From positions 1-64,000 of the IMG/VR virus record IMGVR_UViG_3300032282_004151: a DNA stretch of 64,000 bases; one strand, 5' to 3'. The position numbers and the translations under genes were made by a program. Source of the stretch: a virus. The notes under the pieces are model-generated. The model did not search any database and was not told the DNA's origin. It was given only the letters and a program-made list of their open reading frames with translations. Numbering within the stretch: the stretch's first letter is position 1; the number at the start of each line of letters is the position of its first letter. Of this stretch, positions 1-64,000 are shown piece by piece.

Positions 1-33
1 AAATGATGCATTGAATAAAAGCAAAAAACAACT

Positions 34-207
34 ATGAATAACATAGAATATTTGACCAATGGAGACTTTGAGAACGCCGTTGAACGAGGATACAAAGGTG
101 TTGGATATTATTTTTGGGATGAAGCGGATGGACAATATTGTTATGGACCATATGCAACAAAAGAGCTTGCTATTATGAAGCTGAATGAGTATGGTGAAAC
201 TTTATGA
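34..207 (+). CDS. hypothetical protein, 57 aa
   Basis: A small acidic protein rich in aromatic residues (GYKGVGYYFWDE); I recognise no domain. ATG at 34 is the first start after an upstream stop. The stop codon overlaps the ATG of the next gene (204), which suggests translational coupling. It is the first complete gene of the packed operon that runs to the terminator near 6.7 kb. Confidence 0.6.
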   Translation: MNNIEYLTNGDFENAVERGYKGVGYYFWDEADGQYCYGPYATKELAIMKLNEYGETL

Positions 208-383
208 ATAACGACCCTCAATTTCCTATTACATTCGTTGATTATAACATCATCGTTCCTTCCGAGGGAGTTATTATATTTGATGCTGAACTTAATCCAA
301 ACAATATGCACGTAAAGAACGGAGATATGTTTGAGGCAGTAGTAAAGGACAACAGATTGACGTTTATGCGTGTATCAAAATGA
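204..383 (+). CDS. hypothetical protein, 59 aa
   Basis: Codes for 59 residues (begins MNNDPQFPITF, ends FMRVSK) with no recognised motif. It overlaps the gene before by four bases and the FeoA-like gene after it (ATG at 380) by four bases. The ATGA overlap at both ends supports both start choices. Soluble by composition; function unknown. Confidence 0.6.
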   Translation: MNNDPQFPITFVDYNIIVPSEGVIIFDAELNPNNMHVKNGDMFEAVVKDNRLTFMRVSK

Positions 384-616
384 GCAAGGAATTTATTCCA
401 GTTTATAAAATCCCATTTGGTAAGAGCGCAGTTGTGCGTGAGCTAAAGGGTGATATCTCATTCATAGCAAAGCTGCGTGAGCTTGGATTTGGAGAAAGTG
501 CAACTATCACCAAGTTCAGCGAAGATGCCAGCAGAACAATCATTGTATCTGTAAAAAACCAAAAAATTTACTTGTCAGCACCAGCCGCAGAGTGTATATT
601 TGTTGAACTGGTATGA
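380..616 (+). CDS. FeoA-like domain protein
   Basis: 78 residues covering one FeoA/SH3-like barrel. A Leu/Gly-rich centre (LRELGFGESATI) is followed by a beta-strand pattern and an Ala-x-x-Ile-x-Val-type end (AAECIFVELV), as in FeoA, the small cytosolic partner of the FeoB ferrous-iron transporter; FeoA domains also occur in metal regulators. No FeoB is seen nearby. It lies 1.2 kb before the heme oxygenase, which releases Fe2+, so an iron-related role is possible but unproven. Length matches a lone FeoA domain. Overlaps the next gene by four bases. Confidence 0.6.
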   Translation: MSKEFIPVYKIPFGKSAVVRELKGDISFIAKLRELGFGESATITKFSEDASRTIIVSVKNQKIYLSAPAAECIFVELV

Positions 617-1293
617 CAAGAATAATTGCGATCAGTGATAGCCACGGATCTCATTGGGACATTAAAGTTCCAGATGGAGACATTATTGTTCATTGCGGCG
701 ACTTTTGTTCTCACGGAACAATGCGCGATGCTCTGGATTTTTTGCGTTGGTTCAATACTCATCCACATTCTACTAAAATTTTCATAGCGGGAAATCATGA
801 TTGGATTTGCGAAAAAGATCCGTCGTTGTTTCGAGGATTATTGAAAGAATTTCCAGATTTGATTTATTTGGAAGAAACTTCGCACACAGTACATGGATTA
901 AAATTTTTCGGATCTCCATATCAGCCGTTTTTCTATAATTGGGCTTTCAATCGTCATAGAGGCGAAGATATCAAGAAACATTGGGATAAAATTCCCAATG
1001 ATACTGATGTGCTTATTACACACGGTCCTCCGTATGGTATTTGCGACGAAGTATATCGTGTTGGATTTGACATCACAGAGCATGTTGGATGCAAAGATTT
1101 GCTTGATGCCACGCTGCGTATTGCCCCGAAGCTTTGTATTTTTGGACATATCCATCTATCCAGTCAAACTCAATATATCGCACCCAAGACAACATACGCC
1201 AATGTATCTATGCTCAACGAGGCATATCTTGTTTGGGGAAAACCTACAATATTTGATATTGACAATAATGGAATTGTCAGTATATTGCAATGA
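613..1293 (+). CDS. calcineurin-like metallophosphoesterase
   Basis: 226 residues with the ordered metal-binding motifs of the superfamily: SDSHG (residues 8-12), GDFC (about 29-32), GNHD (about 60-63), THGPP (about 136-140) and GHIH (about 178-181). These bind a two-metal centre that hydrolyses phosphomonoesters or diesters. The short single-domain form resembles the YfcE/MPPED-type branch seen in many phages and bacteria. The substrate cannot be read from the sequence. Start at 613 overlaps the FeoA-like gene by four bases; the next gene follows after three bases. Confidence 0.88.
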   Translation: MTRIIAISDSHGSHWDIKVPDGDIIVHCGDFCSHGTMRDALDFLRWFNTHPHSTKIFIAGNHDWICEKDPSLFRGLLKEFPDLIYLEETSHTVHGLKFFGSPYQPFFYNWAFNRHRGEDIKKHWDKIPNDTDVLITHGPPYGICDEVYRVGFDITEHVGCKDLLDATLRIAPKLCIFGHIHLSSQTQYIAPKTTYANVSMLNEAYLVWGKPTIFDIDNNGIVSILQ

Positions 1294-1296
1294 TTT

Positions 1297-1518
1297 ATGA
1301 AAACACTATTGTTACTAGCATTATTTGGAATTTGGACACTTGTAGGTACTTCATTTTATATTCTGTTGTCCGACAAGGTAAAGCGAAAGCCGCAAAAGCT
1401 AACTTTGCTTTTCGTCGGTGGACCGCTTGTATGGATATGTGTCACTATCTTTGGTACACTTGACTATATCTCTGACAAATACTGCGCACCAATCTATAAT
1501 TGGCTCACAAAGGAATAA
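1297..1518 (+). CDS. small membrane protein, 73 aa
   Basis: Two hydrophobic stretches, residues about 3-24 (TLLLLALFGIWTLVGTSFYILL) and 37-56 (LLFVGGPLVWICVTIFG), separated by a basic loop (DKVKRKPQK), predict a two-pass inner-membrane protein. No family recognised. It sits between the phosphoesterase and a second membrane protein. Confidence 0.6.
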   Translation: MKTLLLLALFGIWTLVGTSFYILLSDKVKRKPQKLTLLFVGGPLVWICVTIFGTLDYISDKYCAPIYNWLTKE

Positions 1519-1522
1519 TTTT

Positions 1523-1840
1523 ATGAAGAAATCAACATTATCAATGTTTAGTCTAATCTGCGGAATTACTGCCACGACTCTTGGCGTTATTCTCTTTCCG
1601 TTTACTTTGGTCTTTGCTAAGACACCGAGCGGCGTCACTTTTGTTGGAATGATTGTATTATTTACAATCTTTGCTGGAATAACTGGTACAATCTGTGCCA
1701 TTGTGAAACGACTTTCAACCCCCGATGATACAGAAGAAAATAAGAATGACCGTGCGCTTGCCCACAAAGGATTTTGGTTTTCCATCATTCCCACAATTGC
1801 TTGGATCTTCATTATGATCATTGGTTCAACTATCAAATAA
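1523..1840 (+). CDS. membrane protein, 105 aa
   Basis: Three hydrophobic segments (residues about 8-30, 36-57 and 86-103) and a charged loop (TPDDTEENKNDR) between the second and third. ATG at 1523 follows the preceding stop by four bases; an upstream in-frame ATG at 1418 lies inside the previous gene and is rejected. No known family. The stop is directly followed by the heme oxygenase ATG. Confidence 0.6.
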   Translation: MKKSTLSMFSLICGITATTLGVILFPFTLVFAKTPSGVTFVGMIVLFTIFAGITGTICAIVKRLSTPDDTEENKNDRALAHKGFWFSIIPTIAWIFIMIIGSTIK

Positions 1841-1841
1841 T

Positions 1842-2387
1842 ATGAGTACACTAAGAGAACTTACAGCGGAAAGCCACGCCAAGGCTGAAAACACAATCTT
1901 TATGCGTTTGCTTATGGCAAAGGCGCTGAAAGAAGAAGAGTATATGGAATATCTTACTCAACTTTCTATCATCTATACTGCGTTGGAAGGTGCAGCCGAA
2001 CGAGTTGGCATTCTAAAGGAACTACAGGGCATCGAGCGATTGGAGAAGGTGAGAGCAGATATGCTTGAACTAAATCAAAAACTGGGTAAGCAGTCTGCAA
2101 TCAGTTGGCAAACTATGGCGTATCATAACGATATAGTTGCTATGAAAGACCGAAATCAGATCCTTGCTCATTTTTATGTTCGTTATGCTGGTGATATGTA
2201 TGGCGGTCAGATGCTAAAGCCTCTTGTTCACGGTAGTGGAAAAATGTATGAGTTTGGAGAAACGCTTCCTATGCTTCGTCAAAAGATGCGAGAACTCGCC
2301 ACGGCAGATCTTGCTGATGATGCCAACCTCGCATTTGAGAGAACAATCGGCATTCTTGACTGTATAACAGGAACCAACGAATTCTGA
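1842..2387 (+). CDS. heme oxygenase
   Basis: 181 residues. Heme oxygenase opens heme to biliverdin IXalpha, CO and Fe2+. Residues 8-20 (TAESHAKAENTIF) match the start of bacterial and cyanobacterial HO-1 enzymes, with His12 as the expected proximal heme ligand. The segment YVRYAGDMYGGQMLKP (residues about 115-130) matches the distal-helix glycine-rich motif (GDxxGGQ) that packs over the heme. Length is close to the compact bacterial form. ATG at 1842 lies one base after the preceding stop; an in-frame ATG at 1821 lies inside the gene before. The next gene, a bilin reductase, starts one base after the stop, so product and consumer of biliverdin are co-transcribed. Confidence 0.88.
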   Translation: MSTLRELTAESHAKAENTIFMRLLMAKALKEEEYMEYLTQLSIIYTALEGAAERVGILKELQGIERLEKVRADMLELNQKLGKQSAISWQTMAYHNDIVAMKDRNQILAHFYVRYAGDMYGGQMLKPLVHGSGKMYEFGETLPMLRQKMRELATADLADDANLAFERTIGILDCITGTNEF

Positions 2388-2388
2388 C

Positions 2389-3063
2389 ATGAGTGTCATC
2401 TTTGACAAGATGAAAGCATTGTCTAGCGAACTTTATATTGAGATCGCTAGACATAACCGTGAGATTGAAACTAAAGAACTGGATAAATATCCTTGGACAA
2501 ATAGGATATTTAGAGGCGATAGATTTCGTCGCGGTCATCTTGAAGTATTGGATGTTATTGAACAGAAGAAGATGTGGATAATGCATATCTGTATCTTCCC
2601 TCATCTTGACGATAGTTCTCCTATCTTTGGCTTTGATGTAATATGCGGAGCCAACAAGATCACAGGTGTATTTCTTGATTTCAGTATGGCTGATGAAAAT
2701 CATCCTATGAACAAATGGTTCAGAAACAGAACTGCTGATCTTGTATGGAAGAAAGATCGTGAATTGCCAGATTGGGGCAAGCGTATCTTTAGTCCGAATA
2801 TGATTGCGGCGGGAATGGTCAATACTGACAATGAACTTGAACAGGTTATTGATGCAGCAAAAGACTGCATGATTTATTATCTGAACAATGTTGGTTGGAC
2901 GGTCGGTAATATGAACTATGCATCCAATCACAATACATATTGCATCAATCAAAAGCAGAATGTACATACATCACGTTTTCTGGTAAATTGTGGATATAAA
3001 GAAGAAGATATTAAAAACTTTATTGACAATCATCTGTTTCCTGAAGTAAGATTACAAACATAA
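2389..3063 (+). CDS. ferredoxin-dependent bilin reductase (PcyA/PcyX/PebS family)
   Basis: 224 residues. This family reduces biliverdin to phycobilins using ferredoxin electrons. The central part matches the signature: an Arg/His helix (FRRGHLEV), a strand ending in FPH, then PIFGFD (residues 78-83) and FLDFS (95-99), followed by DWGKRIFSP (128-136), like the WxxxFFSP region. His66 lies 17 residues before Asp83, as His88 and Asp105 do in PcyA; cyanophage PebS has Asn at the first place. The C-terminal QKQN (187-190) aligns with the PcyA segment that holds the second catalytic Asp, but here Val191 follows. The product (phycoerythrobilin, phycocyanobilin or an intermediate) cannot be fixed from this. 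Directly after the heme oxygenase. Confidence 0.82.
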   Translation: MSVIFDKMKALSSELYIEIARHNREIETKELDKYPWTNRIFRGDRFRRGHLEVLDVIEQKKMWIMHICIFPHLDDSSPIFGFDVICGANKITGVFLDFSMADENHPMNKWFRNRTADLVWKKDRELPDWGKRIFSPNMIAAGMVNTDNELEQVIDAAKDCMIYYLNNVGWTVGNMNYASNHNTYCINQKQNVHTSRFLVNCGYKEEDIKNFIDNHLFPEVRLQT

Positions 3064-3066
3064 ATT

Positions 3067-3660
3067 ATGAGTCCCGATCTTGATAAACAACTTTGCGAAA
3101 AATATCCCAAGATATTTGCCGATAGATATAAATCTCCGCAAGAGTCCTGCATTGCTTTTGGTATAGAATGCGGCGATGGATGGTATGATGTCATTGACTC
3201 TCTTTGTTGTGCCCTATCTCGTATATGGACAACATCCATTGAAATAGACAAAGAAGATGCGACCAAACTCGCTATAAAGAAAAGTTCCGTAGGTTCATAT
3301 TTTCTCGAAATTCCTGTTCCACAAGTGATCGCAACTCAAGTAAAAGAGAAGTTTGGTGCTTTGAGATTTTATTATAATCTTGAGGTTGACCCAAACATCA
3401 AAGACTTGGTCAAAAGCAACAAATACCCAGCATTGAATACAATAATGGATAGGTACTATTCATATTTCGATGGTATAATTCATATGGCAGAGTCAATATC
3501 TGCAAGAACTTGCGAACTAAGTGGACGAAAGGGAGAGCTGCACGTATCTGGTGGAAATAGAGATGGATGGTATAAGACACTCAATGTAGAACTTGCAAAA
3601 ACTCGCCAAGATTTGGTTGACAGAGAGTATATTCCTGTTAGTATGTTGCCTGAAGAATAA
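3067..3660 (+). CDS. conserved phage hypothetical protein, 197 aa
   Basis: Begins MSPDLDKQLCEKYPKIF and contains ECGDGWYDVIDSLC (residues 34-47), EKFGALRFYYN (about 93-103), and a C-terminal SARTCELSGRKGEL. This arrangement (GW..., FGxLRFYY, CExxGxxG) recurs in a phage/prophage protein family of unknown function that often has a zinc-ribbon end; only one Cys of that end remains here. Starts four bases after the bilin reductase, so it may be co-expressed with it. Confidence 0.6.
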   Translation: MSPDLDKQLCEKYPKIFADRYKSPQESCIAFGIECGDGWYDVIDSLCCALSRIWTTSIEIDKEDATKLAIKKSSVGSYFLEIPVPQVIATQVKEKFGALRFYYNLEVDPNIKDLVKSNKYPALNTIMDRYYSYFDGIIHMAESISARTCELSGRKGELHVSGGNRDGWYKTLNVELAKTRQDLVDREYIPVSMLPEE

Positions 3661-3664
3661 AACT

Positions 3665-3802
3665 ATGAACCAGAACGGAAAAGGAAGCAAGCCACGCCCT
3701 TTGAGTGTGTCATACAAGACATATTCAGAGAACTATGATAATATCTTCGGAAAGAAGAAGCCAGAAGAACCTAAGCCTAAGAAAAATGAAAAACAAAGTT
3801 AA
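3665..3802 (+). CDS. small basic phage protein, 45 aa
   Basis: MNQNGKGSKPRPLSVSYK... then NYDNIFGKKKPEEPKPKK. The pattern GKGSxPRPxSV...YxxNxDxIFGKK is common to a short phage protein family without known function. ATG at 3665 follows the previous stop by four bases. The last 17 bases overlap the start of the next, exported protein. Confidence 0.6.
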   Translation: MNQNGKGSKPRPLSVSYKTYSENYDNIFGKKKPEEPKPKKNEKQS

Positions 3803-4148
3803 TTATTTGTGGGCGCTTACATTTGCATTGGTAATTACAGCTGTTGCGATTGAATTTGCTCACGCCAATGCATCCGACGTAGATAATTCGGAGTTATATA
3901 CAGCATCCAGCAAGAATACAATGCGTCAAATTGATGCAGAGAGTGTATTGGCGGTAATCCACGCCGAAACATTTGATAGTGCGTTCTCTCACTATTCTAC
4001 ATATAGAGATATTCAGGATATGAAGTTCCACGAGCTTCGCAAGGCGTATATAAATGCAAGGAAGGAATTGTTTGACTATGTGTCAGAAGCCGCTCATAAT
4101 ACATCGGAAAAACCTTATTACATGGCAACATATGAAAATGCACGTTGA
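3786..4148 (+). CDS. secreted or membrane-anchored hypothetical protein, 120 aa
   Basis: The N-terminus (MKNKVNYLWALTFALVITA, cleavage plausible after AHA near residue 24) looks like a signal peptide. The mature part is helical and polar with no recognised domain. Start at 3786 overlaps the preceding gene in another frame. Likely periplasmic; role unknown. Confidence 0.55.
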   Translation: MKNKVNYLWALTFALVITAVAIEFAHANASDVDNSELYTASSKNTMRQIDAESVLAVIHAETFDSAFSHYSTYRDIQDMKFHELRKAYINARKELFDYVSEAAHNTSEKPYYMATYENAR

Positions 4149-4353
4149 AATTGACGATGAATACTTGGATCTTGCCTTCAGAGAAAATCTAAAGTGGCAT
4201 TTGGACAATAGCAGTAAAAGATTAAAAGAGCTAAATAAAATTAAAAATCCAATGAAACATGAACGTGATGAGCTTGAATATCAAAAGAAGCTTTTACCCG
4301 CGTTAAAAATCGTTGGAGAATATTACGGAGTGGATATCAAAATTAAAATTTAG
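4132..4353 (+). CDS. hypothetical protein, 73 aa, helical
   Basis: MKMHVEIDDEYLDLAF followed by a long charged helix (SSKRLKELNKIKNPMKHERDELEYQKKL) and a short beta-rich end. It overlaps the preceding gene; ATG 4132 or 4138 could be used. Its TAG stop lies inside the first copy of the AATTTAGGTACCCC repeat. Confidence 0.5.
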   Translation: MKMHVEIDDEYLDLAFRENLKWHLDNSSKRLKELNKIKNPMKHERDELEYQKKLLPALKIVGEYYGVDIKIKI

Positions 4354-4361
4354 GTACCCCC
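4346..4361 (+). repeat. dispersed repeat AATTTAGGTACCCC, copy 1
   Basis: First copy of a 14-16 base motif also found at 6656, 9681, 10334 (partial), 10970 and 11060. It supplies the stop codon (TAG) of the gene ending at 4353 and lies just before the next ATG (4363). Confidence 0.6.
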
Positions 4362-4362
4362 T

Positions 4363-4767
4363 ATGGACTCACCACTGCTACCAATCAACGAGAAGGTAAA
4401 CTCCGCTGTAAAAGAATATACAGATGCTATCATCAGCTATATCACCACCATAGATCCAGACATTGACTATGATGTGGATTATGACGAGGCAACTGATGAA
4501 ACTGACACACAAAAGGCTGCTATTGTTGATATACAATCAGAGCACGGCTTTGTAACAATATTTCCAGACTTTGCTAAACAACGCGCGATGGCCGCTTTGC
4601 TTAATCGCGGAATGATTGGAGCTATGGAGCTTGAGGGGTTTGATGATGACACAATCAACAATGCTCCTGTTTATGGTGCTTTGATGCCTTTTAATGTTGA
4701 AAATGCAGAAATGTTTGCCATAATGCTTACTCACGATCTTGGACTACAGCATCAGAAAAATTTATAA
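4363..4767 (+). CDS. hypothetical protein, 134 aa, acidic
   Basis: A strongly acidic middle (PDIDYDVDYDEATDETD, residues about 31-47) is followed by a hydrophobic, helical C-terminal half. No recognised domain. It overlaps the thyX start by one base (TAATG), which implies coupling to nucleotide metabolism genes but says nothing of function. Confidence 0.6.
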   Translation: MDSPLLPINEKVNSAVKEYTDAIISYITTIDPDIDYDVDYDEATDETDTQKAAIVDIQSEHGFVTIFPDFAKQRAMAALLNRGMIGAMELEGFDDDTINNAPVYGALMPFNVENAEMFAIMLTHDLGLQHQKNL

Positions 4768-5393
4768 TGAATAACAACACAGTAGAACTTATTGGACATT
4801 ACGGAAATGATGAAATTCATGCTTGCTCTGCCTGGACATCAACGAGCAGAGAAATCACAGAAGAAAAGCGAAACCGCATTCCAGCGTTGCTGAAAATGCT
4901 CGCTGACCACGGGCATCATACTCCTTTTGAAAAGAGCAGCCTTCATTTTCTTGTTGATACGGATATCGCCAGTCATATTCATATCCTAAAGCATAGAATT
5001 GGAGTAAGTGTCAATGGAGAAAGCGCACGCTACAAGGAAATCAAGCAGGATAAGTTTCTTATTCCAAATGATTGGCCCGACGAGTGGAAGGAATTACTAG
5101 AAGCATATACTGAAAAAGGAAATGAATTGTATCACAAGTGCGTTGCTGATCTATTGAACAGAGGTTATGATAAGAAGCGCATCAAGGAAAGCGCACGCTT
5201 CTTCAAGACATACAACAGCCAAATCTGTGCAGATGTTATGTTTAACTGGCGTTCCTTCTATCATTTCCTACAACTACGCAACAAGCCAGATGCCCAAAAG
5301 GAAATCCGAGAAGTTGCTGCCGAAATGCTAAATCTTGTAAAGAACATTGAGGGCAACCCATTCCAGCATACCATTGCTGCATTCAAGTTGTAA
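4767..5393 (+). CDS. thyX: flavin-dependent thymidylate synthase ThyX
   Basis: 208 residues. ThyX methylates dUMP to dTMP with methylene-tetrahydrofolate, using FAD and NADPH. The signature loop is present as KHR-x8-S-ARY (residues about 77-91), a variant of the canonical RHR-x7-S motif with Lys for the first Arg. GHHTPFEKSSLHF (about 49-61) matches the conserved FAD-site helix, and FKTYNSQ...FNWRSFYHFLQLR matches the C-terminal dUMP-binding region with its conserved Arg. Length is typical. It serves phage DNA synthesis. Confidence 0.93.
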   Translation: MNNNTVELIGHYGNDEIHACSAWTSTSREITEEKRNRIPALLKMLADHGHHTPFEKSSLHFLVDTDIASHIHILKHRIGVSVNGESARYKEIKQDKFLIPNDWPDEWKELLEAYTEKGNELYHKCVADLLNRGYDKKRIKESARFFKTYNSQICADVMFNWRSFYHFLQLRNKPDAQKEIREVAAEMLNLVKNIEGNPFQHTIAAFKL

Positions 5394-5398
5394 TTCAA

Positions 5399-5950
5399 AT
5401 GGACTTCGCATTAAAATCACTCGACTGTAATACTACCAAAGGTAGGATTTACATAGGAACGCAATTATCATGCCATGAAAAATTGGAAGAGGCGCTGAAG
5501 TGCGAAGTCATTGCAACCGATACTACAAGCTCGTCCGACATAGATGCACTTATAGTGAAAGATAAAAAGTTGATTTCTTTAGCTGAGATAAAGTCTAGAG
5601 AAATGAGTTTGATCAATTTTGAAAATAAATCAAACCGCAGATTGGTATACAAGGGAAAAGAGTATGACTCATATCTCATAACATACGAAAAATTGGAGAA
5701 GTTGAGAACTTTATGCAAAATGTTGTGCGTATCTGGTTTTCTGTTTGTATCTCTGCTTGAGAGTGATCAGGTTGTCTTTTGGAAAATATGCGATGGCGAT
5801 GGCAATTATACATCCGATATAAAAAGAGAACACACCAGAACCCAAGCAACTTGCAATGGTGGATCAATCATCAGAGAAAATGCATATATTTCATTAAAAG
5901 ATATGAAATTGCTTGCAAAGCCAAAGAATTCTGGTATAACCTTTGAATAA
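5399..5950 (+). CDS. PD-(D/E)XK-like putative nuclease, 183 aa
   Basis: Residues 45-70 contain SSDIDALIVKDKK followed by AEIKSRE: an Asp on a strand, a short turn and then Glu-x-Lys on the next strand, which is the layout of a PD-(D/E)XK nuclease core. The rest (a helix with KLEKLRTLCKML and a beta-hairpin VSLLESDQVVFWKI) is compatible with that fold. No close family recognised; it could also be an inactive fold relative. Its 3' end overlaps an upstream alternative start of the next gene. Confidence 0.45.
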   Translation: MDFALKSLDCNTTKGRIYIGTQLSCHEKLEEALKCEVIATDTTSSSDIDALIVKDKKLISLAEIKSREMSLINFENKSNRRLVYKGKEYDSYLITYEKLEKLRTLCKMLCVSGFLFVSLLESDQVVFWKICDGDGNYTSDIKREHTRTQATCNGGSIIRENAYISLKDMKLLAKPKNSGITFE

Positions 5951-5960
5951 AATAAAACTT

Positions 5961-6521
5961 ATGGGAATGTTCGATTATATTTCTGTAGCAGACAAGCTAC
6001 CAACCAACGCCGAGATTGATGCTGCTGGCATTGATCTTTATAAAGATCCATTTCAGACGAAAGATTTGGATAACATCATGGCCACCTATTATATTCAAGG
6101 TGGAAGATTATTTGTTGATCAATATAAAGTTACAGAATGGGTTGAAGACTCTGAAGCATTTGCTGGTGGATATATTGACCACAAAGAGCCATTTAAAGAA
6201 GAAGTGCATGATTACCACGGCAAAATCAACTTTTATCATATCATGGATAAAGATGGATATGATCATTGGGTAGAATATCAGGCGACTTTCACTCGTGGAA
6301 AACTTGAAAACATCAAGTTGTTAGAGTACAAAAAGACAGACAATAGACAAAGCAAAGAAGATATGAAACGTTTGTTCGAGAAACTATCCAAAGTTCACAA
6401 TAGATGGTATAACAAATATATCTTTAACACAAAATGTTGGGGCAAGATCAGAAAATTTATTACGAAAATTTTATTTGCCATTGAGCGTGCTATCGGCTAC
6501 ATCAGAATTAGACTTCCTTAA
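5961..6521 (+). CDS. conserved phage hypothetical protein (MGMFDYI family)
   Basis: 186 residues starting MGMFDYISV. The N-terminal pattern MFDYI...LP...FQTKDLDN...Y.I..G.L is shared by a widespread phage protein family of unknown function. The C-terminal part is basic and amphipathic (KIRKFITKILFAIERAIGYIRIRLP) and may touch membrane. ATG at 5961 is preferred because it gives the family start; an in-frame ATG at 5943 adds six residues and overlaps the previous gene. Confidence 0.65.
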   Translation: MGMFDYISVADKLPTNAEIDAAGIDLYKDPFQTKDLDNIMATYYIQGGRLFVDQYKVTEWVEDSEAFAGGYIDHKEPFKEEVHDYHGKINFYHIMDKDGYDHWVEYQATFTRGKLENIKLLEYKKTDNRQSKEDMKRLFEKLSKVHNRWYNKYIFNTKCWGKIRKFITKILFAIERAIGYIRIRLP

Positions 6522-6533
6522 AACTTATACATT

Positions 6534-6656
6534 ATGAGTATAATATATTGGTTAGTCGGAGCAGCAGTCGCGGTTGGGTTGGTGATACTTGTTATTTCGA
6601 TTATCAATGCGCCGAAAGGTTATGAAGACGACGATGGTTTTCATTACGACGAATAA
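6534..6656 (+). CDS. small single-pass membrane protein, 40 aa
   Basis: One transmembrane segment (residues about 4-24, WLVGAAVAVGLVILVISII) and an acidic cytoplasmic or periplasmic tail (YEDDDGFHYDE). Last gene of the first operon; stop at 6654-6656, followed by the second GGTACCCC repeat and a terminator. Confidence 0.5.
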   Translation: MSIIYWLVGAAVAVGLVILVISIINAPKGYEDDDGFHYDE

Positions 6657-6670
6657 AATTTAGGTACCCC
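6656..6670 (+). repeat. dispersed repeat AATTTAGGTACCCC, copy 2
   Basis: Sits between the stop of the 40-aa membrane protein gene and the terminator stem. Confidence 0.6.
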
Positions 6671-6680
6671 ATGTAAAAGA

Positions 6681-6714
6681 AAACCGCCCCAAGTTCCGTT
6701 GGGGCGGTTTTGTT
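6681..6714 (+). terminator. Rho-independent terminator closing the first operon
   Basis: Perfect 10-bp stem AAACCGCCCC / GGGGCGGTTT with a 10-base loop, followed by TGTTT. The A-rich 5' flank would let it work on both strands. Confidence 0.9.
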
Positions 6715-6793
6715 TAGCCGCACGTGACCAGTGCGATCACCCCGTGAAGGGTAAAGTGTAGATATAAATATAAACAACATAGTGTTTAAGTGT

Positions 6794-6821
6794 TTGACAA
6801 TAGAGAAATATATGCTATTGT
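6794..6821 (+). promoter_or_regulatory. leaderless-type sigma70 promoter
   Basis: TTGACA, 16 bp, TATTGT; ATG 6829 follows 7 nt after the -10 box. Confidence 0.75.
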
Positions 6822-6828
6822 ATTGAAA

Positions 6829-7878
6829 ATGAGCGACAAATTAACCATAACAGTAGAAGTTGATCAGACTTTGCTGAATGCTCTTGAGCCATTCGACTAT
6901 AAGTTTGATGGCACAAGTACATTTGATCTTCCAAACTTTGATGCGCCCAAGCGAGATGGATCTTGGGCAATTGGATTGATTGTTGGTCCTTCTGGAACGG
7001 GCAAGAGCCAACTGCTCAAGAAGCATTATGGCATCACGCCAGACCCGACTTGGGATGGCAAGAAGGGAATCGCCAGCCAAGTGCCGTATCAAAAGTTAGG
7101 TGCCGTGGGTCTTAATAGTGTACCGTCTTGGTGCCGCCCATATCATGTATTGAGTAATGGAGAACAATTTCGAGCAAGAATGGCAGCAATGCTCGATACC
7201 AATACATCATTTGATGAGTTCACCTCTGTGGTTGATCGCACAATTGCCAAGAGTTGTTCTCATGCTCTACAGCGTCAAATCCGTAACGATAAACTGACTG
7301 GTGTTGTATTTGCAACCTGTCACTATGACATCACAGAATGGCTTCAGCCAGATTGGGTGTTTGATACTCTTACATCGTCTTTGACGGTGGGGAGGTCGCT
7401 TTGGCGACGCCCCGATGTTCATCTTTCCATCGAACGATGTGACAAAGGATGGTGGTCAGTTTTTAAGAAGCATCATTATCTAAGTGATGACCTTAACAAG
7501 TCCTCTCGCTGTTATCTTGCAAAGTGGAATGGCAATCCAGTTGGCTTTGTGTCTGTGTTGCCTATGCCAAGTGGTACTCTGAAGAATGCTTGGCGTGAGC
7601 ATCGTGTAGTTGTATTCCCAGACTATCAAGGCGTAGGCATTGGAGTGCGTTTGAGTGACGCAATTGCTCAAATGTATGTTGATGAAGGCAAGCGTTACTA
7701 TAGCAAAACTGCACATCCACGCATGGGTGAATATAGAAACAGATCAAAACTGTGGAAGCCTACCGTTAAGAATATGAAAACTCGGCAGGACTATAAGGCA
7801 GGACATGATAGAAAATATAGTAGCATGGCACACGCTGACAGACTTTGCTACAGCCACGAATATATCAATAAATCTTGA
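6829..7878 (+). CDS. ABC-type ATPase fused to GNAT acetyltransferase domain
   Basis: 349 residues. The N-terminal half is an ABC-type ATPase: Walker A GPSGTGKSQ (residues about 54-62), a signature-like LSNGEQFRARMA, a Walker B with switch SFDEFTSVVDR, and an H-loop VFATCHYDI. The C-terminal part, from about residue 200, is GNAT-like, with the acetyl-CoA loop VVVFPDYQGVGIGVRLSD. The order matches the known bacterial/phage group 'ABC ATPase fused to predicted acetyltransferase'. No membrane part, so not a transporter. Substrate unknown; RNA or protein acetylation is conceivable. ATG at 6829 is chosen from the promoter position rather than the in-frame ATG at 6790. Confidence 0.85.
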   Translation: MSDKLTITVEVDQTLLNALEPFDYKFDGTSTFDLPNFDAPKRDGSWAIGLIVGPSGTGKSQLLKKHYGITPDPTWDGKKGIASQVPYQKLGAVGLNSVPSWCRPYHVLSNGEQFRARMAAMLDTNTSFDEFTSVVDRTIAKSCSHALQRQIRNDKLTGVVFATCHYDITEWLQPDWVFDTLTSSLTVGRSLWRRPDVHLSIERCDKGWWSVFKKHHYLSDDLNKSSRCYLAKWNGNPVGFVSVLPMPSGTLKNAWREHRVVVFPDYQGVGIGVRLSDAIAQMYVDEGKRYYSKTAHPRMGEYRNRSKLWKPTVKNMKTRQDYKAGHDRKYSSMAHADRLCYSHEYINKS

Positions 7879-7910
7879 CAGTTGCGCCAAACTATGGAAG
7901 CATATCATCT

Positions 7911-8117
7911 ATGAATAAAGATATTCCAACGTCTCCATTCTCATCGGAAGATGATGAGACAGAACCAAATCAACTTATTAGCACAGGAATGTCGCTAAAG
8001 GATTATTATGCAGGCCAAGCATTGAATGGTTTTCTATCAAACGGCGCATCTATTGATAATGCCGTGCATTGGAGCTGGCTTACCGCAGAAAAGATGATGA
8101 ACAAACGACAATATTAA
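7911..8117 (+). CDS. conserved small phage protein, 68 aa
   Basis: The core GMSLKDYYAGQALNGFL...A..WSWLTAEKMM resembles a short phage/prophage family (SLRDYFA...AL) of unknown function. ATG 7911 gives a natural start; the ORF extends upstream to 7875 inside the previous gene. Confidence 0.6.
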   Translation: MNKDIPTSPFSSEDDETEPNQLISTGMSLKDYYAGQALNGFLSNGASIDNAVHWSWLTAEKMMNKRQY

Positions 8118-8130
8118 ATATAATAACTTT

Positions 8131-8283
8131 ATGAACAAGTATAAAATGATAGCTCATGTAACAATATTCAGCATAGCCCTTATGTCGGTCATATTTGGCA
8201 CCGTAACATCCAATACATGGCAGGTTATTGCAGGCTTTTGGATGATGATGTATGTGGTAGAAAAGACAGAGCGAACCCTCTGA
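8131..8283 (+). CDS. small membrane protein, 50 aa
   Basis: Two hydrophobic stretches (AHVTIFSIALMSVIFGTV and WQVIAGFWMMMYVV) in 50 residues, with a charged end (EKTERTL). Stop at 8281-8283, two bases before the ATG of the next membrane protein; the two may work together. No family recognised. Confidence 0.5.
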   Translation: MNKYKMIAHVTIFSIALMSVIFGTVTSNTWQVIAGFWMMMYVVEKTERTL

Positions 8284-8285
8284 AT

Positions 8286-8489
8286 ATGATAGCACTATGC
8301 ATCGAAGTTATAATCATGCTGACAGCATTTGCTACAGCATTTTTTTCATTTTTCAAGGACTATGATGTTTTATTTTATATATCATGCTTTGTTGTATTGT
8401 TCATCGCGTTCTATCGACATCATCAAACGATGAAAATCATAGAGCGCGAACAATATAAAAACAATATATACGACGACAACAAAAAGTAA
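8286..8489 (+). CDS. small membrane protein, 67 aa
   Basis: Two transmembrane segments (IALCIEVIIMLTAFATAFF and VLFYISCFVVLFIAFY) and a polar tail ending YKNNIYDDNKK. ATG 8286 follows the previous stop by two bases. Function unknown. Confidence 0.5.
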   Translation: MIALCIEVIIMLTAFATAFFSFFKDYDVLFYISCFVVLFIAFYRHHQTMKIIEREQYKNNIYDDNKK

Positions 8490-8529
8490 GATTATATATA
8501 TTATAGAACAATATAAACATTAACATATT

Positions 8530-8937
8530 ATGAGTACAAAGAAAACAACAAGTAAGAAGGCAGTCAAGAAGAACACCGCCGCTAAAAAGAATACAAAAAA
8601 GGCTAAAGCAAAGAAAGTTGAAAATGTAGTAGTAGATCAACCTATTGCAGTAGAACCCGCCGCTACATCTACAGAGAATAGTAACAATACTACGTTAACA
8701 TATCCTCAGAACGATGCTACAGAAACAACCGTATCTTCATACACAACAAATGAAGATGTTAATGTATATAACAATGTTCAAGCAGATAACGTTAATACTA
8801 ACGTCAACAATGAAGTTGTACGTGAAAACGCATCATATGATGATGTAAACTTGAACAATCAAAAAGACAATACTCTTATGTATATAGGCATTGGAATTGG
8901 AATAGCCGCGTTTCTTTGGGTGCTATTCTTTCTATAA
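8530..8937 (+). CDS. tail-anchored basic protein, 135 aa
   Basis: Lys/Ala-rich N-terminus (TKKTTSKKAVKKNTAAKKNTKKAKAKK in shorter repeats, residues 3-29), a long Asn/Thr/Val-rich disordered middle, and a C-terminal transmembrane helix (IGIGIGIAAFLWVLFFL). The histone-tail-like N-terminus could bind DNA or RNA, giving a membrane-tethered nucleic-acid binder; this is inference from composition alone. Confidence 0.5.
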   Translation: MSTKKTTSKKAVKKNTAAKKNTKKAKAKKVENVVVDQPIAVEPAATSTENSNNTTLTYPQNDATETTVSSYTTNEDVNVYNNVQADNVNTNVNNEVVRENASYDDVNLNNQKDNTLMYIGIGIGIAAFLWVLFFL

Positions 8938-8971
8938 GAATATATATAGTATATATTAAAGGGTTATATAT

Positions 8972-9190
8972 ATGAAAGGTAAAGCTAAAAAAGCCGTTGT
9001 TGATAATGAAGCAACGGCTATTTTTTATGGTAAAGAAAAAGATGCAGATATAGAGCAGCCATCATCTATTGTATCAAGCAACGCATCAATTCTTAATAAA
9101 AATACAATATACATATATAAGGATGGATCATCTGCACGAGTATGTTATGACGGCAAAGATCCTAATTATGTGACAATAAGAATAAGCTGA
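8972..9190 (+). CDS. hypothetical protein, 72 aa
   Basis: MKGKAKKAVVDNEATAIFYG..., a polar middle, then a beta-rich end (TIYIYKDGSSARVCYDGKD). A weak GGGTTATATAT stretch precedes the ATG. No domain recognised. Confidence 0.45.
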   Translation: MKGKAKKAVVDNEATAIFYGKEKDADIEQPSSIVSSNASILNKNTIYIYKDGSSARVCYDGKDPNYVTIRIS

Positions 9191-9235
9191 TATATATGCC
9201 TATTATTAAATAAAAGTAATATAAAACTTAAACGT

Positions 9236-9424
9236 ATGAGAAACGACGAAATGATATATAGAGAAGTTAATGCTAATAACAACAATAACTTTGTTATGCT
9301 GTATCAAATGATGAATGAATATAACTCGTTAAATAATGAGCAAAAAAAGAAGTATATGAATTTACTGACAGGTTGGCTTATGAAAGAAAAAGATATACTA
9401 AATCTGAATATCAATAAACAATAA
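9236..9424 (+). CDS. hypothetical protein, 62 aa
   Basis: Asn-rich, helical protein (MRNDEMIYREVNANNNNNF...). No motif recognised. It ends just before a 346-bp stretch without genes. Confidence 0.45.
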   Translation: MRNDEMIYREVNANNNNNFVMLYQMMNEYNSLNNEQKKKYMNLLTGWLMKEKDILNLNINKQ

Positions 9425-9770
9425 AGAAGGGTGGGTGTATACCCCCATATATATGTAAATCATATATATACAAAAATGTGGTATGATATGGGGCATAATG
9501 GAGTAAGATGGTAGAGAAGAGATAATAACATAGGATATAGTAGGATACTATAAAATATAAATCATATATAACATAATAAGTAAAGCTTAGATAGTATCTA
9601 GGTAGAATAGATAGATAAACCCACGCCGCCTCTGTCAATCAAAAAATTTCTTATCCAATTTTTATATATATTGACAACGAATTTTAGGTACCCCCATAGT
9701 ATATTTGTCAAGCAAAAAATAGTATCACAAAGTTCTTGACCATCTGATATATCTATGTACTATGTACGTC
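9425..9770 (+). other. AT-rich intergenic region with repeat copy 3 and promoter
   Basis: No credible gene. The left part has a small GGGTGTATACCCC hairpin and short direct repeats of the ATAGTA/GATAGATA type. At 9681-9695 lies the third AATTTAGGTACCCC-like copy (ATTTTAGGTACCCCC), ten bases after a TTGACA (9671-9676). The right end holds the promoter of the next gene. Confidence 0.5.
9736..9763 (+). promoter_or_regulatory. leaderless-type sigma70 promoter
   Basis: TTGACC, 16 bp, TACTAT; ATG 9771 follows 7 nt later. Confidence 0.55.
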
Positions 9771-10136
9771 ATGGCTACTATCAATAAGACCAATAACGCT
9801 AAGAAGAACACTAACAAATCTCCTGTAGGCACTATGCCGAAGGACAAGATCACGCGCTATAAGCTGCATGGTAATTTTAGTGCAGAGCGAGGTAAGTTTG
9901 TGTCTAGAAACACAAAGAAGGTGGCGCAAAGCATTCGTATGATTAGTACATATAGAATGTTTGCTCATGGTGTAACAACTAATGTTGTACCATCTCAGTT
10001 AAAGCAGGTTGCTCATTACTTTCTGACTCCTATGAGTCGTGCAGATAGTGACAATGCCAAGGATCGTAAGGGTCTTGAAGTTGCCGCAGTAGATAATACT
10101 GCTGCTATTGATAACACATCTGACGCTGCTGAATAA
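9771..10136 (+). CDS. basic hypothetical protein, 121 aa
   Basis: Lys/Asn/Arg-rich (MATINKTNNAKKNTNKSP..., ERGKFVSRNTKKVAQSIRMI) with an Ala/Asp-rich tail. Possibly nucleic-acid binding by charge; no family recognised. ATG 9771 fits the promoter spacing better than the in-frame ATG at 9762. Confidence 0.55.
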   Translation: MATINKTNNAKKNTNKSPVGTMPKDKITRYKLHGNFSAERGKFVSRNTKKVAQSIRMISTYRMFAHGVTTNVVPSQLKQVAHYFLTPMSRADSDNAKDRKGLEVAAVDNTAAIDNTSDAAE

Positions 10137-10143
10137 GATATAT

Positions 10144-10317
10144 ATGATTATTATCATTACTGTATTAGCAATTCTATTGGCGGCAATTGTTATTGTTGCT
10201 GTTAAAGAAGCATCTAAAGATAAGATTATTCAGACCAAGTGTGGGTGTGGCAAGTCAGTTAGTGGATATTGTGATGGTAGTCATAATAACACAGCTGAAA
10301 AAACTGAAGAAAACTAG
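10144..10317 (+). CDS. membrane-anchored CDGSH iron-sulfur-like protein, 57 aa
   Basis: An N-terminal transmembrane helix (residues 2-21, IIIITVLAILLAAIVIVAV) is followed by a basic linker and CGCGKSVSGYCDGSH. CDGSH domains bind a 2Fe-2S cluster with three Cys and one His: C-x-C-(x2)-S/T-(x3)-P-x-C-D-G-S/A/T-H. Here every ligand is present, but the stretch between Ser and CDGSH is one residue shorter and lacks the Pro. The layout of one N-terminal helix plus one CDGSH motif is like mitoNEET, though much smaller. Role would be redox or cluster transfer at the membrane. The in-frame ATG at 10108 lies inside the previous gene. Confidence 0.65.
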   Translation: MIIIITVLAILLAAIVIVAVKEASKDKIIQTKCGCGKSVSGYCDGSHNNTAEKTEEN

Positions 10318-10333
10318 CTATAACTAAAAATAT

Positions 10334-10350
10334 AAATTTAGGTACTAGGG
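10334..10350 (+). repeat. dispersed repeat, partial copy 4 (AATTTAGGTACTAGGG)
   Basis: Shares AATTTAGGTAC with the other copies but diverges after it; located between the CDGSH gene and a terminator. A weaker copy (ATATTTAGGTAG) follows at about 10393. Confidence 0.45.
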
Positions 10351-10354
10351 TATG

Positions 10355-10384
10355 AAAGCACGCTGATACATAGCGTGCTTTTTT
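10355..10384 (+). terminator. Rho-independent terminator
   Basis: Stem AAAGCACGCT / AGCGTGCTTT with a 7-base loop, followed by TTTTG. It closes the unit ending with the CDGSH gene. Confidence 0.85.
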
Positions 10385-10434
10385 GTTATATAAATATTTA
10401 GGTAGTTGTGCCCAACCCACCTAAAAATTATACA

Positions 10435-10460
10435 TTTCATATACTTATTGGTATATGAAA
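10435..10460 (+). promoter_or_regulatory. hairpin over the GIY-YIG gene start
   Basis: Perfect 10-bp inverted repeat TTTCATATAC / GTATATGAAA with a 6-base loop; the 3' arm contains the first ATG (10455) of the endonuclease gene. In T4 the I-TevI gene start is likewise held in a stem-loop on early transcripts. Confidence 0.6.
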
Positions 10461-11066
10461 CTAATAATGGAAAATAATAAACTTGACATAATTGGCGCAA
10501 ATGCCTGTGGAATATATGGGTTCCTATTTCCAGATAATAAATGGTTGGTGGGATATAGCAGTAAAATGTCTGTAAGACTCGGTAGATACTTCTCAGAGGA
10601 AAGACTTAATTCCAAATTTAAAGATGGATTGTCTAAATACGGATGGGCGCAAATAAAGATATTTGTATTGGAAGAATGTGAAGACAATAAATCAATATTA
10701 CTTGAAAGAGAAAAGTATTGGTCTGAAAAATTGAATTCATTCAATGACGGATATAATGTAGTGGCGTGCGGCTGTGACAGTTTCATAACAGGACGCGAAG
10801 GAGGTAAATTACAAACTACTGTATATAATGAAGAGTTCAAAGACAGAGTAAGTGAAGGGATGAGAAAGCATCACGCCAACAAAAAGGCCAATGGACCTAA
10901 AAAATATAAAAATTGGAAGAAACTTTATATTTCCGCCAAACAAATAAATCCTAGTATATACCTACCAGAAAATTTAGGTACCCTACCTACTGATACAGAG
11001 TTTGGTATTGAATGGAACAAGTTAAGTAAGTGGAATAGAAAAAGAGTAGCCAAAAAAATAATTTAG
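10455..11066 (+). CDS. GIY-YIG homing endonuclease
   Basis: 203 residues. The GIY-YIG core is read as GIYGFL (residues 19-24), LVGYS (31-35) for the second part of the motif, Arg41/Arg44, and LLEREKYW (82-89) with the catalytic Glu, ending SFNDGYNV. The C-terminal 90 residues are basic and probably bind DNA. Such free-standing enzymes cut related phage genomes and spread their own gene. The first ATG is inside a hairpin; a second ATG at 10467 may be used instead. Copy 5 of the GGTACCC repeat lies within the reading frame (about 10970), and the TAG stop is inside copy 6. Confidence 0.82.
   Translation: MKLIMENNKLDIIGANACGIYGFLFPDNKWLVGYSSKMSVRLGRYFSEERLNSKFKDGLSKYGWAQIKIFVLEECEDNKSILLEREKYWSEKLNSFNDGYNVVACGCDSFITGREGGKLQTTVYNEEFKDRVSEGMRKHHANKKANGPKKYKNWKKLYISAKQINPSIYLPENLGTLPTDTEFGIEWNKLSKWNRKRVAKKII
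10970..10986 (+). repeat. dispersed repeat AATTTAGGTACCC, copy 5, inside a coding frame
   Basis: Lies in frame within the endonuclease gene, where it reads ENLGTLP, so the motif is tolerated in coding sequence. Confidence 0.55.
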
Positions 11067-11075
11067 GTACCCCCC
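11060..11075 (+). repeat. dispersed repeat AATTTAGGTACCCC, copy 6
   Basis: Overlaps the end of the endonuclease gene and gives its stop codon (TAG 11064-11066); followed by a C-rich run. Confidence 0.6.
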
Positions 11076-11094
11076 TACCCCCACTTCTTATATA

Positions 11095-11122
11095 TTGACA
11101 AACTAGCTATATAGTGTATGTT
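11095..11122 (+). promoter_or_regulatory. sigma70-like promoter of ssb
   Basis: TTGACA, 16 bp, TATGTT. Unlike most promoters in the window it has a leader of about 40 nt before ATG 11171. Confidence 0.65.
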
Positions 11123-11170
11123 GGTACCTGACAAAGCTAATAAAGGCTAAAGTCTATAACAATAAACAAT

Positions 11171-11557
11171 ATGCTAAACGTAGTAACAATGGTAGGTAAT
11201 GTGGTTTCGGACCCCACAAATAGATCAACAGGCACAGGCAAGAATGTAAGTACACTTCGCCTTGCTGTTAATAATCCACTCAATGATAAGGAAGTTCTCT
11301 TTATCAATGTGGATACATGGGAAAAGCAAGCTGAGTTTGTCAGCAAGTATGTTAAGAAGGGCAACATGGTAAGTGTTGTTGGCCGTCTTAAGCAGGATGA
11401 ATGGGAGAAGGATGGTGTTAAGCGCACCTCATATGCCATCATCGCAGAGCGTGTCAACTTTGTTGGCAGCAAGAAGAAGGAAGATAAAGCGCCTGATGCT
11501 CAAAGTGATGAGTTTGATGACGCCGCCTTCGCCGCCGCCGCTGGCATAAAGAGTTGA
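11171..11557 (+). CDS. ssb: single-stranded DNA-binding protein SSB
   Basis: 128 residues. Bacterial-type OB-fold: MLNVVTMVGNVVSDP (residues 1-15), LRLAVNN, FINVDTWEKQAEFVSKYVKKGNMVSVVGRL with the usual W/F contacts, then an Asp-rich tail. The tail ends DEFDDAAFAAAAGIKS and lacks the terminal DxIPF tip by which bacterial SSBs recruit partners, although DEFDDAAF may stand in for it. It coats single-stranded DNA in phage replication. Own promoter upstream, strong terminator downstream. Confidence 0.9.
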   Translation: MLNVVTMVGNVVSDPTNRSTGTGKNVSTLRLAVNNPLNDKEVLFINVDTWEKQAEFVSKYVKKGNMVSVVGRLKQDEWEKDGVKRTSYAIIAERVNFVGSKKKEDKAPDAQSDEFDDAAFAAAAGIKS

Positions 11558-11580
11558 TAATCAAGTAGTTACAAAAGCAC

Positions 11581-11610
11581 AAAAACCCCCAATTTCTTGG
11601 GGGTTTTTTA
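11581..11610 (+). terminator. Rho-independent terminator after ssb
   Basis: Stem AAAAACCCCC / GGGGGTTTTTT with loop AATTTCTT; A-run on one side and T-run on the other. Confidence 0.88.
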
Positions 11611-11790
11611 CAACTTTTTTACATTTACAATTTTTTTACATTTACAACTTTTTTACAATTTACTTTTCTTTATTGAGCATATGCGCATACACGCATATTC
11701 TAAACTGTTGAATATCAAGCACTTACAAAAGTTGCAAGTTGTTGAGCTTCAAGCACTTGCGTAATTGTAAAAATTTGCCTAGCAGCATTT
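11602..11790. repeat. direct repeats downstream of ssb
   Basis: Three near-tandem units of the type ACAACTTTTTTACATTTACAA (11608-11660), then repeated TCAAGCACTTACAAAAG-like units near 11717 and 11750, with a related unit near 11561. No gene. Iteron-like in look; origin or binding-site function is a guess. Confidence 0.4.
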
Positions 11791-11796
11791 TTAAGC

Positions 11797-11825
11797 TTGA
11801 TTTTTTTAATAAAATGTGCTATACT
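11797..11825 (+). promoter_or_regulatory. near-consensus sigma70 promoter facing a non-coding region
   Basis: TTGATT, 17 bp, TATACT. No + strand gene follows for about 1 kb; a transcript from here would be antisense to RNA element A. Confidence 0.6.
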
Positions 11826-11867
11826 ATTTGAGTCAGGGGGAGTCAAATTTTTGGGGGCACTTGAAGC

Positions 11868-11960
11868 AATCTGCCCAGGCGTCGGTCCCCTACCCATCGG
11901 CCACCCTCGCGGGACTCACCGTAGTTCGGTTTTTCGGATCTCTGTCCTACTTCCACCGTG
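11868..11960 (-). ncRNA. structured RNA element A (homologous to element B)
   Basis: Read on the minus strand, a -10-like TAGAAT (plus 11966-11971, with the extended TGC before it) is followed by GATTGCACGGTGGAAGTAGG. A conserved 3' block ACCGACGCCTGGGCAGATT follows about 60 nt later. Element B (12656-12738) shares the promoter, the 5' block and the 3' block; between them the sequences differ, but small hairpins (GGA/TCC, CCG/CGG) occupy matching places. A start at GTG would give a 37-aa frame, but the reading frames of A and B do not correspond, so an RNA is more likely than a peptide. No known family recognised. Confidence 0.5.
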
Positions 11961-11992
11961 CAATCATTCTAGCAGAATGAGTTTAAAATGAA

Positions 11993-12022
11993 AGCTCAAC
12001 GAATTTTGTAACTCGTTGAGCT
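11993..12022. other. 11-bp hairpin between element A and the minus-strand gene
   Basis: AAGCTCAACGA / TCGTTGAGCTT with a short loop. No T-run on either side strong enough to call a terminator. Confidence 0.5.
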
Positions 12023-12033
12023 TGAACTACGGA

Positions 12034-12057
12034 CCAAAAAACCCCTTAGTAGGGGTT
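12034..12057 (-). terminator. terminator overlapping the stop codon of the minus-strand gene
   Basis: On the minus strand, AACCCCT / AGGGGTT with a 4-base loop, followed by TTTTTTGG. The TAA stop (plus 12046-12048) lies in the stem-loop. Confidence 0.8.
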
Positions 12058-12579
12058 GTTTCGGGCGATCTCGCGCTCAACTTCGGCGTCCGTCGGAAGG
12101 ACGACGTTGACCTTCGCCACGTTCTCCAGCGCCGTGTAGACGCGGGAACCGTCGGCCAAACGCAGCCCGATGCGGTAGGCACCGTGCCGAAAGCCGTCCG
12201 CCCCAAACCAAAAGACCTCGCCAACCGTGCCCTTGGCGATCTTGCGACCCTTCACAACCTTGACCTCGTCGTTGATGCGAACGGCGGCGGCGAGACGGTT
12301 CAGGCGATTGCGCGCAGCCTCGCGCACGTTGGCGTTGTTGGCGTACCAAGCCCGAGCCTTGGCTCGAACCTCGTCCGTAGCGTCGGCGCGGTGATACTTG
12401 CTGGGCGCGTAGGCGCGGGTCGTGCCGTCGTTGATCTCGCGCACGCAGCCCTGCTCCTCGTCCCATACGATGGCGTAGAAGTCGGAGTCGTCGTGATAGT
12501 TCGCCTCGCGAAGGCCGAGGACGCAGCCGTAGAAGTCGCGTTCGTGGTCGAGTTTCTTGGTGATGGTGGTGGTTTCCAT
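12046..12579 (-). CDS. GC-rich phage protein with KOW/SH3-like C-terminal segment, 177 aa
   Basis: Starts METTTITKKLDHERDF at plus 12579, nine bases after its own -10 box; the frame runs on upstream to 12741, but that part is promoter and RNA element. The N-terminal half has a helical Arg/Ala/Asn-rich region (VRAKARAWYANNANVREAARN). The C-terminal VKVVKGRKIAKGTVGEVFWFG...YRIGLRLADGSRVYTALENV looks like a KOW/SH3-type barrel common in phage hypotheticals. It is the only protein gene on the minus strand for a long way and much richer in G+C than the phage average, which suggests separate acquisition. Confidence 0.68.
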   Translation of the reverse strand: METTTITKKLDHERDFYGCVLGLREANYHDDSDFYAIVWDEEQGCVREINDGTTRAYAPSKYHRADATDEVRAKARAWYANNANVREAARNRLNRLAAAVRINDEVKVVKGRKIAKGTVGEVFWFGADGFRHGAYRIGLRLADGSRVYTALENVAKVNVVLPTDAEVEREIARNNPY

Positions 12580-12588
12580 AGTGCTGAT

Positions 12589-12617
12589 AGATTGAACACT
12601 TTTTATTGAAATGTCGA
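12589..12617 (-). promoter_or_regulatory. leaderless-type promoter on minus strand
   Basis: Minus strand: TCGACA, 17 bp, CAATCT; ATG (plus 12579) follows 9 nt later. Confidence 0.7.
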
Positions 12618-12655
12618 GAAAAATCGTGTTGAGATTTAATCTCGGTACTTTTTTA

Positions 12656-12738
12656 AATCCGCGTAGGAGTCGGTGCCCGACTCTAGGAGGCTGATCTCCG
12701 CATCTCGGCTTTTCGGGTTCTCCCGTACTTCCACCGTA
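12656..12738 (-). ncRNA. structured RNA element B (homologous to element A)
   Basis: Minus strand: extended -10 TGCTAGACT (TAGACT at plus 12744-12749), then GATTGTACGGTGGAAGTACGG, hairpin CGGG-AGAA-CCCG, hairpin CCG-AGATG-CGG, a GCCTCC box, a strong hairpin GAGTCGG-GCA-CCGACTC, and the 3' block shared with element A. It lies upstream of, and in the same direction as, the minus-strand gene, whose own promoter follows about 40 nt later. It could be an independent small RNA or a leader. The GCCTCC box resembles the anti-Shine-Dalgarno end of 16S rRNA, possibly by chance. Confidence 0.5.
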
Positions 12739-12813
12739 CAATCAGTCTAGCATATCCTCATAGAAATACCAGCAAAATCGTTAGAAAAAGTGCAGGCCAA
12801 ATCATCTTTTTTC

Positions 12814-12842
12814 TGGACTTTCTTTAATTCTTCAACCATAAT
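12814..12842 (+). promoter_or_regulatory. leaderless-type promoter
   Basis: TGGACT, 17 bp, CATAAT; ATG 12852 follows 9 nt later. Diverges from element B. Confidence 0.75.
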
Positions 12843-12851
12843 GTTCGAACA

Positions 12852-13109
12852 ATGAAGATCATTCCTATCTACTGCTCCTATTCCTTTGAGTGGAAAGGCA
12901 ATCATGGCAGCACCGAAGAAAGCCGCCTGATGAAGGTTGGCACCACCGATGTTCCCAAGGATTGGCACGGCATTGCCATTAAAAGCCACAATACTGGCAA
13001 AGTTCTGCTTTTCGACCCTGTGGAAGATCCCGGTGAAAATGGTTATGATGGTGAGTTTATGATTTATTCCCACAACGACAAATACTTTGTGCAAATCTGG
13101 AACTACTAA
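12852..13109 (+). CDS. hypothetical protein, 85 aa
   Basis: MKIIPIYCSYSFEWKGNHG... with a beta-rich middle (GIAIKSHNTGKVLLFDPVEDP). No domain recognised. First gene of the early + strand block; the next small gene starts seven bases after its stop. Confidence 0.6.
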   Translation: MKIIPIYCSYSFEWKGNHGSTEESRLMKVGTTDVPKDWHGIAIKSHNTGKVLLFDPVEDPGENGYDGEFMIYSHNDKYFVQIWNY

Positions 13110-13115
13110 TAACTT

Positions 13116-13274
13116 ATGAAAAAGTACAAGGTTACGTTCATTGATGAAATTGATGCAGAGAATGAAGATGATGCTTATGCCATCATTCTCAATTATCTTA
13201 CCAAATGCGTTCAGTATGAAGATGTTACGGCATTCGAATTCAAGGAGATCAAGAAAAAGAAGAAGCGCGCTTGA
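13116..13274 (+). CDS. hypothetical protein, 52 aa
   Basis: MKKYKVTFIDEIDAENEDDAYAIILNYL..., ending with a basic run (KEIKKKKKRA). Small alpha/beta look (YKV-strand, DAENEDDAYAII-helix), as in many phage 'KYKVT...AENEEEA' proteins. The TGA stop is part of the -35 box TTGACA of the helicase promoter. Confidence 0.6.
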   Translation: MKKYKVTFIDEIDAENEDDAYAIILNYLTKCVQYEDVTAFEFKEIKKKKKRA

Positions 13275-13299
13275 CATTCTAATAAAAGTCTAGCACGAT
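13271..13299 (+). promoter_or_regulatory. promoter of the helicase gene
   Basis: TTGACA, 17 bp, CACGAT (weak -10); ATG 13306. TGA of the preceding gene lies in the -35 box. Confidence 0.55.
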
Positions 13300-13305
13300 A
13301 CACGT

Positions 13306-14697
13306 ATGCAAATTGATACCACCGGTTTGCTTGAACCGCAATTCAAGCACGTGCAAACGCTCGTCGATAGCTTGTACCTCAACGGCCATGCCGTGGACAT
13401 GAGTGAGACTGGCACTGGCAAGACATATGCAGCTGCTGCGGTCATTCGCGAGATGAACCGTCCGTTTGTTATCATCTGCCCCAAGAGTGTCATTCATCAG
13501 TGGGAGAAGGTTCTGAATGCTTTCAAGCTGAAGGCGGTCACTGTGATCAACTATGAACTGATTGGTCGCGGCAATACCAAGTATATGAAGTGGAAGAAGC
13601 TTCCCGATCCTGTGCAGCCTTATCAGGAGAATGCTACTCGTGAACTTCCGCAGTTCAAGTTTGACCCCAACACTCTTGTGGTCGTTGACGAGGGTCACAA
13701 GTGCAAAGGCACTGACACCAGCAACAGTTGGATGCTTGTTGCCCTTAAGCTTCAAGGCTACAAGGTGCTGGTCTCGTCCGCCACCGTTGCGACTTCTCCG
13801 CTTGAGATGAAGGCGTTTGGCTTCATGACGAACCTTCATGCCTTGTACAACTTCCGCGACTTTTGCCGAGTGCACGGCGCGGAACTGCTTGCGCGTTATG
13901 GTGCCATGACTTTCAACTTGAGCAACCCTCAAGCCAAGGAGTCTATGCTGCGACTCAATGAGTATCTGTTCGAAACTACCAAGTGCGCAAGCCGCATGAA
14001 GGTGGAGGATTTTGGCAAGCAGTTTCCCGAGAGCCACATTGTGGCGGAGGCTTATGACCTTGGCAGCAACGAGAGCAAGATCCAAGCCGTCTATGACGAC
14101 ATGGAGACTGAACTGGCCAAGCTTGAGGAGAAGGCGGAGAACTACAGTGAGCACATCTTTGCCGTCATGATGGAGGCTCGTCGCAAGGCGGAGCTTTGCA
14201 AGGTTCCCTTGTTCGTTGACATGGTCGAAGATCTGTTTGACGAGGGCAAGAGCGTTGTGCTGTTCCTCAACTTCACTGACAGCGTTGAGGCTGTTGTGAA
14301 GCGATTGGACAAGATGGCCAAGTTCAAGGACCAGATTGGCTACATTGTGGGCGGTCAGGCTGACAAGCAGCGCATTGCAGATATCGAAGCATTCCAAGCT
14401 GACAAGAAGCGAGTGATGGTCGTCAATATTGCGGCGGGCGGCACTGGCGTCAGCCTTCACGATTTGAACGGCAACTTTCCTCGCGCCAGCATCGTCAGCC
14501 CCAATTGGAGTGCCTTCAATATGCGCCAAGCCTTGGGCCGTGTTTGGCGTCTTGAGGGCAAGACGAAGAGCTACCAGCACATCGTCTACGCTGCCAAGTG
14601 CATCGAGGAGAATATCTGTCACCGCGTGCAGCACAAGCTGGCATGCCTTGACACGCTCAACGACGGTGACCTTGCCGAGAGTTTGACCCTCGTCTAA
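13306..14697 (+). CDS. SNF2/DEAH-type helicase (superfamily 2)
   Basis: 463 residues, ATP-driven nucleic-acid translocase or helicase. Motif I is ETGTGKT (residues about 34-40), motif Ia ICPKSVIHQW, motif II VVDEGHK (DEGH, about 127-133), motif III SSATVATSP (about 153-161). The second RecA lobe has VVLFLNFTDSVEAV (IV), INIAAGGTGVSLHD-like (V) and QALGRVWRLEG (VI, arginine finger). The short form without insertions is common in phages, where such enzymes act in replication or recombination. GC-rich codon use like the rest of the early block. Followed by a strong terminator. Confidence 0.88.
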   Translation: MQIDTTGLLEPQFKHVQTLVDSLYLNGHAVDMSETGTGKTYAAAAVIREMNRPFVIICPKSVIHQWEKVLNAFKLKAVTVINYELIGRGNTKYMKWKKLPDPVQPYQENATRELPQFKFDPNTLVVVDEGHKCKGTDTSNSWMLVALKLQGYKVLVSSATVATSPLEMKAFGFMTNLHALYNFRDFCRVHGAELLARYGAMTFNLSNPQAKESMLRLNEYLFETTKCASRMKVEDFGKQFPESHIVAEAYDLGSNESKIQAVYDDMETELAKLEEKAENYSEHIFAVMMEARRKAELCKVPLFVDMVEDLFDEGKSVVLFLNFTDSVEAVVKRLDKMAKFKDQIGYIVGGQADKQRIADIEAFQADKKRVMVVNIAAGGTGVSLHDLNGNFPRASIVSPNWSAFNMRQALGRVWRLEGKTKSYQHIVYAAKCIEENICHRVQHKLACLDTLNDGDLAESLTLV

Positions 14698-14708
14698 CGA
14701 GGGTTGGG

Positions 14709-14752
14709 GAGGTGGTGGAATGAGTGGTATCTTCCACCACCTCTCTTTTTTT
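14709..14752 (+). terminator. Rho-independent terminator after helicase
   Basis: 12-bp stem GAGGTGGTGGAA / TTCCACCACCTC with an 11-base loop, then TCTTTTTTT. Confidence 0.88.
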
Positions 14753-14753
14753 C

Positions 14754-14781
14754 TCGACTTTCTTTAATCTGCTGTCATGCT
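14754..14781 (+). promoter_or_regulatory. leaderless-type promoter
   Basis: TCGACT, 16 bp, CATGCT; ATG 14789 follows 7 nt later. Confidence 0.7.
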
Positions 14782-14788
14782 TCTGGGT

Positions 14789-15007
14789 ATGACGCTTCAA
14801 GAAATCAAGGACGCCATCGACGACGGCAAGACGGTCTATTGGTCCAATGAGCGCTACGTGGTCATCAAAGACCCGCTCCGCGACGGCACGTTCCAATACC
14901 TCATCGGCTGCGACCACGGTTCGCCTCGTGCGAACTACATCGGGCTGGTTTGGGCGGATGGCGTGACGGTCAATGGTCGCCCCGAGCAGTTCTTCGTCGG
15001 CAAGTGA
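14789..15007 (+). CDS. small conserved phage protein, 72 aa
   Basis: MTLQEIKDAIDDGKTVYWSN... then VVIKD...YLIGCDHG, ending VTVNGRPEQFFVGK. The MTLxEIKxAIDxGKTVYW start is shared by many small phage proteins of unknown role. ATG 14789 fits both the family start and the promoter; an in-frame ATG at 14777 overlaps the -10 box. Confidence 0.68.
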   Translation: MTLQEIKDAIDDGKTVYWSNERYVVIKDPLRDGTFQYLIGCDHGSPRANYIGLVWADGVTVNGRPEQFFVGK

Positions 15008-15015
15008 GTTTTTGC

Positions 15016-15044
15016 TCGACTTTCTTTAATTTATCCACCATACT
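15016..15044 (+). promoter_or_regulatory. leaderless-type promoter
   Basis: TCGACT, 17 bp, CATACT; ATG 15054 follows 9 nt later. Confidence 0.78.
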
Positions 15045-15053
15045 GATTGCACG

Positions 15054-15230
15054 ATGAAAACCTATCGCATCTACACTCCTTGGAACAGCATTGTGATTGA
15101 GGCCAAGAACGAGAAGCAGGCCAAGATTGACGCAGTTAAGCAACTGCTGTATGAGATTGAAAGTGACGCCGGAGCCAGTTTGGACGTTGAAGAAATCGAG
15201 AAAGACAGTTTGACCGACTCTTTGGTCTAG
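15054..15230 (+). CDS. small hypothetical protein, 58 aa
   Basis: MKTYRIYTPWNSIVIEAKNEKQAKIDAVKQ..., a strand-helix pattern like the 'KYRVT..A.N..EA..A' phage mini-proteins, with an acidic end. No function known. The next gene starts nine bases after its stop and has no convincing promoter, so the two are probably co-transcribed. Confidence 0.62.
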   Translation: MKTYRIYTPWNSIVIEAKNEKQAKIDAVKQLLYEIESDAGASLDVEEIEKDSLTDSLV

Positions 15231-15239
15231 TCTTGACTT

Positions 15240-15629
15240 ATGCAATTCAACACGATCAAAATACGGTACAACGACGGTACTTTTAAGACAGAGTACAATA
15301 ACGTCGAGTCTAAACTCAAGGCGGTTAGCGAGGTTTTGGAAATTGTCTTTGCCAATTGGAACAATGGTTCTGGCAGCGAGTGCCCTGAGTTTCTTGCCAG
15401 CAAGGTTCGCAGCCTATCCGTAGGCGATTATGTGGCAGTGGATGGTCAATGGCATCGCTGCGAGGGCATTGGTTGGAGCGAGGTGAGCAAGGACGATGTG
15501 GCGAAGTGGTTCTTCACCTTGTCAGAGGTTCGCAGCAAGCGGTCCTCTGGAGCCACTGAGGAGGAGGAGATCATGGCGCGATGGCGCGACCGTCGTCGTA
15601 CCGAAGAACTTCTCGGAATTTTTTCTTGA
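15240..15629 (+). CDS. hypothetical protein, 129 aa
   Basis: MQFNTIKIRYNDGTFKTEYNN..., a helical region, then a beta-rich SVGDYVAVDGQWHRCEGIGW and a basic acidic-alternating tail (EEEEIMARWRDRRRTEELLG). No family recognised. A TTGACT sits directly before the ATG but has no -10 partner. Confidence 0.6.
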   Translation: MQFNTIKIRYNDGTFKTEYNNVESKLKAVSEVLEIVFANWNNGSGSECPEFLASKVRSLSVGDYVAVDGQWHRCEGIGWSEVSKDDVAKWFFTLSEVRSKRSSGATEEEEIMARWRDRRRTEELLGIFS

Positions 15630-15632
15630 GGC

Positions 15633-15660
15633 TTGACTTTCTTTAATCCATCATCATACT
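15633..15660 (+). promoter_or_regulatory. leaderless-type promoter
   Basis: TTGACT, 16 bp, CATACT; ATG 15671 follows 10 nt later. Confidence 0.8.
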
Positions 15661-15670
15661 TTCATTCATT

Positions 15671-15838
15671 ATGGATCACATCGACTTCATCATCGGCGTT
15701 GAAAACGGCACTCTGAGCAACGAGGAGTTTCATGACAATGTGCAGGCGTTCGTTGACTCTGGTGTGTGGCGGAACCTTCAGGGTTCTTGGCAGAGGGCGG
15801 TGCAGATTTGGGTTGAGGCTGGCTACGCCACTCTTTGA
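15671..15838 (+). CDS. small conserved phage protein, 55 aa
   Basis: MDHIDFIIGVENGTLSNEEF...FVDSGVWRNLQGSWQRAV...EAGYATL. The pattern (E.G.L..EEF...Q.LIDSG..W.LQGS..R....LI..G) is a very common short phage/plasmid family of unknown function. Complete length. Confidence 0.72.
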   Translation: MDHIDFIIGVENGTLSNEEFHDNVQAFVDSGVWRNLQGSWQRAVQIWVEAGYATL

Positions 15839-15847
15839 TCAGGAGGC

Positions 15848-15875
15848 TTGACTTTTTTTATTCCTCTGCCATACT
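15848..15875 (+). promoter_or_regulatory. leaderless-type promoter
   Basis: TTGACT, 16 bp, CATACT; ATG 15885 follows 9 nt later. Confidence 0.8.
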
Positions 15876-15884
15876 GATACCACG

Positions 15885-16133
15885 ATGAAAAACCAGCACG
15901 CTATCACCCTCAAGAAGTCTGCTGACAAGTACATTGCTTGGCACAGCAACGCCTTCAAGGACGACCCCGAAATGACTGAAGGAGGCAAGAAGGACTACGA
16001 CGATCTCATCAGCATCGCTGGTATGATCGAGAATGGTGAGGACAAGAAGAAGATTGGAATGACTATGTGGAAGCTTGACACGGCTGTTCGCGACATTATT
16101 CCTGACAATGTCTATTACGCCTTCACTCGCTAA
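15885..16133 (+). CDS. hypothetical protein, 82 aa
   Basis: MKNQHAITLKKSADKYIAW...; helical, with DYDDLISIAGMIENGEDKKKIGMTMWKLDTAVRD in the middle and end. The aromatic/Asp pattern resembles short phage helical-bundle proteins; no function known. Confidence 0.62.
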   Translation: MKNQHAITLKKSADKYIAWHSNAFKDDPEMTEGGKKDYDDLISIAGMIENGEDKKKIGMTMWKLDTAVRDIIPDNVYYAFTR

Positions 16134-16137
16134 TAGC

Positions 16138-16165
16138 TTGACTTTTTATTAACCATCATCATTCT
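16138..16165 (+). promoter_or_regulatory. leaderless-type promoter
   Basis: TTGACT, 16 bp, CATTCT; ATG 16173 follows 7 nt later. Confidence 0.78.
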
Positions 16166-16172
16166 ATCTTAC

Positions 16173-16550
16173 ATGGGCGTTTACATCTACGGAATCAAGT
16201 CTCCCAAGCACGTTGCCACGGTTGAATTGGACAACGGCAACGTCTGCACGGTGGCGAAGTATGCTTACGCTTACAAGCCGCTGTATTCCTTTTTCAACAA
16301 GGAGCCGAAGTGGCAGACGCTCGCCAAGGCTCGCCTTACTCGAATGGACAATATCTGGAAGAAGTTCATCTCCGATGGTGGCAAGTATCCGCAGGGCGGC
16401 GTCATGGTTCATGGCGAAGGCAACGACAAGATCGAGATCGGTTCCAACGTGATGACTTGGCCACAGATTTCTTCTGTGCCGATTGCCATCGAAGATTGCA
16501 CTTGCAACAAGGCATCGTTCATCGGCAAGATTGTGCGAGTGATTTCTTGA
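16173..16550 (+). CDS. hypothetical protein, 125 aa
   Basis: MGVYIYGIKSPKHVATVELDNGNVC..., with a basic middle (KARLTRMDNIWKKFI) and a beta-rich end (IAIEDCTCNKASFIGKIVRVIS). No recognised domain. Its TGA stop is inside the next promoter's TTGACT. Confidence 0.62.
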   Translation: MGVYIYGIKSPKHVATVELDNGNVCTVAKYAYAYKPLYSFFNKEPKWQTLAKARLTRMDNIWKKFISDGGKYPQGGVMVHGEGNDKIEIGSNVMTWPQISSVPIAIEDCTCNKASFIGKIVRVIS

Positions 16551-16574
16551 CTTTCATAAAAAAACTGCTACTCT
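16547..16574 (+). promoter_or_regulatory. leaderless-type promoter
   Basis: TTGACT, 16 bp, TACTCT; ATG 16585 follows 10 nt later. -35 box contains the stop of the preceding gene. Confidence 0.75.
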
Positions 16575-16584
16575 TCTAAACACT

Positions 16585-17097
16585 ATGGGATACCACACTG
16601 ATTTCCGAGGCAAGTTCGATCTGAACAAGCCCCTTTCTCCTGCTCACAAGGCTTATCTCCTGAAGTTCAGCGAGACGCGCCGCATGAAGCGCAAGCAGAC
16701 CGTTGCGGCGAAGAAGCTAGACCCTATCCGAGTTGCGGCGGGACTTCCTATTGGCAAGCAAGGTGCTTATTTCGTCAATGGCGCTGGCTTTTGCGGTCAG
16801 GACAGCGATGATAGCGTCGTCAACAGCAACACCCCTCCCGAGGGTCAGCCGAGCCTATGGTGCCAATGGGTACCGAACGAGGACGGCACTGCCATTGAAT
16901 GGGACGGTGGCGAGAAGTTCTATGAGTATGTGGATTGGATTGAGTATCTCATCAAGAACTTCCTAGAGCCGTGGGGTTATGTTCTCAATGGCGAAGTGGA
17001 ATGGAATGGAGAAGATCGTGATGACATTGGTATGATTGCCATTGACAGCAACGAAGTGAAGGTCAAGAATGGTCGAGTTGTTTACGAGGAGGTTTAA
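16585..17097 (+). CDS. conserved phage protein (MGYxTDFxGxFxLNKPL family)
   Basis: 170 residues. MGYHTDFRGKFDLNKPLSP, then AYLLKFSETRRMKRK, and later PSLWCQWVPNEDGTAIEWDGGEKFYEYVDWIEYLI. This is a widespread phage and bacterial hypothetical family with a full-length pattern (GY.T.F.G.F.ldkPL...FS.TRRMKR...PSLWCQW). The function has not been worked out to my knowledge. The downstream gene follows after three bases without a promoter of its own. Confidence 0.78.
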   Translation: MGYHTDFRGKFDLNKPLSPAHKAYLLKFSETRRMKRKQTVAAKKLDPIRVAAGLPIGKQGAYFVNGAGFCGQDSDDSVVNSNTPPEGQPSLWCQWVPNEDGTAIEWDGGEKFYEYVDWIEYLIKNFLEPWGYVLNGEVEWNGEDRDDIGMIAIDSNEVKVKNGRVVYEEV

Positions 17098-17100
17098 TAA

Positions 17101-17373
17101 ATGGAAAACTCAGACATTGTAAAAATCCTTATCATTGACAGCGCTCAGATGCCTATTCATACTGAGAAGTATGAGTTTGCTTCAAGTGAGGCTGATAAGA
17201 TCAAGGACACCATCCTATCTTCACTGAACCGACTTGGTAAGGCAACGCATGCGCTCATCAGGTTCAAGAACGAGTATTGGGTTGCTGACCATACTGCACA
17301 AGGCAAGCTTCAGTCTGAAACATATTATCGGCACAAGGTCAAGTATCATCCCTACATGAAAGAATTGGTTTGA
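17101..17373 (+). CDS. hypothetical protein, 90 aa
   Basis: MENSDIVKILIIDSAQMPIHTEKYEF..., alpha/beta pattern, no recognised domain. Co-transcribed with the gene before (3-bp gap). Stop TGA is part of the next -35 box TTGACA. Confidence 0.6.
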   Translation: MENSDIVKILIIDSAQMPIHTEKYEFASSEADKIKDTILSSLNRLGKATHALIRFKNEYWVADHTAQGKLQSETYYRHKVKYHPYMKELV

Positions 17374-17398
17374 CATTTTAAAAAAAGTAGTCCAAGAT
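17370..17398 (+). promoter_or_regulatory. leaderless-type promoter
   Basis: TTGACA, 17 bp, CAAGAT; ATG 17408 follows 9 nt later. -35 box contains the preceding stop. Confidence 0.7.
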
Positions 17399-17407
17399 AC
17401 TAGAACG

Positions 17408-17638
17408 ATGAAAATCTATCACCTACACATCAAGGACAATGACGCTGCGGAATATGATACCCACTTTCATTTCACGCACGCTACCAAGGATGGTTCAGAT
17501 TTGTGGGGAGATTACAACAGCGCGTATGCTTTTGTGATTGACAATCTGAACGATTGGGATATAAATGATGTCATTACAAAGCTGAAAGAGAGTGGTTGGA
17601 CCGAAGTTGAAGTTGAGAAAGTGGAAGTGGAGTATTAA
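17408..17638 (+). CDS. hypothetical protein, 76 aa
   Basis: MKIYHLHIKDNDAAEYDTHFHF..., His/aromatic-rich N-terminus, then NLNDWDINDVITKLKESGWTEVEVEKVEVEY. A strand-helix-strand layout like small phage regulators, but no family is recognised. Confidence 0.6.
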   Translation: MKIYHLHIKDNDAAEYDTHFHFTHATKDGSDLWGDYNSAYAFVIDNLNDWDINDVITKLKESGWTEVEVEKVEVEY

Positions 17639-17921
17639 AAAAAGTTAAGAAAGTTGAAGTTTTTCGTTGACATTTGGATATATATCAGTAAGATGATGGG
17701 CGTTCTTTAAATAACATAGTTGGAAAGCATCCCTTCGATGAACCTGTGGTGCGCTCTTCGCGCCGCCAGAATAATACAAGCGACGATAAAAAAACAGAAG
17801 CAAGTAAAGTAATGGTGGATAGGATAGGGTGAGGAAACAAAGCAGACAAAAGAAATACCGCTTGAATAAATCACAGGCTGTGGATGAATGGAAAATCAAT
17901 CATATTGACAAATAATTTTAC
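17639..17921 (+). other. intergenic region / long leader before a tRNA gene
   Basis: No convincing protein gene. A promoter (17667-17694) opens it and a short GCGC-TCTTC-GCGC hairpin lies near 17750. A 24-codon frame starts near 17739 (MNLWCALRAARII...) but has nothing to support it. The region probably belongs to the precursor of the tRNA at 17922. Confidence 0.4.
17667..17694 (+). promoter_or_regulatory. sigma70-like promoter upstream of tRNA
   Basis: TTGACA, 16 bp, TAAGAT; no start codon at leaderless distance; tRNA begins 228 nt later. Confidence 0.55.
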
Positions 17922-17996
17922 GGCAGGCTAGAGTATGTGGTAACTCGTCACGCTCATAATGTGAAGCATCGGATTCAAACGCCGGGCCTGCTCCCA
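17922..17996 (+). tRNA. tRNA with CAT anticodon (Met or Ile2)
   Basis: Acceptor GGCAGGC/GCCTGCT (G-T at the first pair), T8 A9, D-stem GAGT/ACTC with GG in the loop, anticodon stem TCACG/TGTGA with loop CTCATAA, T-arm loop TTCAAAC with one mismatched stem pair, and encoded CCA. No run of three G-C pairs in the anticodon stem, so not an initiator. Met and lysidine-modified Ile cannot be told apart here. Confidence 0.8.
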
Positions 17997-18006
17997 ATTT
18001 CTTTTT

Positions 18007-18126
18007 ATGTCACAAGAAATACAAAAGTCAGAATTGGTAGTTTTGGTGGATAAAGCGATACAAAGCAACAAGGAGATCAGAGAGCTTCTTGTTCAATTGA
18101 TGGACGAGATCAAGAAACAACCTTGA
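18007..18126 (+). CDS. small helical protein, 39 aa
   Basis: MSQEIQKSELVVLVDKAIQ...: one continuous amphipathic helix likely (coiled-coil spacing of Leu/Ile). It follows the tRNA by ten bases. Stop TGA is inside the following TTGACA box. Too short for a family call. Confidence 0.5.
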   Translation: MSQEIQKSELVVLVDKAIQSNKEIRELLVQLMDEIKKQP

Positions 18127-18150
18127 CATTTAAAAAAAGTCTGCTAGACT
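18123..18150 (+). promoter_or_regulatory. leaderless-type promoter
   Basis: TTGACA, 16 bp, TAGACT; ATG 18160 follows 9 nt later. The downstream GATTGCACG is also seen in RNA element A. Confidence 0.8.
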
Positions 18151-18159
18151 GATTGCACG

Positions 18160-18543
18160 ATGAAGAAAGACACGTTCTACGTCAACGAATACAATCTGCC
18201 CAGCATCATCCGCCACAATGTGCGGATTGATTGGGTTAATCTGAACGAGGGTTATGATGGGGACTATGACCCCGAGAACCCCGAGGATGTGAACCTACTG
18301 CGGTTCGATGTGTTTCGCCACGAGGGTCCAGATTGGGCTGCTATCGAGGATGGCAGCTACTGCACGCAGGTTCCTTCCAAGACTGACCATGCCACTCTCA
18401 GTCGTATTCTGAGCAGCTTCATGGATTATATCTATGACGATGTGTCCTCTCACGGCAAGGCCAAGCGTCTGTGCGAAAGTTTGAGTTGGACCAGCCCAGA
18501 TGGCAACATTATGATCAATTCGATGGACAACATTTTTTCCTAA
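18160..18543 (+). CDS. conserved phage hypothetical protein, 127 aa
   Basis: MKKDTFYVNEYNLP..., GYDGDYDPENPEDVNLLRFDVF (residues about 37-58) and IEDGSYCTQVP. The GDYDPxDPEDxxLLRFD...SYCTxxP pattern recurs in phage hypotheticals. Function unknown. Confidence 0.66.
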   Translation: MKKDTFYVNEYNLPSIIRHNVRIDWVNLNEGYDGDYDPENPEDVNLLRFDVFRHEGPDWAAIEDGSYCTQVPSKTDHATLSRILSSFMDYIYDDVSSHGKAKRLCESLSWTSPDGNIMINSMDNIFS

Positions 18544-18546
18544 ACT

Positions 18547-18870
18547 ATGAGCAACAACACGACATATTCGGATAACTTCGTTGGCTTTGTTGCCAATGAC
18601 ATTGATGGCAATGATTTCATTGGCTTCTGCCGCGCCATGCTGCGCGGTACAGGCTTGGTTGTGCGTCCTTATGCACGCAATAGGAACCGCAAGCAGTTTT
18701 ACAAGAATGTCAAGACCAGTGCATTTTCCAAGCACAAGTATGCCTGTAATCTGCCGCTGAAGTATGCCACGCATTATGCCCTTTACATCCACAAGAGCAA
18801 GAACTTCAATGGGGACTATCTGTCCAAGCTTGAGCTTGCCAAGAGGGCTATCAGCAACATCGCTGTCTGA
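18547..18870 (+). CDS. basic hypothetical protein, 107 aa
   Basis: MSNNTTYSDNFVGFVANDIDGNDF..., then a Lys/Arg-rich half (RPYARNRNRKQFYKNVKT). Starts three bases after the preceding stop, in the same transcript. No domain recognised; charge suggests nucleic-acid contact. Confidence 0.58.
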   Translation: MSNNTTYSDNFVGFVANDIDGNDFIGFCRAMLRGTGLVVRPYARNRNRKQFYKNVKTSAFSKHKYACNLPLKYATHYALYIHKSKNFNGDYLSKLELAKRAISNIAV

Positions 18871-18879
18871 TTTTGGTCC

Positions 18880-18907
18880 TTGACTTTTTATATCTTGGTG
18901 TCATGAT
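18880..18907 (+). promoter_or_regulatory. leaderless-type promoter
   Basis: TTGACT, 16 bp, CATGAT; ATG 18917 follows 9 nt later. Confidence 0.75.
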
Positions 18908-18916
18908 GGTGGCACG

Positions 18917-19636
18917 ATGAACGAACAACTGCTCAACAAGCTCAAGAAGCTGCTGAACCTCTCAAAGTCTGCCAACGAGCATGAGGCTGATCTCGCCCTT
19001 CAGAAGGCGACGGCCCTTGCCACGGAGGCGGGTATTGACCTTGCCATTGTGCAGGCTCGTGGTGAGACGGAGGCGGAGAAGTTGGAGATGGTCGAGGAGA
19101 CTGCCTTTTCTGGCAAACGCCTTCCCTCCCTCCAAAAGTATGCCAGTTGGCTGCTCAACAAGCACTTCAATGTGACGGTCATCTATTCGGGTGGCCGTTA
19201 CTTTGGGCGCAGCGTCAACATCCTTGGCGACAAGAAGGACGTTGAGTTTGCCAAGTTCGTCAACGAGTTTGTGCAGGATGACTTTCAGCGCCGTTGGGAT
19301 TACTACAAGAAGACCAACAACCTCTCGGTGCGGATGAAGGCTACCTTCATGTACAACCTTTGGAGGGGCTTGGACACCAAGCTGGCTGACGCCAAGAAGG
19401 CGGCGGAAACTGCCAAGTTCGAGACTCTGCCCGTTGAGCAGCGCAAGGAGACGGAGGTGCGGTATGGGCTCGTGGTGTCGGACAAGAAGGCGGCGGTAAA
19501 GACTTTCGTCAACCAAAAGTATCCTCGCCTGTCAAACACAAAAACCACCATCACGAACTTTTCCAACTCGACAGTCGCCAAGGATGGGTATTCAATTGGG
19601 CAGTCGATCAACATCAGCCGCCCCATCTCGTGCTAA
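18917..19636 (+). CDS. DUF2786-domain phage protein, 239 aa
   Basis: The N-terminal LNKLKKLLNLSKSANEHEADLALQKATALATEAGID (read in shorter blocks, residues 5-40) matches the DUF2786 pattern (I.KLL.LA.S.N.hEA..Al.kA..Lm...gI). The remainder (KDVEFAKFVNEFVQDDFQRRW...SVRMKATFMYNLWRGL) matches the companion region commonly found after it in phage and plasmid proteins. Biochemical role unknown. The last seven bases overlap the next gene, which starts with GTG. Confidence 0.75.
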   Translation: MNEQLLNKLKKLLNLSKSANEHEADLALQKATALATEAGIDLAIVQARGETEAEKLEMVEETAFSGKRLPSLQKYASWLLNKHFNVTVIYSGGRYFGRSVNILGDKKDVEFAKFVNEFVQDDFQRRWDYYKKTNNLSVRMKATFMYNLWRGLDTKLADAKKAAETAKFETLPVEQRKETEVRYGLVVSDKKAAVKTFVNQKYPRLSNTKTTITNFSNSTVAKDGYSIGQSINISRPISC

Positions 19637-20115
19637 CCTATCGCCAATCCATCCGCCACTACCATCAACTGGGCGCATACAACTGTGGCCCAGTTGCCCT
19701 TTCCTGCCTCTTTGACGCCTCTTTGGAGACCCTTGAGACCCTCGTTGAGTGCCACAAGGACAAGGGAACCTACACCAGCAAGGTGGTTGAGGCAATGAAG
19801 GAGGAGGGGGTAGAGTGCAGCCACGTGAGCCTACAGGGCGACGGCAGCAACCATCTGTGGTGGCTTGAGCTTAACTCCTACCGCTTCCCCATCTACCTTG
19901 GTTGCCACTTCGTGGTGCAGGGCAAGAGGGGTCGCCCTAGCCATCGCCATCACGCTGTGCTGCTCGCCAATGGAATGATCTATGACGGCAACAGTCATCG
20001 CGAGGAGCCCATTGCCGCCATTGCTGAGAAGTTCAACAAGCAATTTGTGATCAAGGATGCAATCATCTTTCATCACGAACTGAAGAATTGGAAAGCTAAT
20101 TTGGAAGCCGCGTAG
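19630..20115 (+). CDS. C39-like cysteine peptidase domain protein, 161 aa
   Basis: The pattern HQLGAYNCGPVALSCLF (residues 12-28) has the Gln13/Cys19 arrangement of papain-fold C39 peptidases. SHRHHAVLLANGMIYDG (105-120) gives a catalytic His108 and Asp119. C39 domains cleave leader peptides; here there is no transporter part, so it may be a free protease or an inactive relative. Translation starts at GTG 19630 overlapping the DUF2786 gene, since no ATG fits; coupled translation is likely. Confidence 0.6.
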   Translation: MLTYRQSIRHYHQLGAYNCGPVALSCLFDASLETLETLVECHKDKGTYTSKVVEAMKEEGVECSHVSLQGDGSNHLWWLELNSYRFPIYLGCHFVVQGKRGRPSHRHHAVLLANGMIYDGNSHREEPIAAIAEKFNKQFVIKDAIIFHHELKNWKANLEAA

Positions 20116-20142
20116 AAAAATCAAAAATTATTTAAAAATTTA

Positions 20143-20170
20143 TTGACTTCATTGGGGGAAAGAATATTTA
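20143..20170 (+). promoter_or_regulatory. sigma70-like promoter
   Basis: TTGACT, 16 bp, TATTTA. The -10 box overlaps an ATG at 20170, so the next in-frame ATG (20191) is the likely start. Confidence 0.55.
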
Positions 20171-20190
20171 TGAATGATTCCTTTCCTCCA

Positions 20191-20316
20191 ATGAAACTTC
20201 TCTCTTTTAACGGCAAAGTTTTCAAGGTAAATCACCCAAATCTTCCTGTCCCACTTCCGACGCAACCATTGTTGCCACCGAAGTTGATCACAGAGAAAAA
20301 GGTGAAAAAGCCTTGA
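20191..20316 (+). CDS. Pro-rich small protein, 41 aa
   Basis: MKLLSFNGKVFKVNHPNLPV... followed by PLPTQPLLPPKLITEKKVKKP. The frame opens at 20170 but that ATG lies in the -10 box. Poly-Pro stretch may mediate protein binding. Stop TGA is inside another TTGACT (20313), which lacks a good -10. Confidence 0.45.
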   Translation: MKLLSFNGKVFKVNHPNLPVPLPTQPLLPPKLITEKKVKKP

Positions 20317-20356
20317 CTTTATTTTACAAAAAATGTCGAGTCCCATATATTTCTAG

Positions 20357-20384
20357 TTGACTTTCATAAAAAGTCGGGTAGGAT
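20357..20384 (+). promoter_or_regulatory. sigma70-like promoter with leader
   Basis: TTGACT, 16 bp, TAGGAT; ATG 20426 is about 40 nt downstream, an exception to the leaderless rule. Confidence 0.7.
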
Positions 20385-20425
20385 GTACGGGTAATCAACC
20401 AGAAAACCTCTAACTAAAAAATAAA

Positions 20426-20893
20426 ATGGGTTTGGATATGTATCTCACCGCCGAGCGGCTTGTCTCTGGCTACGACTACAACAAGGACGAGAACTTTGAT
20501 AAGCTTCTTGAACTTATGAACCTTAGCAAGGACGACGTTGGAGAGAGTGCCAGCGTAAGCCTTGAGGTTGGCTACTGGCGCAAGGCAAACGCCATTCACT
20601 CTTGGTTCGTCCAAAATGTGCAGGATGGCGTGGACCAGTGCCAACGCTCGTATGTGACGAGGGAGCAGCTTGAGGAACTGCGTGACGAGTGCGTGGCTGC
20701 TTTGGCCGCGTACAATGCTGGCGAAAAGATCGAGGCAGAGAACGTCCTTGCGCCCACAACCGGCTTCTTCTTTGGTTCTACGGAGATTGATGATTGGTAC
20801 AAGAAGGACTTGGAAAAAACCATCAAGATCGTGGAGAAGTGCTTGAGTGACAAGTTCAAGGCTTATTCCTTTTTCTACCAAGCAAGCTGGTAA
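20426..20893 (+). CDS. conserved phage protein (MGLDMYL family), 155 aa
   Basis: MGLDMYLTAER, EVGYWRKANAIHSWFVQNVQDG (residues about 48-69), then LAPTTGFFFGSTEIDDWYKKDLEKT. This is a well-conserved phage and bacterial family of unknown function (YWRKANAIHxWF, GFFFGSTxIDxWY), complete here. It is among the best-conserved early genes of the window. Confidence 0.8.
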   Translation: MGLDMYLTAERLVSGYDYNKDENFDKLLELMNLSKDDVGESASVSLEVGYWRKANAIHSWFVQNVQDGVDQCQRSYVTREQLEELRDECVAALAAYNAGEKIEAENVLAPTTGFFFGSTEIDDWYKKDLEKTIKIVEKCLSDKFKAYSFFYQASW

Positions 20894-20896
20894 GGC

Positions 20897-20924
20897 TTGA
20901 CTTTTCATTTTCATCGAGTATCAT
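20897..20924 (+). promoter_or_regulatory. leaderless-type promoter
   Basis: TTGACT, 16 bp, TATCAT; ATG 20933 follows 8 nt later. Confidence 0.75.
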
Positions 20925-20932
20925 TCCTCATT

Positions 20933-21088
20933 ATGAATGAAGCAAATGAAAATGGAGTTTTGTCTAGCATCCTTGAAGGTATTCTAAGTGTCACAGTTGG
21001 AATAATCAAGGTGCTGTTTATCTTGGTTGTTGGCGTTTTGTTCTTGGCACTTGGTGGTTGGATACTTGCCATGTTCAAGAATGATTAA
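20933..21088 (+). CDS. small membrane protein, 51 aa
   Basis: A long hydrophobic stretch from about residue 17 to 47 (SVTVGIIKVLFILVVGVLF...LALGGWILAMF), probably one or two transmembrane helices. Start chosen by promoter distance. No family recognised. Confidence 0.58.
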   Translation: MNEANENGVLSSILEGILSVTVGIIKVLFILVVGVLFLALGGWILAMFKND

Positions 21089-21096
21089 AATAAGTC

Positions 21097-21124
21097 TGGA
21101 CTTTCCATTATTATCTGCTAGAGT
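21097..21124 (+). promoter_or_regulatory. leaderless-type promoter
   Basis: TGGACT, 16 bp, TAGAGT; ATG 21134 follows 9 nt later. Confidence 0.72.
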
Positions 21125-21133
21125 ATTAGGACT

Positions 21134-21436
21134 ATGAACGCTACGAAAATTGAGCCGTCCATCTGCCATTACATCACCGCCAACACGCTTCACGAGATGA
21201 GCAAGCCTGCTGCCGAGGCCATCGACGCCCTATTCAATTCTGATCTGGATGTGTCCTTTGGCGATGCCAACCGCACGCTGATCGACATTCCTCACTTCAT
21301 TCAGATGCTTGAGGATGCCTTGGATCAGCAGGGCATCTTCTACGATGAAAATGACATCATTCACGGTGGGTTCATTGAAATCAAGGATGCGCTTGACGAA
21401 GTTGATCGTAACGTCTACATTGATCTGGAGAATTGA
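21134..21436 (+). CDS. hypothetical protein, 100 aa, acidic
   Basis: MNATKIEPSICHYITANTLH..., acidic C-terminal half (YDENDIIHGGFIEIKDALDEVDRN). Mostly helical; no recognised domain. A tRNA-like gene starts 20 bases after its stop and may share its transcript. Confidence 0.6.
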   Translation: MNATKIEPSICHYITANTLHEMSKPAAEAIDALFNSDLDVSFGDANRTLIDIPHFIQMLEDALDQQGIFYDENDIIHGGFIEIKDALDEVDRNVYIDLEN

Positions 21437-21456
21437 TTAATATTTATTGACATTAC

Positions 21457-21535
21457 GCTCTTGTATTGGCTCTGTCTTCTAAACAGATCGCGCATAACTG
21501 GATTAATGTGGGTTCGAGTCCCACCAAGAGCGCCA
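21457..21535 (+). tRNA. aberrant tRNA-like gene, anticodon TCT (Arg-like), no D-arm
   Basis: Perfect 7-bp acceptor GCTCTTG/CAAGAGC, discriminator G and encoded CCA; perfect T-arm GTGGG-TTCGAGT-CCCAC; anticodon arm TCTGT-CTTCTAA-ACAGA. Between acceptor and anticodon arm only TATTGGC remains, so there is no D-arm. A 20-nt stretch follows the anticodon arm and can fold as CGCAT-AACTGGATTA-ATGTG, looking either like a class II variable arm or a displaced D-arm. Confidence 0.55.
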
Positions 21536-21543
21536 CTTTCTTC

Positions 21544-21571
21544 TTGATTTTTTAAAAAAAGTCTCCATACT
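21544..21571 (+). promoter_or_regulatory. leaderless-type promoter
   Basis: TTGATT, 16 bp, CATACT; ATG 21580 follows 8 nt later. Confidence 0.75.
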
Positions 21572-21579
21572 ATACCACA

Positions 21580-21759
21580 ATGAAACTCAAAGACTACATC
21601 AAGGAATTGCAAACTCTCGCCAAGAATTCTCGGCCTGACATTGAGGTTGCTTATGCTGCCGATGATGAAGGCAATCGTTTTGATTATGTGCGCTTTCGCC
21701 CAGCCGTCAATACTGTTGAGATCGACGGTGAAGAAGTTGAGGTTGTGACGGTCAATTAA
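21580..21759 (+). CDS. small conserved phage protein, 59 aa
   Basis: MKLKDYIKELQTLAKNSRPDIEVAYAADDEGNRF... The L..I..L..La...P...V.Ya.DdEGN.F pattern is typical of a short phage family. No function known. The following small gene starts after three bases. Confidence 0.65.
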   Translation: MKLKDYIKELQTLAKNSRPDIEVAYAADDEGNRFDYVRFRPAVNTVEIDGEEVEVVTVN

Positions 21760-21762
21760 AAA

Positions 21763-21915
21763 ATGAAAAAATACGGCTATGTTCTTGTTGATGGAAACAA
21801 GATTTCCGTCAAGAAAATCAAGTTCATTGACATTGAAGAAGATAGATTTGGCGTTGATCTTATGACCTTTGAATACAAAGGTAGGGTTCTTAAGTCATAC
21901 ATTTTTGCTGGATAA
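21763..21915 (+). CDS. hypothetical protein, 50 aa
   Basis: MKKYGYVLVDGNKISVKKIK..., beta-rich (VDGNKISVKKI, DLMTFEYKGRVLKSYIF), basic at the N-terminal half. Same transcript as the gene before; a tRNA gene follows ten bases after the stop. Confidence 0.52.
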   Translation: MKKYGYVLVDGNKISVKKIKFIDIEEDRFGVDLMTFEYKGRVLKSYIFAG

Positions 21916-21925
21916 TAATTTCAAT

Positions 21926-22001
21926 GGGCGGTTAGCTTAATGGTTAAAGCAGAGAACTCATAATTCTTTGAGTGGGGGTTCGAATCCCTCACCGCCCACC
22001 A
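21926..22001 (+). tRNA. tRNA with CAT anticodon (Ile2-like or Met)
   Basis: Full cloverleaf: acceptor GGGCGGT/ACCGCCC, D-arm GCTT-AATGGTTA-AAGC, anticodon arm GAGAA-CTCATAA-TTCTT, T-arm GGGGG-TTCGAAT-CCCTC, discriminator A, CCA encoded. The AATGGTTAAAGC D-arm is like tRNA-Ile(CAT) of plastids, which favours Ile2, but this is not decisive. Confidence 0.9.
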
Positions 22002-22012
22002 ATTTTTAAACT

Positions 22013-22192
22013 ATGAAAGACAAAACCATCAAGTTCATCAAGTACGATCTCCCGTGTATTTTTGCGGCGCTGATCATTCCCATTGGCATTTACAACGGCG
22101 TTGTGGGCATTTACAGCAACAATGTATGGCAGTCTTCAACTGGCTTGTTCCAACTTCTTTTTGCTGCCGAGGTTTTTCGAACCAAGCCTTGA
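22013..22192 (+). CDS. small membrane protein, 59 aa
   Basis: MKDKTIKFIKYDLPCIFAAL..., two hydrophobic regions (CIFAALIIPIGIYNGVVGIY and STGLFQLLFAAEVF). Starts 11 bases after the tRNA. Its TGA stop is in the -35 box of the next promoter. Confidence 0.55.
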   Translation: MKDKTIKFIKYDLPCIFAALIIPIGIYNGVVGIYSNNVWQSSTGLFQLLFAAEVFRTKP

Positions 22193-22216
22193 CATTTAAA
22201 AAAAGTCTGTTAGAGT
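22189..22216 (+). promoter_or_regulatory. leaderless-type promoter
   Basis: TTGACA, 16 bp, TAGAGT; ATG 22226 follows 9 nt later. -35 box contains the preceding stop. Confidence 0.78.
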
Positions 22217-22225
22217 ATCCTAACA

Positions 22226-22444
22226 ATGAGAACTGGATTTGTCATCGAGTTTAATGTTCGGGGGCAAGATGGGCGGATCTATCCGTCGTCTGTGATATCT
22301 TCCAAGCAATTTGGAGAGGCTGAGTTCAATGATCTAACAGGCAACAATTGCCCTCATGTTTCTGTTGACAATGATATCGAAGGTCACAATTATGAATACG
22401 ATGTGCCTGTGAAGTATGATAGGTGCTTCGTTGTATTGCCTTGA
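22226..22444 (+). CDS. hypothetical protein, 72 aa
   Basis: MRTGFVIEFNVRGQDGRIYP..., beta-rich, no recognised domain. Its TGA stop forms part of the TTGACT of the tRNA-Lys promoter. Confidence 0.58.
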   Translation: MRTGFVIEFNVRGQDGRIYPSSVISSKQFGEAEFNDLTGNNCPHVSVDNDIEGHNYEYDVPVKYDRCFVVLP

Positions 22445-22468
22445 CTTTAGATAAAAAGTAGTCATTCT
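22441..22468 (+). promoter_or_regulatory. promoter of tRNA-Lys
   Basis: TTGACT, 16 bp, CATTCT; tRNA begins 20 nt later. Confidence 0.72.
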
Positions 22469-22488
22469 AGTTCTTGTTCTTTTAGAAT

Positions 22489-22563
22489 GGGTTCGTAGCT
22501 TAACGGTGAAGCAGCATCCTTTTAAGTTGTTGATTGTGGGTTCGAATCCCACCGAACCCACCA
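22489..22563 (+). tRNA. tRNA-Lys (anticodon TTT)
   Basis: Acceptor GGGTTCG/CGAACCC, D-arm GCTT-AACGGTG-AAGC, anticodon arm GCATC-CTTTTAA-GTTGT (one T-T mismatch), T-arm GTGGG-TTCGAAT-CCCAC, A then encoded CCA. Confidence 0.88.
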
Positions 22564-22565
22564 AT

Positions 22566-22994
22566 TTATTCCACTCGCAAAGATTGGCCTTTGTAGGGTG
22601 ACTCTGGAAGGTCGGAGTGAAGCCCATCGTGGATTTCACAATGACAATTCTTGCAGACAAGAATGACCTTCTTAAGTTCAGTTTCCAATCTGGAAATGTG
22701 GCCCTCGTTAAGTATCTTTGCTATCAAATGTTCTTTGTCATCTTTATCTTTATGATGAAAATCTAAAGCGGACAATGATTTGTTGTAATCACACAGGCAG
22801 CATTTCCCTCCGAAAATGATGGATTTCACTTTGTGTTTTATTTCCCCACGACGTTTTCTTTTGTTAGCCAGAATGCTTTGTTTTGATTTTTCCGATGTGT
22901 GCCAATAGACTGTTCCAATAGAGCAATCCATAATTTCGGATATTTCTTTTGCCGATTTTCCTTGGTCGTGTAATTTAAGTATGTTTTCTTTCAT
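22566..22994 (-). CDS. HNH homing endonuclease
   Basis: 142 residues from MKENILKLHDQG. The N-terminal part is a helix-turn-helix (GKSAKEISEIMDCSIGTVYW, about residues 12-31). The HNH region is KCCLCDYNK...LDFHHKD (Cys pair, then the His-His of the motif) and VCKNCHCEIHDG (second Cys pair, final His). Free-standing endonuclease of the kind found between phage tRNAs. It runs against all its neighbours. A -10-like TAGACT at plus 23015-23020 lies so close to the ATG at 23012 that the second ATG (22994) is the likelier start. The end lies three bases from the tRNA-Lys CCA. Confidence 0.82.
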   Translation of the reverse strand: MKENILKLHDQGKSAKEISEIMDCSIGTVYWHTSEKSKQSILANKRKRRGEIKHKVKSIIFGGKCCLCDYNKSLSALDFHHKDKDDKEHLIAKILNEGHISRLETELKKVILVCKNCHCEIHDGLHSDLPESPYKGQSLRVE

Positions 22995-23046
22995 ACAGAT
23001 AAATATCGTCATTAAGTCTAAAACAGCGACTTAAATGCTATTTTGT

Positions 23047-23074
23047 TTGACAAATGATAGAAACTTTCCATACT
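23047..23074 (+). promoter_or_regulatory. promoter of tRNA-Thr/tRNA-Glu
   Basis: TTGACA, 16 bp, CATACT; tRNA-Thr starts 19 nt later. Confidence 0.75.
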
Positions 23075-23093
23075 TATTGTTGTTCTTTTCAAT

Positions 23094-23169
23094 GCCTTCT
23101 TAGCTCAATTGGCAGAGCACCTCATTTGTAATGAGGATGTTGTCGGTTCAAGTCCGACAGAAGGCTCCA
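23094..23169 (+). tRNA. tRNA-Thr (anticodon TGT)
   Basis: Acceptor GCCTTCT/AGAAGGC, D-arm GCTC-AATTGGCA-GAGC, anticodon arm CCTCA-TTTGTAA-TGAGG, T-arm GTCGG-TTCAAGT-CCGAC, T then encoded CCA. All stems fully paired. Confidence 0.94.
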
Positions 23170-23174
23170 TTTTT

Positions 23175-23249
23175 GCCCTCATCGTATAACGGTTAGTACA
23201 CCGCCCTTTCACGGCGTAGATCGGAGTTCGATTCTCCGTGGGGGTACCA
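23175..23249 (+). tRNA. tRNA-Glu (anticodon TTC)
   Basis: Acceptor GCCCTCA/TGGGGGT with wobble pairs, D-arm GTAT-AACGGTTA-GTAC, anticodon arm CCGCC-CTTTCAC-GGCGT, T-arm CGGAG-TTCGATT-CTCCG, A then encoded CCA. Five bases after tRNA-Thr, same transcript. Confidence 0.9.
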
Positions 23250-23332
23250 ATTTCGCAATGAACCCAAAGATGATGGAGGGGATGGCCTCGTGCCATAATA
23301 GCGCGTGAAAGCTCGCGCCTTGCACTATTTCC

Positions 23333-23360
23333 TTGACTTTCTGATAAAAAAAGTCATACT
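23333..23360 (+). promoter_or_regulatory. sigma70-like promoter with a long leader
   Basis: TTGACT, 16 bp, CATACT. The next start (23453) is about 90 nt away; the leader contains imperfect inverted repeats (GTTGGT near 23370, ACCAAC near 23425). Confidence 0.7.
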
Positions 23361-23452
23361 CGTTTTTGTTGGTTGAGATAGAATAGTCTATTAAAGATGG
23401 TTCAATGCCATTGCTTGACCAACAGTTATATTTTTAGTTCAATCTTATTTAC

Positions 23453-23662
23453 ATGAACACACCAACTCTAAATGAAATTGCTGGTTACAAAGAGCCAACT
23501 CATTTGATATCTACTATGAATGATCTTGAAGAAAAAAATGCAGAACTTCGCAAGGAGTTTCTTCGGTTTGTTGAACATTTCAAATGCTTTGAAAAAACAT
23601 CATCTGATCCTTCTGACGCTGTTGCGTTCAAACGAGCCAGAGAAATTTTGAATAATTCTTGA
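23453..23662 (+). CDS. helical hypothetical protein, 69 aa
   Basis: MNTPTLNEIAGYKEPTHLIS..., then a coiled-coil-like helix (MNDLEEKNAELRKEFLRFVE) and a small-phage-protein end (DAVAFKRAREILNN). Stop TGA lies in the next -35 box. Confidence 0.58.
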   Translation: MNTPTLNEIAGYKEPTHLISTMNDLEEKNAELRKEFLRFVEHFKCFEKTSSDPSDAVAFKRAREILNNS

Positions 23663-23686
23663 CTTTTTATAAATAGGTGTTAGGCT
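23659..23686 (+). promoter_or_regulatory. leaderless-type promoter
   Basis: TTGACT, 16 bp, TAGGCT; ATG 23696 follows 9 nt later. -35 box contains the preceding stop. Confidence 0.72.
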
Positions 23687-23695
23687 ATTATCATA

Positions 23696-23980
23696 ATGAA
23701 AATCAAACTCCAAGAAGCCCTTGACCTTATTCATGCTGCTGATGTGGTCAAGCTCAATGGATACATCACTCCTAGCATTTCCATTGAAGAGATCAATGGC
23801 GATTCTAATAACGAGGTGATGTACGTCAATTGGGAAGATGACGGCCTTCAGTTTAACTTGTGGGTCATTGAAGAGAACAACGTTGAGGTTGAGCGTGATG
23901 GTCACAAGCTGACTCTCATTGACGACGAAGGCGATCCTTTTGAGCTTCATCTTTTTCGCCAAGTGCCTATCTTGGCTTGA
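23696..23980 (+). CDS. hypothetical protein, 94 aa, beta-rich
   Basis: MKIKLQEALDLIHAADVVKL..., then NEVMYVNWEDDGLQFNLWVIEE and a DGHKLTLIDDEGDPFELHLF end. Looks like an all-beta small phage protein. Stop TGA lies in the next -35 box. Confidence 0.6.
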   Translation: MKIKLQEALDLIHAADVVKLNGYITPSISIEEINGDSNNEVMYVNWEDDGLQFNLWVIEENNVEVERDGHKLTLIDDEGDPFELHLFRQVPILA

Positions 23981-24004
23981 CTTTTTTTAATTAACCACCA
24001 TACT
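23977..24004 (+). promoter_or_regulatory. leaderless-type promoter
   Basis: TTGACT, 16 bp, CATACT; ATG 24014 follows 9 nt later. -35 box contains the preceding stop. Confidence 0.8.
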
Positions 24005-24013
24005 ATCACGACT

Positions 24014-24421
24014 ATGGCCAACTACTACGAAAATGCTCGCACCAATTATTTCCGAGTCAAGGATGATGAAAAGTTCAAGGAGTTCATCAGTTCGTTTGAC
24101 GGTTTGACAACTTATGAGGACGATGAGAACCGCCATACTATCCTCTTTGATTATGAGTCTGGTGTTCCCTTCAGCAAGTACAATGATGAGACCCAAGACT
24201 ATGACGATGTTGATTTCTTGGGTGAACTGTCAAACCATCTTGCTGACAACAGCGTTGCTGTTCTGATTGGTGCTGGTGCTGAAAAGCTGCGCTACATCAA
24301 TGGCTATGCTGAAGCCATTGACAATACTGGTGAGCGCGTGAGCATCAACCTCAATGCCATTTACAACCGTGCATTGGAAAAGTTTGGCAGCGAAAAAGAA
24401 ATTACGATGGCAGAGTACTGA
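24014..24421 (+). CDS. conserved phage hypothetical protein, 135 aa
   Basis: MANYYENARTNYFRVKDDEKFKEF..., with an acidic middle and AVLIGAGAEKLRYINGYAEAI near residues 83-103. The start (NYYE..RTNYFRVKD...F) matches a phage/plasmid family of unknown function. Complete length. Confidence 0.7.
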   Translation: MANYYENARTNYFRVKDDEKFKEFISSFDGLTTYEDDENRHTILFDYESGVPFSKYNDETQDYDDVDFLGELSNHLADNSVAVLIGAGAEKLRYINGYAEAIDNTGERVSINLNAIYNRALEKFGSEKEITMAEY

Positions 24422-24425
24422 GAGC

Positions 24426-24453
24426 TTGACTTATTTTAATTTTTAGGTACTGT
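24426..24453 (+). promoter_or_regulatory. leaderless-type promoter
   Basis: TTGACT, 16 bp, TACTGT; ATG 24463 follows 9 nt later. The spacer contains TTTTAGGTAC, part of the dispersed repeat. Confidence 0.68.
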
Positions 24454-24462
24454 ACCACCATC

Positions 24463-24678
24463 ATGAAACAAGAATTCCGCAACCTCCTCATCAACCTGCT
24501 TGACTCTCCTGACGGCATCCCCGAGCATACCTATCGGCAGTTGGTAACATTTACTGACAAGCATTTTTCAAACAGCTGTGAGGATGTTTGGAGCGCCACC
24601 GAAGGTGGTGAAGGAAGCAATGGCTATTGCATCTTTCTTGACGAGGATGTTGCCAACAAGCTTCGCACCAACTCTTGA
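24463..24678 (+). CDS. hypothetical protein, 71 aa
   Basis: MKQEFRNLLINLLDSPDGIP..., then SCEDVWSATEGGEGSNGYCIFLDED. No recognised domain. Stop TGA lies in the TTGACA of the tRNA-Leu promoter. Confidence 0.58.
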   Translation: MKQEFRNLLINLLDSPDGIPEHTYRQLVTFTDKHFSNSCEDVWSATEGGEGSNGYCIFLDEDVANKLRTNS

Positions 24679-24702
24679 CACTTAACACATAGGCGCGATA
24701 AT
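24675..24702 (+). promoter_or_regulatory. promoter of tRNA-Leu
   Basis: TTGACA, 16 bp, GATAAT; tRNA begins 51 nt later. Confidence 0.7.
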
Positions 24703-24753
24703 TGACAGCCTATCAACGTGGGGCCAACCAAGCACAACTCCACTTATTTTTTT

Positions 24754-24841
24754 GGCCGTATGGTGGAACTGGCGATACACTTTGGACTTAAAATCCAACG
24801 CCCGTAAGGGATTGAGGGTTCGAATCCCTCTGCGGCTACCA
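24754..24841 (+). tRNA. tRNA-Leu (anticodon TAA)
   Basis: Class II tRNA: acceptor GGCCGTA/TGCGGCT, short D-stem GTG/CAC, anticodon arm TTGGA-CTTAAAA-TCCAA, long variable arm CGCCC-GTAA-GGG..., T-arm GAGGG-TTCGAAT-CCCTC, A then encoded CCA. Confidence 0.9.
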
Positions 24842-24849
24842 AGATATTC

Positions 24850-24878
24850 TTGACATTTCTATAAAAAGTATCCATTAT
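24850..24878 (+). promoter_or_regulatory. leaderless-type promoter
   Basis: TTGACA, 17 bp, CATTAT; ATG 24889 follows 10 nt later. Confidence 0.75.
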
Positions 24879-24888
24879 CCTACACGTA

Positions 24889-25194
24889 ATGAGCACTATT
24901 ACATTCGCTACCATCAACACAGCTATCATCACCGGTGATCTTGACGAGTCTCTTGACTTCATCAAGCACGCCATCAAGACCCGCGAGGAAATGCTGCAAG
25001 GTCAACTCAAGCGTTCCTTGAGCATCGGTGACAAGGTGAAGTTCAATGACCAAACCACGCCCATCTATATGCGCGGTATGGTCGCCACCATCATCAAGAT
25101 CAATCGTGAGCGGGTTGTGGTCAATATGGACAATCCCACTGGCCGATTCCGCAACAACGTAACCGTGCCGTTCTCCCTCTTGGAGAAGGTTTAA
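24889..25194 (+). CDS. conserved phage hypothetical protein, 101 aa
   Basis: Helical start, then KTREEMLQGQLKRSLSIGDKVKFND (residues about 31-55) and VATIIKINRERVVVNMDNP...GRF. The GDKVxFN...G..ATIxKINRERVVV pattern is a common phage KOW/SH3-like protein. Role unknown. Confidence 0.7.
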   Translation: MSTITFATINTAIITGDLDESLDFIKHAIKTREEMLQGQLKRSLSIGDKVKFNDQTTPIYMRGMVATIIKINRERVVVNMDNPTGRFRNNVTVPFSLLEKV

Positions 25195-25238
25195 AATAGG
25201 CGGGTGGGTCGCGCATACCGTAAAACACGCGAATTTTC

Positions 25239-25266
25239 TTGCCTTTCTATAAATTTTAGGTCTTAC
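25239..25266 (+). promoter_or_regulatory. leaderless-type promoter (weak)
   Basis: TTGCCT, 16 bp, TCTTAC; spacer again contains TTTTAGG. ATG 25275 is 8 nt away. Confidence 0.5.
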
Positions 25267-25274
25267 TCATGCAC

Positions 25275-25487
25275 ATGAAGCTTACCAAAACCCATCCACT
25301 GTTTATGCAGTTTCTTTCATTGTCATATGCATTAAGTCCAGAAAATTTAACCTGCGATGGCGAGTGCAGTCGTGCAGAAGTAAATTCTCGCTACAACAAG
25401 ATTGCAAAACAGTGGGCCGAACTTGAAAAAAAGTTTGGCGGTCGCGTATCAGAAAACGATGTTTGGGATGCTGAATTCAGCAAATAA
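25275..25487 (+). CDS. small conserved phage protein, 70 aa
   Basis: MKLTKTHPLFMQFLSLSYAL..., then ENLTCDGECSRAEVNSRYNKIAKQWAELEK and VSENDVWD. The ENLTxDGE...W..LE...G..VSE..VW pattern occurs in many phages; function unknown. ATG 25275 is preferred over 25269 because the latter lies two bases after the -10 box. Confidence 0.66.
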   Translation: MKLTKTHPLFMQFLSLSYALSPENLTCDGECSRAEVNSRYNKIAKQWAELEKKFGGRVSENDVWDAEFSK

Positions 25488-25492
25488 AAAAT

Positions 25493-26092
25493 ATGCCACG
25501 TAAAGCCCAACCTCGTATTGTTCGACCATCTGGCATTGAGCAAAGTGCCAATGGCAGCTACTATTATTGGAAGTGCAATGTATCTGGCAAGGAAACATTT
25601 GCGCCGGAAGCTCGCTTCAATGATGTAGTCAAGAATTATGGTGGCGAAGAAAAGCTGTTCAATGAGTATGTGCTGCGATCTGTGCAAAAGTATGTGTCTG
25701 AAGGATTTGATGCAGAAACCATCAAGAGCATCATGGATGCAAATGATGGCACTTTGCCAAACCTAGACAAGAAGCCCATCAAGGAAAAGAAAGATAAGCG
25801 GCGCACAATCAATGCTTTGTCAGTTGGCGAGATTGAAGTTGCAAGCGAACCCAAGGTGCAGATTTTTCCTTGGAGCGGCAACCCAGACTATTTTAGGTCG
25901 CCCCCTTCAGTTTTTAGCGTGGAAGATGAAAGCAGAAATGCTTGCATCTACCCCAACAGAAATCTTGATGATCAATGTCTTGGATGCTCAATTTATGATC
26001 GCTGCCATTCATCTGCCAAGTTCAGCAAAGATGACATGAACAAGCCCAAGCATCAGATCAAAATCAAGAAGGTAAACTCGTTTTCAGTTTGA
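25493..26092 (+). CDS. hypothetical protein, 199 aa, C-terminal Cys cluster
   Basis: MPRKAQPRIVRPSGIEQSAN..., a basic middle (KKPIKEKKDKRRTIN), and CIYPNRNLDDQCLGCSIYDRC near residues 150-175. Five Cys/His residues there suggest a zinc or iron-sulfur site. No family recognised. Follows the previous gene by five bases. Stop TGA lies in the next TTGACA. Confidence 0.6.
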   Translation: MPRKAQPRIVRPSGIEQSANGSYYYWKCNVSGKETFAPEARFNDVVKNYGGEEKLFNEYVLRSVQKYVSEGFDAETIKSIMDANDGTLPNLDKKPIKEKKDKRRTINALSVGEIEVASEPKVQIFPWSGNPDYFRSPPSVFSVEDESRNACIYPNRNLDDQCLGCSIYDRCHSSAKFSKDDMNKPKHQIKIKKVNSFSV

Positions 26093-26116
26093 CATTCTAA
26101 AAAAAGTAGTCAGTCT
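26089..26116 (+). promoter_or_regulatory. leaderless-type promoter
   Basis: TTGACA, 16 bp, CAGTCT; ATG 26125 follows 8 nt later. -35 box contains the preceding stop. Confidence 0.76.
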
Positions 26117-26124
26117 AGTTAAAG

Positions 26125-26631
26125 ATGAACACCGAAGTGAATGCCAAGGCATTGCTTGCTTTGCTCAACCGAAGGGAACTTCCTGAGTTCAAGACCCTAC
26201 CACAAGTCTGTGAGGTTGTCACAGATTTCCTTGTAAAGAAATATGAATTGAATGCACCAAGTGACATCAATCATGGCTATTGCTTCATTTGGGCATATCT
26301 TGTTTGGGCGCTTTGGAAGAAGCCATTGAAGTTTGTCAGCAGCGATGGTCACATCGTAATTGAGCATAATGGACTGTTTTACGACAGCATCAGTCACGAA
26401 GGCTGTGATGATCTGGAACTTATGGAAGTTAATTTGGATGAGGCTGCGGACCTTGGTATCAAGGGAATGGCGTGGTATTGGGCTCGCTGCGGCACATACA
26501 AGGTTGAGTTTCGTAAGATCTTGCGTGCCACTCACATGAAGCTTTACAAGGCGATATCCAAGGGTGGGCTGAACGCACATGACTCTGAAACGCTGTTCAT
26601 CGACGACGTTCCTTTTCCCTCATACGTCTGA
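26125..26631 (+). CDS. hypothetical protein with possible papain-like Cys/His pair, 168 aa
   Basis: NHGYCFIWAYLVWALW (residues about 49-64) followed by SDGHIVIEHNGLFYDS (about 73-88) gives a helix-borne Cys and a strand-borne His near a YDS turn. This is the layout of papain-fold peptidases and amidases. The call rests only on this spacing; it may be structural. Otherwise unknown. Confidence 0.5.
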   Translation: MNTEVNAKALLALLNRRELPEFKTLPQVCEVVTDFLVKKYELNAPSDINHGYCFIWAYLVWALWKKPLKFVSSDGHIVIEHNGLFYDSISHEGCDDLELMEVNLDEAADLGIKGMAWYWARCGTYKVEFRKILRATHMKLYKAISKGGLNAHDSETLFIDDVPFPSYV

Positions 26632-26649
26632 GTTTTTTTATCTTTTTCC

Positions 26650-26677
26650 TTGATTTTTTTAAATGGTCTGCTACAGT
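26650..26677 (+). promoter_or_regulatory. sigma70-like promoter with short leader
   Basis: TTGATT, 16 bp, TACAGT; ATG 26699 is 21 nt downstream. Confidence 0.65.
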
Positions 26678-26698
26678 ATTCCCATACTGATCACCACC

Positions 26699-27043
26699 AT
26701 GAAGAACAACAAGAAGAACACCGTCGCCTTCGTCAAGCAGATGCTCGCCACCAACAAGGTCTGGGCTCTCAAGGCTCTGGTCCGCATCTATCAGGAGAAC
26801 CAAACCCCCGACGAGCAGGCTGCGAAGCTGACCAGCCACGACAACGGCATCGGCTTCACGGGCGTGGATGCCAATTTCGCCAGCAGTCTGGCAGAGCAGT
26901 ATCTGCGCCGTGGTGATCTGTCTGAGAAGCAGATGAGCTTCGTCTTCAGGATCATGCCCAAGTATGCTGGGCAGGTCATCAAGATGAGCGACTCTGCCAA
27001 GCTGGAGTCTATGGTTTCCGCCGCCCCTGAGACGGTGGTCTGA
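26699..27043 (+). CDS. conserved phage/plasmid protein, 114 aa
   Basis: MKNNKKNTVAFVKQMLATNK..., then IYQENQTPDEQAAKLTSHDNGIGFTGVDANFASSLAEQYLRRGDLSEKQMSFVFRIMPKY (read in parts). The pattern TxxEQ...T...N..GF...D...........G.LS.KQ......M.KY is a common small module in phages and plasmids, function unknown. ATG 26699 excludes an upstream frame from 26663. Confidence 0.72.
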   Translation: MKNNKKNTVAFVKQMLATNKVWALKALVRIYQENQTPDEQAAKLTSHDNGIGFTGVDANFASSLAEQYLRRGDLSEKQMSFVFRIMPKYAGQVIKMSDSAKLESMVSAAPETVV

Positions 27044-27098
27044 GTTTCCACGGTGGGGAGCGCACACCAACTCACGCTCACTTTTTTTGATTTTTCCC

Positions 27099-27127
27099 TC
27101 GACTTTCTTTAATTCTTCAGCGATACT
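27099..27127 (+). promoter_or_regulatory. leaderless-type promoter
   Basis: TCGACT, 17 bp, GATACT; ATG 27137 follows 9 nt later. Confidence 0.75.
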
Positions 27128-27136
27128 ATCTGCCTA

Positions 27137-27367
27137 ATGACAACCTACGGAAACATCAGCAACGTGATTGTGTTCGCCACCGACGAGATCTACAACAAGG
27201 CGGTCAAGCTCCTCACGGACAACGGCAATGGCTTTGAGACCAGCGGCTATCCTCTCGCGCTGAACTTCTACGTCAATGACCGCCACTACAGCTTCCCCTA
27301 CGCGATGGCTGACCTTGCCTTCGCTGGCATTGAGGAAGGTGTGGATTTCAAGGTGATCTACCGCTGA
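27137..27367 (+). CDS. hypothetical protein, 76 aa
   Basis: MTTYGNISNVIVFATDEIYN... then YVNDRHYSFPYAMADLAFAG. It resembles in outline the 100-aa protein at 29934 (a strand with FATDE/FTTKD, helix, a strand pair and a C-terminal IxEG/LASAG helix), so the two may be paralogues. Confidence 0.6.
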   Translation: MTTYGNISNVIVFATDEIYNKAVKLLTDNGNGFETSGYPLALNFYVNDRHYSFPYAMADLAFAGIEEGVDFKVIYR

Positions 27368-27371
27368 AAGC

Positions 27372-27400
27372 TTGACTTTCTTTATTTTATCCATCAACAT
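27372..27400 (+). promoter_or_regulatory. leaderless-type promoter
   Basis: TTGACT, 17 bp, CAACAT; ATG 27410 follows 9 nt later. Confidence 0.7.
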
Positions 27401-27409
27401 TCTACCATC

Positions 27410-27613
27410 ATGAACAACACCACTCCCAATTATGCTTATCTCGCTGGCGCTCTGCGCAGTTCGCTTGAGTTTCTCGCCTTTGACCAAACATTCTTCAAGA
27501 TAGAGAGCGTCGAGAAGCGCATGGAGTATCTCAAGAAGATCTCTGAGAGCGCCAATCAAAGCGCCATCAACTACGAGAACGAGTTCAATCAGAGGTTGAA
27601 CAAAGTTTCTTAA
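27410..27613 (+). CDS. small helical phage protein, 67 aa
   Basis: MNNTTPNYAYLAGALRSSLE..., all-helical. The NYAYLAGAL start is common to short phage proteins of unknown role. Confidence 0.62.
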   Translation: MNNTTPNYAYLAGALRSSLEFLAFDQTFFKIESVEKRMEYLKKISESANQSAINYENEFNQRLNKVS

Positions 27614-27621
27614 AATAAATC

Positions 27622-27649
27622 TGGACATCTTAGAATAACCTGCTACAGT
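27622..27649 (+). promoter_or_regulatory. sigma70-like promoter with leader
   Basis: TGGACA, 16 bp, TACAGT; ATG 27692 is about 42 nt downstream, after an A-rich leader. Confidence 0.66.
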
Positions 27650-27691
27650 ACTTTTCGTAAATACAACCAAAACATAAACACAAATACCAAC

Positions 27692-27982
27692 ATGACTGAT
27701 ACTGCTACCGAAACCAAGAAGAATAACCGCGCTCCGTATGGCTTCAAGCTGGAGTTCCCCGAGTCTTTCACTCTGCGTGACCTACGCAAGCAGAAGGCTC
27801 ACAAGGTGAAATACATCACGCTCTACATGCGCGTCAAGAAGGCGCTGGCGAATGGCGAGATCGTGGTGTCTGGTGAGAAGACCCCCAAGAACAAGCGCCG
27901 TGGCGCACGCGAGATCATCTATTCTCGTGCCAATGTCGCCACAGCGGTGGTCAGCACAGAAGCGGCGGCTGCAACCGTCTAA
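27692..27982 (+). CDS. basic hypothetical protein, 96 aa
   Basis: A disordered start (MTDTATETKKNNRAPYGF), FTLRDLRKQKAHKVKYITLYMRVKKALANGEI (helical, basic), a Lys/Arg patch (KTPKNKRRGAREI) and an Ala/Val-rich tail. The LRxxxAxKVxYITLxxRVxxAL pattern looks like a small DNA-binding helix bundle seen in phages. Terminator follows. Confidence 0.62.
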   Translation: MTDTATETKKNNRAPYGFKLEFPESFTLRDLRKQKAHKVKYITLYMRVKKALANGEIVVSGEKTPKNKRRGAREIIYSRANVATAVVSTEAAAATV

Positions 27983-27989
27983 CATACTC

Positions 27990-28017
27990 GCCCCACCGTC
28001 AATCTGGGCGGTGGGGC
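27990..28017 (+). terminator. probable terminator hairpin
   Basis: 9-bp stem GCCCCACCG / CGGTGGGGC, loop of ten bases, followed by TCAACTTTCTT; the T-run is weak. Confidence 0.6.
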
Positions 28018-28031
28018 TCAACTTTCTTGGA

Positions 28032-28397
28032 ATGATCAAGCAAATCAGACTTCTGAACGACGCCACCCTTCTCTTGGAAAAGGGAGTCAAGGTTCTTGGG
28101 TTCGTTCAAGTCAAAAGCAGTTTCCGAGATCTGGACGCCTACTATCACCGTGAGCTTGGCATCATTCTGAAGCGTCCTGCGCTGATCCTAGAACCCCAAA
28201 CGCCGCCAATCCTATGCGTTCCTACGGTCAAATTGGCGCGGGGGTGGGTGGTTCAGCCCATCGTCAAGAAGACCCGTTTAAAAGAGGCTGTAGAGCGTTT
28301 AAGGAGGCAGCTGAAAAAGTATCCCAACATTTATCCTGATTTACATACTCAGAATGTGGGGTGGTACAAAAATAAGCCTTTGATGTTTGATTGGTGA
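28032..28397 (+). CDS. hypothetical protein, 121 aa
   Basis: MIKQIRLLNDATLLLEKGVK..., with a Pro-rich middle (LILEPQTPPILCVP) and a basic helix (RLKEAVERLRRQLKKY). The ORF extends upstream to 27852 within the preceding gene, but ATG 28032 lies just after the terminator. No family recognised, no promoter seen. Confidence 0.5.
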   Translation: MIKQIRLLNDATLLLEKGVKVLGFVQVKSSFRDLDAYYHRELGIILKRPALILEPQTPPILCVPTVKLARGWVVQPIVKKTRLKEAVERLRRQLKKYPNIYPDLHTQNVGWYKNKPLMFDW

Positions 28398-28405
28398 TTT
28401 ACGCC

Positions 28406-28433
28406 TTGCTTTTTTTAATTAAATTGTCAGACT
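28406..28433 (+). promoter_or_regulatory. leaderless-type promoter
   Basis: TTGCTT, 16 bp, CAGACT; ATG 28443 follows 9 nt later. Confidence 0.72.
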
Positions 28434-28442
28434 GGTTGCACG

Positions 28443-28808
28443 ATGAACAAGACCGACGCTATCGAGGCTCTGAAGAATGATATGCCGCTGACGGATTTCA
28501 TCCGTGGCGTGAACAAGAAGATCAATGACTATTGGGTGCGCAACAACTTCACCTTCAATGAGCCGCCGCTCGTGATGGTGGACAACGTTGGCAAGCGTTA
28601 CGCCAAGCTGGCGGTCTGCAAGAAGAATCCCCCGTTCACTGGTCCGCTCGTGGCTGAGAGCGTCTACTGCTTCTACGACATTGCCAATGGCGACCTTCTG
28701 AAGGGCACGTGGAAGGCTCCTGTGGCCAATGGCGTTCGTGGCAACGTGAAGGAGAGCAACGTGCTGGACAAGTTCACAGAGCATGGTCCCAAGTATCTGC
28801 GGGGCTGA
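28443..28808 (+). CDS. conserved phage hypothetical protein, 121 aa
   Basis: The C-terminal half contains SVYCFYDIANGDLLKGTWKAPVANGVRGNV. The vycFvdk.tGDilK...WkaPa...RGn pattern is shared by a widespread phage protein family. The N-terminal half is helical. Function unknown. Confidence 0.72.
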   Translation: MNKTDAIEALKNDMPLTDFIRGVNKKINDYWVRNNFTFNEPPLVMVDNVGKRYAKLAVCKKNPPFTGPLVAESVYCFYDIANGDLLKGTWKAPVANGVRGNVKESNVLDKFTEHGPKYLRG

Positions 28809-28820
28809 TGCTCTTTGGTC

Positions 28821-28849
28821 TTGCTTTTTTTTAAAAAAAAGTACATGCT
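28821..28849 (+). promoter_or_regulatory. leaderless-type promoter
   Basis: TTGCTT, 17 bp, CATGCT; ATG 28857 follows 7 nt later. Confidence 0.72.
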
Positions 28850-28856
28850 TCAGAGT

Positions 28857-29081
28857 ATGAACTTCAACGAATCTTGGGAAGAGTGCTTCAGCCAGTTCAA
28901 CCTTCTGGGCAGTCTCACGCAGAACCTCCTTCGCAATTGGGCGGCTGACTTTCTGATCAGCCGTGGTTTTGATGAGATCGGTTCGTCTGATATCAACCAC
29001 TCTCTTTATGGGATGTGGGAGGCAGCGAACGGCGATTGGCAGAAGGCGATCCTTCGCGAAGTTGATGCGCGGGTTCGCTAA
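28857..29081 (+). CDS. hypothetical protein, 74 aa
   Basis: MNFNESWEECFSQFNLLGSL..., helical, with DFLISRGFDEIGSSDINHSLYGMWEAAN. ATG 28857 is preferred over 28815, which lies upstream of the promoter. No family recognised. Confidence 0.6.
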   Translation: MNFNESWEECFSQFNLLGSLTQNLLRNWAADFLISRGFDEIGSSDINHSLYGMWEAANGDWQKAILREVDARVR

Positions 29082-29088
29082 AATCGCC

Positions 29089-29117
29089 TTGACTTTTTAT
29101 TCAAAACAAAACAACAT
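29089..29117 (+). promoter_or_regulatory. leaderless-type promoter
   Basis: TTGACT, 17 bp, CAACAT; ATG 29127 follows 9 nt later. Confidence 0.7.
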
Positions 29118-29126
29118 CAGCATCCT

Positions 29127-29423
29127 ATGATTAATCCTCCTAACAACACCATTTTTCAATACGTCCGCAATCGGCGGCGGCAGAAGGTCGGCGTCGTTGC
29201 CGCTGTGAAGCGTGATGACGGTCTCGTTGGCCTTGGCTACAGCCTGTGTGCTGTGAACAAGGGCGACACGTTCAACGCTGTGCGTGCGCTTGAGATCGCC
29301 ATTGGTCGGGCCGAGGCGTTCCCGCATTTCGAGTGCGAGTCTATTCCGCAGAGCGTGGAAAAGGACTGGTCCGAAATCTATGACCGCGCTACCCGCTATT
29401 TCAAGGGTGCGGACATTGCGTAA
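29127..29423 (+). CDS. conserved phage hypothetical protein, 98 aa
   Basis: FQYVRNRRRQKVGVVAAVKRDDGLVGLGYSLCAVNKGDTFNAVRALEIAIGRAE (read in parts). The YIR...p.GvvvA......GwSlc...KGD.F.k..gl.iA.gRA pattern belongs to a common phage family. Function unknown. Confidence 0.72.
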   Translation: MINPPNNTIFQYVRNRRRQKVGVVAAVKRDDGLVGLGYSLCAVNKGDTFNAVRALEIAIGRAEAFPHFECESIPQSVEKDWSEIYDRATRYFKGADIA

Positions 29424-29469
29424 CTAGTTTCAATGATGGGGTGCGCATATCAACTCACGCACAATTTTC

Positions 29470-29497
29470 TTGCATTTTTTAAAATAACTGTCAGTCT
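29470..29497 (+). promoter_or_regulatory. leaderless-type promoter
   Basis: TTGCAT, 16 bp, CAGTCT; ATG 29504 follows 6 nt later. Confidence 0.7.
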
Positions 29498-29503
29498 TTC
29501 AGC

Positions 29504-29764
29504 ATGAACTCCTACACCGAAACCCTTGGTCAGTCTATCGAAAAGATCCAAAACGATCTGATTGAGCGTGGTATCGTGCTGGCGGATAACAGCAAAGATT
29601 GGCTTGACAGTTTCACTTTTGGTGGTCTTAATTATGGACAAGATAAAGAAGTTCACGCTGAAATTGAAACAGTCAAGGGCAAGAAGACTGGCAAGTATGC
29701 TCATGCTCATATTTGGCGTCACGACATTTCTGGTCGTTATGAGTGGCTCGTTTATGTCCTCTGA
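29504..29764 (+). CDS. hypothetical protein, 86 aa
   Basis: MNSYTETLGQSIEKIQNDLI..., then GGLNYGQDKEVHAEIETVKGKKTGKYAHAHIWRHDISGRYEW: a helix followed by a beta-sheet with His residues. This resembles small phage proteins of unknown role. Confidence 0.62.
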   Translation: MNSYTETLGQSIEKIQNDLIERGIVLADNSKDWLDSFTFGGLNYGQDKEVHAEIETVKGKKTGKYAHAHIWRHDISGRYEWLVYVL

Positions 29765-29768
29765 TTCT

Positions 29769-29888
29769 ATGAAAGACTTTTATTTATTTGCTGGCGAGCA
29801 TCCTGTCGTCGTATGTTTTCTTGCTATGATTGCTGCGGGAATCATCTGCTCTGTTTTTGAGTCATTCTGCAAAATCTTTAGGAAGTGA
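29769..29888 (+). CDS. small membrane protein, 39 aa
   Basis: One transmembrane segment (PVVVCFLAMIAAGIICSVF) and a basic end. An in-frame ATG at 29754 overlapping the previous gene is an alternative start. No promoter of its own. Confidence 0.42.
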   Translation: MKDFYLFAGEHPVVVCFLAMIAAGIICSVFESFCKIFRK

Positions 29889-29898
29889 TCGAAAGTTC

Positions 29899-29926
29899 TT
29901 GCTTTTCTTAAAATAACTGCCATAGT
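29899..29926 (+). promoter_or_regulatory. leaderless-type promoter
   Basis: TTGCTT, 16 bp, CATAGT; ATG 29934 follows 7 nt later. Confidence 0.74.
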
Positions 29927-29933
29927 ACTAAGC

Positions 29934-30236
29934 ATGAACTCGATTACCTTCACCACCAAGGATCTGTTTGCGGCGGCGGTCAATACCCTCGCCCTTGACG
30001 AGTCCCCCTCCTACGAGGTCGATACCGCGTACCTCACGATCCGCAGCGACGATCTCCCCGTGATCGTGAACATCCTTCACGACAACGGCATCTTCAACTT
30101 CGTCGGCAACGTCAGCGACGAGCCGTTTGACGGCTTTCGCACGGACGCGGAGGCTGACGCTGATGCCCTTGCCTCTGCGGGGTTCGGCACGGACGAGGAC
30201 TACGGCGGCTGCAATGACTACGGCTACGATGAGTAA
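29934..30236 (+). CDS. hypothetical protein, 100 aa
   Basis: MNSITFTTKDLFAAAVNTLA..., a beta-rich middle and an acidic Gly/Tyr tail (GTDEDYGGCNDYGYDE). Possible paralogue of the protein at 27137. The stop overlaps the next ATG (ATGAGTAA). Confidence 0.62.
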   Translation: MNSITFTTKDLFAAAVNTLALDESPSYEVDTAYLTIRSDDLPVIVNILHDNGIFNFVGNVSDEPFDGFRTDAEADADALASAGFGTDEDYGGCNDYGYDE

Positions 30237-30432
30237 GGTGGTGCCTGCGGTCAGCCTATCCGACATTCTCAATGGGCCTCGCCCCAAGCTTGTCGGTAGG
30301 CTTGTCTTTGACCACAAGACAGCCCCTAGCCTCATGCTTCTCACAGAAGATCAGGCTAGGGCACACGACAAGGCAACACGCCGCCCCGGTTACGGAACCT
30401 GCCTTAAACGGATTTCGCCACACCGCTCTTGA
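30229..30432 (+). CDS. hypothetical protein, 67 aa
   Basis: MSKVVPAVSLSDILNGPRPK..., basic C-terminal end (RRPGYGTCLKRISPHRS). It overlaps the gene before by eight bases and its TGA stop lies in the TTGACT of the next promoter; both ends thus fit neatly. Confidence 0.52.
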   Translation: MSKVVPAVSLSDILNGPRPKLVGRLVFDHKTAPSLMLLTEDQARAHDKATRRPGYGTCLKRISPHRS

Positions 30433-30456
30433 CTTTCTTAAAAAAACATTCAACAT
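30429..30456 (+). promoter_or_regulatory. leaderless-type promoter
   Basis: TTGACT, 16 bp, CAACAT; ATG 30464 follows 7 nt later. -35 box contains the preceding stop. Confidence 0.72.
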
Positions 30457-30463
30457 CATCAAC

Positions 30464-30766
30464 ATGATCATCTCACAAGCTACCGTTTTGTCTGAAAACA
30501 TTCTGTCGCCAAGTCGTGCCATCAATGGCAAGGCGATTGTGAATTATTTCCTCAACAAGGACGAACCTTCCAATTTCAACAAATATGTCAAGGTCAGCAA
30601 CGTCTCTGTCAATTATGCCAATGGTGGCGTTGACCTTTTTGCCGCAAATGAGCTTTCTGTTGAGACGCTTCGCACCATTGCCAACGCTCTGAATGACCTT
30701 GCGAACAAGGCTGATGCTGCTGCGGTAAAGTTGCGTGAGATTAACAAAAGCATTGACACGAACTAA
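30464..30766 (+). CDS. hypothetical protein, 100 aa
   Basis: MIISQATVLSENILSPSRAI..., mixed beta then a long helix (VETLRTIANALNDLANKADAAAVKLREINK in parts). No recognised domain. ATG 30464 by promoter position; the frame opens upstream at 30272. Confidence 0.6.
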   Translation: MIISQATVLSENILSPSRAINGKAIVNYFLNKDEPSNFNKYVKVSNVSVNYANGGVDLFAANELSVETLRTIANALNDLANKADAAAVKLREINKSIDTN

Positions 30767-30789
30767 AAAAACCCTCAATCTACTACCCT

Positions 30790-31374
30790 ATGCCTAACTG
30801 GTGCTCAAACAACGTCGTCGTTTCTGGTAAGAACCTCAGTGCCTTCAAGGAGTGGCTTGGCGATGGCAAGGCTCTGCTGACCAAGATCGCCCCTACGCCC
30901 CAGCCTCTTGTCGAAACGACTGCTGGTTGGAGTGGCGACCCCGAGGCTCAGAAGCTGAACGATGAACGCGAGAAGGCCAACCTCAAGGAGTTTGGCTACA
31001 AGAACTGGTATGATTGGAACATCGGTGCGTGGGGCACCAAGTGGGACGTTGATGCCGAGATCGACGAAAGCAGCAGCACTGAGAATGAGATCATTTTCAG
31101 CTTTGAGAGTGCGTGGAGCCCTCCGCAGGCTGCGTTTGCTCGTCTTGCCGAGAAGTTCCCTGACCTTAGCATCCGTCATGCCTACATGGAAGAGGGTATG
31201 TGCTTTGTCGGCGTGGACACGTATGAGGACGGGGTTGTTGCTGACGAGGTCTACAGCGAAGAGCCCGATACGGACGAGTGGAAGGAGCTTGCCCGCGACG
31301 AGTTTGGTTGGGAGCCGTGGGAGGATGATGAGGACGCGGAGGATATGGAAGAGGAAAAGCCCGCGAAGAATTGA
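30790..31374 (+). CDS. Api92-like / DUF1281-type phage protein, 194 aa
   Basis: MPNWCSNNVVVSGK..F start, then NWYDWNIGAWGTKWDVDAEI (residues about 74-93) and FESAWSPPQAAFARLAEKFPDL. This is the hallmark layout of the Api92-like ferredoxin-fold family found in many phages and plasmids (MPNWC.N...v.G; W...nWGTKWd; sPP...f..ls..fP.l). Function unknown. The C-terminus carries a long acidic tail (EDDEDAEDMEEE). Confidence 0.85.
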   Translation: MPNWCSNNVVVSGKNLSAFKEWLGDGKALLTKIAPTPQPLVETTAGWSGDPEAQKLNDEREKANLKEFGYKNWYDWNIGAWGTKWDVDAEIDESSSTENEIIFSFESAWSPPQAAFARLAEKFPDLSIRHAYMEEGMCFVGVDTYEDGVVADEVYSEEPDTDEWKELARDEFGWEPWEDDEDAEDMEEEKPAKN

Positions 31375-31398
31375 TTTGGGTAGGTAGGTGTTCATGGT

Positions 31399-31437
31399 GT
31401 GGGGAGAGCGTGGTGGCTCTCCCCACTTTATTTTTTT
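31399..31437 (+). terminator. Rho-independent terminator
   Basis: 10-bp stem GTGGGGAGAG / CTCTCCCCAC, 8-base loop, then TTTATTTTTTT. Confidence 0.9.
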
Positions 31438-31461
31438 AAGGTTGACAAATGCAATAAAACA

Positions 31462-31716
31462 ATGTCTAATCGTTTCATCGTGGAAAACAGCAAGCAACTT
31501 AATCGAGATCAACTCAAGAAATGCTTCATTGATCTTGCTCAACGTGCTGGTGAATTGAATGAGCCATACATTCAGAGCGTATGTCTTGTGCTTGCTGGCA
31601 GCATTGTTGAAGAAAGTGATAACTTGCTTGCCATGTGGGTAAGTCAGTATGCGCAACTTAGAATTGATGATATCACAGAAGATTATCTGAAAGATGAAAA
31701 TGAAGAAACTATTTAA
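31462..31716 (+). CDS. hypothetical protein, 84 aa
   Basis: MSNRFIVENSKQLNRDQLKK..., all-helical, acidic end (DEDYLKDENEETI-like). Less GC-rich than its neighbours. A TTGACA lies 15 nt before the ATG without a usable -10. Overlaps the next gene by 23 bases. Confidence 0.55.
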   Translation: MSNRFIVENSKQLNRDQLKKCFIDLAQRAGELNEPYIQSVCLVLAGSIVEESDNLLAMWVSQYAQLRIDDITEDYLKDENEETI

Positions 31717-32281
31717 TTTATTTATTTTTACAACTCTTGCGCCATTTTTATTTGGTGGCGTAGATGTACGTATTGAAGGAGCATTTGGTGTTAGGCTTGG
31801 TGATACTTACCAAGTGAATGACAAGTTAATTCAGCGAACAAGAGAATTTGAGTTTACTCCAGTTAGCTCATCTGACATTTTTCAGACATATCATGTTAAA
31901 TTAACTCCAAAAAGCCGCAAGATTTATTCCATCTCTGCTGAAGGATATGTGCAGAATGAAATTGTTTATGAAAAGATGGACAGTCTTAGGTATGAGTTGG
32001 CAAAGAAATACCTAGTGCCCAATCTTAGGTTGGACACCATCACTTCTATCATGAACAGAACCAATAGGTTGTATGTTGAAGAAGCAATTTTAACTGACGG
32101 TGGCTCAATTACATTGTCTTACCCACATTCGCCCACTCGCGGCATTTTAAATGAACCTCGCGCTCATCTAACAGCATATTCTGAAGGCAATAAGTGCGTG
32201 ATGGAAGTTGTTGATGTTGCGCTGTTTAAGCTAAGTATCCAAGAAGACGAAGAATTAAGAAAATTGCAGAATGACTCTTGA
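31694..32281 (+). CDS. exported hypothetical protein, 195 aa
   Basis: A signal peptide (MKMKKLFNLFIFTTLAPFLF, cleavage plausible near residue 21) precedes a beta-rich domain with FGVRLGDTY, VYEKMDSLRYELAKKY and LYVEEAILTDGGSITLSYP. The layout resembles small periplasmic proteins, but no family is recognised. ATG 31700 is an alternative. Its TGA stop lies in the next TTGACT. Confidence 0.6.
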   Translation: MKMKKLFNLFIFTTLAPFLFGGVDVRIEGAFGVRLGDTYQVNDKLIQRTREFEFTPVSSSDIFQTYHVKLTPKSRKIYSISAEGYVQNEIVYEKMDSLRYELAKKYLVPNLRLDTITSIMNRTNRLYVEEAILTDGGSITLSYPHSPTRGILNEPRAHLTAYSEGNKCVMEVVDVALFKLSIQEDEELRKLQNDS

Positions 32282-32305
32282 CTTTTAAAATAAGTCGTGT
32301 AGGAT
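32278..32305 (+). promoter_or_regulatory. leaderless-type promoter
   Basis: TTGACT, 16 bp, TAGGAT; ATG 32315 follows 9 nt later. -35 box contains the preceding stop. Confidence 0.77.
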
Positions 32306-32314
32306 GTACGCACG

Positions 32315-32521
32315 ATGAAAGTCCCACTCCAAGACCTACTCACCATCATTCACGCCGACAAAAAGAGCTATATCGCCCAAGTGGGTGCTCGTGAGTATGA
32401 GTGCCTTGAGGCATTGGTGAAGGATGGCACGATCAACACCATCAAAAGTCTGATCGAGCATGGTGTGGCCATTGGCGACGATGTTTACCCCATCGCCAAG
32501 AAATACAGCAATCTGGCTTGA
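32315..32521 (+). CDS. hypothetical protein, 68 aa
   Basis: MKVPLQDLLTIIHADKKSYI..., helical with a VAIGDDVYPIAKKY end. No recognised domain. Stop TGA lies in the next TTGATT. Confidence 0.6.
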   Translation: MKVPLQDLLTIIHADKKSYIAQVGAREYECLEALVKDGTINTIKSLIEHGVAIGDDVYPIAKKYSNLA

Positions 32522-32545
32522 TTTTTAAAATAAATAGGTCATACT
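32518..32545 (+). promoter_or_regulatory. leaderless-type promoter
   Basis: TTGATT, 16 bp, CATACT; ATG 32556 follows 10 nt later. -35 box contains the preceding stop. Confidence 0.77.
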
Positions 32546-32555
32546 TGTTCTCATC

Positions 32556-32837
32556 ATGAACATTGCCCAAACCATCCTTTCTCAGATCAAGGCTCTGGAT
32601 CCGATGGCTCTGTTTGCTTGGGGTGCCAAGGATCTGATCAACATGGAAAATGGTCTGAAGTTCAAGACCACTGGCATTACTCCTTACAAAGGTTATGTTT
32701 ACATCAAGCTGAATGGCAAGGACTTGTATGACATTCAGTTCTTTAAGGTTCGCAATCTTGAAGTCAAGACTGACAAGGTTGTGGAAGATGTTTATGCTGA
32801 AGATCTTGTGCGAGTCATTGATGGAGTTGTTGGTTGA
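32556..32837 (+). CDS. conserved phage hypothetical protein, 93 aa
   Basis: Helix ILSQIKALDPMALFAWGAKD, then GLKFKTTGITPYKGYVYIKLNGKDLYDIQFFKVRNLEV. The helix-then-sheet pattern (L....LMM.GA......L.Fki.G......v.I.Ld..D.Y.V.f) is a frequent phage protein. Function unknown. Confidence 0.7.
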   Translation: MNIAQTILSQIKALDPMALFAWGAKDLINMENGLKFKTTGITPYKGYVYIKLNGKDLYDIQFFKVRNLEVKTDKVVEDVYAEDLVRVIDGVVG

Positions 32838-32840
32838 GCC

Positions 32841-32869
32841 TTGACAAATTAAAAAAAGTCGTTCAAGAT
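32841..32869 (+). promoter_or_regulatory. leaderless-type promoter
   Basis: TTGACA, 17 bp, CAAGAT; ATG 32879 follows 9 nt later. Confidence 0.74.
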
Positions 32870-32878
32870 ATCTGCATC

Positions 32879-33013
32879 ATGAAGATCAACTCCACCATCA
32901 AGACCCGCAGCGTGTTCACCTCTGGCGTCAACCTCGGCGGTGTGGCGCACAAGACCAAGAAGGGCAAAGGCAGCTATCAACGCAAAAACAAGTATGGCAA
33001 TCGTTGGGAGTGA
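32879..33013 (+). CDS. very basic small protein, 44 aa
   Basis: MKINSTIKTRSVFTSGVNLG followed by a Lys/Arg/Gly-rich half (HKTKKGKGSYQRKNKYGNRW). Complete gene with its own promoter; probably nucleic-acid binding by charge only. Confidence 0.58.
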   Translation: MKINSTIKTRSVFTSGVNLGGVAHKTKKGKGSYQRKNKYGNRWE

Positions 33014-33021
33014 TTGCTGTC

Positions 33022-33050
33022 TTGACAAATTAAAAAAAGTCCTTCATCGT
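33022..33050 (+). promoter_or_regulatory. leaderless-type promoter
   Basis: TTGACA, 17 bp, CATCGT; ATG 33058 follows 7 nt later. Nearly identical to the promoters at 32841 and 33360 in the AAATTAAAAAAAGT part. Confidence 0.72.
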
Positions 33051-33057
33051 CTAACCC

Positions 33058-33285
33058 ATGAAGCCAATTCGTTATAACCCTGATGGGACTGAAATCCCCC
33101 TGACTTCCGGTCAACGTCGGCGTAACGAACGTGCAAGAGTTTGCAACCGAAAAAGAGAATCGGGATGGAGCGGGGATAGACGACCATGTGATTTGGGTTG
33201 TGGTGGAGAAATGTCTTGGTGCTCTTGTTGTGAAACATACACAAGCACTTGTTGCGTAGATTACGGAACTTGTATGTGTTCGTAA
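33058..33285 (+). CDS. Cys-rich zinc-ribbon-like protein, 75 aa
   Basis: A basic N-terminal half (TSGQRRRNERARVCNRKRES) and a C-terminal half with nine Cys in 33 residues (CDLGCGGEMSWCSCCETYTS, then CCVDYGTCMCS). One or two metal sites are likely. No family recognised. It directly precedes the truncated tRNA-like gene. Confidence 0.55.
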   Translation: MKPIRYNPDGTEIPLTSGQRRRNERARVCNRKRESGWSGDRRPCDLGCGGEMSWCSCCETYTSTCCVDYGTCMCS

Positions 33286-33292
33286 CAATTTC

Positions 33293-33352
33293 GGGCCGGT
33301 AGCTCAGTGGTAGAGCGTTTCGTCGTTGGTTCGAATCCAACCCGGTCCATCA
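33293..33352 (+). tRNA. truncated tRNA-like gene without anticodon arm
   Basis: Perfect acceptor GGGCCGG/CCGGTCC (one G-T), T8 A9, D-arm GCTC-AGTGGTA-GAGC and T-arm GTTGG-TTCGAAT-CCAAC are all present. Between the D and T arms only GTTTCGTC is left, so the anticodon arm is missing. The 3' end is ATCA rather than NCCA. Probably a decayed tRNA, or a tRNA-like element with another role. Confidence 0.6.
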
Positions 33353-33359
33353 ATTTTTG

Positions 33360-33387
33360 TTGACAAATTAAAAAAAGTAGCCATAGT
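33360..33387 (+). promoter_or_regulatory. leaderless-type promoter
   Basis: TTGACA, 16 bp, CATAGT; ATG 33395 follows 7 nt later. Confidence 0.78.
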
Positions 33388-33394
33388 TAGCACC

Positions 33395-33748
33395 ATGAAC
33401 TCCATTATCTCACCGTCTCTCGAAAACAAGCCTGTTGTGGTCAATGGACCCAAGGTGGGCGACATTCTGGTCAGCATCAGTGGCTATGAAGCCAGCATTG
33501 CTAGTTGGGCCAAGGTTGTGGGTGTGACTGGCAAGAGCGTCAAGATTGTGCGCTTGCCCGCCGACAACAAGTATACTGGCGGCGGTGGCATGGAATGGAT
33601 CAGCACGCCCGCCACTGATCGCATCAAAGGTGATACTGAGACCAAGCGTTTTACTGCTGATGGCGACGGCTATAGGGTCAAGAACAACAGCTACAGCAAC
33701 TATTATGTTTGGAGTGGCAAGCCAATTCAGTGCTACAACCATCACTAA
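33395..33748 (+). CDS. conserved phage hypothetical protein, 117 aa
   Basis: GPKVGDILVSISGYEASIASWAKVVGVTGKSVKIVRLP (read in parts), then a DGYRVKNNSYSNYYVWSGKPIQCYN end. The GDIf..swGydqt.v.fyqVv..tgksv.ir.i...............Y.V.i.sY..a..Wdg...y pattern is a widespread family in phages and plasmids; function unknown. Terminator follows. Confidence 0.75.
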   Translation: MNSIISPSLENKPVVVNGPKVGDILVSISGYEASIASWAKVVGVTGKSVKIVRLPADNKYTGGGGMEWISTPATDRIKGDTETKRFTADGDGYRVKNNSYSNYYVWSGKPIQCYNHH

Positions 33749-33774
33749 GATTTTGGGTTAGGTGTTCATGGTGT

Positions 33775-33810
33775 GAGGGGCTCGCGTGGTGGCGAGCCCC
33801 TCTTTTTTTT
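33775..33810 (+). terminator. Rho-independent terminator
   Basis: 11-bp stem GAGGGGCTCGC / GCGAGCCCCTC, 6-base loop, then TTTTTTTT. Confidence 0.93.
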
Positions 33811-33820
33811 ATCTAGGTGC

Positions 33821-33848
33821 TTGACATTTAAAAAAAATAGGTCATAGT
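33821..33848 (+). promoter_or_regulatory. leaderless-type promoter
   Basis: TTGACA, 16 bp, CATAGT; ATG 33856 follows 7 nt later. Confidence 0.8.
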
Positions 33849-33855
33849 ACTTTAC

Positions 33856-34146
33856 ATGAACCTCACCCAACCCGAAACCAACCTCGTCGCCAAGCTGACC
33901 ACCGAGTATGGTCTTTACGTCAATGACAGCCTCACGACCGCCGTGAACCGCCTGTCTGGCGCTCGCGTTCAGACAACCCCTCTTGCGGCTGCTCTGATCC
34001 GTTTCGCCCAGATCGCCTACGGCAACTATGAGTTGTTTGGCAAGATGAGCGTCAAGAACAAGCCTGTGAGCATCAGCATGTATGACCGCGTGCGGTATCT
34101 TGTGCTCAAGCTGGACCGCAATGCTTATGCCGAAGTGCTTGACTAA
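33856..34146 (+). CDS. hypothetical protein, 96 aa
   Basis: MNLTQPETNLVAKLTTEYGL..., mostly helical, with YDRVRYLVLKLDRNAYAEVLD at the end. No recognised family. Closed by a terminator seven bases after the stop. Confidence 0.6.
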   Translation: MNLTQPETNLVAKLTTEYGLYVNDSLTTAVNRLSGARVQTTPLAAALIRFAQIAYGNYELFGKMSVKNKPVSISMYDRVRYLVLKLDRNAYAEVLD

Positions 34147-34152
34147 CAACAA

Positions 34153-34178
34153 GAGGAGCAAAGGCTCCTCTTTTTTTT
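34153..34178 (+). terminator. Rho-independent terminator
   Basis: 7-bp stem GAGGAGC / GCTCCTC, tetraloop AAAG, then TTTTTTTT. Confidence 0.92.
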
Positions 34179-34188
34179 AACTTGGTAC

Positions 34189-34217
34189 TTGCACTTTTAA
34201 AATAAATAGATCATAGT
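34189..34217 (+). promoter_or_regulatory. leaderless-type promoter
   Basis: TTGCAC, 17 bp, CATAGT; ATG 34224 follows 6 nt later. Confidence 0.72.
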
Positions 34218-34223
34218 ATTCCC

Positions 34224-34412
34224 ATGATGAACACCACCGCCAACTACGCCAGCTATCGCCTCCTCTCCAATGGTCGCTGCATTGGGGAGATCAGCTTCCC
34301 CAACAACACCGTCAACGCCAACTTTGGTGGGGTCTGCTTCTATGACCCTGTTACGGGCACCTTCCTTGGCACCACCAACGTCAACGGCTTTGTCCTTGAG
34401 CGGGTCGAGTGA
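34224..34412 (+). CDS. hypothetical protein, 62 aa
   Basis: MMNTTANYASYRLLSNGRCI..., beta-rich (GEISFPNNTVNANFGGVCFYD, GTTNVNGFVLERVE). No recognised family. Last gene of the early block; ATG 34227 could also serve. Confidence 0.6.
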   Translation: MMNTTANYASYRLLSNGRCIGEISFPNNTVNANFGGVCFYDPVTGTFLGTTNVNGFVLERVE

Positions 34413-34535
34413 CCCCACCCCCATACGGGTGGGGCGGGGGTGTAGGGCTTTAACCCCCCACCCCTCCCCCCTCTAGGTGGGGGTTTAGGTGACTTCTAGG
34501 TGGGGTAAACCCCCCTCCCCCCTACCGGGCCATAT
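34413..34535. other. C/G-tract boundary region
   Basis: Starts with a perfect 8-bp hairpin (CCCCACCC / GGGTGGGG, 34413-34434), then several runs of 5-6 G or C, with CTAGGTGGGG twice and TTTAGGTG once. The minus strand can form a G-quadruplex (four G-runs near 34455-34480). No gene. Confidence 0.55.
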
Positions 34536-34559
34536 ACACTTTATTGTTAAGGTCAATTT

Positions 34560-34790
34560 TTCTATCAACTTTTCATATATACGGTTATTCAAGTTTAAGA
34601 TATTACCTTCTATCCTTTATACTTTTTCATATACCATCTTTTTACCTTATGTTAGTCTATTTTTAGATTTTAAATTTTTGAAATTTTGTATATAGGATTT
34701 TTGTATATACGATCTCTATTTTTAAAATTTACACAGGTCAATTTTTTCTTATGGAAATTTTGTATATACAGTTTTTGTATATACAGTTTC
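34560..34790. repeat. TTTTGTATATAC repeats, AT-rich
   Basis: At least five copies of TTTT(G/C)ATATA-type units (near 34568, 34685, 34699, 34754, 34771), the last three reading TTTTGTATATAC. No gene. Position between the early block and the minus-strand gene suggests a termination or regulatory role, unproven. Confidence 0.45.
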
Positions 34791-35157
34791 ACTTTATACC
34801 CATATTCATCATAAGGCGTATTATAGCTTTACGATGTGCTAATGGCAGTTTAAAGAATTCTTCTATGCCCGTTGCCCATAGTTCATCATTATTGCTCATA
34901 CCATAATCATTTACCCAATTATGTATGTTCTTGAGATATTTTCTATGAAATTCAAAATCCTTGCCGCCTATGCCAGATGAAAATTCATCTTTTACTTTCT
35001 TTATTGCTGCTGGTGATTTTAGGTTTTGAAATGTACCCATTATAGAAAAATCTGATGGTTTAAGATCATTACTTACCCATAGATAATCGTATATATCTGA
35101 TACAGAGTTAGATATATTGTTGTATAGCTCTGGATTTTTAGCTAGTTCAATTAGCAC
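34789..35157 (-). CDS. hypothetical protein, 122 aa
   Basis: MLIELAKNPELYNNISNSVS..., helical, with FEFHRKYLKNIHNWVNDYG and a C-terminal FKLPLAHRKAIIRLMMNMGIK. One of four minus-strand genes in the window, at the junction between early and late regions. No family recognised. Confidence 0.55.
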   Translation of the reverse strand: MLIELAKNPELYNNISNSVSDIYDYLWVSNDLKPSDFSIMGTFQNLKSPAAIKKVKDEFSSGIGGKDFEFHRKYLKNIHNWVNDYGMSNNDELWATGIEEFFKLPLAHRKAIIRLMMNMGIK

Positions 35158-35328
35158 CTCTTTTTATATTGTACATATCTTTTTTAGATACAGAGGTGTC
35201 GATATATACAGAAAACATTGGCGCATCAAACAAATGAATTTGATTTTTTCTGTTTTTGAATTTGCCTTCAATCAAAGATATAAGCTTTATGTGCATTTAT
35301 TATTATAAATATATATCATCTTGAAGTA

Positions 35329-35336
35329 TATTTATA
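35329..35336 (+). promoter_or_regulatory. putative late promoter box TATTTATA
   Basis: Six bases before ATG 35343. The reverse form TATAAATA also occurs at 35304-35311. Confidence 0.5.
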
Positions 35337-35342
35337 TGCTAT

Positions 35343-36530
35343 ATGGCAACATACAGTGCTTCATTGTACAACTGGTGGGACGCGACGACGGGCTCGGCGT
35401 TTCAAGGTGGCATACCATCTGACGGTGCGCAGATTACACAATGGTTTGATGCTGGTGTTGGTGGCATTACATTGAACAATGTTGCCGGTGGTAATAAAGT
35501 ATCATATACTGCGAGTGTGCAGAACGGTCAGGGCGCTGTGTTCTTTGCTAATAGCCAAGATAAATTTCTTGATGCTGCATATACTGCATTTAACAACAAG
35601 ACAGAAGCTACAGTTATATTTGCTGGTCGTACACTAACAGCAAGTTTATACCAGCAAGTATTCAGTACAGATAGCAATCAGCTATTTTTAAGAGTATCTG
35701 GCTCACATTGGTGCGTTGGTGCGGCTGGTGCATTTTTCACATCATCCATTGTACCTGATCCAAGTATATCACACGTTTTTACAGTTGTATACAGCGGATC
35801 TGGTGCAACTACTGCGGATAAAATAAAATTTAGAAGAGACGGCGCAGATGTTCCTCTGCATCTTGTATCTGGTAGCATAAGTTCAAGTTTCAATAATACC
35901 GGCACCAGATTTTTGGTTGGTGACAATTCGTCACTCAACTTGGACTTTTATGGATATATTCATGAACTATATGTTTACACAAGTTCATTGACTTCGGCGC
36001 AACTGTCTCAAACTGAAAATTATATCGGTTCAAAATATGCGCTGAATTTGGCTACGCCGACACCAACTCCGACTCCCACAACAACACCTACGCCGACACC
36101 AACTCCGACTCCCACAACAACACCTACGCCGACACCAACTCCAACTCCAACATCAACCAACGCGCCAACACCCACGCCATCATCAACTCCAGAGCCTTCT
36201 CCTACACCAACACCATTGCCATCGGTATGTGCGATTGTATTGTTGGACCGCAAATATACAACAATTCCACTTGGTCAAGAATACGCATATGCAACTCCAG
36301 TAAATGACTCAACGTTTGGATTGTATTATCAATTGTCTTGTACACAGAAAAAGACCAGCTTTGACTATTATGCAATATATCCACCTCTTACGGTGTTTAG
36401 CAGTTATTATAGTTATGTAACATATCTTGGCTTTACGGCGTCATATGATGCAAACACAAAGATTTACTTGAACAAAACTGGCGGATTAGACTGCAGTGAA
36501 AATTTGTTACAAGCAATCTACAGACCTTGA
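35343..36530 (+). CDS. LamG-like, Thr-Pro-rich virion fibre protein
   Basis: 395 residues. Residues 1-235 form a concanavalin/LamG-like domain ([53 protein letters not shown], the last typical of LamG C-terminal strands). Residues about 237-292 are an almost pure Thr-Pro repeat with the 18-base unit for TPTPTP repeated. A C-terminal domain follows ([10 protein letters not shown]..., [20 protein letters not shown]). The plan is that of a host-binding tail or head fibre. First late gene; probably O-glycosylated if the GT60-type enzyme acts on Thr-Pro tracts. Confidence 0.72.
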
Positions 36531-36547
36531 TATACTTATATGTACGT

Positions 36548-36742
36548 ATGAACCCAAATATAAAAGAAATTGGAAATGTAATCAAGCAAATGCAAGTTGT
36601 CGGCGCAGTAAGTAATTCGCCAACCTTTAACCAAGCAGCAGCGGACATTGTAAAGCAGGGTATAGTAGATAAAACTAATGCCAGAATGAACTATACTCCC
36701 CAGCTATCAAGACCAATAACAACGCCTAAAAAGCCGCTATAA
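36548..36742 (+). CDS. hypothetical protein, 64 aa
   Basis: MNPNIKEIGNVIKQMQVVGA..., helical with a Pro-rich end (SRPITTPKKPL). No recognised family; between two late genes. Confidence 0.5.
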   Translation: MNPNIKEIGNVIKQMQVVGAVSNSPTFNQAAADIVKQGIVDKTNARMNYTPQLSRPITTPKKPL

Positions 36743-36757
36743 TACGGGTCTTTCATA

Positions 36758-36765
36758 TATTTATA
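36758..36765 (+). promoter_or_regulatory. putative late promoter box TATTTATA
   Basis: Ten bases before ATG 36776. Confidence 0.5.
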
Positions 36766-36775
36766 TATTAAATAT

Positions 36776-38455
36776 ATGAGCAGAGTACCGTTTGATATCC
36801 AGTTTTTATTAGAAAGCATATTGTCTGAAGACCCAGACAGAGTGTATCTTACTAAAAACTCGGTGGCGAAGTTGCGCAAAGATGGCTCGGATGTGTTCGA
36901 GGATACACTTGATTGGGACACAACCCCTGACGCTATTCCTTTTTATATAGATCAGGAAGAGAACGTGGTTATTTTTTGCAAAATGAATACTCACGGTAGA
37001 ATGGAGAGGGCATTAAGCCACGCCGCTAATGTATCCATAGATAACATAATGTATGAAAGAGATTGTGTTGAAAAAACATACATGAATTGTCATGGCATTT
37101 ATGTAAAATCAGGCATTGATGTTGCAGTTTATTTTTATGGCCTTCCTAAAAGCAATATGGAAGGCATCAAGGAATATTTGAAGGAAAACCGTACACGATT
37201 AAAGCGTTTGAAAATACGCGGTACTGGTGATGAAAGCGAGGCAATCGAGTTGTGCGGAAGAATGTGGTATCAGCACAGCGCAATAAGTTTTTGGAATGAA
37301 AAAGCAAATGTAAGTGGACTATTTAATCTTGTCTTTAGTTTCATGAAGCAATGCGGAATGAACCCAAGCAAATGTGCATATGAGTTTATTGACAGCAAGC
37401 AGATGTTTTCTTACAAGGAACTTAGAGGCAACGTCGATGACAAAGAAAAATTAAGTCCTGAAGAAATCAAAGCATTACAATCAAAGCAGCATTTGGATCC
37501 AAAGGCAAAAGCCAAATTGTTTGGACCAGAATATAAACAAAAGCACAAGGAAAAAGCTGCGAAAAGATTTGATTATCCTGCAAAGGCCGACGCATCAATG
37601 CCTGCACTTGAAGGTAGAATAAAACTGAAGGATCTTATCAAGGAAAGTCCAGATGTAATAATATCGGTTGATGGAAAAACTAATTTGGCGCATTATACTT
37701 CTGGGGATGCAATTGCATTTTTTGCATATCCAAACTTTTCAGCATTAAATCCCGGCGGAGTTCATACCGACATAATGCAGGAGTTTCAAACCGTATATGA
37801 TAATCTTGATCAGATAAACAGCGACCCCTCCGAAAAAAAATATTACGCGAATAGAATATATAAACATGGTGTAATTATTTCAAACGTTGATGATATGTTT
37901 GATGCATTATCTTCTGGTCCATTGCATGATTATATTAAAAGTGAAACTTGGAGAAGTGACGATGAGGATCCGGGCGCGTTTAGGGTAAAGTCCAGTGGAT
38001 TGGGCGGAAGATTGTGGAAAAATAGAAAGCTAATTTCATTTTGGAACAGCAAGGAAGATGTATTAAAAGATTGGAGTTATGTGGAGAAAATGTTCAGAGA
38101 TAATCAATTTGAAATCGGTAATCTCGAAGATTATAATGTAGATTGGATTGAAAGAGATGTTCGTGGTGGCGGAGAACTAACTCCCGCAAGTTCAATATCA
38201 AGCTATCGCAGTGAAAAGAAAGATGATCCCAGCCAACTGAGTTTCCTAGACAAACTTGCTGATGAAAAGCCAATAAGCAAAGAAGAAATCAAGAAGATAC
38301 AGCAAAGATTGCACACTATGTCTGCCCAAGAAAAGAAAAGTGCATTGATGAAACTTGGAGCAACTAACACAAAGGCAGCAGACATTGCAGATAAACTTGG
38401 TATGACCGTGGCAGAATTCAATCACATAATGAATGTGAACGAAGGAGAAGAATAA
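36776..38455 (+). CDS. large hypothetical protein, 559 aa
   Basis: MSRVPFDIQFLLESILSEDP..., with two segments of similar type (residues about 170-180 WYQHSAISFWNEK and 425-440 KNRKLISFWNSKED), which suggests an internal duplication. Charged linkers (KQKHKEKAAKRFD) lie between. The C-terminal 60 residues (SKEEIKKIQQRLHTMSAQEK..., DIADKLGMTVAEFNHIM) look like a helical, helix-turn-helix-type domain. No family recognised. Late position suggests a structural or morphogenetic role. Confidence 0.6.
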   Translation: MSRVPFDIQFLLESILSEDPDRVYLTKNSVAKLRKDGSDVFEDTLDWDTTPDAIPFYIDQEENVVIFCKMNTHGRMERALSHAANVSIDNIMYERDCVEKTYMNCHGIYVKSGIDVAVYFYGLPKSNMEGIKEYLKENRTRLKRLKIRGTGDESEAIELCGRMWYQHSAISFWNEKANVSGLFNLVFSFMKQCGMNPSKCAYEFIDSKQMFSYKELRGNVDDKEKLSPEEIKALQSKQHLDPKAKAKLFGPEYKQKHKEKAAKRFDYPAKADASMPALEGRIKLKDLIKESPDVIISVDGKTNLAHYTSGDAIAFFAYPNFSALNPGGVHTDIMQEFQTVYDNLDQINSDPSEKKYYANRIYKHGVIISNVDDMFDALSSGPLHDYIKSETWRSDDEDPGAFRVKSSGLGGRLWKNRKLISFWNSKEDVLKDWSYVEKMFRDNQFEIGNLEDYNVDWIERDVRGGGELTPASSISSYRSEKKDDPSQLSFLDKLADEKPISKEEIKKIQQRLHTMSAQEKKSALMKLGATNTKAADIADKLGMTVAEFNHIMNVNEGEE

Positions 38456-38458
38456 TTT

Positions 38459-38992
38459 ATGGCACGTACAATACCTTTACACGGAAATCCAGAAGGAAAT
38501 GTTTTTGGAATGGTTGGAGAAATAATATTATCCGATGATGGAAACTATTATATCAAAGTTTCAAATGACTCAAAGAATACTGGATGGCAAGCAATAGTTT
38601 ATGCCGAAAGTAGTACTCCAACCCCTACACCAACAATAACTCCTACGATAACGCCAACGATAACGTCAACACCAAACCAAGAATCGCCTACGCCAACAAG
38701 TACTTCCACTCCAACCGTTACACCAACAGTTACACCAACGGTGACCGTTACTCCAAGTGAAACTCCTCCAGAACCGTCACCATCTACTGTATATCAATGC
38801 CATAATTATGATTTCTATTATGATCCCGCTGGAGTTTTGTATGGAACATACCATAACTGCGCAGGAACTCTAATATATGCCAATCAGACTGGAACTCCTT
38901 CGACATATGCATATTCAGATTGCGTGGACGATCTTAATTACACAGTTGACATAACTGATGGTACGTCTCAACAACAATCACCTTGCTATTAA
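38459..38992 (+). CDS. Thr-Pro-rich virion protein, 177 aa
   Basis: The N-terminal domain (IPLHGNPEGNVFGMVGEIIL... NTGWQ, residues 4-45) is nearly the same as that of the protein at 39257. A Thr-Pro tract follows (about 55-105; [22 protein letters not shown]), then a Cys/Tyr-rich C-terminal domain (CHNYDFYYDPAGVLYGTYHN). Modular fibre or decoration protein; probably attached to the virion by the shared N-terminal part. Confidence 0.65.
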   Translation: MARTIPLHGNPEGNVFGMVGEIILSDDGNYYIKVSNDSKNTGWQAIVYAESSTPTPTPTITPTITPTITSTPNQESPTPTSTSTPTVTPTVTPTVTVTPSETPPEPSPSTVYQCHNYDFYYDPAGVLYGTYHNCAGTLIYANQTGTPSTYAYSDCVDDLNYTVDITDGTSQQQSPCY

Positions 38993-38993
38993 A

Positions 38994-39251
38994 ATGAACG
39001 ACGTACTTATTACCAAAACAATACAAGCTTTGTCCGCGTCATTCTCTGACACTAGACCAAGCGTGAATAGCACAAATTTTTATATACAATCAAATGGATC
39101 AAAAATTCCAATTTGGGGATATCGGGTTTATTCAACATACCCAACTAACGGTTTATTCGTTGTACTTACCAGAACAAAAAGCGGAGACAGTTATATCAAT
39201 GCCAATTTAACGGACGATGTATATTATTCGTCAACACCTTTCACAATTTGA
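38994..39251 (+). CDS. hypothetical virion protein, 85 aa
   Basis: MNDVLITKTIQALSASFSDT..., beta-rich, with GSKIPIWGYRVYSTYP and FVVLTRTKSG. Placed between two Thr-Pro-rich genes, one base after the first; probably structural. An in-frame ATG at 38958 overlaps the gene before. Confidence 0.5.
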   Translation: MNDVLITKTIQALSASFSDTRPSVNSTNFYIQSNGSKIPIWGYRVYSTYPTNGLFVVLTRTKSGDSYINANLTDDVYYSSTPFTI

Positions 39252-39256
39252 TCGTT

Positions 39257-40138
39257 ATGAATAAAGGAATACCAACTCACGGAAATCCAGAATATAGTGT
39301 ATTTGGCATCATAGGTACGACGATTGGTACCGATGAAGGCAAATCGTATTACAAAGAAACTGATGATACAAAGAACATCGGGTGGGTGCAATCATATCCA
39401 ATAACCACTGTAACACCAACTATATCACTTACTCCAACCGAAAATGGAACTCCTACTGTAACACCAACTCCGACGGTTACACCAACGATTACGCCGACTA
39501 TCACTCCTTCAAATCAAGAAACGCAAACGCCTACACCAACAGTCACCGAAACTCCCACGGTTACTCCATCTTTAACTCCAGATTTGACGCCAACAACCAC
39601 CCCAACTCCGACTTCTACACAGGGATTGAGCCCAACACCAACACCAACAGAAACTGTTACTCCAACAACAACCCCGACCCCAACGGTGACACCAAGTACT
39701 CAAATATATTCGTTAACAGTATCTTCCGATGGAAATGGCAGTACCTCGCCGTTTGGAACAAATAGTTATCTTAGTGGAACTTCTGTTATACTATTAGCCA
39801 GTCCAAATGTTGGTTATTTTTTTAATACTTGGGTATTTACAGGAACTCCAGATCCAAGTGATGGCCCTGAGTATGCCAATAGTACAAATATTATAATGAA
39901 TGGAGATAGAACCGCTACTGCATATTTCACCGCTATACCGCAGTCGTATCAAATATACATTACGCGAGATACAATAGGAAATTATGGATTTACGTATAGA
40001 GATAAATTTGGAAACATTCAAAGTACAGGTAGTATAGGCGGAGTTCCAAATTCAACAGAATTCAATGTGGCATGTGGCTATGAGATAATCAGTTACAACA
40101 CTGGTTCGTTTGCAGGGTTGTCAGCAGTTACTTGCTAA
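39257..40138 (+). CDS. Thr-Pro-rich virion protein with InlB-type repeat
   Basis: 293 residues. N-terminal IPTHGNPEYSVFGIIGTTIG... NIGWVQ is a paralogue of the protein at 38459. Residues about 50-150 are Thr-Pro repeats. A beta-grasp repeat of the InlB B/Listeria-Bacteroides type follows (SLTVSSDGNGSTSPFG, SGTSVILLASPNVGYFFNTW, NGDRTATAYFTA). The end is a small beta domain with two Cys. Presumed fibre with a binding tip. ATG 39257 preferred over 39248, which overlaps the gene before. Confidence 0.66.
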   Translation: MNKGIPTHGNPEYSVFGIIGTTIGTDEGKSYYKETDDTKNIGWVQSYPITTVTPTISLTPTENGTPTVTPTPTVTPTITPTITPSNQETQTPTPTVTETPTVTPSLTPDLTPTTTPTPTSTQGLSPTPTPTETVTPTTTPTPTVTPSTQIYSLTVSSDGNGSTSPFGTNSYLSGTSVILLASPNVGYFFNTWVFTGTPDPSDGPEYANSTNIIMNGDRTATAYFTAIPQSYQIYITRDTIGNYGFTYRDKFGNIQSTGSIGGVPNSTEFNVACGYEIISYNTGSFAGLSAVTC

Positions 40139-40158
40139 TAAGATATTTCACAAAGACC

Positions 40159-40186
40159 TTGACTTTGTATATAATGTGTGCATTAT
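40159..40186 (+). promoter_or_regulatory. leaderless-type promoter inside the late region
   Basis: TTGACT, 16 bp, CATTAT; ATG 40194 follows 7 nt later. The only early-type promoter found among the late genes besides those near 53.6 and 55.5 kb. Confidence 0.72.
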
Positions 40187-40193
40187 TGTACGC

Positions 40194-40391
40194 ATGATGA
40201 ATAACACATCTAATACAAACACAGTCAAACGCGGTCGCGGTCGTCCTCGTAAGGATACCGTTGCCAATATTACCAATAAGAATAAGCCTATTGATAATTC
40301 TATTCCTGCTCTATTAGAACCCAACATTCATGATATCCACGACGAGCTTGTGCGTATGGATAGCTTTGCGTATTCCCGTTATAACGAATAA
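40194..40391 (+). CDS. AT-hook protein, 65 aa
   Basis: MMNNTSNTNTV KRGRGRPRKD carries a classical AT-hook (RGRPRK), a minor-groove DNA binder; the rest is polar. It could help transcription or DNA packing. The late sigma factor also has such a hook (RPRGRPKGSK). ATG 40197 is an alternative. Confidence 0.65.
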   Translation: MMNNTSNTNTVKRGRGRPRKDTVANITNKNKPIDNSIPALLEPNIHDIHDELVRMDSFAYSRYNE

Positions 40392-40413
40392 CACAACAAA
40401 AAACAAAACAAGT

Positions 40414-40605
40414 ATGACAAACACAATCAGTAACACAACTGAGACCAAAATGTATGCCATTTTTCGAAATGGCTTCCGCGTCAGCGATTCGGAGTATGAC
40501 TCCAAGTTGGACGCCCAGCGAGAACTGGACTATTGGGAAAATATCATCAAGCGCCATCCCGATGGTAGCAAGCTTGAGATCCGTCAACTCAACTATCGTC
40601 GTTAA
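40414..40605 (+). CDS. hypothetical protein, 63 aa
   Basis: MTNTISNTTETKMYAIFRNG..., then DSEYDSKLDAQRELDYWENIIKRHPDGSKLEIRQL. The YAIFRNGFRVSDSEYDSKLDAQRELDYW-type pattern (strand, helix, strand) is known from small phage proteins. Real start may be an internal Met (residue 13). Confidence 0.55.
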   Translation: MTNTISNTTETKMYAIFRNGFRVSDSEYDSKLDAQRELDYWENIIKRHPDGSKLEIRQLNYRR

Positions 40606-40608
40606 TTT

Positions 40609-40818
40609 ATGACAGGACTACGTCAAAAAATCCTATCGGCTACTTCTGAGGCGGAAGTGAGCAAGCTGATGGAAGAAGGTAAAACATATGAATTTGCGAG
40701 CGTGAAGACTCGGAATTCATGGAAGAGCGCTGCGGCACGCAGGCTGCGGGGAGATGTTTACGCCCCCAAGGTTGTAGATGCTCCTGCAAAGAAGAAAAAG
40801 GTGCGCCGTAGTCGGTAA
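40609..40818 (+). CDS. small basic phage protein, 69 aa
   Basis: MTGLRQKILSATSEAEVSKL..., then SVKTRNSWKSAAARRLRG and a Lys/Arg-rich end (APAKKKKVRRSR). The (T)RN.W...A.RRL motif is frequent in short phage proteins and may bind nucleic acid. Terminator follows. Confidence 0.6.
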   Translation: MTGLRQKILSATSEAEVSKLMEEGKTYEFASVKTRNSWKSAAARRLRGDVYAPKVVDAPAKKKKVRRSR

Positions 40819-40822
40819 CAAA

Positions 40823-40852
40823 AAGGGGAGGGAAACCTCCCCTTATTTTTTT
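40823..40852 (+). terminator. terminator directly abutting the next start codon
   Basis: 9-bp stem AAGGGGAGG / CCTCCCCTT, loop GAAA, then ATTTTTTT; the ATG of the metallopeptidase gene follows at once (40853). Confidence 0.85.
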
Positions 40853-41317
40853 ATGAAAAAACTTCCGAAACATGAATGGAAATGGGTTGAATGTGAACTG
40901 GGATACATCAATCCTTTATTTAAGGAAATGTGGCTGCGGTTTGAGCCTATGGTATTTGACAAAGATACCGAAACCGCCGAACTTGAATTGCACAATAATA
41001 ACTTTAGAATTGTGGCAAATCCAAAATTTTGGAAATCATGTGATAGATATAAACAAATATTTATCATCTGCCATGAAATGTGCCATGTGATGTTTGGTCA
41101 TTGGTTAATCGACCCTAAGATGAACAGAGAATGGTGCAACATTGCTCAAGATATTCAGGTCAACGAATTCTTGCTTCATCTGCACTTTAATAAAATGCGT
41201 TTGGTTGGCGACGACTTTGTTACACTTGAACTTGTGTTCAAAGACAAAGCAAATCTTGTAAAGAATAGCCAAGATTATAGGTACTATTATGAACTTTTGA
41301 TGCAGTGTGCATCATAG
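40853..41317 (+). CDS. zincin-like metallopeptidase domain protein, 154 aa
   Basis: IICHEMCHVMFGHW (residues about 69-82) gives the zinc motif HExxHxxxxH. Helices on both sides (FWKSCDRYKQIF, NIAQDIQVNEFLLHLHF) match the metallopeptidase-like N-terminal domain of bacterial VWA-associated proteins (DUF2201 type); the VWA part is absent. Substrate unknown; a maturation protease is possible in this late position. The ATG directly follows the terminator T-run, so the transcript must read through or start elsewhere. Confidence 0.68.
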   Translation: MKKLPKHEWKWVECELGYINPLFKEMWLRFEPMVFDKDTETAELELHNNNFRIVANPKFWKSCDRYKQIFIICHEMCHVMFGHWLIDPKMNREWCNIAQDIQVNEFLLHLHFNKMRLVGDDFVTLELVFKDKANLVKNSQDYRYYYELLMQCAS

Positions 41318-41326
41318 TTATAATAG

Positions 41327-41536
41327 ATGAAAGTTGAAATAACAGAGGCAGAGTTAAAAACACGGCAATATAAAGGTGCCGTGTTTATCTGCCGTTCTTG
41401 CAAGGATAACAGTAACAAAATAATGATGTTACGTTATGATGAAAGTAAAGATACTCCAAGGGGAGTATACTACCAATTTTGCAGCGATTGCGTAAAGATG
41501 CTAAAAGACTGTATTCCTTGCAGACTTAGGAAATAG
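41327..41536 (+). CDS. zinc-ribbon-like protein, 69 aa
   Basis: MKVEITEAELKTRQYKGAVF..., with CRSC (residues about 21-24) and CSDCVKM (about 54-60), plus CIPC at the end: three Cys pairs, enough for one or two zinc sites. Function unknown. Its 3' end overlaps the convergent gene by 11 bases. Confidence 0.58.
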   Translation: MKVEITEAELKTRQYKGAVFICRSCKDNSNKIMMLRYDESKDTPRGVYYQFCSDCVKMLKDCIPCRLRK

Positions 41537-41855
41537 ACGGTGGTAAACTTAATGGAGTTGGGGTAGGCGTTGGATGTTGTTGATTTATTTGAATACTTTC
41601 CCATCTCGGAGGATTGTCTGGGCACCTTGAATGTGGAAGATATAATTTTCCAACCGAACATCCACATTTTCCACACGCACCAAAGTTATTATATGCCTCG
41701 GGTTTCCAATGTGGGCATGCTATGCATATAGTTTTGCGTTGTTGAAATATTTCATCGGATACTCGCTGAAATTTATCGTTGACTGCCCAATTTACGGCGG
41801 CTTGACCTAGACTTTTTGCTTTGTCAATTAAATTTGGTTCTTTGTTCTCTTCCAT
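41526..41855 (-). CDS. Cys-rich phage protein with Pro-Thr tail, 109 aa, minus strand
   Basis: A helical start (MEENKEPNLIDKAKSLGQAA), then RKTICIACPHWKPEAYNNFG, ACGKCGCSVGKLYLPHSRCPDNPPRW: the R..iC..C.......CG.CGC....K......CP...W pattern common to T4-like marine phage proteins, likely zinc or Fe-S binding. The C-terminus is HPTPTPTPLSLPPSIS, a short version of the Thr-Pro tracts of the virion proteins. Confidence 0.65.
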   Translation of the reverse strand: MEENKEPNLIDKAKSLGQAAVNWAVNDKFQRVSDEIFQQRKTICIACPHWKPEAYNNFGACGKCGCSVGKLYLPHSRCPDNPPRWESIQINQQHPTPTPTPLSLPPSIS

Positions 41856-41857
41856 GA

Positions 41858-41865
41858 TATTTATA
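41858..41865 (+). promoter_or_regulatory. putative late promoter box TATTTATA
   Basis: Four bases before GTG 41870. Confidence 0.45.
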
Positions 41866-41869
41866 TGTA

Positions 41870-42247
41870 GTGTTCAACACTGATAAAAAATTACAGATAC
41901 CTAAAGAATTTACCCTTTTTGGGCATAAATACAGTGTTGTTATAAAAAAAGATCTGTTTGAAACTGAGGATTGTTATGGTCACGCGGATGATGATTTAAA
42001 ACAAATCGTCCTACAAGATGTCGGTGAAGTCAAGAAGATATATGAAGAGGATGGCAAGACGATTGAAGCAAATATGATCATAACGGAAGAAACAATGATC
42101 GAAACATTTTTTCATGAGGTTGTGCATATCATACTTGATGCGTCTGGAGAAATAGAATTATCCGAAAATGAAAAGTTTGTGAATATAATGGGCAAAGCTT
42201 GGTTAGAAATATATTTATCTTCAACATATGAAAAAGACTCCAAATAA
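41870..42247 (+). CDS. HExxH zincin-like protein, 125 aa
   Basis: ETFFHEVVHIILDASGE (residues about 79-95) carries HEVVH as in ImmA/SprT-like zincins; the third ligand may be Glu or Asp of LSENEKFVNIMGKAWLEIYL. Small phage form; could be a protease or a structural relic. The start is GTG at 41870, since no ATG precedes the domain. Overlaps the next gene by 20 bases. Confidence 0.62.
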   Translation: MFNTDKKLQIPKEFTLFGHKYSVVIKKDLFETEDCYGHADDDLKQIVLQDVGEVKKIYEEDGKTIEANMIITEETMIETFFHEVVHIILDASGEIELSENEKFVNIMGKAWLEIYLSSTYEKDSK

Positions 42248-42593
42248 GAAGTCTGGTTCAAAGAAAAAAGAAGTTTATGAAACAATAGAACTTCCGTGTA
42301 ACAACGAAGACATGGAAAGTTATATCAAAGAGCATAGGGTGGAAATAAATAGAAAAATCGTTAACACCATAAATTATGCACTGCGCAATCATTTGGGCGC
42401 TGTTGAAGTATTTTCATTCAAGAACTCAAACTTTGTGGTTGTGTTGAACCGAAAGTATTTCAAGGAAAGCTTGGAGAACATACTTGAATTCAGTCTTGGT
42501 ACAGAAGATTTTGATACCTGCGTCAAGGCTAAGAGTATCATAAAAAAGATAGATAAGTTGGACTATATGATTTTGTATAAAAAAATAAAATAA
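42228..42593 (+). CDS. hypothetical protein, 121 aa
   Basis: MKKTPNKKSGSKKKEVYETI..., helix IKEHRVEINRKIVNTINYALRNHLG, strand VEVFSFKNSNFVVVLNRKYF, and an acidic-to-basic end. Pattern known from T4-like marine phages just before phoH; function unknown. An in-frame second ATG (42312) is possible. Confidence 0.58.
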   Translation: MKKTPNKKSGSKKKEVYETIELPCNNEDMESYIKEHRVEINRKIVNTINYALRNHLGAVEVFSFKNSNFVVVLNRKYFKESLENILEFSLGTEDFDTCVKAKSIIKKIDKLDYMILYKKIK

Positions 42594-42596
42594 ACT

Positions 42597-43364
42597 ATGT
42601 CAAAGAAAAAAAGACTACAGAACAAGAAGATAAAACTTGAAGAACAAATTCACCCACAAGTAGTAAAAGACAAAAGTCCAGTAGTCTACCAACGAAACAA
42701 GATAGAACATTTCTTAACAATATTTCAGAGAGAGTTAACAGAGAAGCAAAAGAAATTTATTGAACTAGCACTTGATAAGAAAGTCAAGTTGCTATTGGTG
42801 TCTGGCCCTGCTGGATCCACAAAAACGTATCTGTCTGTCCTCGCGTCACTGATGCTTATGAATGAAAAAAAGATCAGTGACATTCTTTATGTGCGCAGCA
42901 TTGTTGAAAGCGCAGATGTTAAAATGGGAACATTGCCGGGCGAAGCTGATGATAAGCTAAGTCCATACAAGCGACCACTCATTGATAAACTTGACGAGCT
43001 TCTGCCGAAGGATGATATTCAATTTCTTATCAAAGATAATCGCATCGAAGGATTGCCAGTTGGCTATCTTCGTGGTTTGAATTGGAACGCCAAGGCAGTC
43101 ATTGGAGATGAAATGCAGAACTGTACAAAGAAAGAATTGGTCACTCTTATGACCAGAACTGGTGAATTCAGCAAAGTATTCTTGTGCGGCGATCCTCAAC
43201 AAAGTGATATTGGAGTACGCTCTGGCTTCAGAGATATATTCAATTTATTCAATGATGATGACAGCAAGGCAAACGGTATATATACGTTTGAATTCACAGA
43301 AGATGATATCTTACGCAGCGCTTTGGTGAAGTTTATTGTACAAAAGATCAAAAATTTGGGTTAA
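42597..43364 (+). CDS. phoH: PhoH-like ATPase
   Basis: 255 residues. P-loop GPAGSTKT (residues about 70-77), RSIVESADVKMGTLPGEADDKLSPY (the conserved PhoH R..v.a.e..G.LPG...eK..PY block), a Walker B VIGDEMQNCT and CGDPQQSD (sensor, GD.QQ.D). PhoH proteins are ATPases of unclear role, common in marine phages and joined to RNase or helicase functions elsewhere. The basic N-terminus (MSKKKRLQNKKIKLEE) is an addition to the core domain. Confidence 0.9.
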   Translation: MSKKKRLQNKKIKLEEQIHPQVVKDKSPVVYQRNKIEHFLTIFQRELTEKQKKFIELALDKKVKLLLVSGPAGSTKTYLSVLASLMLMNEKKISDILYVRSIVESADVKMGTLPGEADDKLSPYKRPLIDKLDELLPKDDIQFLIKDNRIEGLPVGYLRGLNWNAKAVIGDEMQNCTKKELVTLMTRTGEFSKVFLCGDPQQSDIGVRSGFRDIFNLFNDDDSKANGIYTFEFTEDDILRSALVKFIVQKIKNLG

Positions 43365-43430
43365 TTTTTGTATAAAAACTTCTTTATTATAAAACCTCGT
43401 CAAATGGTATATATTTTTCCATTTGATTGA

Positions 43431-43438
43431 TATTTATA
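43431..43438 (+). promoter_or_regulatory. putative late promoter box TATTTATA
   Basis: Thirteen bases before ATG 43452, continuing as TATTTATAGTG like the box at 57503. Confidence 0.5.
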
Positions 43439-43451
43439 GTGAAAAGATATC

Positions 43452-45977
43452 ATGTCAAATCAGAAAACAACCGAACTTAGGCGCTTAGTATTGGGTGATT
43501 TGGTGCCCGGTGATCTAATACCAATAGTAGACGTAAGTGCCAGCACGAGTCCAACTGGAGAAACCAAGGCGGTTACTGCGGCTACGTTTGCGCAATACAT
43601 AATTTCGGGTGGATTTCTTGAAATGTATTCTCCGGTGTTTCCACACCAAACGGCAAATGGATTGGCATTCGACGAGTCCATCACTCCAGCCGATGCTCCA
43701 TATGAACAAGAAAATTGGAGATGCTATACAGAGTTTCCTTCAATCGGAACCGAATTCAGTTTGGCAGTCAGAGCATTTGTACCATCTTCATTCAATGCAG
43801 CGCCAACAGAGAAAGTATTGATCGGTGTTGGTACGGATTTGAATGACATTACTGGATCTGCACAGTGTGCATATATTGGTGTCCAATCATATGATTTGAT
43901 TGGATTTACCAACGATGGTACAAACACAAAATTGATTGTGTTTCCAGATTATTTTTTGGATTTTCCAAATAGGGCATTTGAAACAATAATGACAAGAGAT
44001 GCGGCTGGAACATTGACACTGTTCTTGAATAGCACCGCAGTTGGTACACTAAGCGGTCCAATCACAGCAATTACCAGTTCATATTTGGTATTGGGAAATG
44101 GAAGTGCATATTACAACAATCTTGCATGCACTATTTATGAGGCACATGTTTATACAGCATCTCTGAGCGAAGCTCAAGTTAATCAAATATTCTACGGAGG
44201 TACAAAAAATTCAGGAGATGGATTATTTGCTTCATATAAATCCATTAATCTAAATCCCGGCCCAACACAGTGGCTAGACTCGGTTGGAAATCATCATTTG
44301 TTGCTTCCTATCACTGGAGCATATGCTACAAATCCAGACAAGGAATTCAGTTTAAGATTTCATAGCGATGGATCGTCATCGTACCTTGGAAATGGAACCA
44401 AGAGAGATGTTCTACCAGAAAATTATGTATTGACCGATGCATTTGTATATTCGACTGGCTCTCCATTGCTTTCTATTGGATCCTCTGCATCGGTAGCAGG
44501 ACCGGGAGAAAGTGCAATAGACTCTTGGAACAATAACAGAGTTCCATTGACATACGCACAATACAGCAGAAACAATCTTCCGTTAATTGACTTAGGTGTG
44601 GCACACAAAGACAGAAGTATTTATGTGTTTTATAGCGCAAGTGCAGCACCATGCACATTTAGCTTTGAAGGGTATGTATCGGAATATGGTCCAGTGTATT
44701 ATATCCCACCATCCCAAACACCTACACCTACTCCAACGCCAACGATTACACCTTCGACGACTATAACTCCAACTCCATCAATTACGCCGACGAATACATC
44801 GACTCCAACGGTGACACCAACGATAACTCAGACTCCTACCGTAACTCCTACACCGGGTCTAAGTCCTACGGCGACACCAACAATAACACCAACGAGAACA
44901 CCAACGGTAACTCCTACTCGCACGACTGGTCTACCTCCAGTTAGCCCATCCGTAACTCCAACACGTACAGCAACTCCTACACCTACATCTCCTACATATA
45001 CAGTGCAGGCTAACAACAATACTGGAGGAAGTTCTGTATGCTTTAATGGTAACTGCAGTGGAACTCCAATCGCCGGAGTATTGGCGGGAACATATTCATT
45101 GGTGGCAACTCCTCTTAGCGGATATGGATTTACGAGTTGGACAATAAACAGCGGAACTCCAACAATTGCCAATATCGATAGTGCAAATACAACAATAACA
45201 ATAAATGGATCGACGACTGTAACTGCTAACTTCACAAACACAACATATTCAGTAACATTGAATGTTGGGGCCGGAGGATCCGCGCTTACCGTCAGTGGAA
45301 TAGGGTCTGCACCGGGAACATATACGGGCATATTGCCGGGATCATATAACTTGGGATCAACAGCTGCGCCGGGATATGAATTTGTAAGCTATAATGTCAC
45401 CGGTGGGTCAACAAATACTCCAATACAAGCTACGGTGCTCAATGTAACTGGTAATTGCACAGTAACAGGCGTGTGGAGTCTAATACCTTCTCCGTCTCCT
45501 ACGCAAACACCTACAGTAACACCTACAGTAACACCGACACCAACAACTCCAACATATAAGATCAATGTAATCAATGGCGATGGTGGTTCGAGCGCATGTT
45601 TTGATTTGCACTGCGATCCGAGCGATTATTACGCAACGGCAGGAACTCATACGCTATCCGCAACTCCGCTTTCCGGATTTACATTTAGCAGTTGGTCTGG
45701 ACCGGGAGTGCAAAATCCATCAAGCGCAACATCAAATGTGTCGGTGACTGGTACTGCAACATATACAGCGAACTTTGATCCAATATGCTATAGTGTAAGT
45801 ATTTACTATGATGTAAACGGCCAAGCCGCATTGTCGGGTGAAAATTGCGCTGGAAGTGATGTATCATTTGATACCGGAACGGGTGCGGGCATCGAAGGTG
45901 AATTGCATGGCACCTACTGTCTAAGGGATGGATTTAATATCATTCACGGAACATTCAGCAACTTAGGCAGTTGCTAA
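43452..45977 (+). CDS. large Thr-Pro-rich fibre protein with LamG and InlB-type repeats
   Basis: 841 residues. The N-terminal [21 protein letters not shown] (read in parts, residues 9-29) is the virion-attachment type start of T4-like marine phage fibres. A LamG-like domain follows (about 85-260) and then a second jelly-roll-like part. Two Thr-Pro tracts (about 420-520 and 680-700) separate three InlB-type beta repeats ([18 protein letters not shown]..., [16 protein letters not shown]..., [17 protein letters not shown]...). The small C-terminal domain is Cys-rich. Most likely the long tail fibre or adhesin; the candidate substrate of the glycosyltransferases that follow. Confidence 0.72.
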
Positions 45978-45993
45978 AAGGTTCCTACATATT

Positions 45994-46269
45994 ATGATTA
46001 ACAACCAAATAATATTTTCTGGCTCAAAGGCAGATACAATTCAGTATCTTAATACCAATTTTTCGTTATTAACCAATAAACCAAACAATCCAAACGTCGG
46101 AGATAGATGGATATTGGAAAACGAAAAAGGTCAGCCCGGCGCATTTTCTTGGTCTGAGCAATTGAATAGTCTCAATTTGTCCGGATCAATAAGAAATTTA
46201 GTTTATAAAGAGTGCATAGCTCCAAATGTGTCGTCATCACTTTGGATTAAAGTAAAACTCACAGAATAA
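45994..46269 (+). CDS. hypothetical virion protein, 91 aa
   Basis: MINNQIIFSGSKADTIQYLN..., with NNPNVGDRWILENEKGQPGAFSWSEQ. Small beta-rich protein after the fibre gene; perhaps a fibre tip or chaperone. No family recognised. Confidence 0.5.
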   Translation: MINNQIIFSGSKADTIQYLNTNFSLLTNKPNNPNVGDRWILENEKGQPGAFSWSEQLNSLNLSGSIRNLVYKECIAPNVSSSLWIKVKLTE

Positions 46270-46331
46270 TATAATTAAAATATTTATTATAACTTGTATA
46301 TATATGATATAAATCTATAATACAAAGTTAT

Positions 46332-47636
46332 ATGAATAATAATGGTTATATCTTCATTCAAATTGCGGCATACCGCGATCCTCAATTGGTGCCAACAGTC
46401 AAGGACTGTATAGCTAAGGCAAAAAATCCAGATAAGTTGGTATTTTGCATTGCATGGCAACACTCGCCAGACGAAAACATCGACGAGATCAAAAGTTTGC
46501 CAAACGTGAAGATAATTGACATTCCATATTTGGAAAGCAAAGGCGCATGTTGGGCGCGCAATCAAATTCAGCAAAGATATGATGGTGAAGAATATACTCT
46601 TCAACTAGACTCACATCATAGATTTGTTGAAAATTGGGATGAGCTTGTGATTGGAATGTATAAGCAGCTGCAAGATATGGGACACAAGAAACCATTGCTG
46701 ACTGGTTACATTCCATCATTTGATCCAGACAATGACCCTGCTGGCAGAACACAATCGCCGTGGAGAATGGACTTTGATAGATTTATTCCAGAAGGTGCTG
46801 TATTTTTCTTACCCGCTACGATTGATGATTGGAAACAAAGAGATTGCCCAGTAACTTCTCGTTTTTATTCCGCGCATTTCTGTTTTACTTCTGGCCAATT
46901 CTGTTTGGAAGTTCCACACGATCCTGAATATTATTTTCACGGCGAGGAAATCAGCATCGCGGTTCGCGCATATACACATGGGTATGATCTATTTCATCCA
47001 CACCGTATTATTGCATGGCATGAATATACACGCAAAGGCAGAACCAAGCATTGGGATGATCACAGTGGATCAAACAAAGACAAGATTTCGGACAAAAAGG
47101 ATTGGGGAGAGAGAAATTCTCAATGTCATAAGAGGAATAGAATATTGTTCTCTATGGACGGAGAGGATTATAACACAATAGAGTGGGGCAAATATGGATT
47201 TGGCAAAGAGAGAACGTTGAGAGATTATGAGAAATATGCAGGACTTCATTTCAAGAAGCGTGCAGTGCAACAAGAAACATTAGACAAGAAATACCCACCG
47301 AACAACTTTGTTAAATATGAGACAGAAGAAGAGTGGGAAAAATCATTCACTTCGGTTTTCAAGCATTGCATTGATTTGCAACTATCTCAATTCCCGCACG
47401 ATGATTATACTTTTTGGTGTGTTGCATTTGAACGTCAAGATGGCAGCTTAATGCACCGCAAGGACGCGGATAAAAATGAAATACAAAGAATTTTGGGAGA
47501 AGCTCGCAATCCGAACGGAGACAAATATATCAAGCTGTGGAGAGAGTTCAATTGTGAAGGCAAACCGCATCATTGGGTCGTATGGCCACACAGCGAGTCC
47601 AAAGGTTGGTGTGAAAGAATTACTGGAAATTTATAA
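46332..47636 (+). CDS. GT60-type GlcNAc transferase (Skp1/mucin-type)
   Basis: 434 residues. Residues 5-20 (GYIFIQIAAYRDPQLV) and the blocks ESKGACWARNQIQQRYDGEEY (about 71-91), LQLDSHHRFVENWDE (93-107, donor/metal site), and FHGEEISIAVRAYTHGYDLFHPH (about 205-227) match the GlcNAc-transferase family that includes Dictyostelium Skp1 Gnt1 (hydroxyproline) and trypanosome mucin Thr transferases. These add alpha-GlcNAc from UDP-GlcNAc to Hyp or Thr. Directly after the Thr-Pro-rich fibre genes, so these tracts are the likely acceptor. First of a six-gene glycosylation cassette; intergenic gap 0 to the next gene. Confidence 0.85.
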   Translation: MNNNGYIFIQIAAYRDPQLVPTVKDCIAKAKNPDKLVFCIAWQHSPDENIDEIKSLPNVKIIDIPYLESKGACWARNQIQQRYDGEEYTLQLDSHHRFVENWDELVIGMYKQLQDMGHKKPLLTGYIPSFDPDNDPAGRTQSPWRMDFDRFIPEGAVFFLPATIDDWKQRDCPVTSRFYSAHFCFTSGQFCLEVPHDPEYYFHGEEISIAVRAYTHGYDLFHPHRIIAWHEYTRKGRTKHWDDHSGSNKDKISDKKDWGERNSQCHKRNRILFSMDGEDYNTIEWGKYGFGKERTLRDYEKYAGLHFKKRAVQQETLDKKYPPNNFVKYETEEEWEKSFTSVFKHCIDLQLSQFPHDDYTFWCVAFERQDGSLMHRKDADKNEIQRILGEARNPNGDKYIKLWREFNCEGKPHHWVVWPHSESKGWCERITGNL

Positions 47637-48500
47637 ATGAATATCAAGGTATCTTTTCAAAAAGAAAATAGCGATTGGAGTCAACCGCATGTATATTGGA
47701 AATTTTTCCAATGGTTTGAGCGCGAATATTCCAAATTTAATATTCAATTTGAAGATACCTCAAATGCATCAAACAAGGATCCCGGGGGACCAAACTCTCC
47801 GCACATAATAACAATCAGAAATTTAGATACAAAAAAATATATCGTGGTTTCGTATTGGGATAGATGTTTTGATTTTGTAAACCCGCCGTGGGATCATGAA
47901 AATCTAGTTGAAATCATAACGTCGATGTCGATAGACAAGTCTAAAAACATAGAAAAAAAGGTGTCACCTTTTTCGTATCTAATGTGGTTAAAAAGCGGAG
48001 AGATGCGGGCATTCATACGCCACAAGGAATTTGTAAGTAAGCAAAATAATGATTTGTTCTTTAGGGGACTTGTGTATGGATTTAGAAAAGAATTGATGGC
48101 GATTGCCAAGAACAATATCACCGAAGAAAAAATTGATATTGATGATTACTTCAAAGAATTATCAAACAACAAAATATGTTTGAGCTTGAATGGTGCGGGA
48201 GAAATATGCCACAGAGACATGGAAATATTGGCTGTGGGATCCGTTCTTTTTCGCCCAATATTAGAACCATGTTTTCACTCTCCATTGATAGAAGGTGTGC
48301 ATTATATTGGATTTGAAAAATCAAATGATCCAAAGACTCAGTGGGAAATAATCACTAGAAAATTCAATCAAATTAAACATAATGATGATTATTTGAAATT
48401 CATTGCGAATAATGGATATAAATGGTATCTGGAAAATGGCACAATAGAAAACAATGTCGAGATATTGAAAAAAATTGTAAATCCAAGTGTGTTGTTATAA
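47637..48500 (+). CDS. putative glycosyltransferase, GT-B type (paralogue 1)
   Basis: 287 residues. The C-terminal half has KICLSLNGAGEICHRDMEILAVGSVLFRP (residues about 178-206) and EGVHYIGFE...IIT..F..I..N..YLKFIANNGYKWY. This is the donor-site layout of GT-B enzymes such as the GT90/exostosin group (G.gE...R.mE..a.GsV...P...; Y......  ..ia.nGy.wy). It shares this layout with the next gene, so the two are tandem paralogues. Begins right after the stop of the GT60 gene. Confidence 0.6.
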   Translation: MNIKVSFQKENSDWSQPHVYWKFFQWFEREYSKFNIQFEDTSNASNKDPGGPNSPHIITIRNLDTKKYIVVSYWDRCFDFVNPPWDHENLVEIITSMSIDKSKNIEKKVSPFSYLMWLKSGEMRAFIRHKEFVSKQNNDLFFRGLVYGFRKELMAIAKNNITEEKIDIDDYFKELSNNKICLSLNGAGEICHRDMEILAVGSVLFRPILEPCFHSPLIEGVHYIGFEKSNDPKTQWEIITRKFNQIKHNDDYLKFIANNGYKWYLENGTIENNVEILKKIVNPSVLL

Positions 48501-49438
48501 TGACCAAAATAAGAGTACATAACCCATGCAATGCTCATACCAGATATTACAGGTGTTATAATCTGTTTTGGGACAAGTTTACGGACCATCTTAAAACGGT
48601 ATTTGATGTAGATGAAAACAGATACTTCGAGTATGCGCACATGCACAGGTTTCCAGTGAAGTTGCAAAAAGGCACAACTGATAATTTTTTGCTGATGGAG
48701 TGTGAGTATGTTGTTGAAAATTTGGACACTGGTGAGTTTGTGGTTTTGTCGGTATCTGACGATTTGAGTCACGCCACTATAAATGAAAAACACAATCCAT
48801 ACCTCAAAAAGGTATTAATTTCTCAATTTTTGCCAAAAAAGATATCCGATCACGTCGGTGATTTTTTGTACAAATATTCTCCTTGGACATATTTCCAATC
48901 ATCCATTGAAGATTTGGAGCCTTATTACAAAAAAAGATTGGAAATGGATCCATCAATTGATACTATATATTTCAGAGGCACTTCCTTGGAAGATAGAAAG
49001 ATAATTCATTATATAGATAAAAACATCATCACTAATTTCAACCCAATCGTACCAGACCAATATTTCAATGAGATGATAAACCACAAGGTTGCATTATCTG
49101 TGGATGGCAGGGGAGAATTTTGTTATAGGGATATCGAATGTCTGGCAATCGGAATTCCCATGCTAAGATTTGAGTATGCCAGCAAATTTTATAATGAACT
49201 TGTTCCAAACTATCATTATATATCAATACCAAGACCGTCAGATATGGGCTTATATAGACTTGGAAATGAAAGGCACGCGAAAATTTTGGAAAACCGATAC
49301 GGAGAAGTAATAAACGACAAAGAATTTTTGAAGTTTATTGCGAAGAATGGTAGAAAATACTACGAGGAAAACTGCGAGATGAACCAAGTCATAAAGAATA
49401 CTTTTAAACTTTTAAACCTAGATTTTTGGATAAAATAA
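48500..49438 (+). CDS. putative glycosyltransferase, GT-B type (paralogue 2)
   Basis: 312 residues. KVALSVDGRGEFCYRDIECLAIGIPMLRFEY (residues about 196-226) and NYHYISIPRPSD..., EFLKFIAKNGRKYYEEN align with the matching blocks of the gene before. N-terminal halves differ. Start ATG 48500 overlaps the previous stop (TAATG). Acts presumably in the same glycan assembly; sugar unknown. Confidence 0.6.
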   Translation: MTKIRVHNPCNAHTRYYRCYNLFWDKFTDHLKTVFDVDENRYFEYAHMHRFPVKLQKGTTDNFLLMECEYVVENLDTGEFVVLSVSDDLSHATINEKHNPYLKKVLISQFLPKKISDHVGDFLYKYSPWTYFQSSIEDLEPYYKKRLEMDPSIDTIYFRGTSLEDRKIIHYIDKNIITNFNPIVPDQYFNEMINHKVALSVDGRGEFCYRDIECLAIGIPMLRFEYASKFYNELVPNYHYISIPRPSDMGLYRLGNERHAKILENRYGEVINDKEFLKFIAKNGRKYYEENCEMNQVIKNTFKLLNLDFWIK

Positions 49439-49439
49439 T

Positions 49440-50591
49440 ATGAAAATGTCAATTGGAGATGTGGTGGATAGATATTCAATTTGCAGACTAAAGCGAGAAC
49501 GCCTCGGTTTGGATAATGAAAAAGAAATCAATGAATTGAAAAATGAGATGGGCAAATATCAGGGCATTGACTCATATGTAGAAAAGTTGTATACAGTTAA
49601 TGGTAATATATGGGATTTGGAATCCGACATTAGAAAAGAAAAAGAGGCTACTTTAGGACTGGAAGAAGTTGGAAGACGTGCCATAAAAATAAGGGAATTG
49701 AATAATATAAGAGTTGGATATAAGAACGAAATCAATTCAATATATAAAGAAGGATTTATAGAAATAAAATTAAATCACGGCAGCGCAAAAGATCCTTCGT
49801 TGGTCATTTCATTGACTACGGTACCAGAGCGATTGGCGAACCCAAATCAAGATGGGCTTTTTAAAGTCATAGAAAGACTATGTGAACAAAACGACCAAGA
49901 CTATGAAGTACATTTTAATATACCATATGTGTATAGTGTAACAAAAGAGCCGTATATTATTCCAGATTGGTTGGAAAATTTTAAATTGAAGTATCGCCAC
50001 TTGAAAGTTTTTAGAACAGAAGATTTTGGTCCACCAACAAAGTTTGTCCCAACTCTCAAGAGATTATCAAACCCAGAAACAATAATGCTCGTCGTTGATG
50101 ACGACATGATTTATTACAAAGAAATGGTTTCTGAACACAGGAAGTATCAGGCTCAGTTTACAGACTCGGTGATATGTTACGAAGGCAGAGGATGCAAAAA
50201 AATGCTACACGAGGGAGACATACGAGATCATTGGATAATTTGTGTCACTCAAGTCAGAGAAGTGTCGGCACTGCAGCATTATAAATCCGCATCATACAAA
50301 AAGAAATTATTTACTCCTACATTTGATGAATTGTATTTGGGAAAAACCTTTTCCGACGACGTATTGGTTAGCAGATATTTTTCAGACAACGGAATAAAAT
50401 TATATGTTGTTCCGTATGAACCTCACATTCATCTGTTTGATACCAGAGAAAACTGGGATAAAAATCAGGGAGTTACCACCTTTCCAATAGAAAAATACTC
50501 ACACAGTATTGAAGGAACTGGATGCCAAAAGCCAGAAATGTTAAAGATACAACCCCGTTTCTATGAAGCCCCCGATCTTGGAAAAAAATAA
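49440..50591 (+). CDS. two-domain putative glycosyltransferase (GT-A type), 383 aa
   Basis: The first 110 residues (MSIGDVVDRYSICRLKRERL, followed by helices with ELNNIRVGYKNEI) resemble the small DUF6165-like helical module often found beside glycosyltransferases. The rest is a GT-A-like domain: SLVISLTTVPERL (about 119-131), YRHLKVFRTEDFGPPTKFVPTL, VVDDDMIYY (DDD metal site, about 218-226), CYEGRGCK, and DDVLVSRYFSDNGIKL near the end. Likely adds a further sugar. Starts one base after the previous stop. Confidence 0.65.
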   Translation: MKMSIGDVVDRYSICRLKRERLGLDNEKEINELKNEMGKYQGIDSYVEKLYTVNGNIWDLESDIRKEKEATLGLEEVGRRAIKIRELNNIRVGYKNEINSIYKEGFIEIKLNHGSAKDPSLVISLTTVPERLANPNQDGLFKVIERLCEQNDQDYEVHFNIPYVYSVTKEPYIIPDWLENFKLKYRHLKVFRTEDFGPPTKFVPTLKRLSNPETIMLVVDDDMIYYKEMVSEHRKYQAQFTDSVICYEGRGCKKMLHEGDIRDHWIICVTQVREVSALQHYKSASYKKKLFTPTFDELYLGKTFSDDVLVSRYFSDNGIKLYVVPYEPHIHLFDTRENWDKNQGVTTFPIEKYSHSIEGTGCQKPEMLKIQPRFYEAPDLGKK

Positions 50592-50592
50592 T

Positions 50593-51282
50593 ATGAATTA
50601 TATACAATATTGGGATGAGAACATAGTGCAGGGGCATGTAAATTCGGAAATAGCTGTCGTTTTAGATTATCTGCACAAAAACAAAAAGTTAAAAATAAAT
50701 TACATTGATATTGGAGCGAATGTTGGCAAATATTATGATGTAATTTCCCAGTCTGGAATATCCGTTGAAAAGTGTATTATGGTTGAAGCTTCCGTGGAGC
50801 TATACAGTTACATGAAAAATAAGTTTAAAAATATACAAGGATGTAAGATAATCAATCACGCCGTGTCAGATAAAGATGGTACTATTAGATTTGAGTCGAA
50901 TATAAATCAAATATATGCAAACAAGGAGCTTAACCGTTCTATAAATCTAGGAGTGCAGAAAATAACCAATTCAGATAGTGGTGTGGATACTAACATGATT
51001 TCGGGAGAAAGTTTACTTACAAAGTTTGTAGATTTTATAAATGAAATTGATTTAATTAAAATTGACACGGAAAATAGAGATTATAACATACTAGACTCTA
51101 TGACAAATGTCATACAAAATTTAAATACAAAACCATTCATTGTATTGGAGCACAATTATCATAATGATATGAGCGAAGAGAATGCACGAAGAATATACGA
51201 GACATTCATCCATAAATGCAAATATACAGGACTTCCGTTTGACCAATTGCATGGAGTGGTATACTTGACTCCCCAAATTTAA
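50593..51282 (+). CDS. FkbM-family methyltransferase
   Basis: 229 residues. SAM-binding motif I is INYIDIGANVGKYYDV (residues about 34-49), MVEASVELYSYM follows (acidic end of strand 2), then VSDKDGTIRFE and IDLIKIDTENRDYNILDSM (about 157-175), FIVLEHNY (last strand). FkbM-type enzymes O-methylate sugars or similar hydroxyls. Its place inside the cassette suggests it caps the virion glycan with methyl groups. The ATG at 50593 lies one base after the previous stop. Confidence 0.82.
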   Translation: MNYIQYWDENIVQGHVNSEIAVVLDYLHKNKKLKINYIDIGANVGKYYDVISQSGISVEKCIMVEASVELYSYMKNKFKNIQGCKIINHAVSDKDGTIRFESNINQIYANKELNRSINLGVQKITNSDSGVDTNMISGESLLTKFVDFINEIDLIKIDTENRDYNILDSMTNVIQNLNTKPFIVLEHNYHNDMSEENARRIYETFIHKCKYTGLPFDQLHGVVYLTPQI

Positions 51283-51289
51283 AAATTAT

Positions 51290-52984
51290 ATGCATAATAC
51301 AACATTGGTTACTGGCCTTTTTGATTTGAAGCGAGGTGAGATGGATACGTCATTTAAGCGTCCATTTTCACAGTATTTGGTGCATTTTGAGAAATTGCTC
51401 AAGGCTTGCAAAGACACTCCGATGATCGTGTTTATTGACAAAGAACATGAAGCTTTTGTTCAAAAAGCAAGAGAAGGATCTGTTGGAACAGATATACGCT
51501 TCAAGTCCGCGAATGATTTCAGAACATGGTTCTCATTCTTTGACAAAGTAAACAATATCAGACAGAATTCAGAATGGTATAATCAAGTTGGGTGGTTATC
51601 AGAGTCTACACAAGCAAAGTTGGAGCTATATAATCCGTTGGTCATGAGCAAGATGTTCATGCTCAATGATGCGTGCATATTCAATCCATTTGACACAGAT
51701 CATTTTTGTTGGATAGATGCAGGACTTACCCAAACTGTGCATTCTGGTTACTTTAGCCATGATAATGTAATCGAAAAGATGGAACCTTTGCTTAAGAAGT
51801 TTCTATTCGTGTGCTATCCATATGAAACCAATTCCGAAATACATGGGTTCAAGATAGAAGGTATGAACAAATATGCCAATGCAAAAGTCAATAGGGTTGC
51901 AAGAGGTGGATTTTTCGGAGGACATAAGAACGTCATATCTCAAATAAATTCAGCATATTATTCACTGTTGGATCAGACATTAAACGAGGGATATATGGGA
52001 ACGGAGGAGAGCATATTTTCACTACTCACTTATCAAAAGCCAGAGTTGGTAAATATTGAAATGATAAATGGCGATGGGTTGATGGGAACATTCTTTGAGC
52101 GCATGAAAAACATGCCAGTTCCAAAGAAGGAAATTGCAATATCAAAATCGCAAGTTCCAGACTCTGTGGAATATTTTCAAAGTGAAGAAGAAGTTGAAAT
52201 GAACCGTTCTGGGAAAAAAACATATCTTTATATTGTCACGTTCAACTTTCCACAACAACTTCAACTGTTATTGGATACAATTCAATCTTCAAACCCAGAA
52301 TTGCTGAACGTTGAAAGAAAGATACTCATAGACAACAGTATCGATACATCAACAGTTCCACAATATGATGAAATTGCAAAAAAGTACAATTTTGAGATTG
52401 TTCGCAAAGGTAATCTCGGAGTGTGCGGTGCAAGACAATGGGCAGCTGAACATTTTCATGAAAATGGTGGAAAATATATGGTTTGGTTTGAGGACGACAT
52501 GCTTATGGTGGACAATGTATCACTGTGCAAAAATGGATTGAATATGCATATGGACAATTGGTTGAGCAAATGCAAAAAGATCATCGAGCATGAAAATTTG
52601 GACTTCATCAAAATCTCATTCAGCGAATTCTATGGGGACCACCACAAGCAATGGTCGTGGCATAATGTACCAGAGCATATCAGAAAGAAGTATTTTCCAG
52701 ACGGAACTCATCGCATGCGTTGGAAAGAGTCTGGCTGCATTGATGGGTTAAGTTATTTGATAGGAGAAGTGTATTATAGCAATTGGCCGTCGGTGATGAC
52801 AAGGGCAGGAAATTACAAGATATTCTTGGAAACAAAATATGCTTCCCCGTTTGAGCAGACAATAATGTCCCATTGCTATCAATTACAGAAGAACGGCAGA
52901 ATTCGTAGTGGTGTATTGATGGCCAGTTTGGTCAATCACAATCGAGTTCATCATTATTCAAGAGAAATAAGAAAAGAAGTTTAA
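51290..52984 (+). CDS. bifunctional glycosyltransferase: HtrL/YibB-like + GT-A domain
   Basis: 564 residues in two parts. N-terminal (1-290): TLVTGLFDLKRGEMDTSFKR, LLKACKDTPMIVFIDKE, NPLVMSKMFMLNDA, CWIDAGLTQTV and GGFFGGHKNVI..., the HtrL/YibB pattern of predicted glycosyltransferases. C-terminal (300-564): YLYIVTFNFPQQLQLLLDTI, GNLGVCGARQWAA, MVWFEDDMLMVDN (metal site), a GT2-like fold. Last gene of the cassette; two catalytic domains could build a disaccharide. Confidence 0.72.
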   Translation: MHNTTLVTGLFDLKRGEMDTSFKRPFSQYLVHFEKLLKACKDTPMIVFIDKEHEAFVQKAREGSVGTDIRFKSANDFRTWFSFFDKVNNIRQNSEWYNQVGWLSESTQAKLELYNPLVMSKMFMLNDACIFNPFDTDHFCWIDAGLTQTVHSGYFSHDNVIEKMEPLLKKFLFVCYPYETNSEIHGFKIEGMNKYANAKVNRVARGGFFGGHKNVISQINSAYYSLLDQTLNEGYMGTEESIFSLLTYQKPELVNIEMINGDGLMGTFFERMKNMPVPKKEIAISKSQVPDSVEYFQSEEEVEMNRSGKKTYLYIVTFNFPQQLQLLLDTIQSSNPELLNVERKILIDNSIDTSTVPQYDEIAKKYNFEIVRKGNLGVCGARQWAAEHFHENGGKYMVWFEDDMLMVDNVSLCKNGLNMHMDNWLSKCKKIIEHENLDFIKISFSEFYGDHHKQWSWHNVPEHIRKKYFPDGTHRMRWKESGCIDGLSYLIGEVYYSNWPSVMTRAGNYKIFLETKYASPFEQTIMSHCYQLQKNGRIRSGVLMASLVNHNRVHHYSREIRKEV

Positions 52985-52993
52985 ATATTATTT

Positions 52994-53022
52994 CTCATAG
53001 AGATAAAAAGACTCTCTATGAG
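52994..53022 (+). terminator. hairpin after the glycosylation cassette
   Basis: 10-bp stem CTCATAGAGA / TCTCTATGAG; no T-run, so perhaps an mRNA-stabilising 3' structure. Confidence 0.5.
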
Positions 53023-53047
53023 CCAAGCGGACCCCCTGCGTGTGACA

Positions 53048-53073
53048 AATGGGCACCTTAATCGGTGCCCATT
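53048..53073 (+). terminator. terminator hairpin before hsp20
   Basis: 10-bp stem AATGGGCACC / GGTGCCCATT, then TCGTTT; moderate T-run. Confidence 0.7.
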
Positions 53074-53181
53074 TCGTTTACCTCATAGGAGAAATACGGA
53101 AAATCGTACTGGCACGAAATGTGATATAGTGTATATGTCGGTGTCCATAATGGAGCCGATTTAAATAAAGGATACAAATAT

Positions 53182-53631
53182 ATGAGTACACTAACAAGAT
53201 ACACTCGGGATGAGTTTCTCACCCCATTCGATAAACTGTTCGATGAAGTTTTCAACAACTTCGGAGTAACACCGTATGGAGGCTCTTATGGTAAGTTGAG
53301 CTATCCAAAGGTAGATGTCATAGAATATGAAGATCGACTTGTATTAGAAGCAGACGTTGCTGGACTAGCCAAGGAAGATGTAAGCGTTGAACTGGAAGGT
53401 GATACTCTCACCATTCGTGGCGGAAAGAAGCCAGCTTCCACCGAAGCAGATAGCAAGGCGCGTTATGTTTACAGAGAAATCAAACGTTCAAGTTTTGTTC
53501 GCTCTTTTGCCATTGGCGAAGGAGTTGACAAGAGCAAGATCAAAGTCGATTTTATAAACGGAACAATCAAGATTGTTTTGCCTCGCGTGAAACCCGAAGA
53601 GCAAAAGCCACAAAAAGTCAAACTCCTATAA
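53182..53631 (+). CDS. small heat-shock protein Hsp20
   Basis: 149 residues. Alpha-crystallin domain from about residue 40: PKVDVIEYEDRLVLEADVAGLAKEDVSVELEGDTLTIRGGKK (read in parts), EIKRSSFVRSFAIGEGVDKSKIKVDFINGTIKIVLPR with the conserved A-x-x-x-G-x-L-like NGTIKIVLP end. Holds unfolding proteins; common in T4-like marine phages, thought to help capsid or scaffold assembly. Preceded by ATAAAGGATACAAATAT; a TATAGT -10-like box lies near 53134. Confidence 0.92.
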   Translation: MSTLTRYTRDEFLTPFDKLFDEVFNNFGVTPYGGSYGKLSYPKVDVIEYEDRLVLEADVAGLAKEDVSVELEGDTLTIRGGKKPASTEADSKARYVYREIKRSSFVRSFAIGEGVDKSKIKVDFINGTIKIVLPRVKPEEQKPQKVKLL

Positions 53632-53746
53632 GATAAAGTTTGACAATCAACGAACCTTCATACAGTATATTGATTGAAAAGGTTATATAAGTTGTCAATT
53701 TCTATAAATTGACTGGTGGAGGGTGGTTTCCGATCATCCCTGACAG

Positions 53747-53776
53747 CCCCACAGAAATGTGGGGTTGTTTTTTTAA
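53747..53776 (+). terminator. Rho-independent terminator after hsp20
   Basis: 7-bp stem CCCCACA / TGTGGGG, loop GAAA, then TTGTTTTTTT. A promoter-like TTGACA/CAGTAT pair lies upstream (53640-53668) and would give a short untranslated RNA ending here. Confidence 0.88.
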
Positions 53777-53786
53777 TATATACAGA

Positions 53787-53794
53787 TATTTATA
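53787..53794 (+). promoter_or_regulatory. putative late promoter box TATTTATA
   Basis: Four bases before ATG 53799. Confidence 0.5.
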
Positions 53795-53798
53795 TAAT

Positions 53799-55475
53799 AT
53801 GAAATTTTTAGCATATTTGGTATTGTTGAGCGCCATCGTAATATCTGCTTGTGGTGCTTATTTTAGCATAGTTGGTTTGAAACTATTGTTTGTTGGCGGC
53901 GGCTTATCTATTGTTGTGATGGGAACGGCACTTGAAGTTGGCAAACTTATCACCGCAACTTTCCTAAAGCAAAAATGGGAAGAAATAGGATTGCTCATGA
54001 AGACATATATGGTGCTTGCTACATTGGCTTTGATGGGCATAACATCCATTGGTATATACGGATATTTGAGCGCGGGGTATACAGCAACATCTATAACAGT
54101 TCAGGGCTATGAGCATCAAATAGAGTCAAATAACACAAAGATATCTGAGATAGAGAAGGAAATATCATCTCTCAAGCAATCAACTTATAACGAAGCCGAA
54201 ATCAAAGGCGTGGAAGAAAACAGAAAAAAGGTAATAGAACAACGCACACAGCTTGTTGATCAAAAGAACAAGCAAATAGAAAACATACGAAAGTCTGCAA
54301 ATACAAATCAAGATACTTCCGTAGATATAGCGGCGGCAAAACAAGCACTTGAACTTGCTAAATCCTCCACAGACAATGATATATCAAGAGAACTCGAGCA
54401 GATAAAGCTCTTCAACTCTCGTTTGGAAATATTGGACAAGGAAGTTCAGAAATGGATGGAAGAAGGAACGGGTGGATTATTCAAGAAGAATGGATTGGAT
54501 AAGGCAAGAACAGTCAAAGAAGGTCAATCAAAAGAGCGTGGAGACATTGATGCTCAAATCAAAGCATCACAGGATAGAATATCAAAGTTGCGCGAGCAAT
54601 ATGCTTCTCAAGTCAAAGAATATAATGATCGCGTCGCGGCGATTGAAAACCGCAGCAAATCTCAACGCACTGGCATAGACAACAGCATAAAGAGTTTGGA
54701 GAAGGAGATATCAGATATAACAGCATCCATAGCAGCATACAATACAGAGATTGATGAAAAAGTATCTTCATTGAATGGAAAAAAGAACGAGTTGTCTGAA
54801 CAAGGAAAGAAAAAGATAGCCGATCAACTCACGGATATTCAGAATATCAGAAAACAAAACACTGAACTGCAGGAGAAGATTGTTCATACGGATGTTGGCA
54901 CATTCAAGTTCATTGCCAATAGCTTAGGTATTCCTTTGGACAAGGCTGTCAACTATTTCATATGGACAATCATGGCTGTGTTTGATCCGTTGGCAATATG
55001 CTTGATATTGGCGTTCAATGTATTGATTGCTCAAAAGAAAAAAGAAGACACAGTCGTGGGTATATCTTCCGTAAAGAATGAGGTACCAATCGTTCCAACT
55101 GTTACTCCAACTGTTACTCCAACGGCAACATCAATAGAACCAACGAAAGTTCCAGAAAAAATGGAAAGTTTGCCAATCCTAACCCCAACACCAACTCTAT
55201 CGGTTGAACAAGTTTCACCTAGTCTAAGCACACCACCGCTCGAAGAACCAATCGAGTCTGTTAGTATTAAGCCTATAGTTGAAGAGGTGCAATTACCCAC
55301 TCCAACGATTGAAGCGGTTGAAGTAACCGAGACAGTTCCTTCAACACCAGAACCAACAATTATAAAAAATAATACAGTAGAACAAGCTGAAGCTCAGGTT
55401 GTTCATATTTCTGCACCACCTCCTCCGCCATTTGCTCCACACGGAATTTCCAGTGGTAAAGTTTCTCCAAGATAA
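53799..55475 (+). CDS. coiled-coil membrane protein with Thr-Pro tail, 558 aa
   Basis: Three N-terminal transmembrane segments (residues about 3-22, 26-48, 69-91) are followed by a long coiled coil (about 100-365, e.g. NNTKISEIEKEISSLKQ, DNSIKSLEKEISDITASIA). Another membrane segment comes next (FIWTIMAVFDPLAICLILAF, about 390-409), then a Pro/Thr/Val-rich tail with [13 protein letters not shown]. Similar 'FDPLAICL...A' membrane proteins occur in T4-like marine phages. Function unknown; could bridge membrane and phage assembly sites. ATG 53799 lies four bases after a late box. Confidence 0.62.
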   Translation: MKFLAYLVLLSAIVISACGAYFSIVGLKLLFVGGGLSIVVMGTALEVGKLITATFLKQKWEEIGLLMKTYMVLATLALMGITSIGIYGYLSAGYTATSITVQGYEHQIESNNTKISEIEKEISSLKQSTYNEAEIKGVEENRKKVIEQRTQLVDQKNKQIENIRKSANTNQDTSVDIAAAKQALELAKSSTDNDISRELEQIKLFNSRLEILDKEVQKWMEEGTGGLFKKNGLDKARTVKEGQSKERGDIDAQIKASQDRISKLREQYASQVKEYNDRVAAIENRSKSQRTGIDNSIKSLEKEISDITASIAAYNTEIDEKVSSLNGKKNELSEQGKKKIADQLTDIQNIRKQNTELQEKIVHTDVGTFKFIANSLGIPLDKAVNYFIWTIMAVFDPLAICLILAFNVLIAQKKKEDTVVGISSVKNEVPIVPTVTPTVTPTATSIEPTKVPEKMESLPILTPTPTLSVEQVSPSLSTPPLEEPIESVSIKPIVEEVQLPTPTIEAVEVTETVPSTPEPTIIKNNTVEQAEAQVVHISAPPPPPFAPHGISSGKVSPR

Positions 55476-55499
55476 TTCTTTATATTTATTTATTATATA

Positions 55500-55527
55500 T
55501 TGACAATATAAACATTTAACATATATA
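55500..55527 (+). promoter_or_regulatory. sigma70-like promoter of the deformylase gene
   Basis: TTGACA, 16 bp, TATATA; ATG 55549 is 21 nt downstream. A TATTTATTTATTA stretch lies just upstream. Confidence 0.6.
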
Positions 55528-55548
55528 TGTGAATCGTAATAAACATAT

Positions 55549-56163
55549 ATGAGTTACAAAATAGTCAAAAACAAAGATTATCTGCATAAGAAAACAGAAC
55601 CAGTGGCAACGATTGAAGAAGGTGAAGCAATAGCAAAACAACTCATCGAAGCACTAGACGAACTATCAAACGGACTTGGATTATCCGCCAATCAAATTGG
55701 GATAAACAAGTCCGTTTCTGTTGTACGCGCAAGAAAAGATGCACAGCCAATCATTCTTATGAACCCAACCATTGTTGAGGCAAGTAAGGAAAAGCTGATA
55801 TTCACAGAGGGATGTTTGAGTTTGCCGGGCAAGCTAGTGAATACAATTCGCTCGCTCAAAGTAACCGTGTCTACACTAAATCACGCCAATCCATTACCAT
55901 TTGGTCCAGATACAACCCCAGTTACACAAGAGTCAGTTCGTTCAGACTATGGATTGCTTGAAGCCATCTGCGTTCAGCATGAAATTGATCATACAAATGG
56001 AATATTGATGACGGATGACGGCGTGAAATTTGTTCAAAAAGTAGAAAAAATGGTGAAGCATGGAAGAAATGATAAGGTTGTAGTGGAAAAAGATGGAGAA
56101 ACCCAATATATAAAATACAAGAAAGCTCTAGAACTAATAGAGCAAGGTTGGAAAATCATCTAA
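55549..56163 (+). CDS. def: peptide deformylase
   Basis: 204 residues. All three catalytic motifs are present: GLGLSANQIG (GxGxAAxQ type, residues about 42-51), EGCLSLPG (about 89-96) with the metal-binding Cys, and QHEIDHTNG (HExDH, about 144-152). It removes the formyl group from new proteins. Phage deformylases are common in T4-like cyanophages, where they are thought to serve turnover of photosystem proteins. The C-terminal 50 residues (MVKHGRNDKVVVEKDGETQY...) are an extra extension. Confidence 0.93.
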   Translation: MSYKIVKNKDYLHKKTEPVATIEEGEAIAKQLIEALDELSNGLGLSANQIGINKSVSVVRARKDAQPIILMNPTIVEASKEKLIFTEGCLSLPGKLVNTIRSLKVTVSTLNHANPLPFGPDTTPVTQESVRSDYGLLEAICVQHEIDHTNGILMTDDGVKFVQKVEKMVKHGRNDKVVVEKDGETQYIKYKKALELIEQGWKII

Positions 56164-56172
56164 ATCTACAAT

Positions 56173-56331
56173 ATGAACATCAACACTGATAATCTTGAAG
56201 AAATCAAAGAACTGCTTGAATATGCATTGGAAGCCCGTAGTTGGCCATCAGTAGAAGACGCATTGGCTATTCTCAAAGAAGAACTGGGATATGAAGCCGA
56301 GGAAATAGACGAAGAAGAAACCGAGGATTAA
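56173..56331 (+). CDS. acidic hypothetical protein, 52 aa
   Basis: MNINTDNLEEIKELLEYALE... with an extremely acidic end (YEAEEIDEEETED). Two helices likely. Small conserved-looking gene in a deformylase-sigma operon. Confidence 0.55.
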   Translation: MNINTDNLEEIKELLEYALEARSWPSVEDALAILKEELGYEAEEIDEEETED

Positions 56332-56335
56332 ACTT

Positions 56336-56590
56336 ATGTGGATAATTGTTACATTAATGATCATATTCTTTTTGAGCACATGCGCTCTTGGATATGCATG
56401 CTACAACATGATCAATAAGATCGAAGTATATGAAGAATGGTTGGACTATTTCCGTACCGAAGTGGATGATGTATATAAGCAAATGAAAGCAGTAGATGAT
56501 CGCAATCTTTTTGAGAAAGATGATGATGTTGGGTTTGTTTTTAGTGAGCTTGTAAGAATATCAAAGGAATTCAGCGAACGTATCAAATAA
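56336..56590 (+). CDS. small membrane protein, 84 aa
   Basis: One N-terminal transmembrane helix (WIIVTLMIIFFLSTCALGYACY) and a soluble helical domain (WLDYFRTEVDDVYKQMKAVD...). Similar proteins sit before gene 55 homologues in T4-like marine phages. Role unknown. Confidence 0.58.
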   Translation: MWIIVTLMIIFFLSTCALGYACYNMINKIEVYEEWLDYFRTEVDDVYKQMKAVDDRNLFEKDDDVGFVFSELVRISKEFSERIK

Positions 56591-56593
56591 TAT

Positions 56594-57484
56594 ATGAAGA
56601 AGCGCAAACGGATTGATAAATCCAAGAAGGCGACCAAAAAGGTCAAGAAGATCAAAAAAGTTTCTAAGGTAAATAAACCACGGAAAATTAAAAAACAAAT
56701 CATAAAGGTAAGCGAAGTTCATATACCAGAAAAGATTTCCAGACCTCGTGGTAGACCAAAGGGGAGCAAAACCAATAAGCTGCTTTCTGATGGAACTGAG
56801 AAGAAAGTTTCCAACGTATATTTCACGTTGGAAACAGAAGCGGCAATTGTAGCTTATAATGAAACAGAAGATCCTCGTGAAAAAGATCGTATATACAATG
56901 AGCAAATACAAGCCGCATTTGCCAAGATAGCAGAAAACGTATATAACACGTTTAAATTCAGTTACGCAGATGTATCTCCATTAGAGATCCAGAAACAAGC
57001 CATTTCACATATGGTGGCAAATATTGCCAAGTATGAGAAGGGAAAAGGTAAAGCATTCAGTTATTTCAGTATTGTGGCAAAGCATTGGTTTATTCTTGAT
57101 AACAACACTACCTATCGCCGCTTTAAGAAACATGTAGAAATCTGCGAACAAGTTGGAGAGTCTGGAGAGTTTGTTGTTGAGCCAGAACATGAAAAGCAGG
57201 AAAGCGAAACCCGCGAGTTTATCAAGCTTATGGTTGAATATTGGGACAAGAATGTTGGAAGACACTTTACCAAAGAACGCGATCTAAAGATTGCCAATGC
57301 AGTTATTGAAATATTCAGAAATGCAGACCGTATTGATGTGTTTAATAAAAAGGCATTGTATCTGTATATACGAGAAATCGCAGATTGCCAAACTCAACAT
57401 ATCACAAAGGTTATAAATAAGATGGCAGGTCCGCAGTCTCATATAAAAAGTGAATATCTCAATCGCGGATCTATTGCGCTTTGA
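56594..57484 (+). CDS. gp55-like late sigma factor with AT-hook
   Basis: 296 residues. A Lys-rich N-terminus is followed by RPRGRPKGSK (AT-hook, about residues 51-60). The sigma part resembles T4 gp55: YFTLETEAAIVAYNETEDPREKDRIYNEQIQAAFAKIAENV (in parts), then AISHMVANIAKYEKGKGKAFSYFSIVAKHWFI, equivalent to sigma region 2, which reads the -10 box, and a C-terminal helical part. T4 gp55 directs late transcription from TATAAATA boxes. No region 4, so no -35 contact, in accord with late boxes found without a -35 here. The N-terminal hook is an unusual addition. Confidence 0.8.
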   Translation: MKKRKRIDKSKKATKKVKKIKKVSKVNKPRKIKKQIIKVSEVHIPEKISRPRGRPKGSKTNKLLSDGTEKKVSNVYFTLETEAAIVAYNETEDPREKDRIYNEQIQAAFAKIAENVYNTFKFSYADVSPLEIQKQAISHMVANIAKYEKGKGKAFSYFSIVAKHWFILDNNTTYRRFKKHVEICEQVGESGEFVVEPEHEKQESETREFIKLMVEYWDKNVGRHFTKERDLKIANAVIEIFRNADRIDVFNKKALYLYIREIADCQTQHITKVINKMAGPQSHIKSEYLNRGSIAL

Positions 57485-57502
57485 AATATATATACATTAG
57501 AC

Positions 57503-57510
57503 TATTTATA
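57503..57510 (+). promoter_or_regulatory. putative late promoter box TATTTATA
   Basis: Four bases before ATG 57515, context CTATTTATAGTGT. Confidence 0.5.
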
Positions 57511-57514
57511 GTGT

Positions 57515-57898
57515 ATGGAAACATCTGATTTTGAGCTATACAAAGGAAAGACCTTCGCTTCGCTGTGTAAGGACATTGTTGGCAATTCTGAAGAGAAGAA
57601 ACAACAGCTTGATATACTCATAACTGACCTCAGAGACATGATTAAGACGGTAAATGATGCTGTTACAATCGTTCCGTTGCTTAAAGAGTACTTTGACGTT
57701 GGAATTAGGAATGATGAGCAATTAATCAAATTAGCGGCTATTATACAACGGCTAATGTCTGGAAAATCTGGTGCAGACGGTGAAGGTGGTTCGATGCTTT
57801 TAACGGAAGAAGAAAGAAAGCAGCTTATGGCGGCGGTTGAAGAAACCGCCAAAGCTATCAGAGAACCAAATAACTCGGAAGAAAAACAAAGTAAATAA
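57515..57898 (+). CDS. hypothetical structural-operon protein, 127 aa
   Basis: METSDFELYKGKTFASLCKD..., then MIKTVNDAVTIVPLLKEYFDVGIRNDEQLIKLAAIIQRL. This helical pattern (yKgkTfs.L..dI..N...Kk.Qld.lI..l...I....da..ivP.lkeYld..v.NdeqLvklaai.qr) recurs next to the baseplate genes of T4-like marine phages. Possibly a tail or baseplate chaperone. Confidence 0.68.
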   Translation: METSDFELYKGKTFASLCKDIVGNSEEKKQQLDILITDLRDMIKTVNDAVTIVPLLKEYFDVGIRNDEQLIKLAAIIQRLMSGKSGADGEGGSMLLTEEERKQLMAAVEETAKAIREPNNSEEKQSK

Positions 57899-57900
57899 TT

Positions 57901-59331
57901 ATGGCATTTTGGAATACAGAGCGTAGAAATGATTTAAATGTCAAGCAGGACAGTGTCATTCCATCTGTGCGCATGCTTTTCGAACGCAAGCCAGACTTCA
58001 ATTATTTTTATGAATTGGAAGAAGCGGTTGTATTGGATGTAATCTTGGACGAGACGCATCCAGAGTTTGCAAATTCGAAATTAGATCCAACCGATTGGCC
58101 ACCCAATTCAAATGGTAGTAGACCAAATCCAAATGATCCAAATTATGGAAATATTGGAAAAATAAGATTTAGATTTTTACAGAGTGAAAGAGGAACTCCA
58201 AAAGACTCTTTGCAGTGGGCATATCCCATTGAAAACACGGGGGTAATTGAATATCCACTGATGAATGAAATAGTAATCGTTGCAAAATATTTAAACAAAT
58301 ATTACTATTCAAAAAAGTTAAATTCAAAGTCAGTCATGAATACAAATGCTTCATTTGTGACTGAAAAGGTTGCAGGCCATAATTCTGGAAATGTTGATAC
58401 ATACCACACTCCTCCCGCACCATTCGTTGGTCCAAGATCAACATTGAGTGCGGCGGGTGGAGAAAATTATCAAGGAGTGTTGGGAAAATATTTCAAATTT
58501 AACCATCATATACGAACCTTGAAAAAATATGAAGGTGATACGATATTAGAGTCTAGATTTGGATCTTCTATACGATTTGGTGCATATGACAGTGTGCGCG
58601 CAAATGATAATGGATTGGGAGAATACTCGGATGGTGGTGGAAATCCAATGATACTTATCAGAAACCGCCAAGCTCCAATAACAAATCCACAGGGGCTTAC
58701 TGCCAAAGGATATACAATCGAAGATATAAACAAAGATGGAAGTTCCATTCATATTACGTCAGGAAAAACTGTATCCGGGTTTCGGCCTACAACAACAATT
58801 CCAGTAATAAATATAACAAAGGCTGTCACCATTCCTCGCTTGAATGGAGATCAGATCGTAATCAACAGTGATAGATTGATATTTTCTTCAAAGGTAAACG
58901 AAACTTTACTTTATTCAAAGAGTTTTGTTGGAATAACCAGTGATAAATTTGTATCAATTACCGCAAAAGGAAATACTACAATTACATCTTCCGATGGAGT
59001 AATTGTTTTTAATGCCAAGAAAACTTACGTCGGAGTTGATAAATTGGGTGCCAATGACCAACCGGCGCTGCTGGGCGGCGTGACTTGCTTATTTTTATAT
59101 GCATTGTGCGATTTTCAACTTTCATTGATAAATACACATATTCAAAGTCTTGCAACTACAATCGCTCACGTTCACGCATCACCAACGATCACAACATTCA
59201 TAGCAATGCCTCCGTTTATAGTTCTTTGGGCAGAGCAATTACAGAGCTTATATGCAGCACAGGCACAGCTATTGATATTAAGATCGCAAATACCAACATT
59301 ACAAAGCTCCAGATTGTTTTTGGGAGGATGA
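57901..59331 (+). CDS. baseplate hub / tail-tip protein, gp5-like
   Basis: 476 residues. The N-terminal OB-like region (about 35-150; VVLDVILDETHPEFANSK, IGKIRFRFLQSERG, PLMNEIVIVAKYLN) is followed by a segment typical of T4-like marine hub proteins (YEGDTILESRFGSSIRFGAYD). Beta-helix-like repeats come after it (IVINSDRLIFSSKVNETLLYSKSFVGI, FVSITAKGNTTITSSDGVIVF), as in gp5 needles. A C-terminal hydrophobic helical part follows. No lysozyme domain seen. It forms the central spike or hub of the contractile tail. Confidence 0.75.
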   Translation: MAFWNTERRNDLNVKQDSVIPSVRMLFERKPDFNYFYELEEAVVLDVILDETHPEFANSKLDPTDWPPNSNGSRPNPNDPNYGNIGKIRFRFLQSERGTPKDSLQWAYPIENTGVIEYPLMNEIVIVAKYLNKYYYSKKLNSKSVMNTNASFVTEKVAGHNSGNVDTYHTPPAPFVGPRSTLSAAGGENYQGVLGKYFKFNHHIRTLKKYEGDTILESRFGSSIRFGAYDSVRANDNGLGEYSDGGGNPMILIRNRQAPITNPQGLTAKGYTIEDINKDGSSIHITSGKTVSGFRPTTTIPVINITKAVTIPRLNGDQIVINSDRLIFSSKVNETLLYSKSFVGITSDKFVSITAKGNTTITSSDGVIVFNAKKTYVGVDKLGANDQPALLGGVTCLFLYALCDFQLSLINTHIQSLATTIAHVHASPTITTFIAMPPFIVLWAEQLQSLYAAQAQLLILRSQIPTLQSSRLFLGG

Positions 59332-59332
59332 T

Positions 59333-60553
59333 ATGCCAGAACTGACCAATACAATACCATCTATAACCGCACCAACGACATTTTTGTCCAATACTCCCAC
59401 ATTTAGCACAGCGGCTACCGTGACGACGACGGCAAATGAAACGGTGGCGACTGCGACCGAGGTATTCAGTACAAGACCGACAAGTTTGGCAAATAATACT
59501 ACATCTATAGCCGGGGCTGTATCTACTGGGAATATTACCGTTGGGACGGGCACGGCTGCACAAACAACAACTGGATTATTATCAAATACGACAGCAACTC
59601 TATCTACAAGCGGAATAAATACATTATCTGCTCCAAATTTATCATTAAATCAAATTAGCCCAACCGTAAATATAAATGGTCCAATAAATGTTTCAAATTT
59701 AAGTAATGTAAGTGTTTCGTCAATCGCTAGCAACGCCGGTATACCTACAAGTATTGGTGCAGCTGCTTCTACAGTTGCTTCTAGATTAAATATTGCAACC
59801 GCATTACCTTCAACGGGTGCGGCACTAAGGACTTTGGGCTTAACTCCAACATTGTCTAATTTAGGAATTACTTTTCCAAAATTTCCAGAATTCCCTGGAT
59901 TGGATTTGCCAGCAGTATTGATTGGAAAAAGTCCAAAATTTATAGCAGAGTATGTTGTTAAATTTAAAACAATTGTTTTGCCATTTATTCCGGGGGTAAA
60001 ACTCAATATGGCAACTGCTCTTGCTGCGGCATCTATTCTAAGAACAATTGCATCTGGAAATGGAAAAGAAATAATAAAGCACTTGGTGTCTGGCTTGGTC
60101 AATGATATAGCAAATGAAACTTTGAAGGGGCTTCAAAAGTCCATAGACAGCACTGGTATCAAGAATGTGGGAACACAATTCAATCAAGCAATGGCTCAAG
60201 CGAAAAACGACGCCGAACAGAATTTTAAAAGAACCAATCCTCCTATAAAAACTACAGATCCCGATACTGGGGAGACTACAGAAGAAGAGCAGGAAATGCC
60301 GGAAATGGATTTTCCAGATTTGAATGGAATTGGTGAAATAGATCCAGAAGAAGAGTCTAGGTTGCAAGCCGAACTAGAAGAACAAGCTAGGTTGGAAATG
60401 GAGCAAAATAGAGCGGACGCCGAAGCAGAAGGCATAGAACCTTCGGAATCTTCTGCTCTTTCAGTTCCAAGTGTGGGTACAACCGAAATAAACAATGCCC
60501 AACCAACTGAACAGACAACACCGCAGCCAACTCCAACCAATCCAACGGGATGA
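59333..60553 (+). CDS. Thr/Ser-rich baseplate-operon protein, 406 aa
   Basis: The first 130 residues are low-complexity Thr/Ser/Ala/Asn. The middle has FPKFPEFPGLDLPAVLIGKSPKFIAEYVVKFKT and a helical ATALAAASILRTIASGNGKEIIKHLV. The end is acidic (EEEQEMPEMDFPDLNGIGEI) then Pro/Thr-rich. It sits between hub and gp25 as an unnamed structural gene does in T4-like cyanophages. Virion structural role likely, exact part unknown. Confidence 0.6.
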   Translation: MPELTNTIPSITAPTTFLSNTPTFSTAATVTTTANETVATATEVFSTRPTSLANNTTSIAGAVSTGNITVGTGTAAQTTTGLLSNTTATLSTSGINTLSAPNLSLNQISPTVNINGPINVSNLSNVSVSSIASNAGIPTSIGAAASTVASRLNIATALPSTGAALRTLGLTPTLSNLGITFPKFPEFPGLDLPAVLIGKSPKFIAEYVVKFKTIVLPFIPGVKLNMATALAAASILRTIASGNGKEIIKHLVSGLVNDIANETLKGLQKSIDSTGIKNVGTQFNQAMAQAKNDAEQNFKRTNPPIKTTDPDTGETTEEEQEMPEMDFPDLNGIGEIDPEEESRLQAELEEQARLEMEQNRADAEAEGIEPSESSALSVPSVGTTEINNAQPTEQTTPQPTPTNPTG

Positions 60554-60613
60554 TATAACCATTTGATATATCAAACTATTGAATTTAAATAAAAAAAGAC
60601 TAAACAACCATTA

Positions 60614-60621
60614 TATTTATA
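60614..60621 (+). promoter_or_regulatory. putative late promoter box TATTTATA
   Basis: Six bases before ATG 60628, context ATATTTATAGTA. Confidence 0.5.
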
Positions 60622-60627
60622 GTATAT

Positions 60628-61083
60628 ATGAACAAGAAAGAACTAGTAGAAATTATAAGAACTGTTGTGCGTGAGGAAATCAACAATTCTCTACCACAGT
60701 ATCTCATGGAAGTGTTGGCTGAAAGAATAACTGCGCAACCAGTTATTTCTGAGTCCAATGACGAGTCTAAGGTCAACAATACGATGTTGCCAAGAAAGAA
60801 GCCAAATGTATCGTTTGATGCTCCTATCAAACAGCAGCCAGTACAGGCACCAAAGACATTTAGCTCAAATCCAATATTGAACCAAGTATTGAATGAAACG
60901 GTTGGTGGAATTCCGGATGAAAACTCCGTGGCTGCTCCATCCGCGATAGATACTCTAAAGAGTCTTCCGAGAGAAGTATTGGCCGAAAACAAGGAAGTTG
61001 CAGCCGTCGCCAATGCGATGACTAGAGATTACTCGAAACTTCTCAAAGCAATAGATCAAAAAGCAAAGTCAAGTCGTCCTTAA
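60628..61083 (+). CDS. hypothetical structural protein, 151 aa
   Basis: MNKKELVEIIRTVVREEINN... (helix), a Pro/Gln/Asn-rich disordered middle, and a helical end (AVANAMTRDYSKLLKAIDQK). The same plan (helix - linker - DYS.LmK.m..K) is seen upstream of gp25 in T4-like marine phages. Role unknown. Confidence 0.62.
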   Translation: MNKKELVEIIRTVVREEINNSLPQYLMEVLAERITAQPVISESNDESKVNNTMLPRKKPNVSFDAPIKQQPVQAPKTFSSNPILNQVLNETVGGIPDENSVAAPSAIDTLKSLPREVLAENKEVAAVANAMTRDYSKLLKAIDQKAKSSRP

Positions 61084-61089
61084 CTATAA

Positions 61090-61494
61090 ATGGCAGAAAA
61101 CACACAAGCTTATGGTATAACTTTGCCCATCACGCACGGGCCACAGGGTTATTTTAATCAAAGCTATAATGCAGTTGACCAAGTAAAATCAAACTTAAAT
61201 CTTTTGCTGAGAACAAGAAAAGGAGAAAGACGATTGAACCCCGAGTTTGGTTCTGGGCTGTGGTCGTTGCTGTTTGAAAACATCGGAGAAGACATAGCGT
61301 TTGTAATCAAAAGTGCAATTCAAAAAGATATAAATAGATGGATGAGCTATGTAAAGATACAATCAATTGACGTAACAAACACTGCGGAAAATAGTTATAA
61401 CAAAATACAAGTCTCTGTTATTTTTACTGTTCCATCAATTGGGGTCACATCCCCTCAAACGCTTGATGTTACAATGAACACCACCAATATATGA
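61090..61494 (+). CDS. gp25: baseplate wedge protein gp25
   Basis: 134 residues, the usual gp25 length. Core: NYN-type AVDQVKSNLNLLLRTRKGERRLNPEFGSGLWSLLFENIGED (read in parts, residues about 28-70), the conserved gp25/GPW lysozyme-like block with RKGER...P.fG..l...LFE. Part of the baseplate wedge at the sheath interface. Its last four bases overlap the gp6 start. Confidence 0.93.
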   Translation: MAENTQAYGITLPITHGPQGYFNQSYNAVDQVKSNLNLLLRTRKGERRLNPEFGSGLWSLLFENIGEDIAFVIKSAIQKDINRWMSYVKIQSIDVTNTAENSYNKIQVSVIFTVPSIGVTSPQTLDVTMNTTNI

Positions 61495-63446
61495 TATTAG
61501 ATACTCCAAAGTCTTTTCAACCGGGCAAGAAAAATGTCAAATATCTAAACAAGGATTTTTCTCAGCTAAAAGCCAGCTTGGTTGAATTTGCCAAGACATA
61601 TTATCCAAATTCATACAAAGATTTCAGCGATGCGTCAACCGGCATGATGTTCATCGAAATGGCTGCGTATGTTGGAGATGTACTTTCATATTACATAGAC
61701 TATCAGTTTAAGGAGTCTATGTTGGTTAATTCTGAAGAAAGGCAGAATATCATAGACTCTGCACGTTCGTTGGGTTACAAGTCGAAGGTAACTGCACCAA
61801 GTGTGACAAAGTTGGACGTATATCAGTTGGTTCCCGCAAAAATGGATGGGTCTGGAAACATGATCCCAGATTTAAATTATTCTCAGATCATAAAACCGGG
61901 CATGACGACGACAAGTGATACAGGAGTAACTTTCATGACAAATTCTCCTGTGGATTTTACAGTAGATACAAAGAACGACCCTCTTGAAATTTCAGTATAC
62001 CAAAGAAATACCGCAGGACAGCCAGAATTTTTTGTTTTGAAAAAAACAACAGATGCATTTTCTGGTCAGCTTGTTACCAAACAATTTGCAATCGGAACAC
62101 CTTCTTCTTTTTACAAGATATATCTTACCGATACAAATATCATAGAAATATTTGATATATATGACTCTGATGGCAATCGTTGGTATGAGACAGACTATTT
62201 GGCACAAGACCTTGTTCCAATAGATTATGAGAACATATACAAAAATGACTCTTCACTTGCGGCTTATAGAGACACCGTTCCATTTTTGCTTAAATTCTTA
62301 AGAACATCCAGACGATTTGTTTCTGGTGTCGCGGCTGACGACACAACATTTTTGGAGTTTGGTTCCGGTACAAATATCAAGGACGATGAAGTAATCATTC
62401 CAAACATATATACGGTAGGAAAATCTTCAACATTCAGAAGAGAAAGCATATCATATGATCCAGCGAATTTCTTGTCTTCTAGAGCATTTGGACAAGCTCC
62501 TGCCAACACTACATTGACAATAAGATACATTGTAGGCGGAGGTGTTGCTAGTAACGTAAATGCAAATACAATCAAAACCATAAACGGTATAGAGTTTTTT
62601 GGAGACATAACCTCTCTTCCAAATCTAGAACAGAATTTAACCAGTTTAGTTCGCCGCTCTATAAAAGTAAACAATCCATTGCCTGCATCTGGTGGTAGAG
62701 GCACTGAAACAAATGATGAGATAAGAAACAATGCTTTGGCAAGTTTCTCTTCACAAGGAAGAGCAGTAACTCAAAAAGATTATGTCATCCGAACATATGC
62801 AATGCCATCCAAGTACGGTGCCATTGCCAAGGCGTATGCTGTAACAGACACTCAATTGGATCCATCAAACATTCAAGCCAATCCAAATCAATTGGCAACA
62901 AGCTCATTGTCTCCAGTAAATACGAATGTAAAGGCTATCCCACCAAACAATCCGTTCGCAGTAAACCTATATATTCTGTGCTACGATAGAAATCAAAGAC
63001 TGATTAACTCGAACGACGCAATTCGCCAAAATCTAAAAAACTATCTCAACCAATACAGAATGCTTACAGACAGCGTCAATTTGTTGGATGGATTTATAAT
63101 AAACATAGGAGTGGATTTCTCGATCTTAACATATAAGAATTATAATAAACGAGAAGTGTTGGCCAATTGCATAACCTTGGTTCAAAACTATTTCAATATC
63201 AACAATATTCAATTCTGCGAGCCAATAAATTTGAGCAGATTACAATTGGAAATAGCAAAGGTAGATGGAGTGCAGTCGGTTCCTTCGATCAAGATAAAGA
63301 ACTTAACATTGAAGGATGGCGACTATTCTCCATACGAGTATGACATAGAAAAGGCAACTATGGATAATGTTGTATATCCATCCATAGATCCTAGCATTTT
63401 TGAAGTAAGATTTCCAACCAAAGACATTGTGGGACGAGTAAATTGA
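61491..63446 (+). CDS. gp6: baseplate wedge protein gp6
   Basis: 651 residues. N-terminal KYLNKDFSQLKASLVEFAKTYYPNSYKDFSDASTGMMFIEMAAYVGDVLSYYIDYQFKES (in parts, residues 18-78) is the hallmark of T4 gp6/J-like wedge proteins. Later blocks fit too (SLGYKSK, GRGTETNDEIRNNA, AVTQKDYVIRTYAMPSKYGAIAKAYA). It forms the backbone ring of the baseplate. Directly coupled to gp25. Confidence 0.93.
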   Translation: MILDTPKSFQPGKKNVKYLNKDFSQLKASLVEFAKTYYPNSYKDFSDASTGMMFIEMAAYVGDVLSYYIDYQFKESMLVNSEERQNIIDSARSLGYKSKVTAPSVTKLDVYQLVPAKMDGSGNMIPDLNYSQIIKPGMTTTSDTGVTFMTNSPVDFTVDTKNDPLEISVYQRNTAGQPEFFVLKKTTDAFSGQLVTKQFAIGTPSSFYKIYLTDTNIIEIFDIYDSDGNRWYETDYLAQDLVPIDYENIYKNDSSLAAYRDTVPFLLKFLRTSRRFVSGVAADDTTFLEFGSGTNIKDDEVIIPNIYTVGKSSTFRRESISYDPANFLSSRAFGQAPANTTLTIRYIVGGGVASNVNANTIKTINGIEFFGDITSLPNLEQNLTSLVRRSIKVNNPLPASGGRGTETNDEIRNNALASFSSQGRAVTQKDYVIRTYAMPSKYGAIAKAYAVTDTQLDPSNIQANPNQLATSSLSPVNTNVKAIPPNNPFAVNLYILCYDRNQRLINSNDAIRQNLKNYLNQYRMLTDSVNLLDGFIINIGVDFSILTYKNYNKREVLANCITLVQNYFNINNIQFCEPINLSRLQLEIAKVDGVQSVPSIKIKNLTLKDGDYSPYEYDIEKATMDNVVYPSIDPSIFEVRFPTKDIVGRVN

Positions 63447-63452
63447 TTTATT

Positions 63453-64000
63453 ATGCATTATTTTTTATACCCATCAAAAGATAGTACTATTACCGATAAC
63501 TCCACATTCATATACAAAAATATGGGGTTGGATGAAATTCTGGAAATAGAAAAAAGAATTTCGTTGAATAGCTGCAGAAGTGTTAGTGGTAGTGCGGCGG
63601 CAGTTTTGTCCAGAGCATTGTTACAGTTTGATATTGCCGAAATATCAAATGCAATCGCGGAAGGAAAAATAACAAATCCTTGCTTTTTCCTAACTTTGAA
63701 AACCTGTGATGTAACAGAAGTGCCAGTCAAATATACGATTGCAGCATATCCATTGTCAAAACCTTGGAACATGGGAACTGGATACAAGTATGATGGAAGT
63801 ACAGTTACAGACGGAGTTAGTTGGAAATTCACAGATGGTATTTCTAATTTTTGGTACAGCGGTTCTATAACAGATTGTTCTGGTGGTGGAACTTGGTGGG
63901 TATCTGCAAGTTTGGAAGGCTCTGGATCTGGATATGTTGCCCCTCCGTTTATAAGCCCAGATCCATACAATCCTTTCCCAGAATGTCCAAATTCGGGTTC
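63453..64000 (+). CDS. virion structural protein, 5' part (runs off the window)
   Basis: Open from ATG 63453 to the window end (182 codons). MHYFLYPSKDSTITDNSTFI...NMGLDEILEIEKRIS, then SRALLQFDIAEISNAI. The YPsKDtTI.......NtGlDEILEi.K..........SR.LiqFD pattern is known from T4-like marine phages right after gp6, as a baseplate or fibre component with a DNRLRE-like beta domain. Confidence 0.72.
   Translation, partial: MHYFLYPSKDSTITDNSTFIYKNMGLDEILEIEKRISLNSCRSVSGSAAAVLSRALLQFDIAEISNAIAEGKITNPCFFLTLKTCDVTEVPVKYTIAAYPLSKPWNMGTGYKYDGSTVTDGVSWKFTDGISNFWYSGSITDCSGGGTWWVSASLEGSGSGYVAPPFISPDPYNPFPECPNSG

Follow-up and report, generated by a model that had tools for sequence, protein, structure and literature searches.

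A T4-like phage from freshwater very probably has its gene expression built for hosts that do not initiate translation through Shine-Dalgarno (SD) sites, with promoters placed against the ATG codons that would give leaderless or near-leaderless mRNAs. The window, namely the whole stretch of 64,000 nt analyzed here, comprises positions 1-64,000 of IMG/VR record IMGVR_UViG_3300032282_004151, a freshwater virus of bacteria. In this window, 41 genes are preceded by two boxes, TTGACT/A and [C/T]AnnnT, with a 16-17 bp spacer between them; the second box ends 6-10 nt upstream of the ATG. The same architecture was seen in six related phages. With the promoter this close, transcripts would be expected to start on the initiation codon.

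Promoters abutting the start codons

The predicted promoters occupy a block at 6.8-34.2 kb, with one more at 40.2 kb. They are listed below with the gap (nt between the end of the -10 box and the ATG) and, where boxes are given, the spacer (bp between the -35 and -10 boxes).

6794..6831, +: TTGACA-16-TATTGT, gap 7, ATG 6829 (GNAT-domain protein; the G001 orthologue has the box at 37)
7875..7913, +: weak promoter TTGACA-17-AAGCAT, gap 7, ATG 7911
12814..12854, +: promoter, gap 9, ATG 12852
13271..13308, +: promoter, gap 6, ATG 13306 (helicase; previous gene's stop in -35; kept in G001, G002, G003)
14754..14791, +: promoter, gap 7, ATG 14789
15016..15056, +: promoter, gap 9, ATG 15054
15633..15673, +: TTGACT-16-CATACT, gap 10, ATG 15671
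15848..15887, +: TTGACT-16-CATACT, gap 9, ATG 15885
16138..16175, +: promoter, gap 7, ATG 16173
16547..16587, +: promoter, gap 10, ATG 16585 (upstream stop in -35)
17370..17410, +: promoter, gap 9, ATG 17408 (upstream stop in -35)
18123..18162, +: TTGACA-16-TAGACT, gap 9, ATG 18160
18880..18919, +: promoter, gap 9, ATG 18917 (DUF2786/DUF7168)
20897..20935, +: promoter, gap 8, ATG 20933
21097..21136, +: promoter, gap 9, ATG 21134
21544..21582, +: promoter, gap 8, ATG 21580
22189..22228, +: promoter, gap 9, ATG 22226 (upstream stop in -35)
23659..23698, +: promoter, gap 9, ATG 23696 (upstream stop in -35)
23977..24016, +: TTGACT-16-CATACT, gap 9, ATG 24014 (upstream stop in -35)
24426..24465, +: promoter, gap 9, ATG 24463
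24850..24891, +: promoter, gap 10, ATG 24889
25239..25277, +: TTGCCT-17-CTTACT, gap 7, ATG 25275
26089..26127, +: promoter, gap 8, ATG 26125 (upstream stop in -35)
26659..26701, +: the weakest of the sites (score 6.0), gap 10, ATG 26699 (alternative promoter 26650, gap 21)
27099..27139, +: promoter, gap 9, ATG 27137
27372..27412, +: promoter, gap 9, ATG 27410
28406..28445, +: TTGCTT-16-CAGACT, gap 9, ATG 28443
28821..28859, +: promoter, gap 7, ATG 28857
29089..29129, +: promoter, gap 9, ATG 29127
29470..29506, +: promoter, gap 6, ATG 29504
29899..29936, +: promoter, gap 7, ATG 29934
30429..30466, +: promoter, gap 7, ATG 30464
30753..30792, +: promoter, gap 8, ATG 30790 (DUF1281_C / Api92-like)
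32278..32317, +: promoter, gap 9, ATG 32315 (upstream stop in -35)
32518..32558, +: TTGATT-16-CATACT, gap 10, ATG 32556
32841..32881, +: promoter, gap 9, ATG 32879 (box conserved in three relatives)
33022..33060, +: promoter, gap 7, ATG 33058
33360..33397, +: promoter, gap 7, ATG 33395 (box conserved in three relatives)
33821..33858, +: promoter, gap 7, ATG 33856
34190..34226, +: TGCACT-16-CATAGT, gap 6, ATG 34224
40159..40196, +: promoter, gap 7, ATG 40194 (box conserved in two relatives)

These sites have the TTGACA-like and TATAAT-like hexamers and the 16-18 bp spacer of sigma70-type promoters (16 bp in 26 starts, 17 in 14 and 18 in one). Among the 41, base counts are T41, T35, G39, A36, C34 and T28/A13 in the -35 box, and C30/T9, A40, a variable middle and T41 in the -10 box. 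The initial annotation had proposed about 40 such promoters fixed close to the ATG, and 41 were counted. TTGAC lies 34-40 nt upstream of the next ATG in 28 cases within 12.8-34.3 kb (mean 2.3 and maximum 7 in 100 shuffles). A motif score above 10 was reached by 39 of 43 candidate starts vs 15 of 1,550 other ATGs. The proposed check by motif and relatives gave the same picture: a PWM trained on the relatives only and blind to the ATG, when run on the window, recovered the peak on the forward strand (17, 7, 17 and 5 sites at gaps 7, 8, 9 and 10) and none on the reverse strand (3, 4, 3 and 1). A search of viral contigs with the exact consensus pattern, including a fixed A-tract, returned 0 matches because the pattern was too strict.

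The gap had been described as 5-10 nt with a mode of 9. The narrow spacing holds, with an actual range of 6-10 nt and two modes, 7 and 9 (3, 12, 4, 17 and 5 starts at gaps 6, 7, 8, 9 and 10). The idea that the ATG lies at or next to +1 fits gaps 6-8, but at gaps 9-10 the canonical +1 would fall 2-4 nt before the ATG; the mRNAs are thus best named leaderless or near-leaderless (0-4 nt), a reading that the sequence evidence supports. It is also possible, though clearly less probable, that most transcripts from these sigma70 promoters carry leaders of 2-5 nt and are translated not by true leaderless initiation but by the usual attachment of 30S subunits to unstructured mRNA free of SD sites, as gaps 9-10 make up 22 of the 41 in the window, G001 has its mode at gap 9, and SD sites are lacking elsewhere as well. 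Against this, the mode is 6-7 in G002, G003, G016 and G017, with a second peak at 6-7 in G018, which would place the canonical +1 on the A of the ATG, and the spacing is tightly held although any SD-free leader length would do.

It is very unlikely that the start codons were mis-assigned, with true starts downstream having SD sites, and transcripts whose ordinary leaders extend over the annotated N-termini. The gene calls are computational, made with a simple home-made program, and small genes are involved; however, within 12.8-34.3 kb each of the 38 boxed ATGs begins an ORF of 40 aa or longer (28% for other ATGs), tblastn alignments to orthologues begin mostly at residue 1-5, and the called starts show no SD enrichment.

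At least three promoters in the block (20357, 23333 and 27622) stand farther from their genes, with leaders of some 30 nt or longer, and promoters of the ATG-abutting type also precede two tRNA genes, the one before tRNA-Lys serving as an internal control:

20357..20428, +: leadered exception, gap 41, ATG 20426 (in the G001 orthologue, TTGAC about 38 nt upstream of the ATG)
27622..27694, +: leadered exception, gap 42, ATG 27692
22441..22468, +: promoter of tRNA-Lys (22489), about 20 nt away
23047..23074, +: promoter of tRNA-Thr (23094), about 19 nt away

The claim of a promoter fixed at the ATG of almost every gene or pair stands for the 41 genes, among which the sites at 7875 and 26659 are weak, and needs to be relaxed for these leadered cases and for the tRNAs at 19-20 nt. 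At 13 of the 41 promoters an upstream ORF has its stop codon within the -35 box, as would be expected if short intergenic space had squeezed promoters onto the ATGs with no translational meaning. We consider this packing explanation improbable, since 28 of the 41 promoters have no stop overlap, the tRNA promoters in the same block keep their distance, and T4, which is at least as compact (coding.935, same caller), has 0 such starts, its late promoter TATAAATA being located 15-35 nt upstream of starts (18 vs 0.5 expected). Transcripts reading through from promoters farther upstream would also yield leadered forms, and terminators show no surplus (26 vs 19.8, sd 4.4).

Conservation among related phages and a second motif

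The comparison set consisted of G000, six related phages (G001, G002, G003, G016, G017 and G018), T4, Mel-JY01 and immuto. Sites with gaps of 5-11 nt numbered 30 in G000 (1.8 in shuffled sequence), 39 in G001 (5.8), 44 in G002 (1.2), 33 in G003 (4.0), 51 in G017 (2.5), 43 in G018 (4.0) and 12 in G016 (3.0), and 41 of the 44 in G002 have a gap of exactly 6 or 7. Boxes precede 12-32% of called starts in these phages vs 0-0.7% in T4 and the two cultured relatives, which lack the architecture. A -35-like box at 33-40 nt is retained at 31 of 41 orthologous starts (4.6 expected); its distance to the ATG varies by lineage, being 35 nt in most G002/G003 orthologues and 36-39 nt in G001.

In the 35-72 kb block, spatially apart from the first class, a second motif, TATTTAT, lies mostly 4-11 nt upstream of starts and is probably a second, late promoter class. 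The sites in the window are as follows:

35329..35345, +: TATTTAT, candidate late promoter, 7 nt upstream of ATG 35343
36758..36778, +: TATTTAT, 11 nt upstream of ATG 36776
42212..42230, +: TATTTAT, 9 nt upstream of ATG 42228
43431..43454, +: TATTTAT, 14 nt upstream of ATG 43452
53787..53801, +: TATTTAT, 5 nt upstream of ATG 53799
57503..57517, +: TATTTAT, 5 nt upstream of ATG 57515
60614..60630, +: TATTTAT, 7 nt upstream of ATG 60628

At 3-12 nt upstream of starts, TATTTAT occurs 7 times in G000 (0.3 expected), 17 in G001 (0.4) and 16 in G018 (0.4). The class is mixed in distance, because G001 also has it at 15-35 nt (16 vs 0.7 expected). The T4-type late promoter at leader distance was not found in the window. 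The leaderless part of the proposed early program is supported, but the trait is clade-wide and extends to the TATTTAT class rather than to the putative early region alone.

The record containing the window is a 72 kb fragment from which the gp23-family capsid gene is absent. As in T4/Tevenvirinae, a T4 gp25-like protein is encoded in the window, gp23-family capsid and terminase homologues are present in sister phage G001, and a gp23-family capsid is also present in G003. No T4 gp55 homologue was found by phmmer in the sequence searched, Sigma70_r4 gave 0 matches in four phage records, and a search for phage-encoded bS21 found none. A DNA search of 46.3-51.3 kb against phages yielded a single glycosyltransferase-type match, in three records, and nothing else.

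Absence of Shine-Dalgarno sites and the probable host

SD sites of at least 4 nt were compared between called starts and internal ATGs, with T4 as positive control. No enrichment was found in G000 (.116/.116), G001 (.153/.108), G003 (.091/.069) or G018 (.071/.084), whereas T4 (.649/.086) and Mel-JY01 (.455/.058) use them. The boxed genes likewise have no upstream SD site; the claim that the spacing leaves no room for one is confirmed, and this spacing is conserved across the clade. Both tRNA-Met genes (17922 and 21926) lack, by eye, the GGG:CCC anticodon stem, and there is therefore no sign of a phage-supplied initiator tRNA.

The hosts are probably Verrucomicrobiota (Opitutia), an assignment from one gene of sister phage G001, not of the window. 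Among 80 matches kept for its DnaK, found via exact peptide words, the best are Opitutaceae/Opitutia (74-75% identity), and in the tree it groups with Opitutia (support 99, long branch). Examination of gene content for a host link found a DUF1800/DUF1501 pair, and an MCP search of GTDB genomes gave no match. Some Verrucomicrobia are SD-scarce (PMC10783764). In three Verrucomicrobiota genomes SD sites are not enriched (.105/.200,.108/.164 and.153/.189), and boxed genes with gaps of 6-10 nt show a small excess (5 vs 0.3, 1 vs 0.3 and 3 vs 0.2). SD-poor hosts of this kind would explain the phage promoter design. Actinobacteria, as alternative leaderless hosts, were considered and rejected; a WhiB gene occurs in 0 of 9 records.

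A mechanism can be proposed in which the strong TTGACW-16/17-[CT]AnnnT promoter, present before almost all small genes or gene pairs in 6.8-34.2 kb, would be recognized by the host's RNA polymerase carrying the principal sigma factor. Transcription would begin at the ATG or no more than about 4 nt upstream of it, leaving no mRNA leader, and ribosomes would initiate on the 5'-terminal AUG. The TATTTAT promoter, probably late, likewise lies a short distance from the ATG in many genes at 35-72 kb, and second genes of pairs, likewise without SD sites, would have to use SD-free initiation or coupling.

Relation to known leaderless systems

TANNNT about 12 bp upstream of starts marks leaderless (TA-led) bacterial genes (Zheng et al. 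2011, PMC3160421), and in Deinococcus-Thermus a -10 motif is adjacent to ORFs, most such genes having no -35 box (PMC12340547). The phage genes resemble both in having a -10-like [T/C]AnnnT box directly before the start, no SD site, and only A2 and T6 near invariant. They differ in nearly always having a strong TTGAC -35 box, in a -10 box that favors C first and in belonging to a lineage of T4-like phages instead of a cellular genome.

T4 also has many separate early promoters; unlike in this clade, SD sites are present at 65% of its starts. The closest cultured capsid relatives (57-59%), Mel-JY01 (Microcystis phage) and immuto (Flavobacterium phage), share TATTTAT enrichment upstream of starts but not the TTGAC-box-ATG architecture, and in Mel-JY01 TATTTAT lies mainly at 15-35 nt. 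The predicted translation from a 5'-terminal AUG is shared with lambda cI, a single leaderless phage gene, and middle/late genes of Thermus phage P23-45 are leaderless; the present case differs in scale, with dozens of genes, two promoter classes and clade-wide conservation. Our search of the openly accessible literature found no description of a leaderless program in T4-like or Verrucomicrobiota phages. Leaderless genes are already known in bacteria and singly in phages, and a clade-wide program in T4-like phages appears new. Our confidence is evenly divided on the broader proposal that, across a whole clade of large T4-like phages from freshwater, the two main promoter classes were remodeled to make most transcription units leaderless, matching SD-free Verrucomicrobiota hosts, with lineage-specific spacing.

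Work on bacterial leaderless translation has usually dealt with individual genes or with Actinobacteria and Deinococcus. This phage clade would offer a ready set of natural 5'-AUG messages, with dozens of promoters on start codons, and the contrast with SD-using T4 and Mel-JY01 suggests that promoter position shifts along with translation mode. It is predicted that Verrucomicrobiota ribosomes initiate well on 5'-terminal AUGs. Gene finders that score SD sites may mis-call such genomes, and the sequence signature may be useful for linking unknown phages with hosts that are SD-free.

Promoters set against start codons

On the coding strand between 12.8 and 34.3 kb, 28 of the 72 TTGAC occurrences are followed by their next ATG at a distance of 34-40 nt, compared with 2.3 (at most 7) in shuffled sequences. 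Two related phages (G002 and G003) served to train a position weight matrix, which was seeded with box-box-ATG matches and iterated on box content alone, the window being unseen during training. On the forward strand of the window, the matrix found 17, 7, 17 and 5 sites at gaps (nucleotides between the end of the -10 box and the ATG) of 7, 8, 9 and 10, respectively, with no comparable peak on the reverse strand. The promoter motif is real and its spacing to the ATG is beyond random. Alignment of candidate starts yielded 41 usable promoters, in line with the approximately 40 proposed in the initial annotation, and 38 of them fall within 12.8-34.3 kb. They have a -35 box of TTGACT or TTGACA, a spacer of 16 or 17 nt and a -10 box of CATACT, TAGACT and similar, whose near-invariant positions are limited to the A at 2 (40/41) and the T at 6 (41/41). 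The gap is 6 nt in three promoters, 7 in 12, 8 in four, 9 in 17 and 10 in five.

The ATGs behind these promoters are real starts. Between 12.8 and 34.3 kb, an ORF of 40 or more codons begins at each of the 38 promoter-led ATGs, versus 28% of the remaining 433 ATGs. Among orthologous starts of G001 (the sister phage), G002 and G003, a -35-like box at 33-40 nt was retained in 31 of 41 (4.6 expected, as estimated from flanking windows) despite diverged spacers. Two promoters of this type serve tRNAs and lie 19-20 nt ahead of them, so the 6-10 nt spacing is specific to protein genes, with the following exceptions:

Promoters with real leaders: 20357, 23333, 27622

With regard to the -35 box itself, its TGA is the in-frame stop of an upstream ORF (at least 40 codons) in 13 of the 41 promoters, and the -35-to-ATG distance is phage-specific, as if the spacing drifted genome-wide: most G002/G003 orthologues have 35 nt, and those of G001 have 36-39 nt.

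Promoters with a stop codon in the -35 box: 7875, 13271, 16547, 17370, 22189, 23659, 23977, 26089, 32278, 32518, and others

Distribution across the clade

The promoter-on-ATG layout is a property of the clade. In a scan of related genomes by the same test, the spacing recurred in G001 (39 sites), G002 (44), G003 (33), G017 (51), G018 (43) and G016 (12), against 1.2-5.8 in shuffles. Both boxes at a gap of 6-10 precede 12-32% of called starts in the clade (1.4-3.5 starts expected per sequence set), compared with none in T4, one in Microcystis phage Mel-JY01 and none in Flavobacterium phage immuto. Gap modes are 6-7 in G002, 7 in G003, 9 in G001, 7 and 9 in the window, and 6 and 8-9 in G017 and G018.

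The proposed lack of Shine-Dalgarno (SD) sites also held: when at least 4 nt of SD were required, none of the seven clade members showed enrichment at called starts over internal ATGs (shares within.05), in contrast to T4 (.649 vs.086) and Mel-JY01 (.455 vs.058). The hexamers most enriched before clade starts include promoter pieces (CATACT, TATTTA and ATTTAT). By eye, the second genes of pairs, such as 13116, 18547 and 21763, also have no SD, except for 17101, which carries GAGGAGG.

TATTTAT marks a second promoter class, which we infer to be the late one. In the window it lies 3-12 nt ahead of seven starts, where 0.3 would be expected; the counts are 17 in G001 (0.4 expected), 16 in G018 (0.4) and 13 in G016 (0.9). 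All nine window copies that are at most 20 nt from a called start are past 34.3 kb. In T4, the late TATAAATA is found at 15-35 nt before starts (18 vs 0.5 expected), as is TATTTAT in Mel-JY01 (11 vs 1.5); thus, phages with SD leaders hold the box back, whereas in this clade it often lies right against the ATG. The class is mixed, since G001 has 16 additional copies at 15-35 nt.

Phage, probable host and other features

The window, bases 1-64,000 of a 72,316-base IMG/VR virus record, is part of a T4-like phage genome: it contains baseplate wedge matches and encodes a protein resembling T4 gp25, and its sister phages have gp23-family capsids. Its closest relative, G001, is largely colinear with it (72% identity across 38 kb of alignable DNA).

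The host probably belongs to Verrucomicrobiota. Among the best 80 retained GTDB matches of the DnaK encoded by G001 (stretch L012:1465-3321), 78 are labelled Verrucomicrobiota, with Opitutaceae and Opitutia at the top (74-75% identity), and a quick tree places the phage protein on the Opitutia side (support 99, long branch). G001 also carries a DUF1800/DUF1501 gene pair (stretch L009:13564-16321). In three Verrucomicrobiota genomes (two Opitutaceae and one Prosthecobacter), SD sites were not enriched, and promoter boxes at gap 6-10 preceded slightly more genes than expected (5 vs 0.3, 1 vs 0.3 and 3 vs 0.2); some Verrucomicrobia were SD-scarce in a published survey (PMC10783764).

Several other features were observed in the window:

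33293-33349: 57-nt tRNA-like gene (Rfam tRNA, 49.3 bits) folding into acceptor, D and T arms, without an anticodon arm
21457-21532: tRNA, probably Arg (TCT) by eye, matched by Rfam and missed by ARAGORN
4349, 6659, 9683, 10337, 10973, 11062, 24442 (+ strand): all seven copies of TTTAGGTAC (0.32 expected), between and inside genes, often followed by CCC
46332-52984: GlcNAc-type glycosyltransferase and HtrL/YibB-family protein, in one block

Predicted transcript starts

Leaderless genes are familiar from many bacteria, and singly in phages; no description of dozens of leaderless promoters in a T4-like clade was found in the literature searched, most subscription journals lying outside its reach. 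Because +1 is usually 7-8 nt past the -10 box in E. coli-type promoters, transcription is predicted to start on or beside the A of the ATG at gaps 6-8, where the initial proposal of leaderless mRNAs stands as a prediction, and 2-4 nt before the ATG at gaps 9-10, where the mRNAs would be only near-leaderless. In bacteria, a TANNNT box approximately 12 bp before the start has been taken to indicate a leaderless gene (PMC3160421), and placement of the -10 box just before the start has been tested experimentally in Deinococcus (PMC12340547). No Sigma70_r4 protein was found in the four phage records searched, so the TTGAC class is probably read by the host holoenzyme. The best reading of these sequences is that the mRNAs would be leaderless or near-leaderless and translated from a 5'-terminal AUG, and that downstream genes of pairs would need coupling or SD-free initiation.
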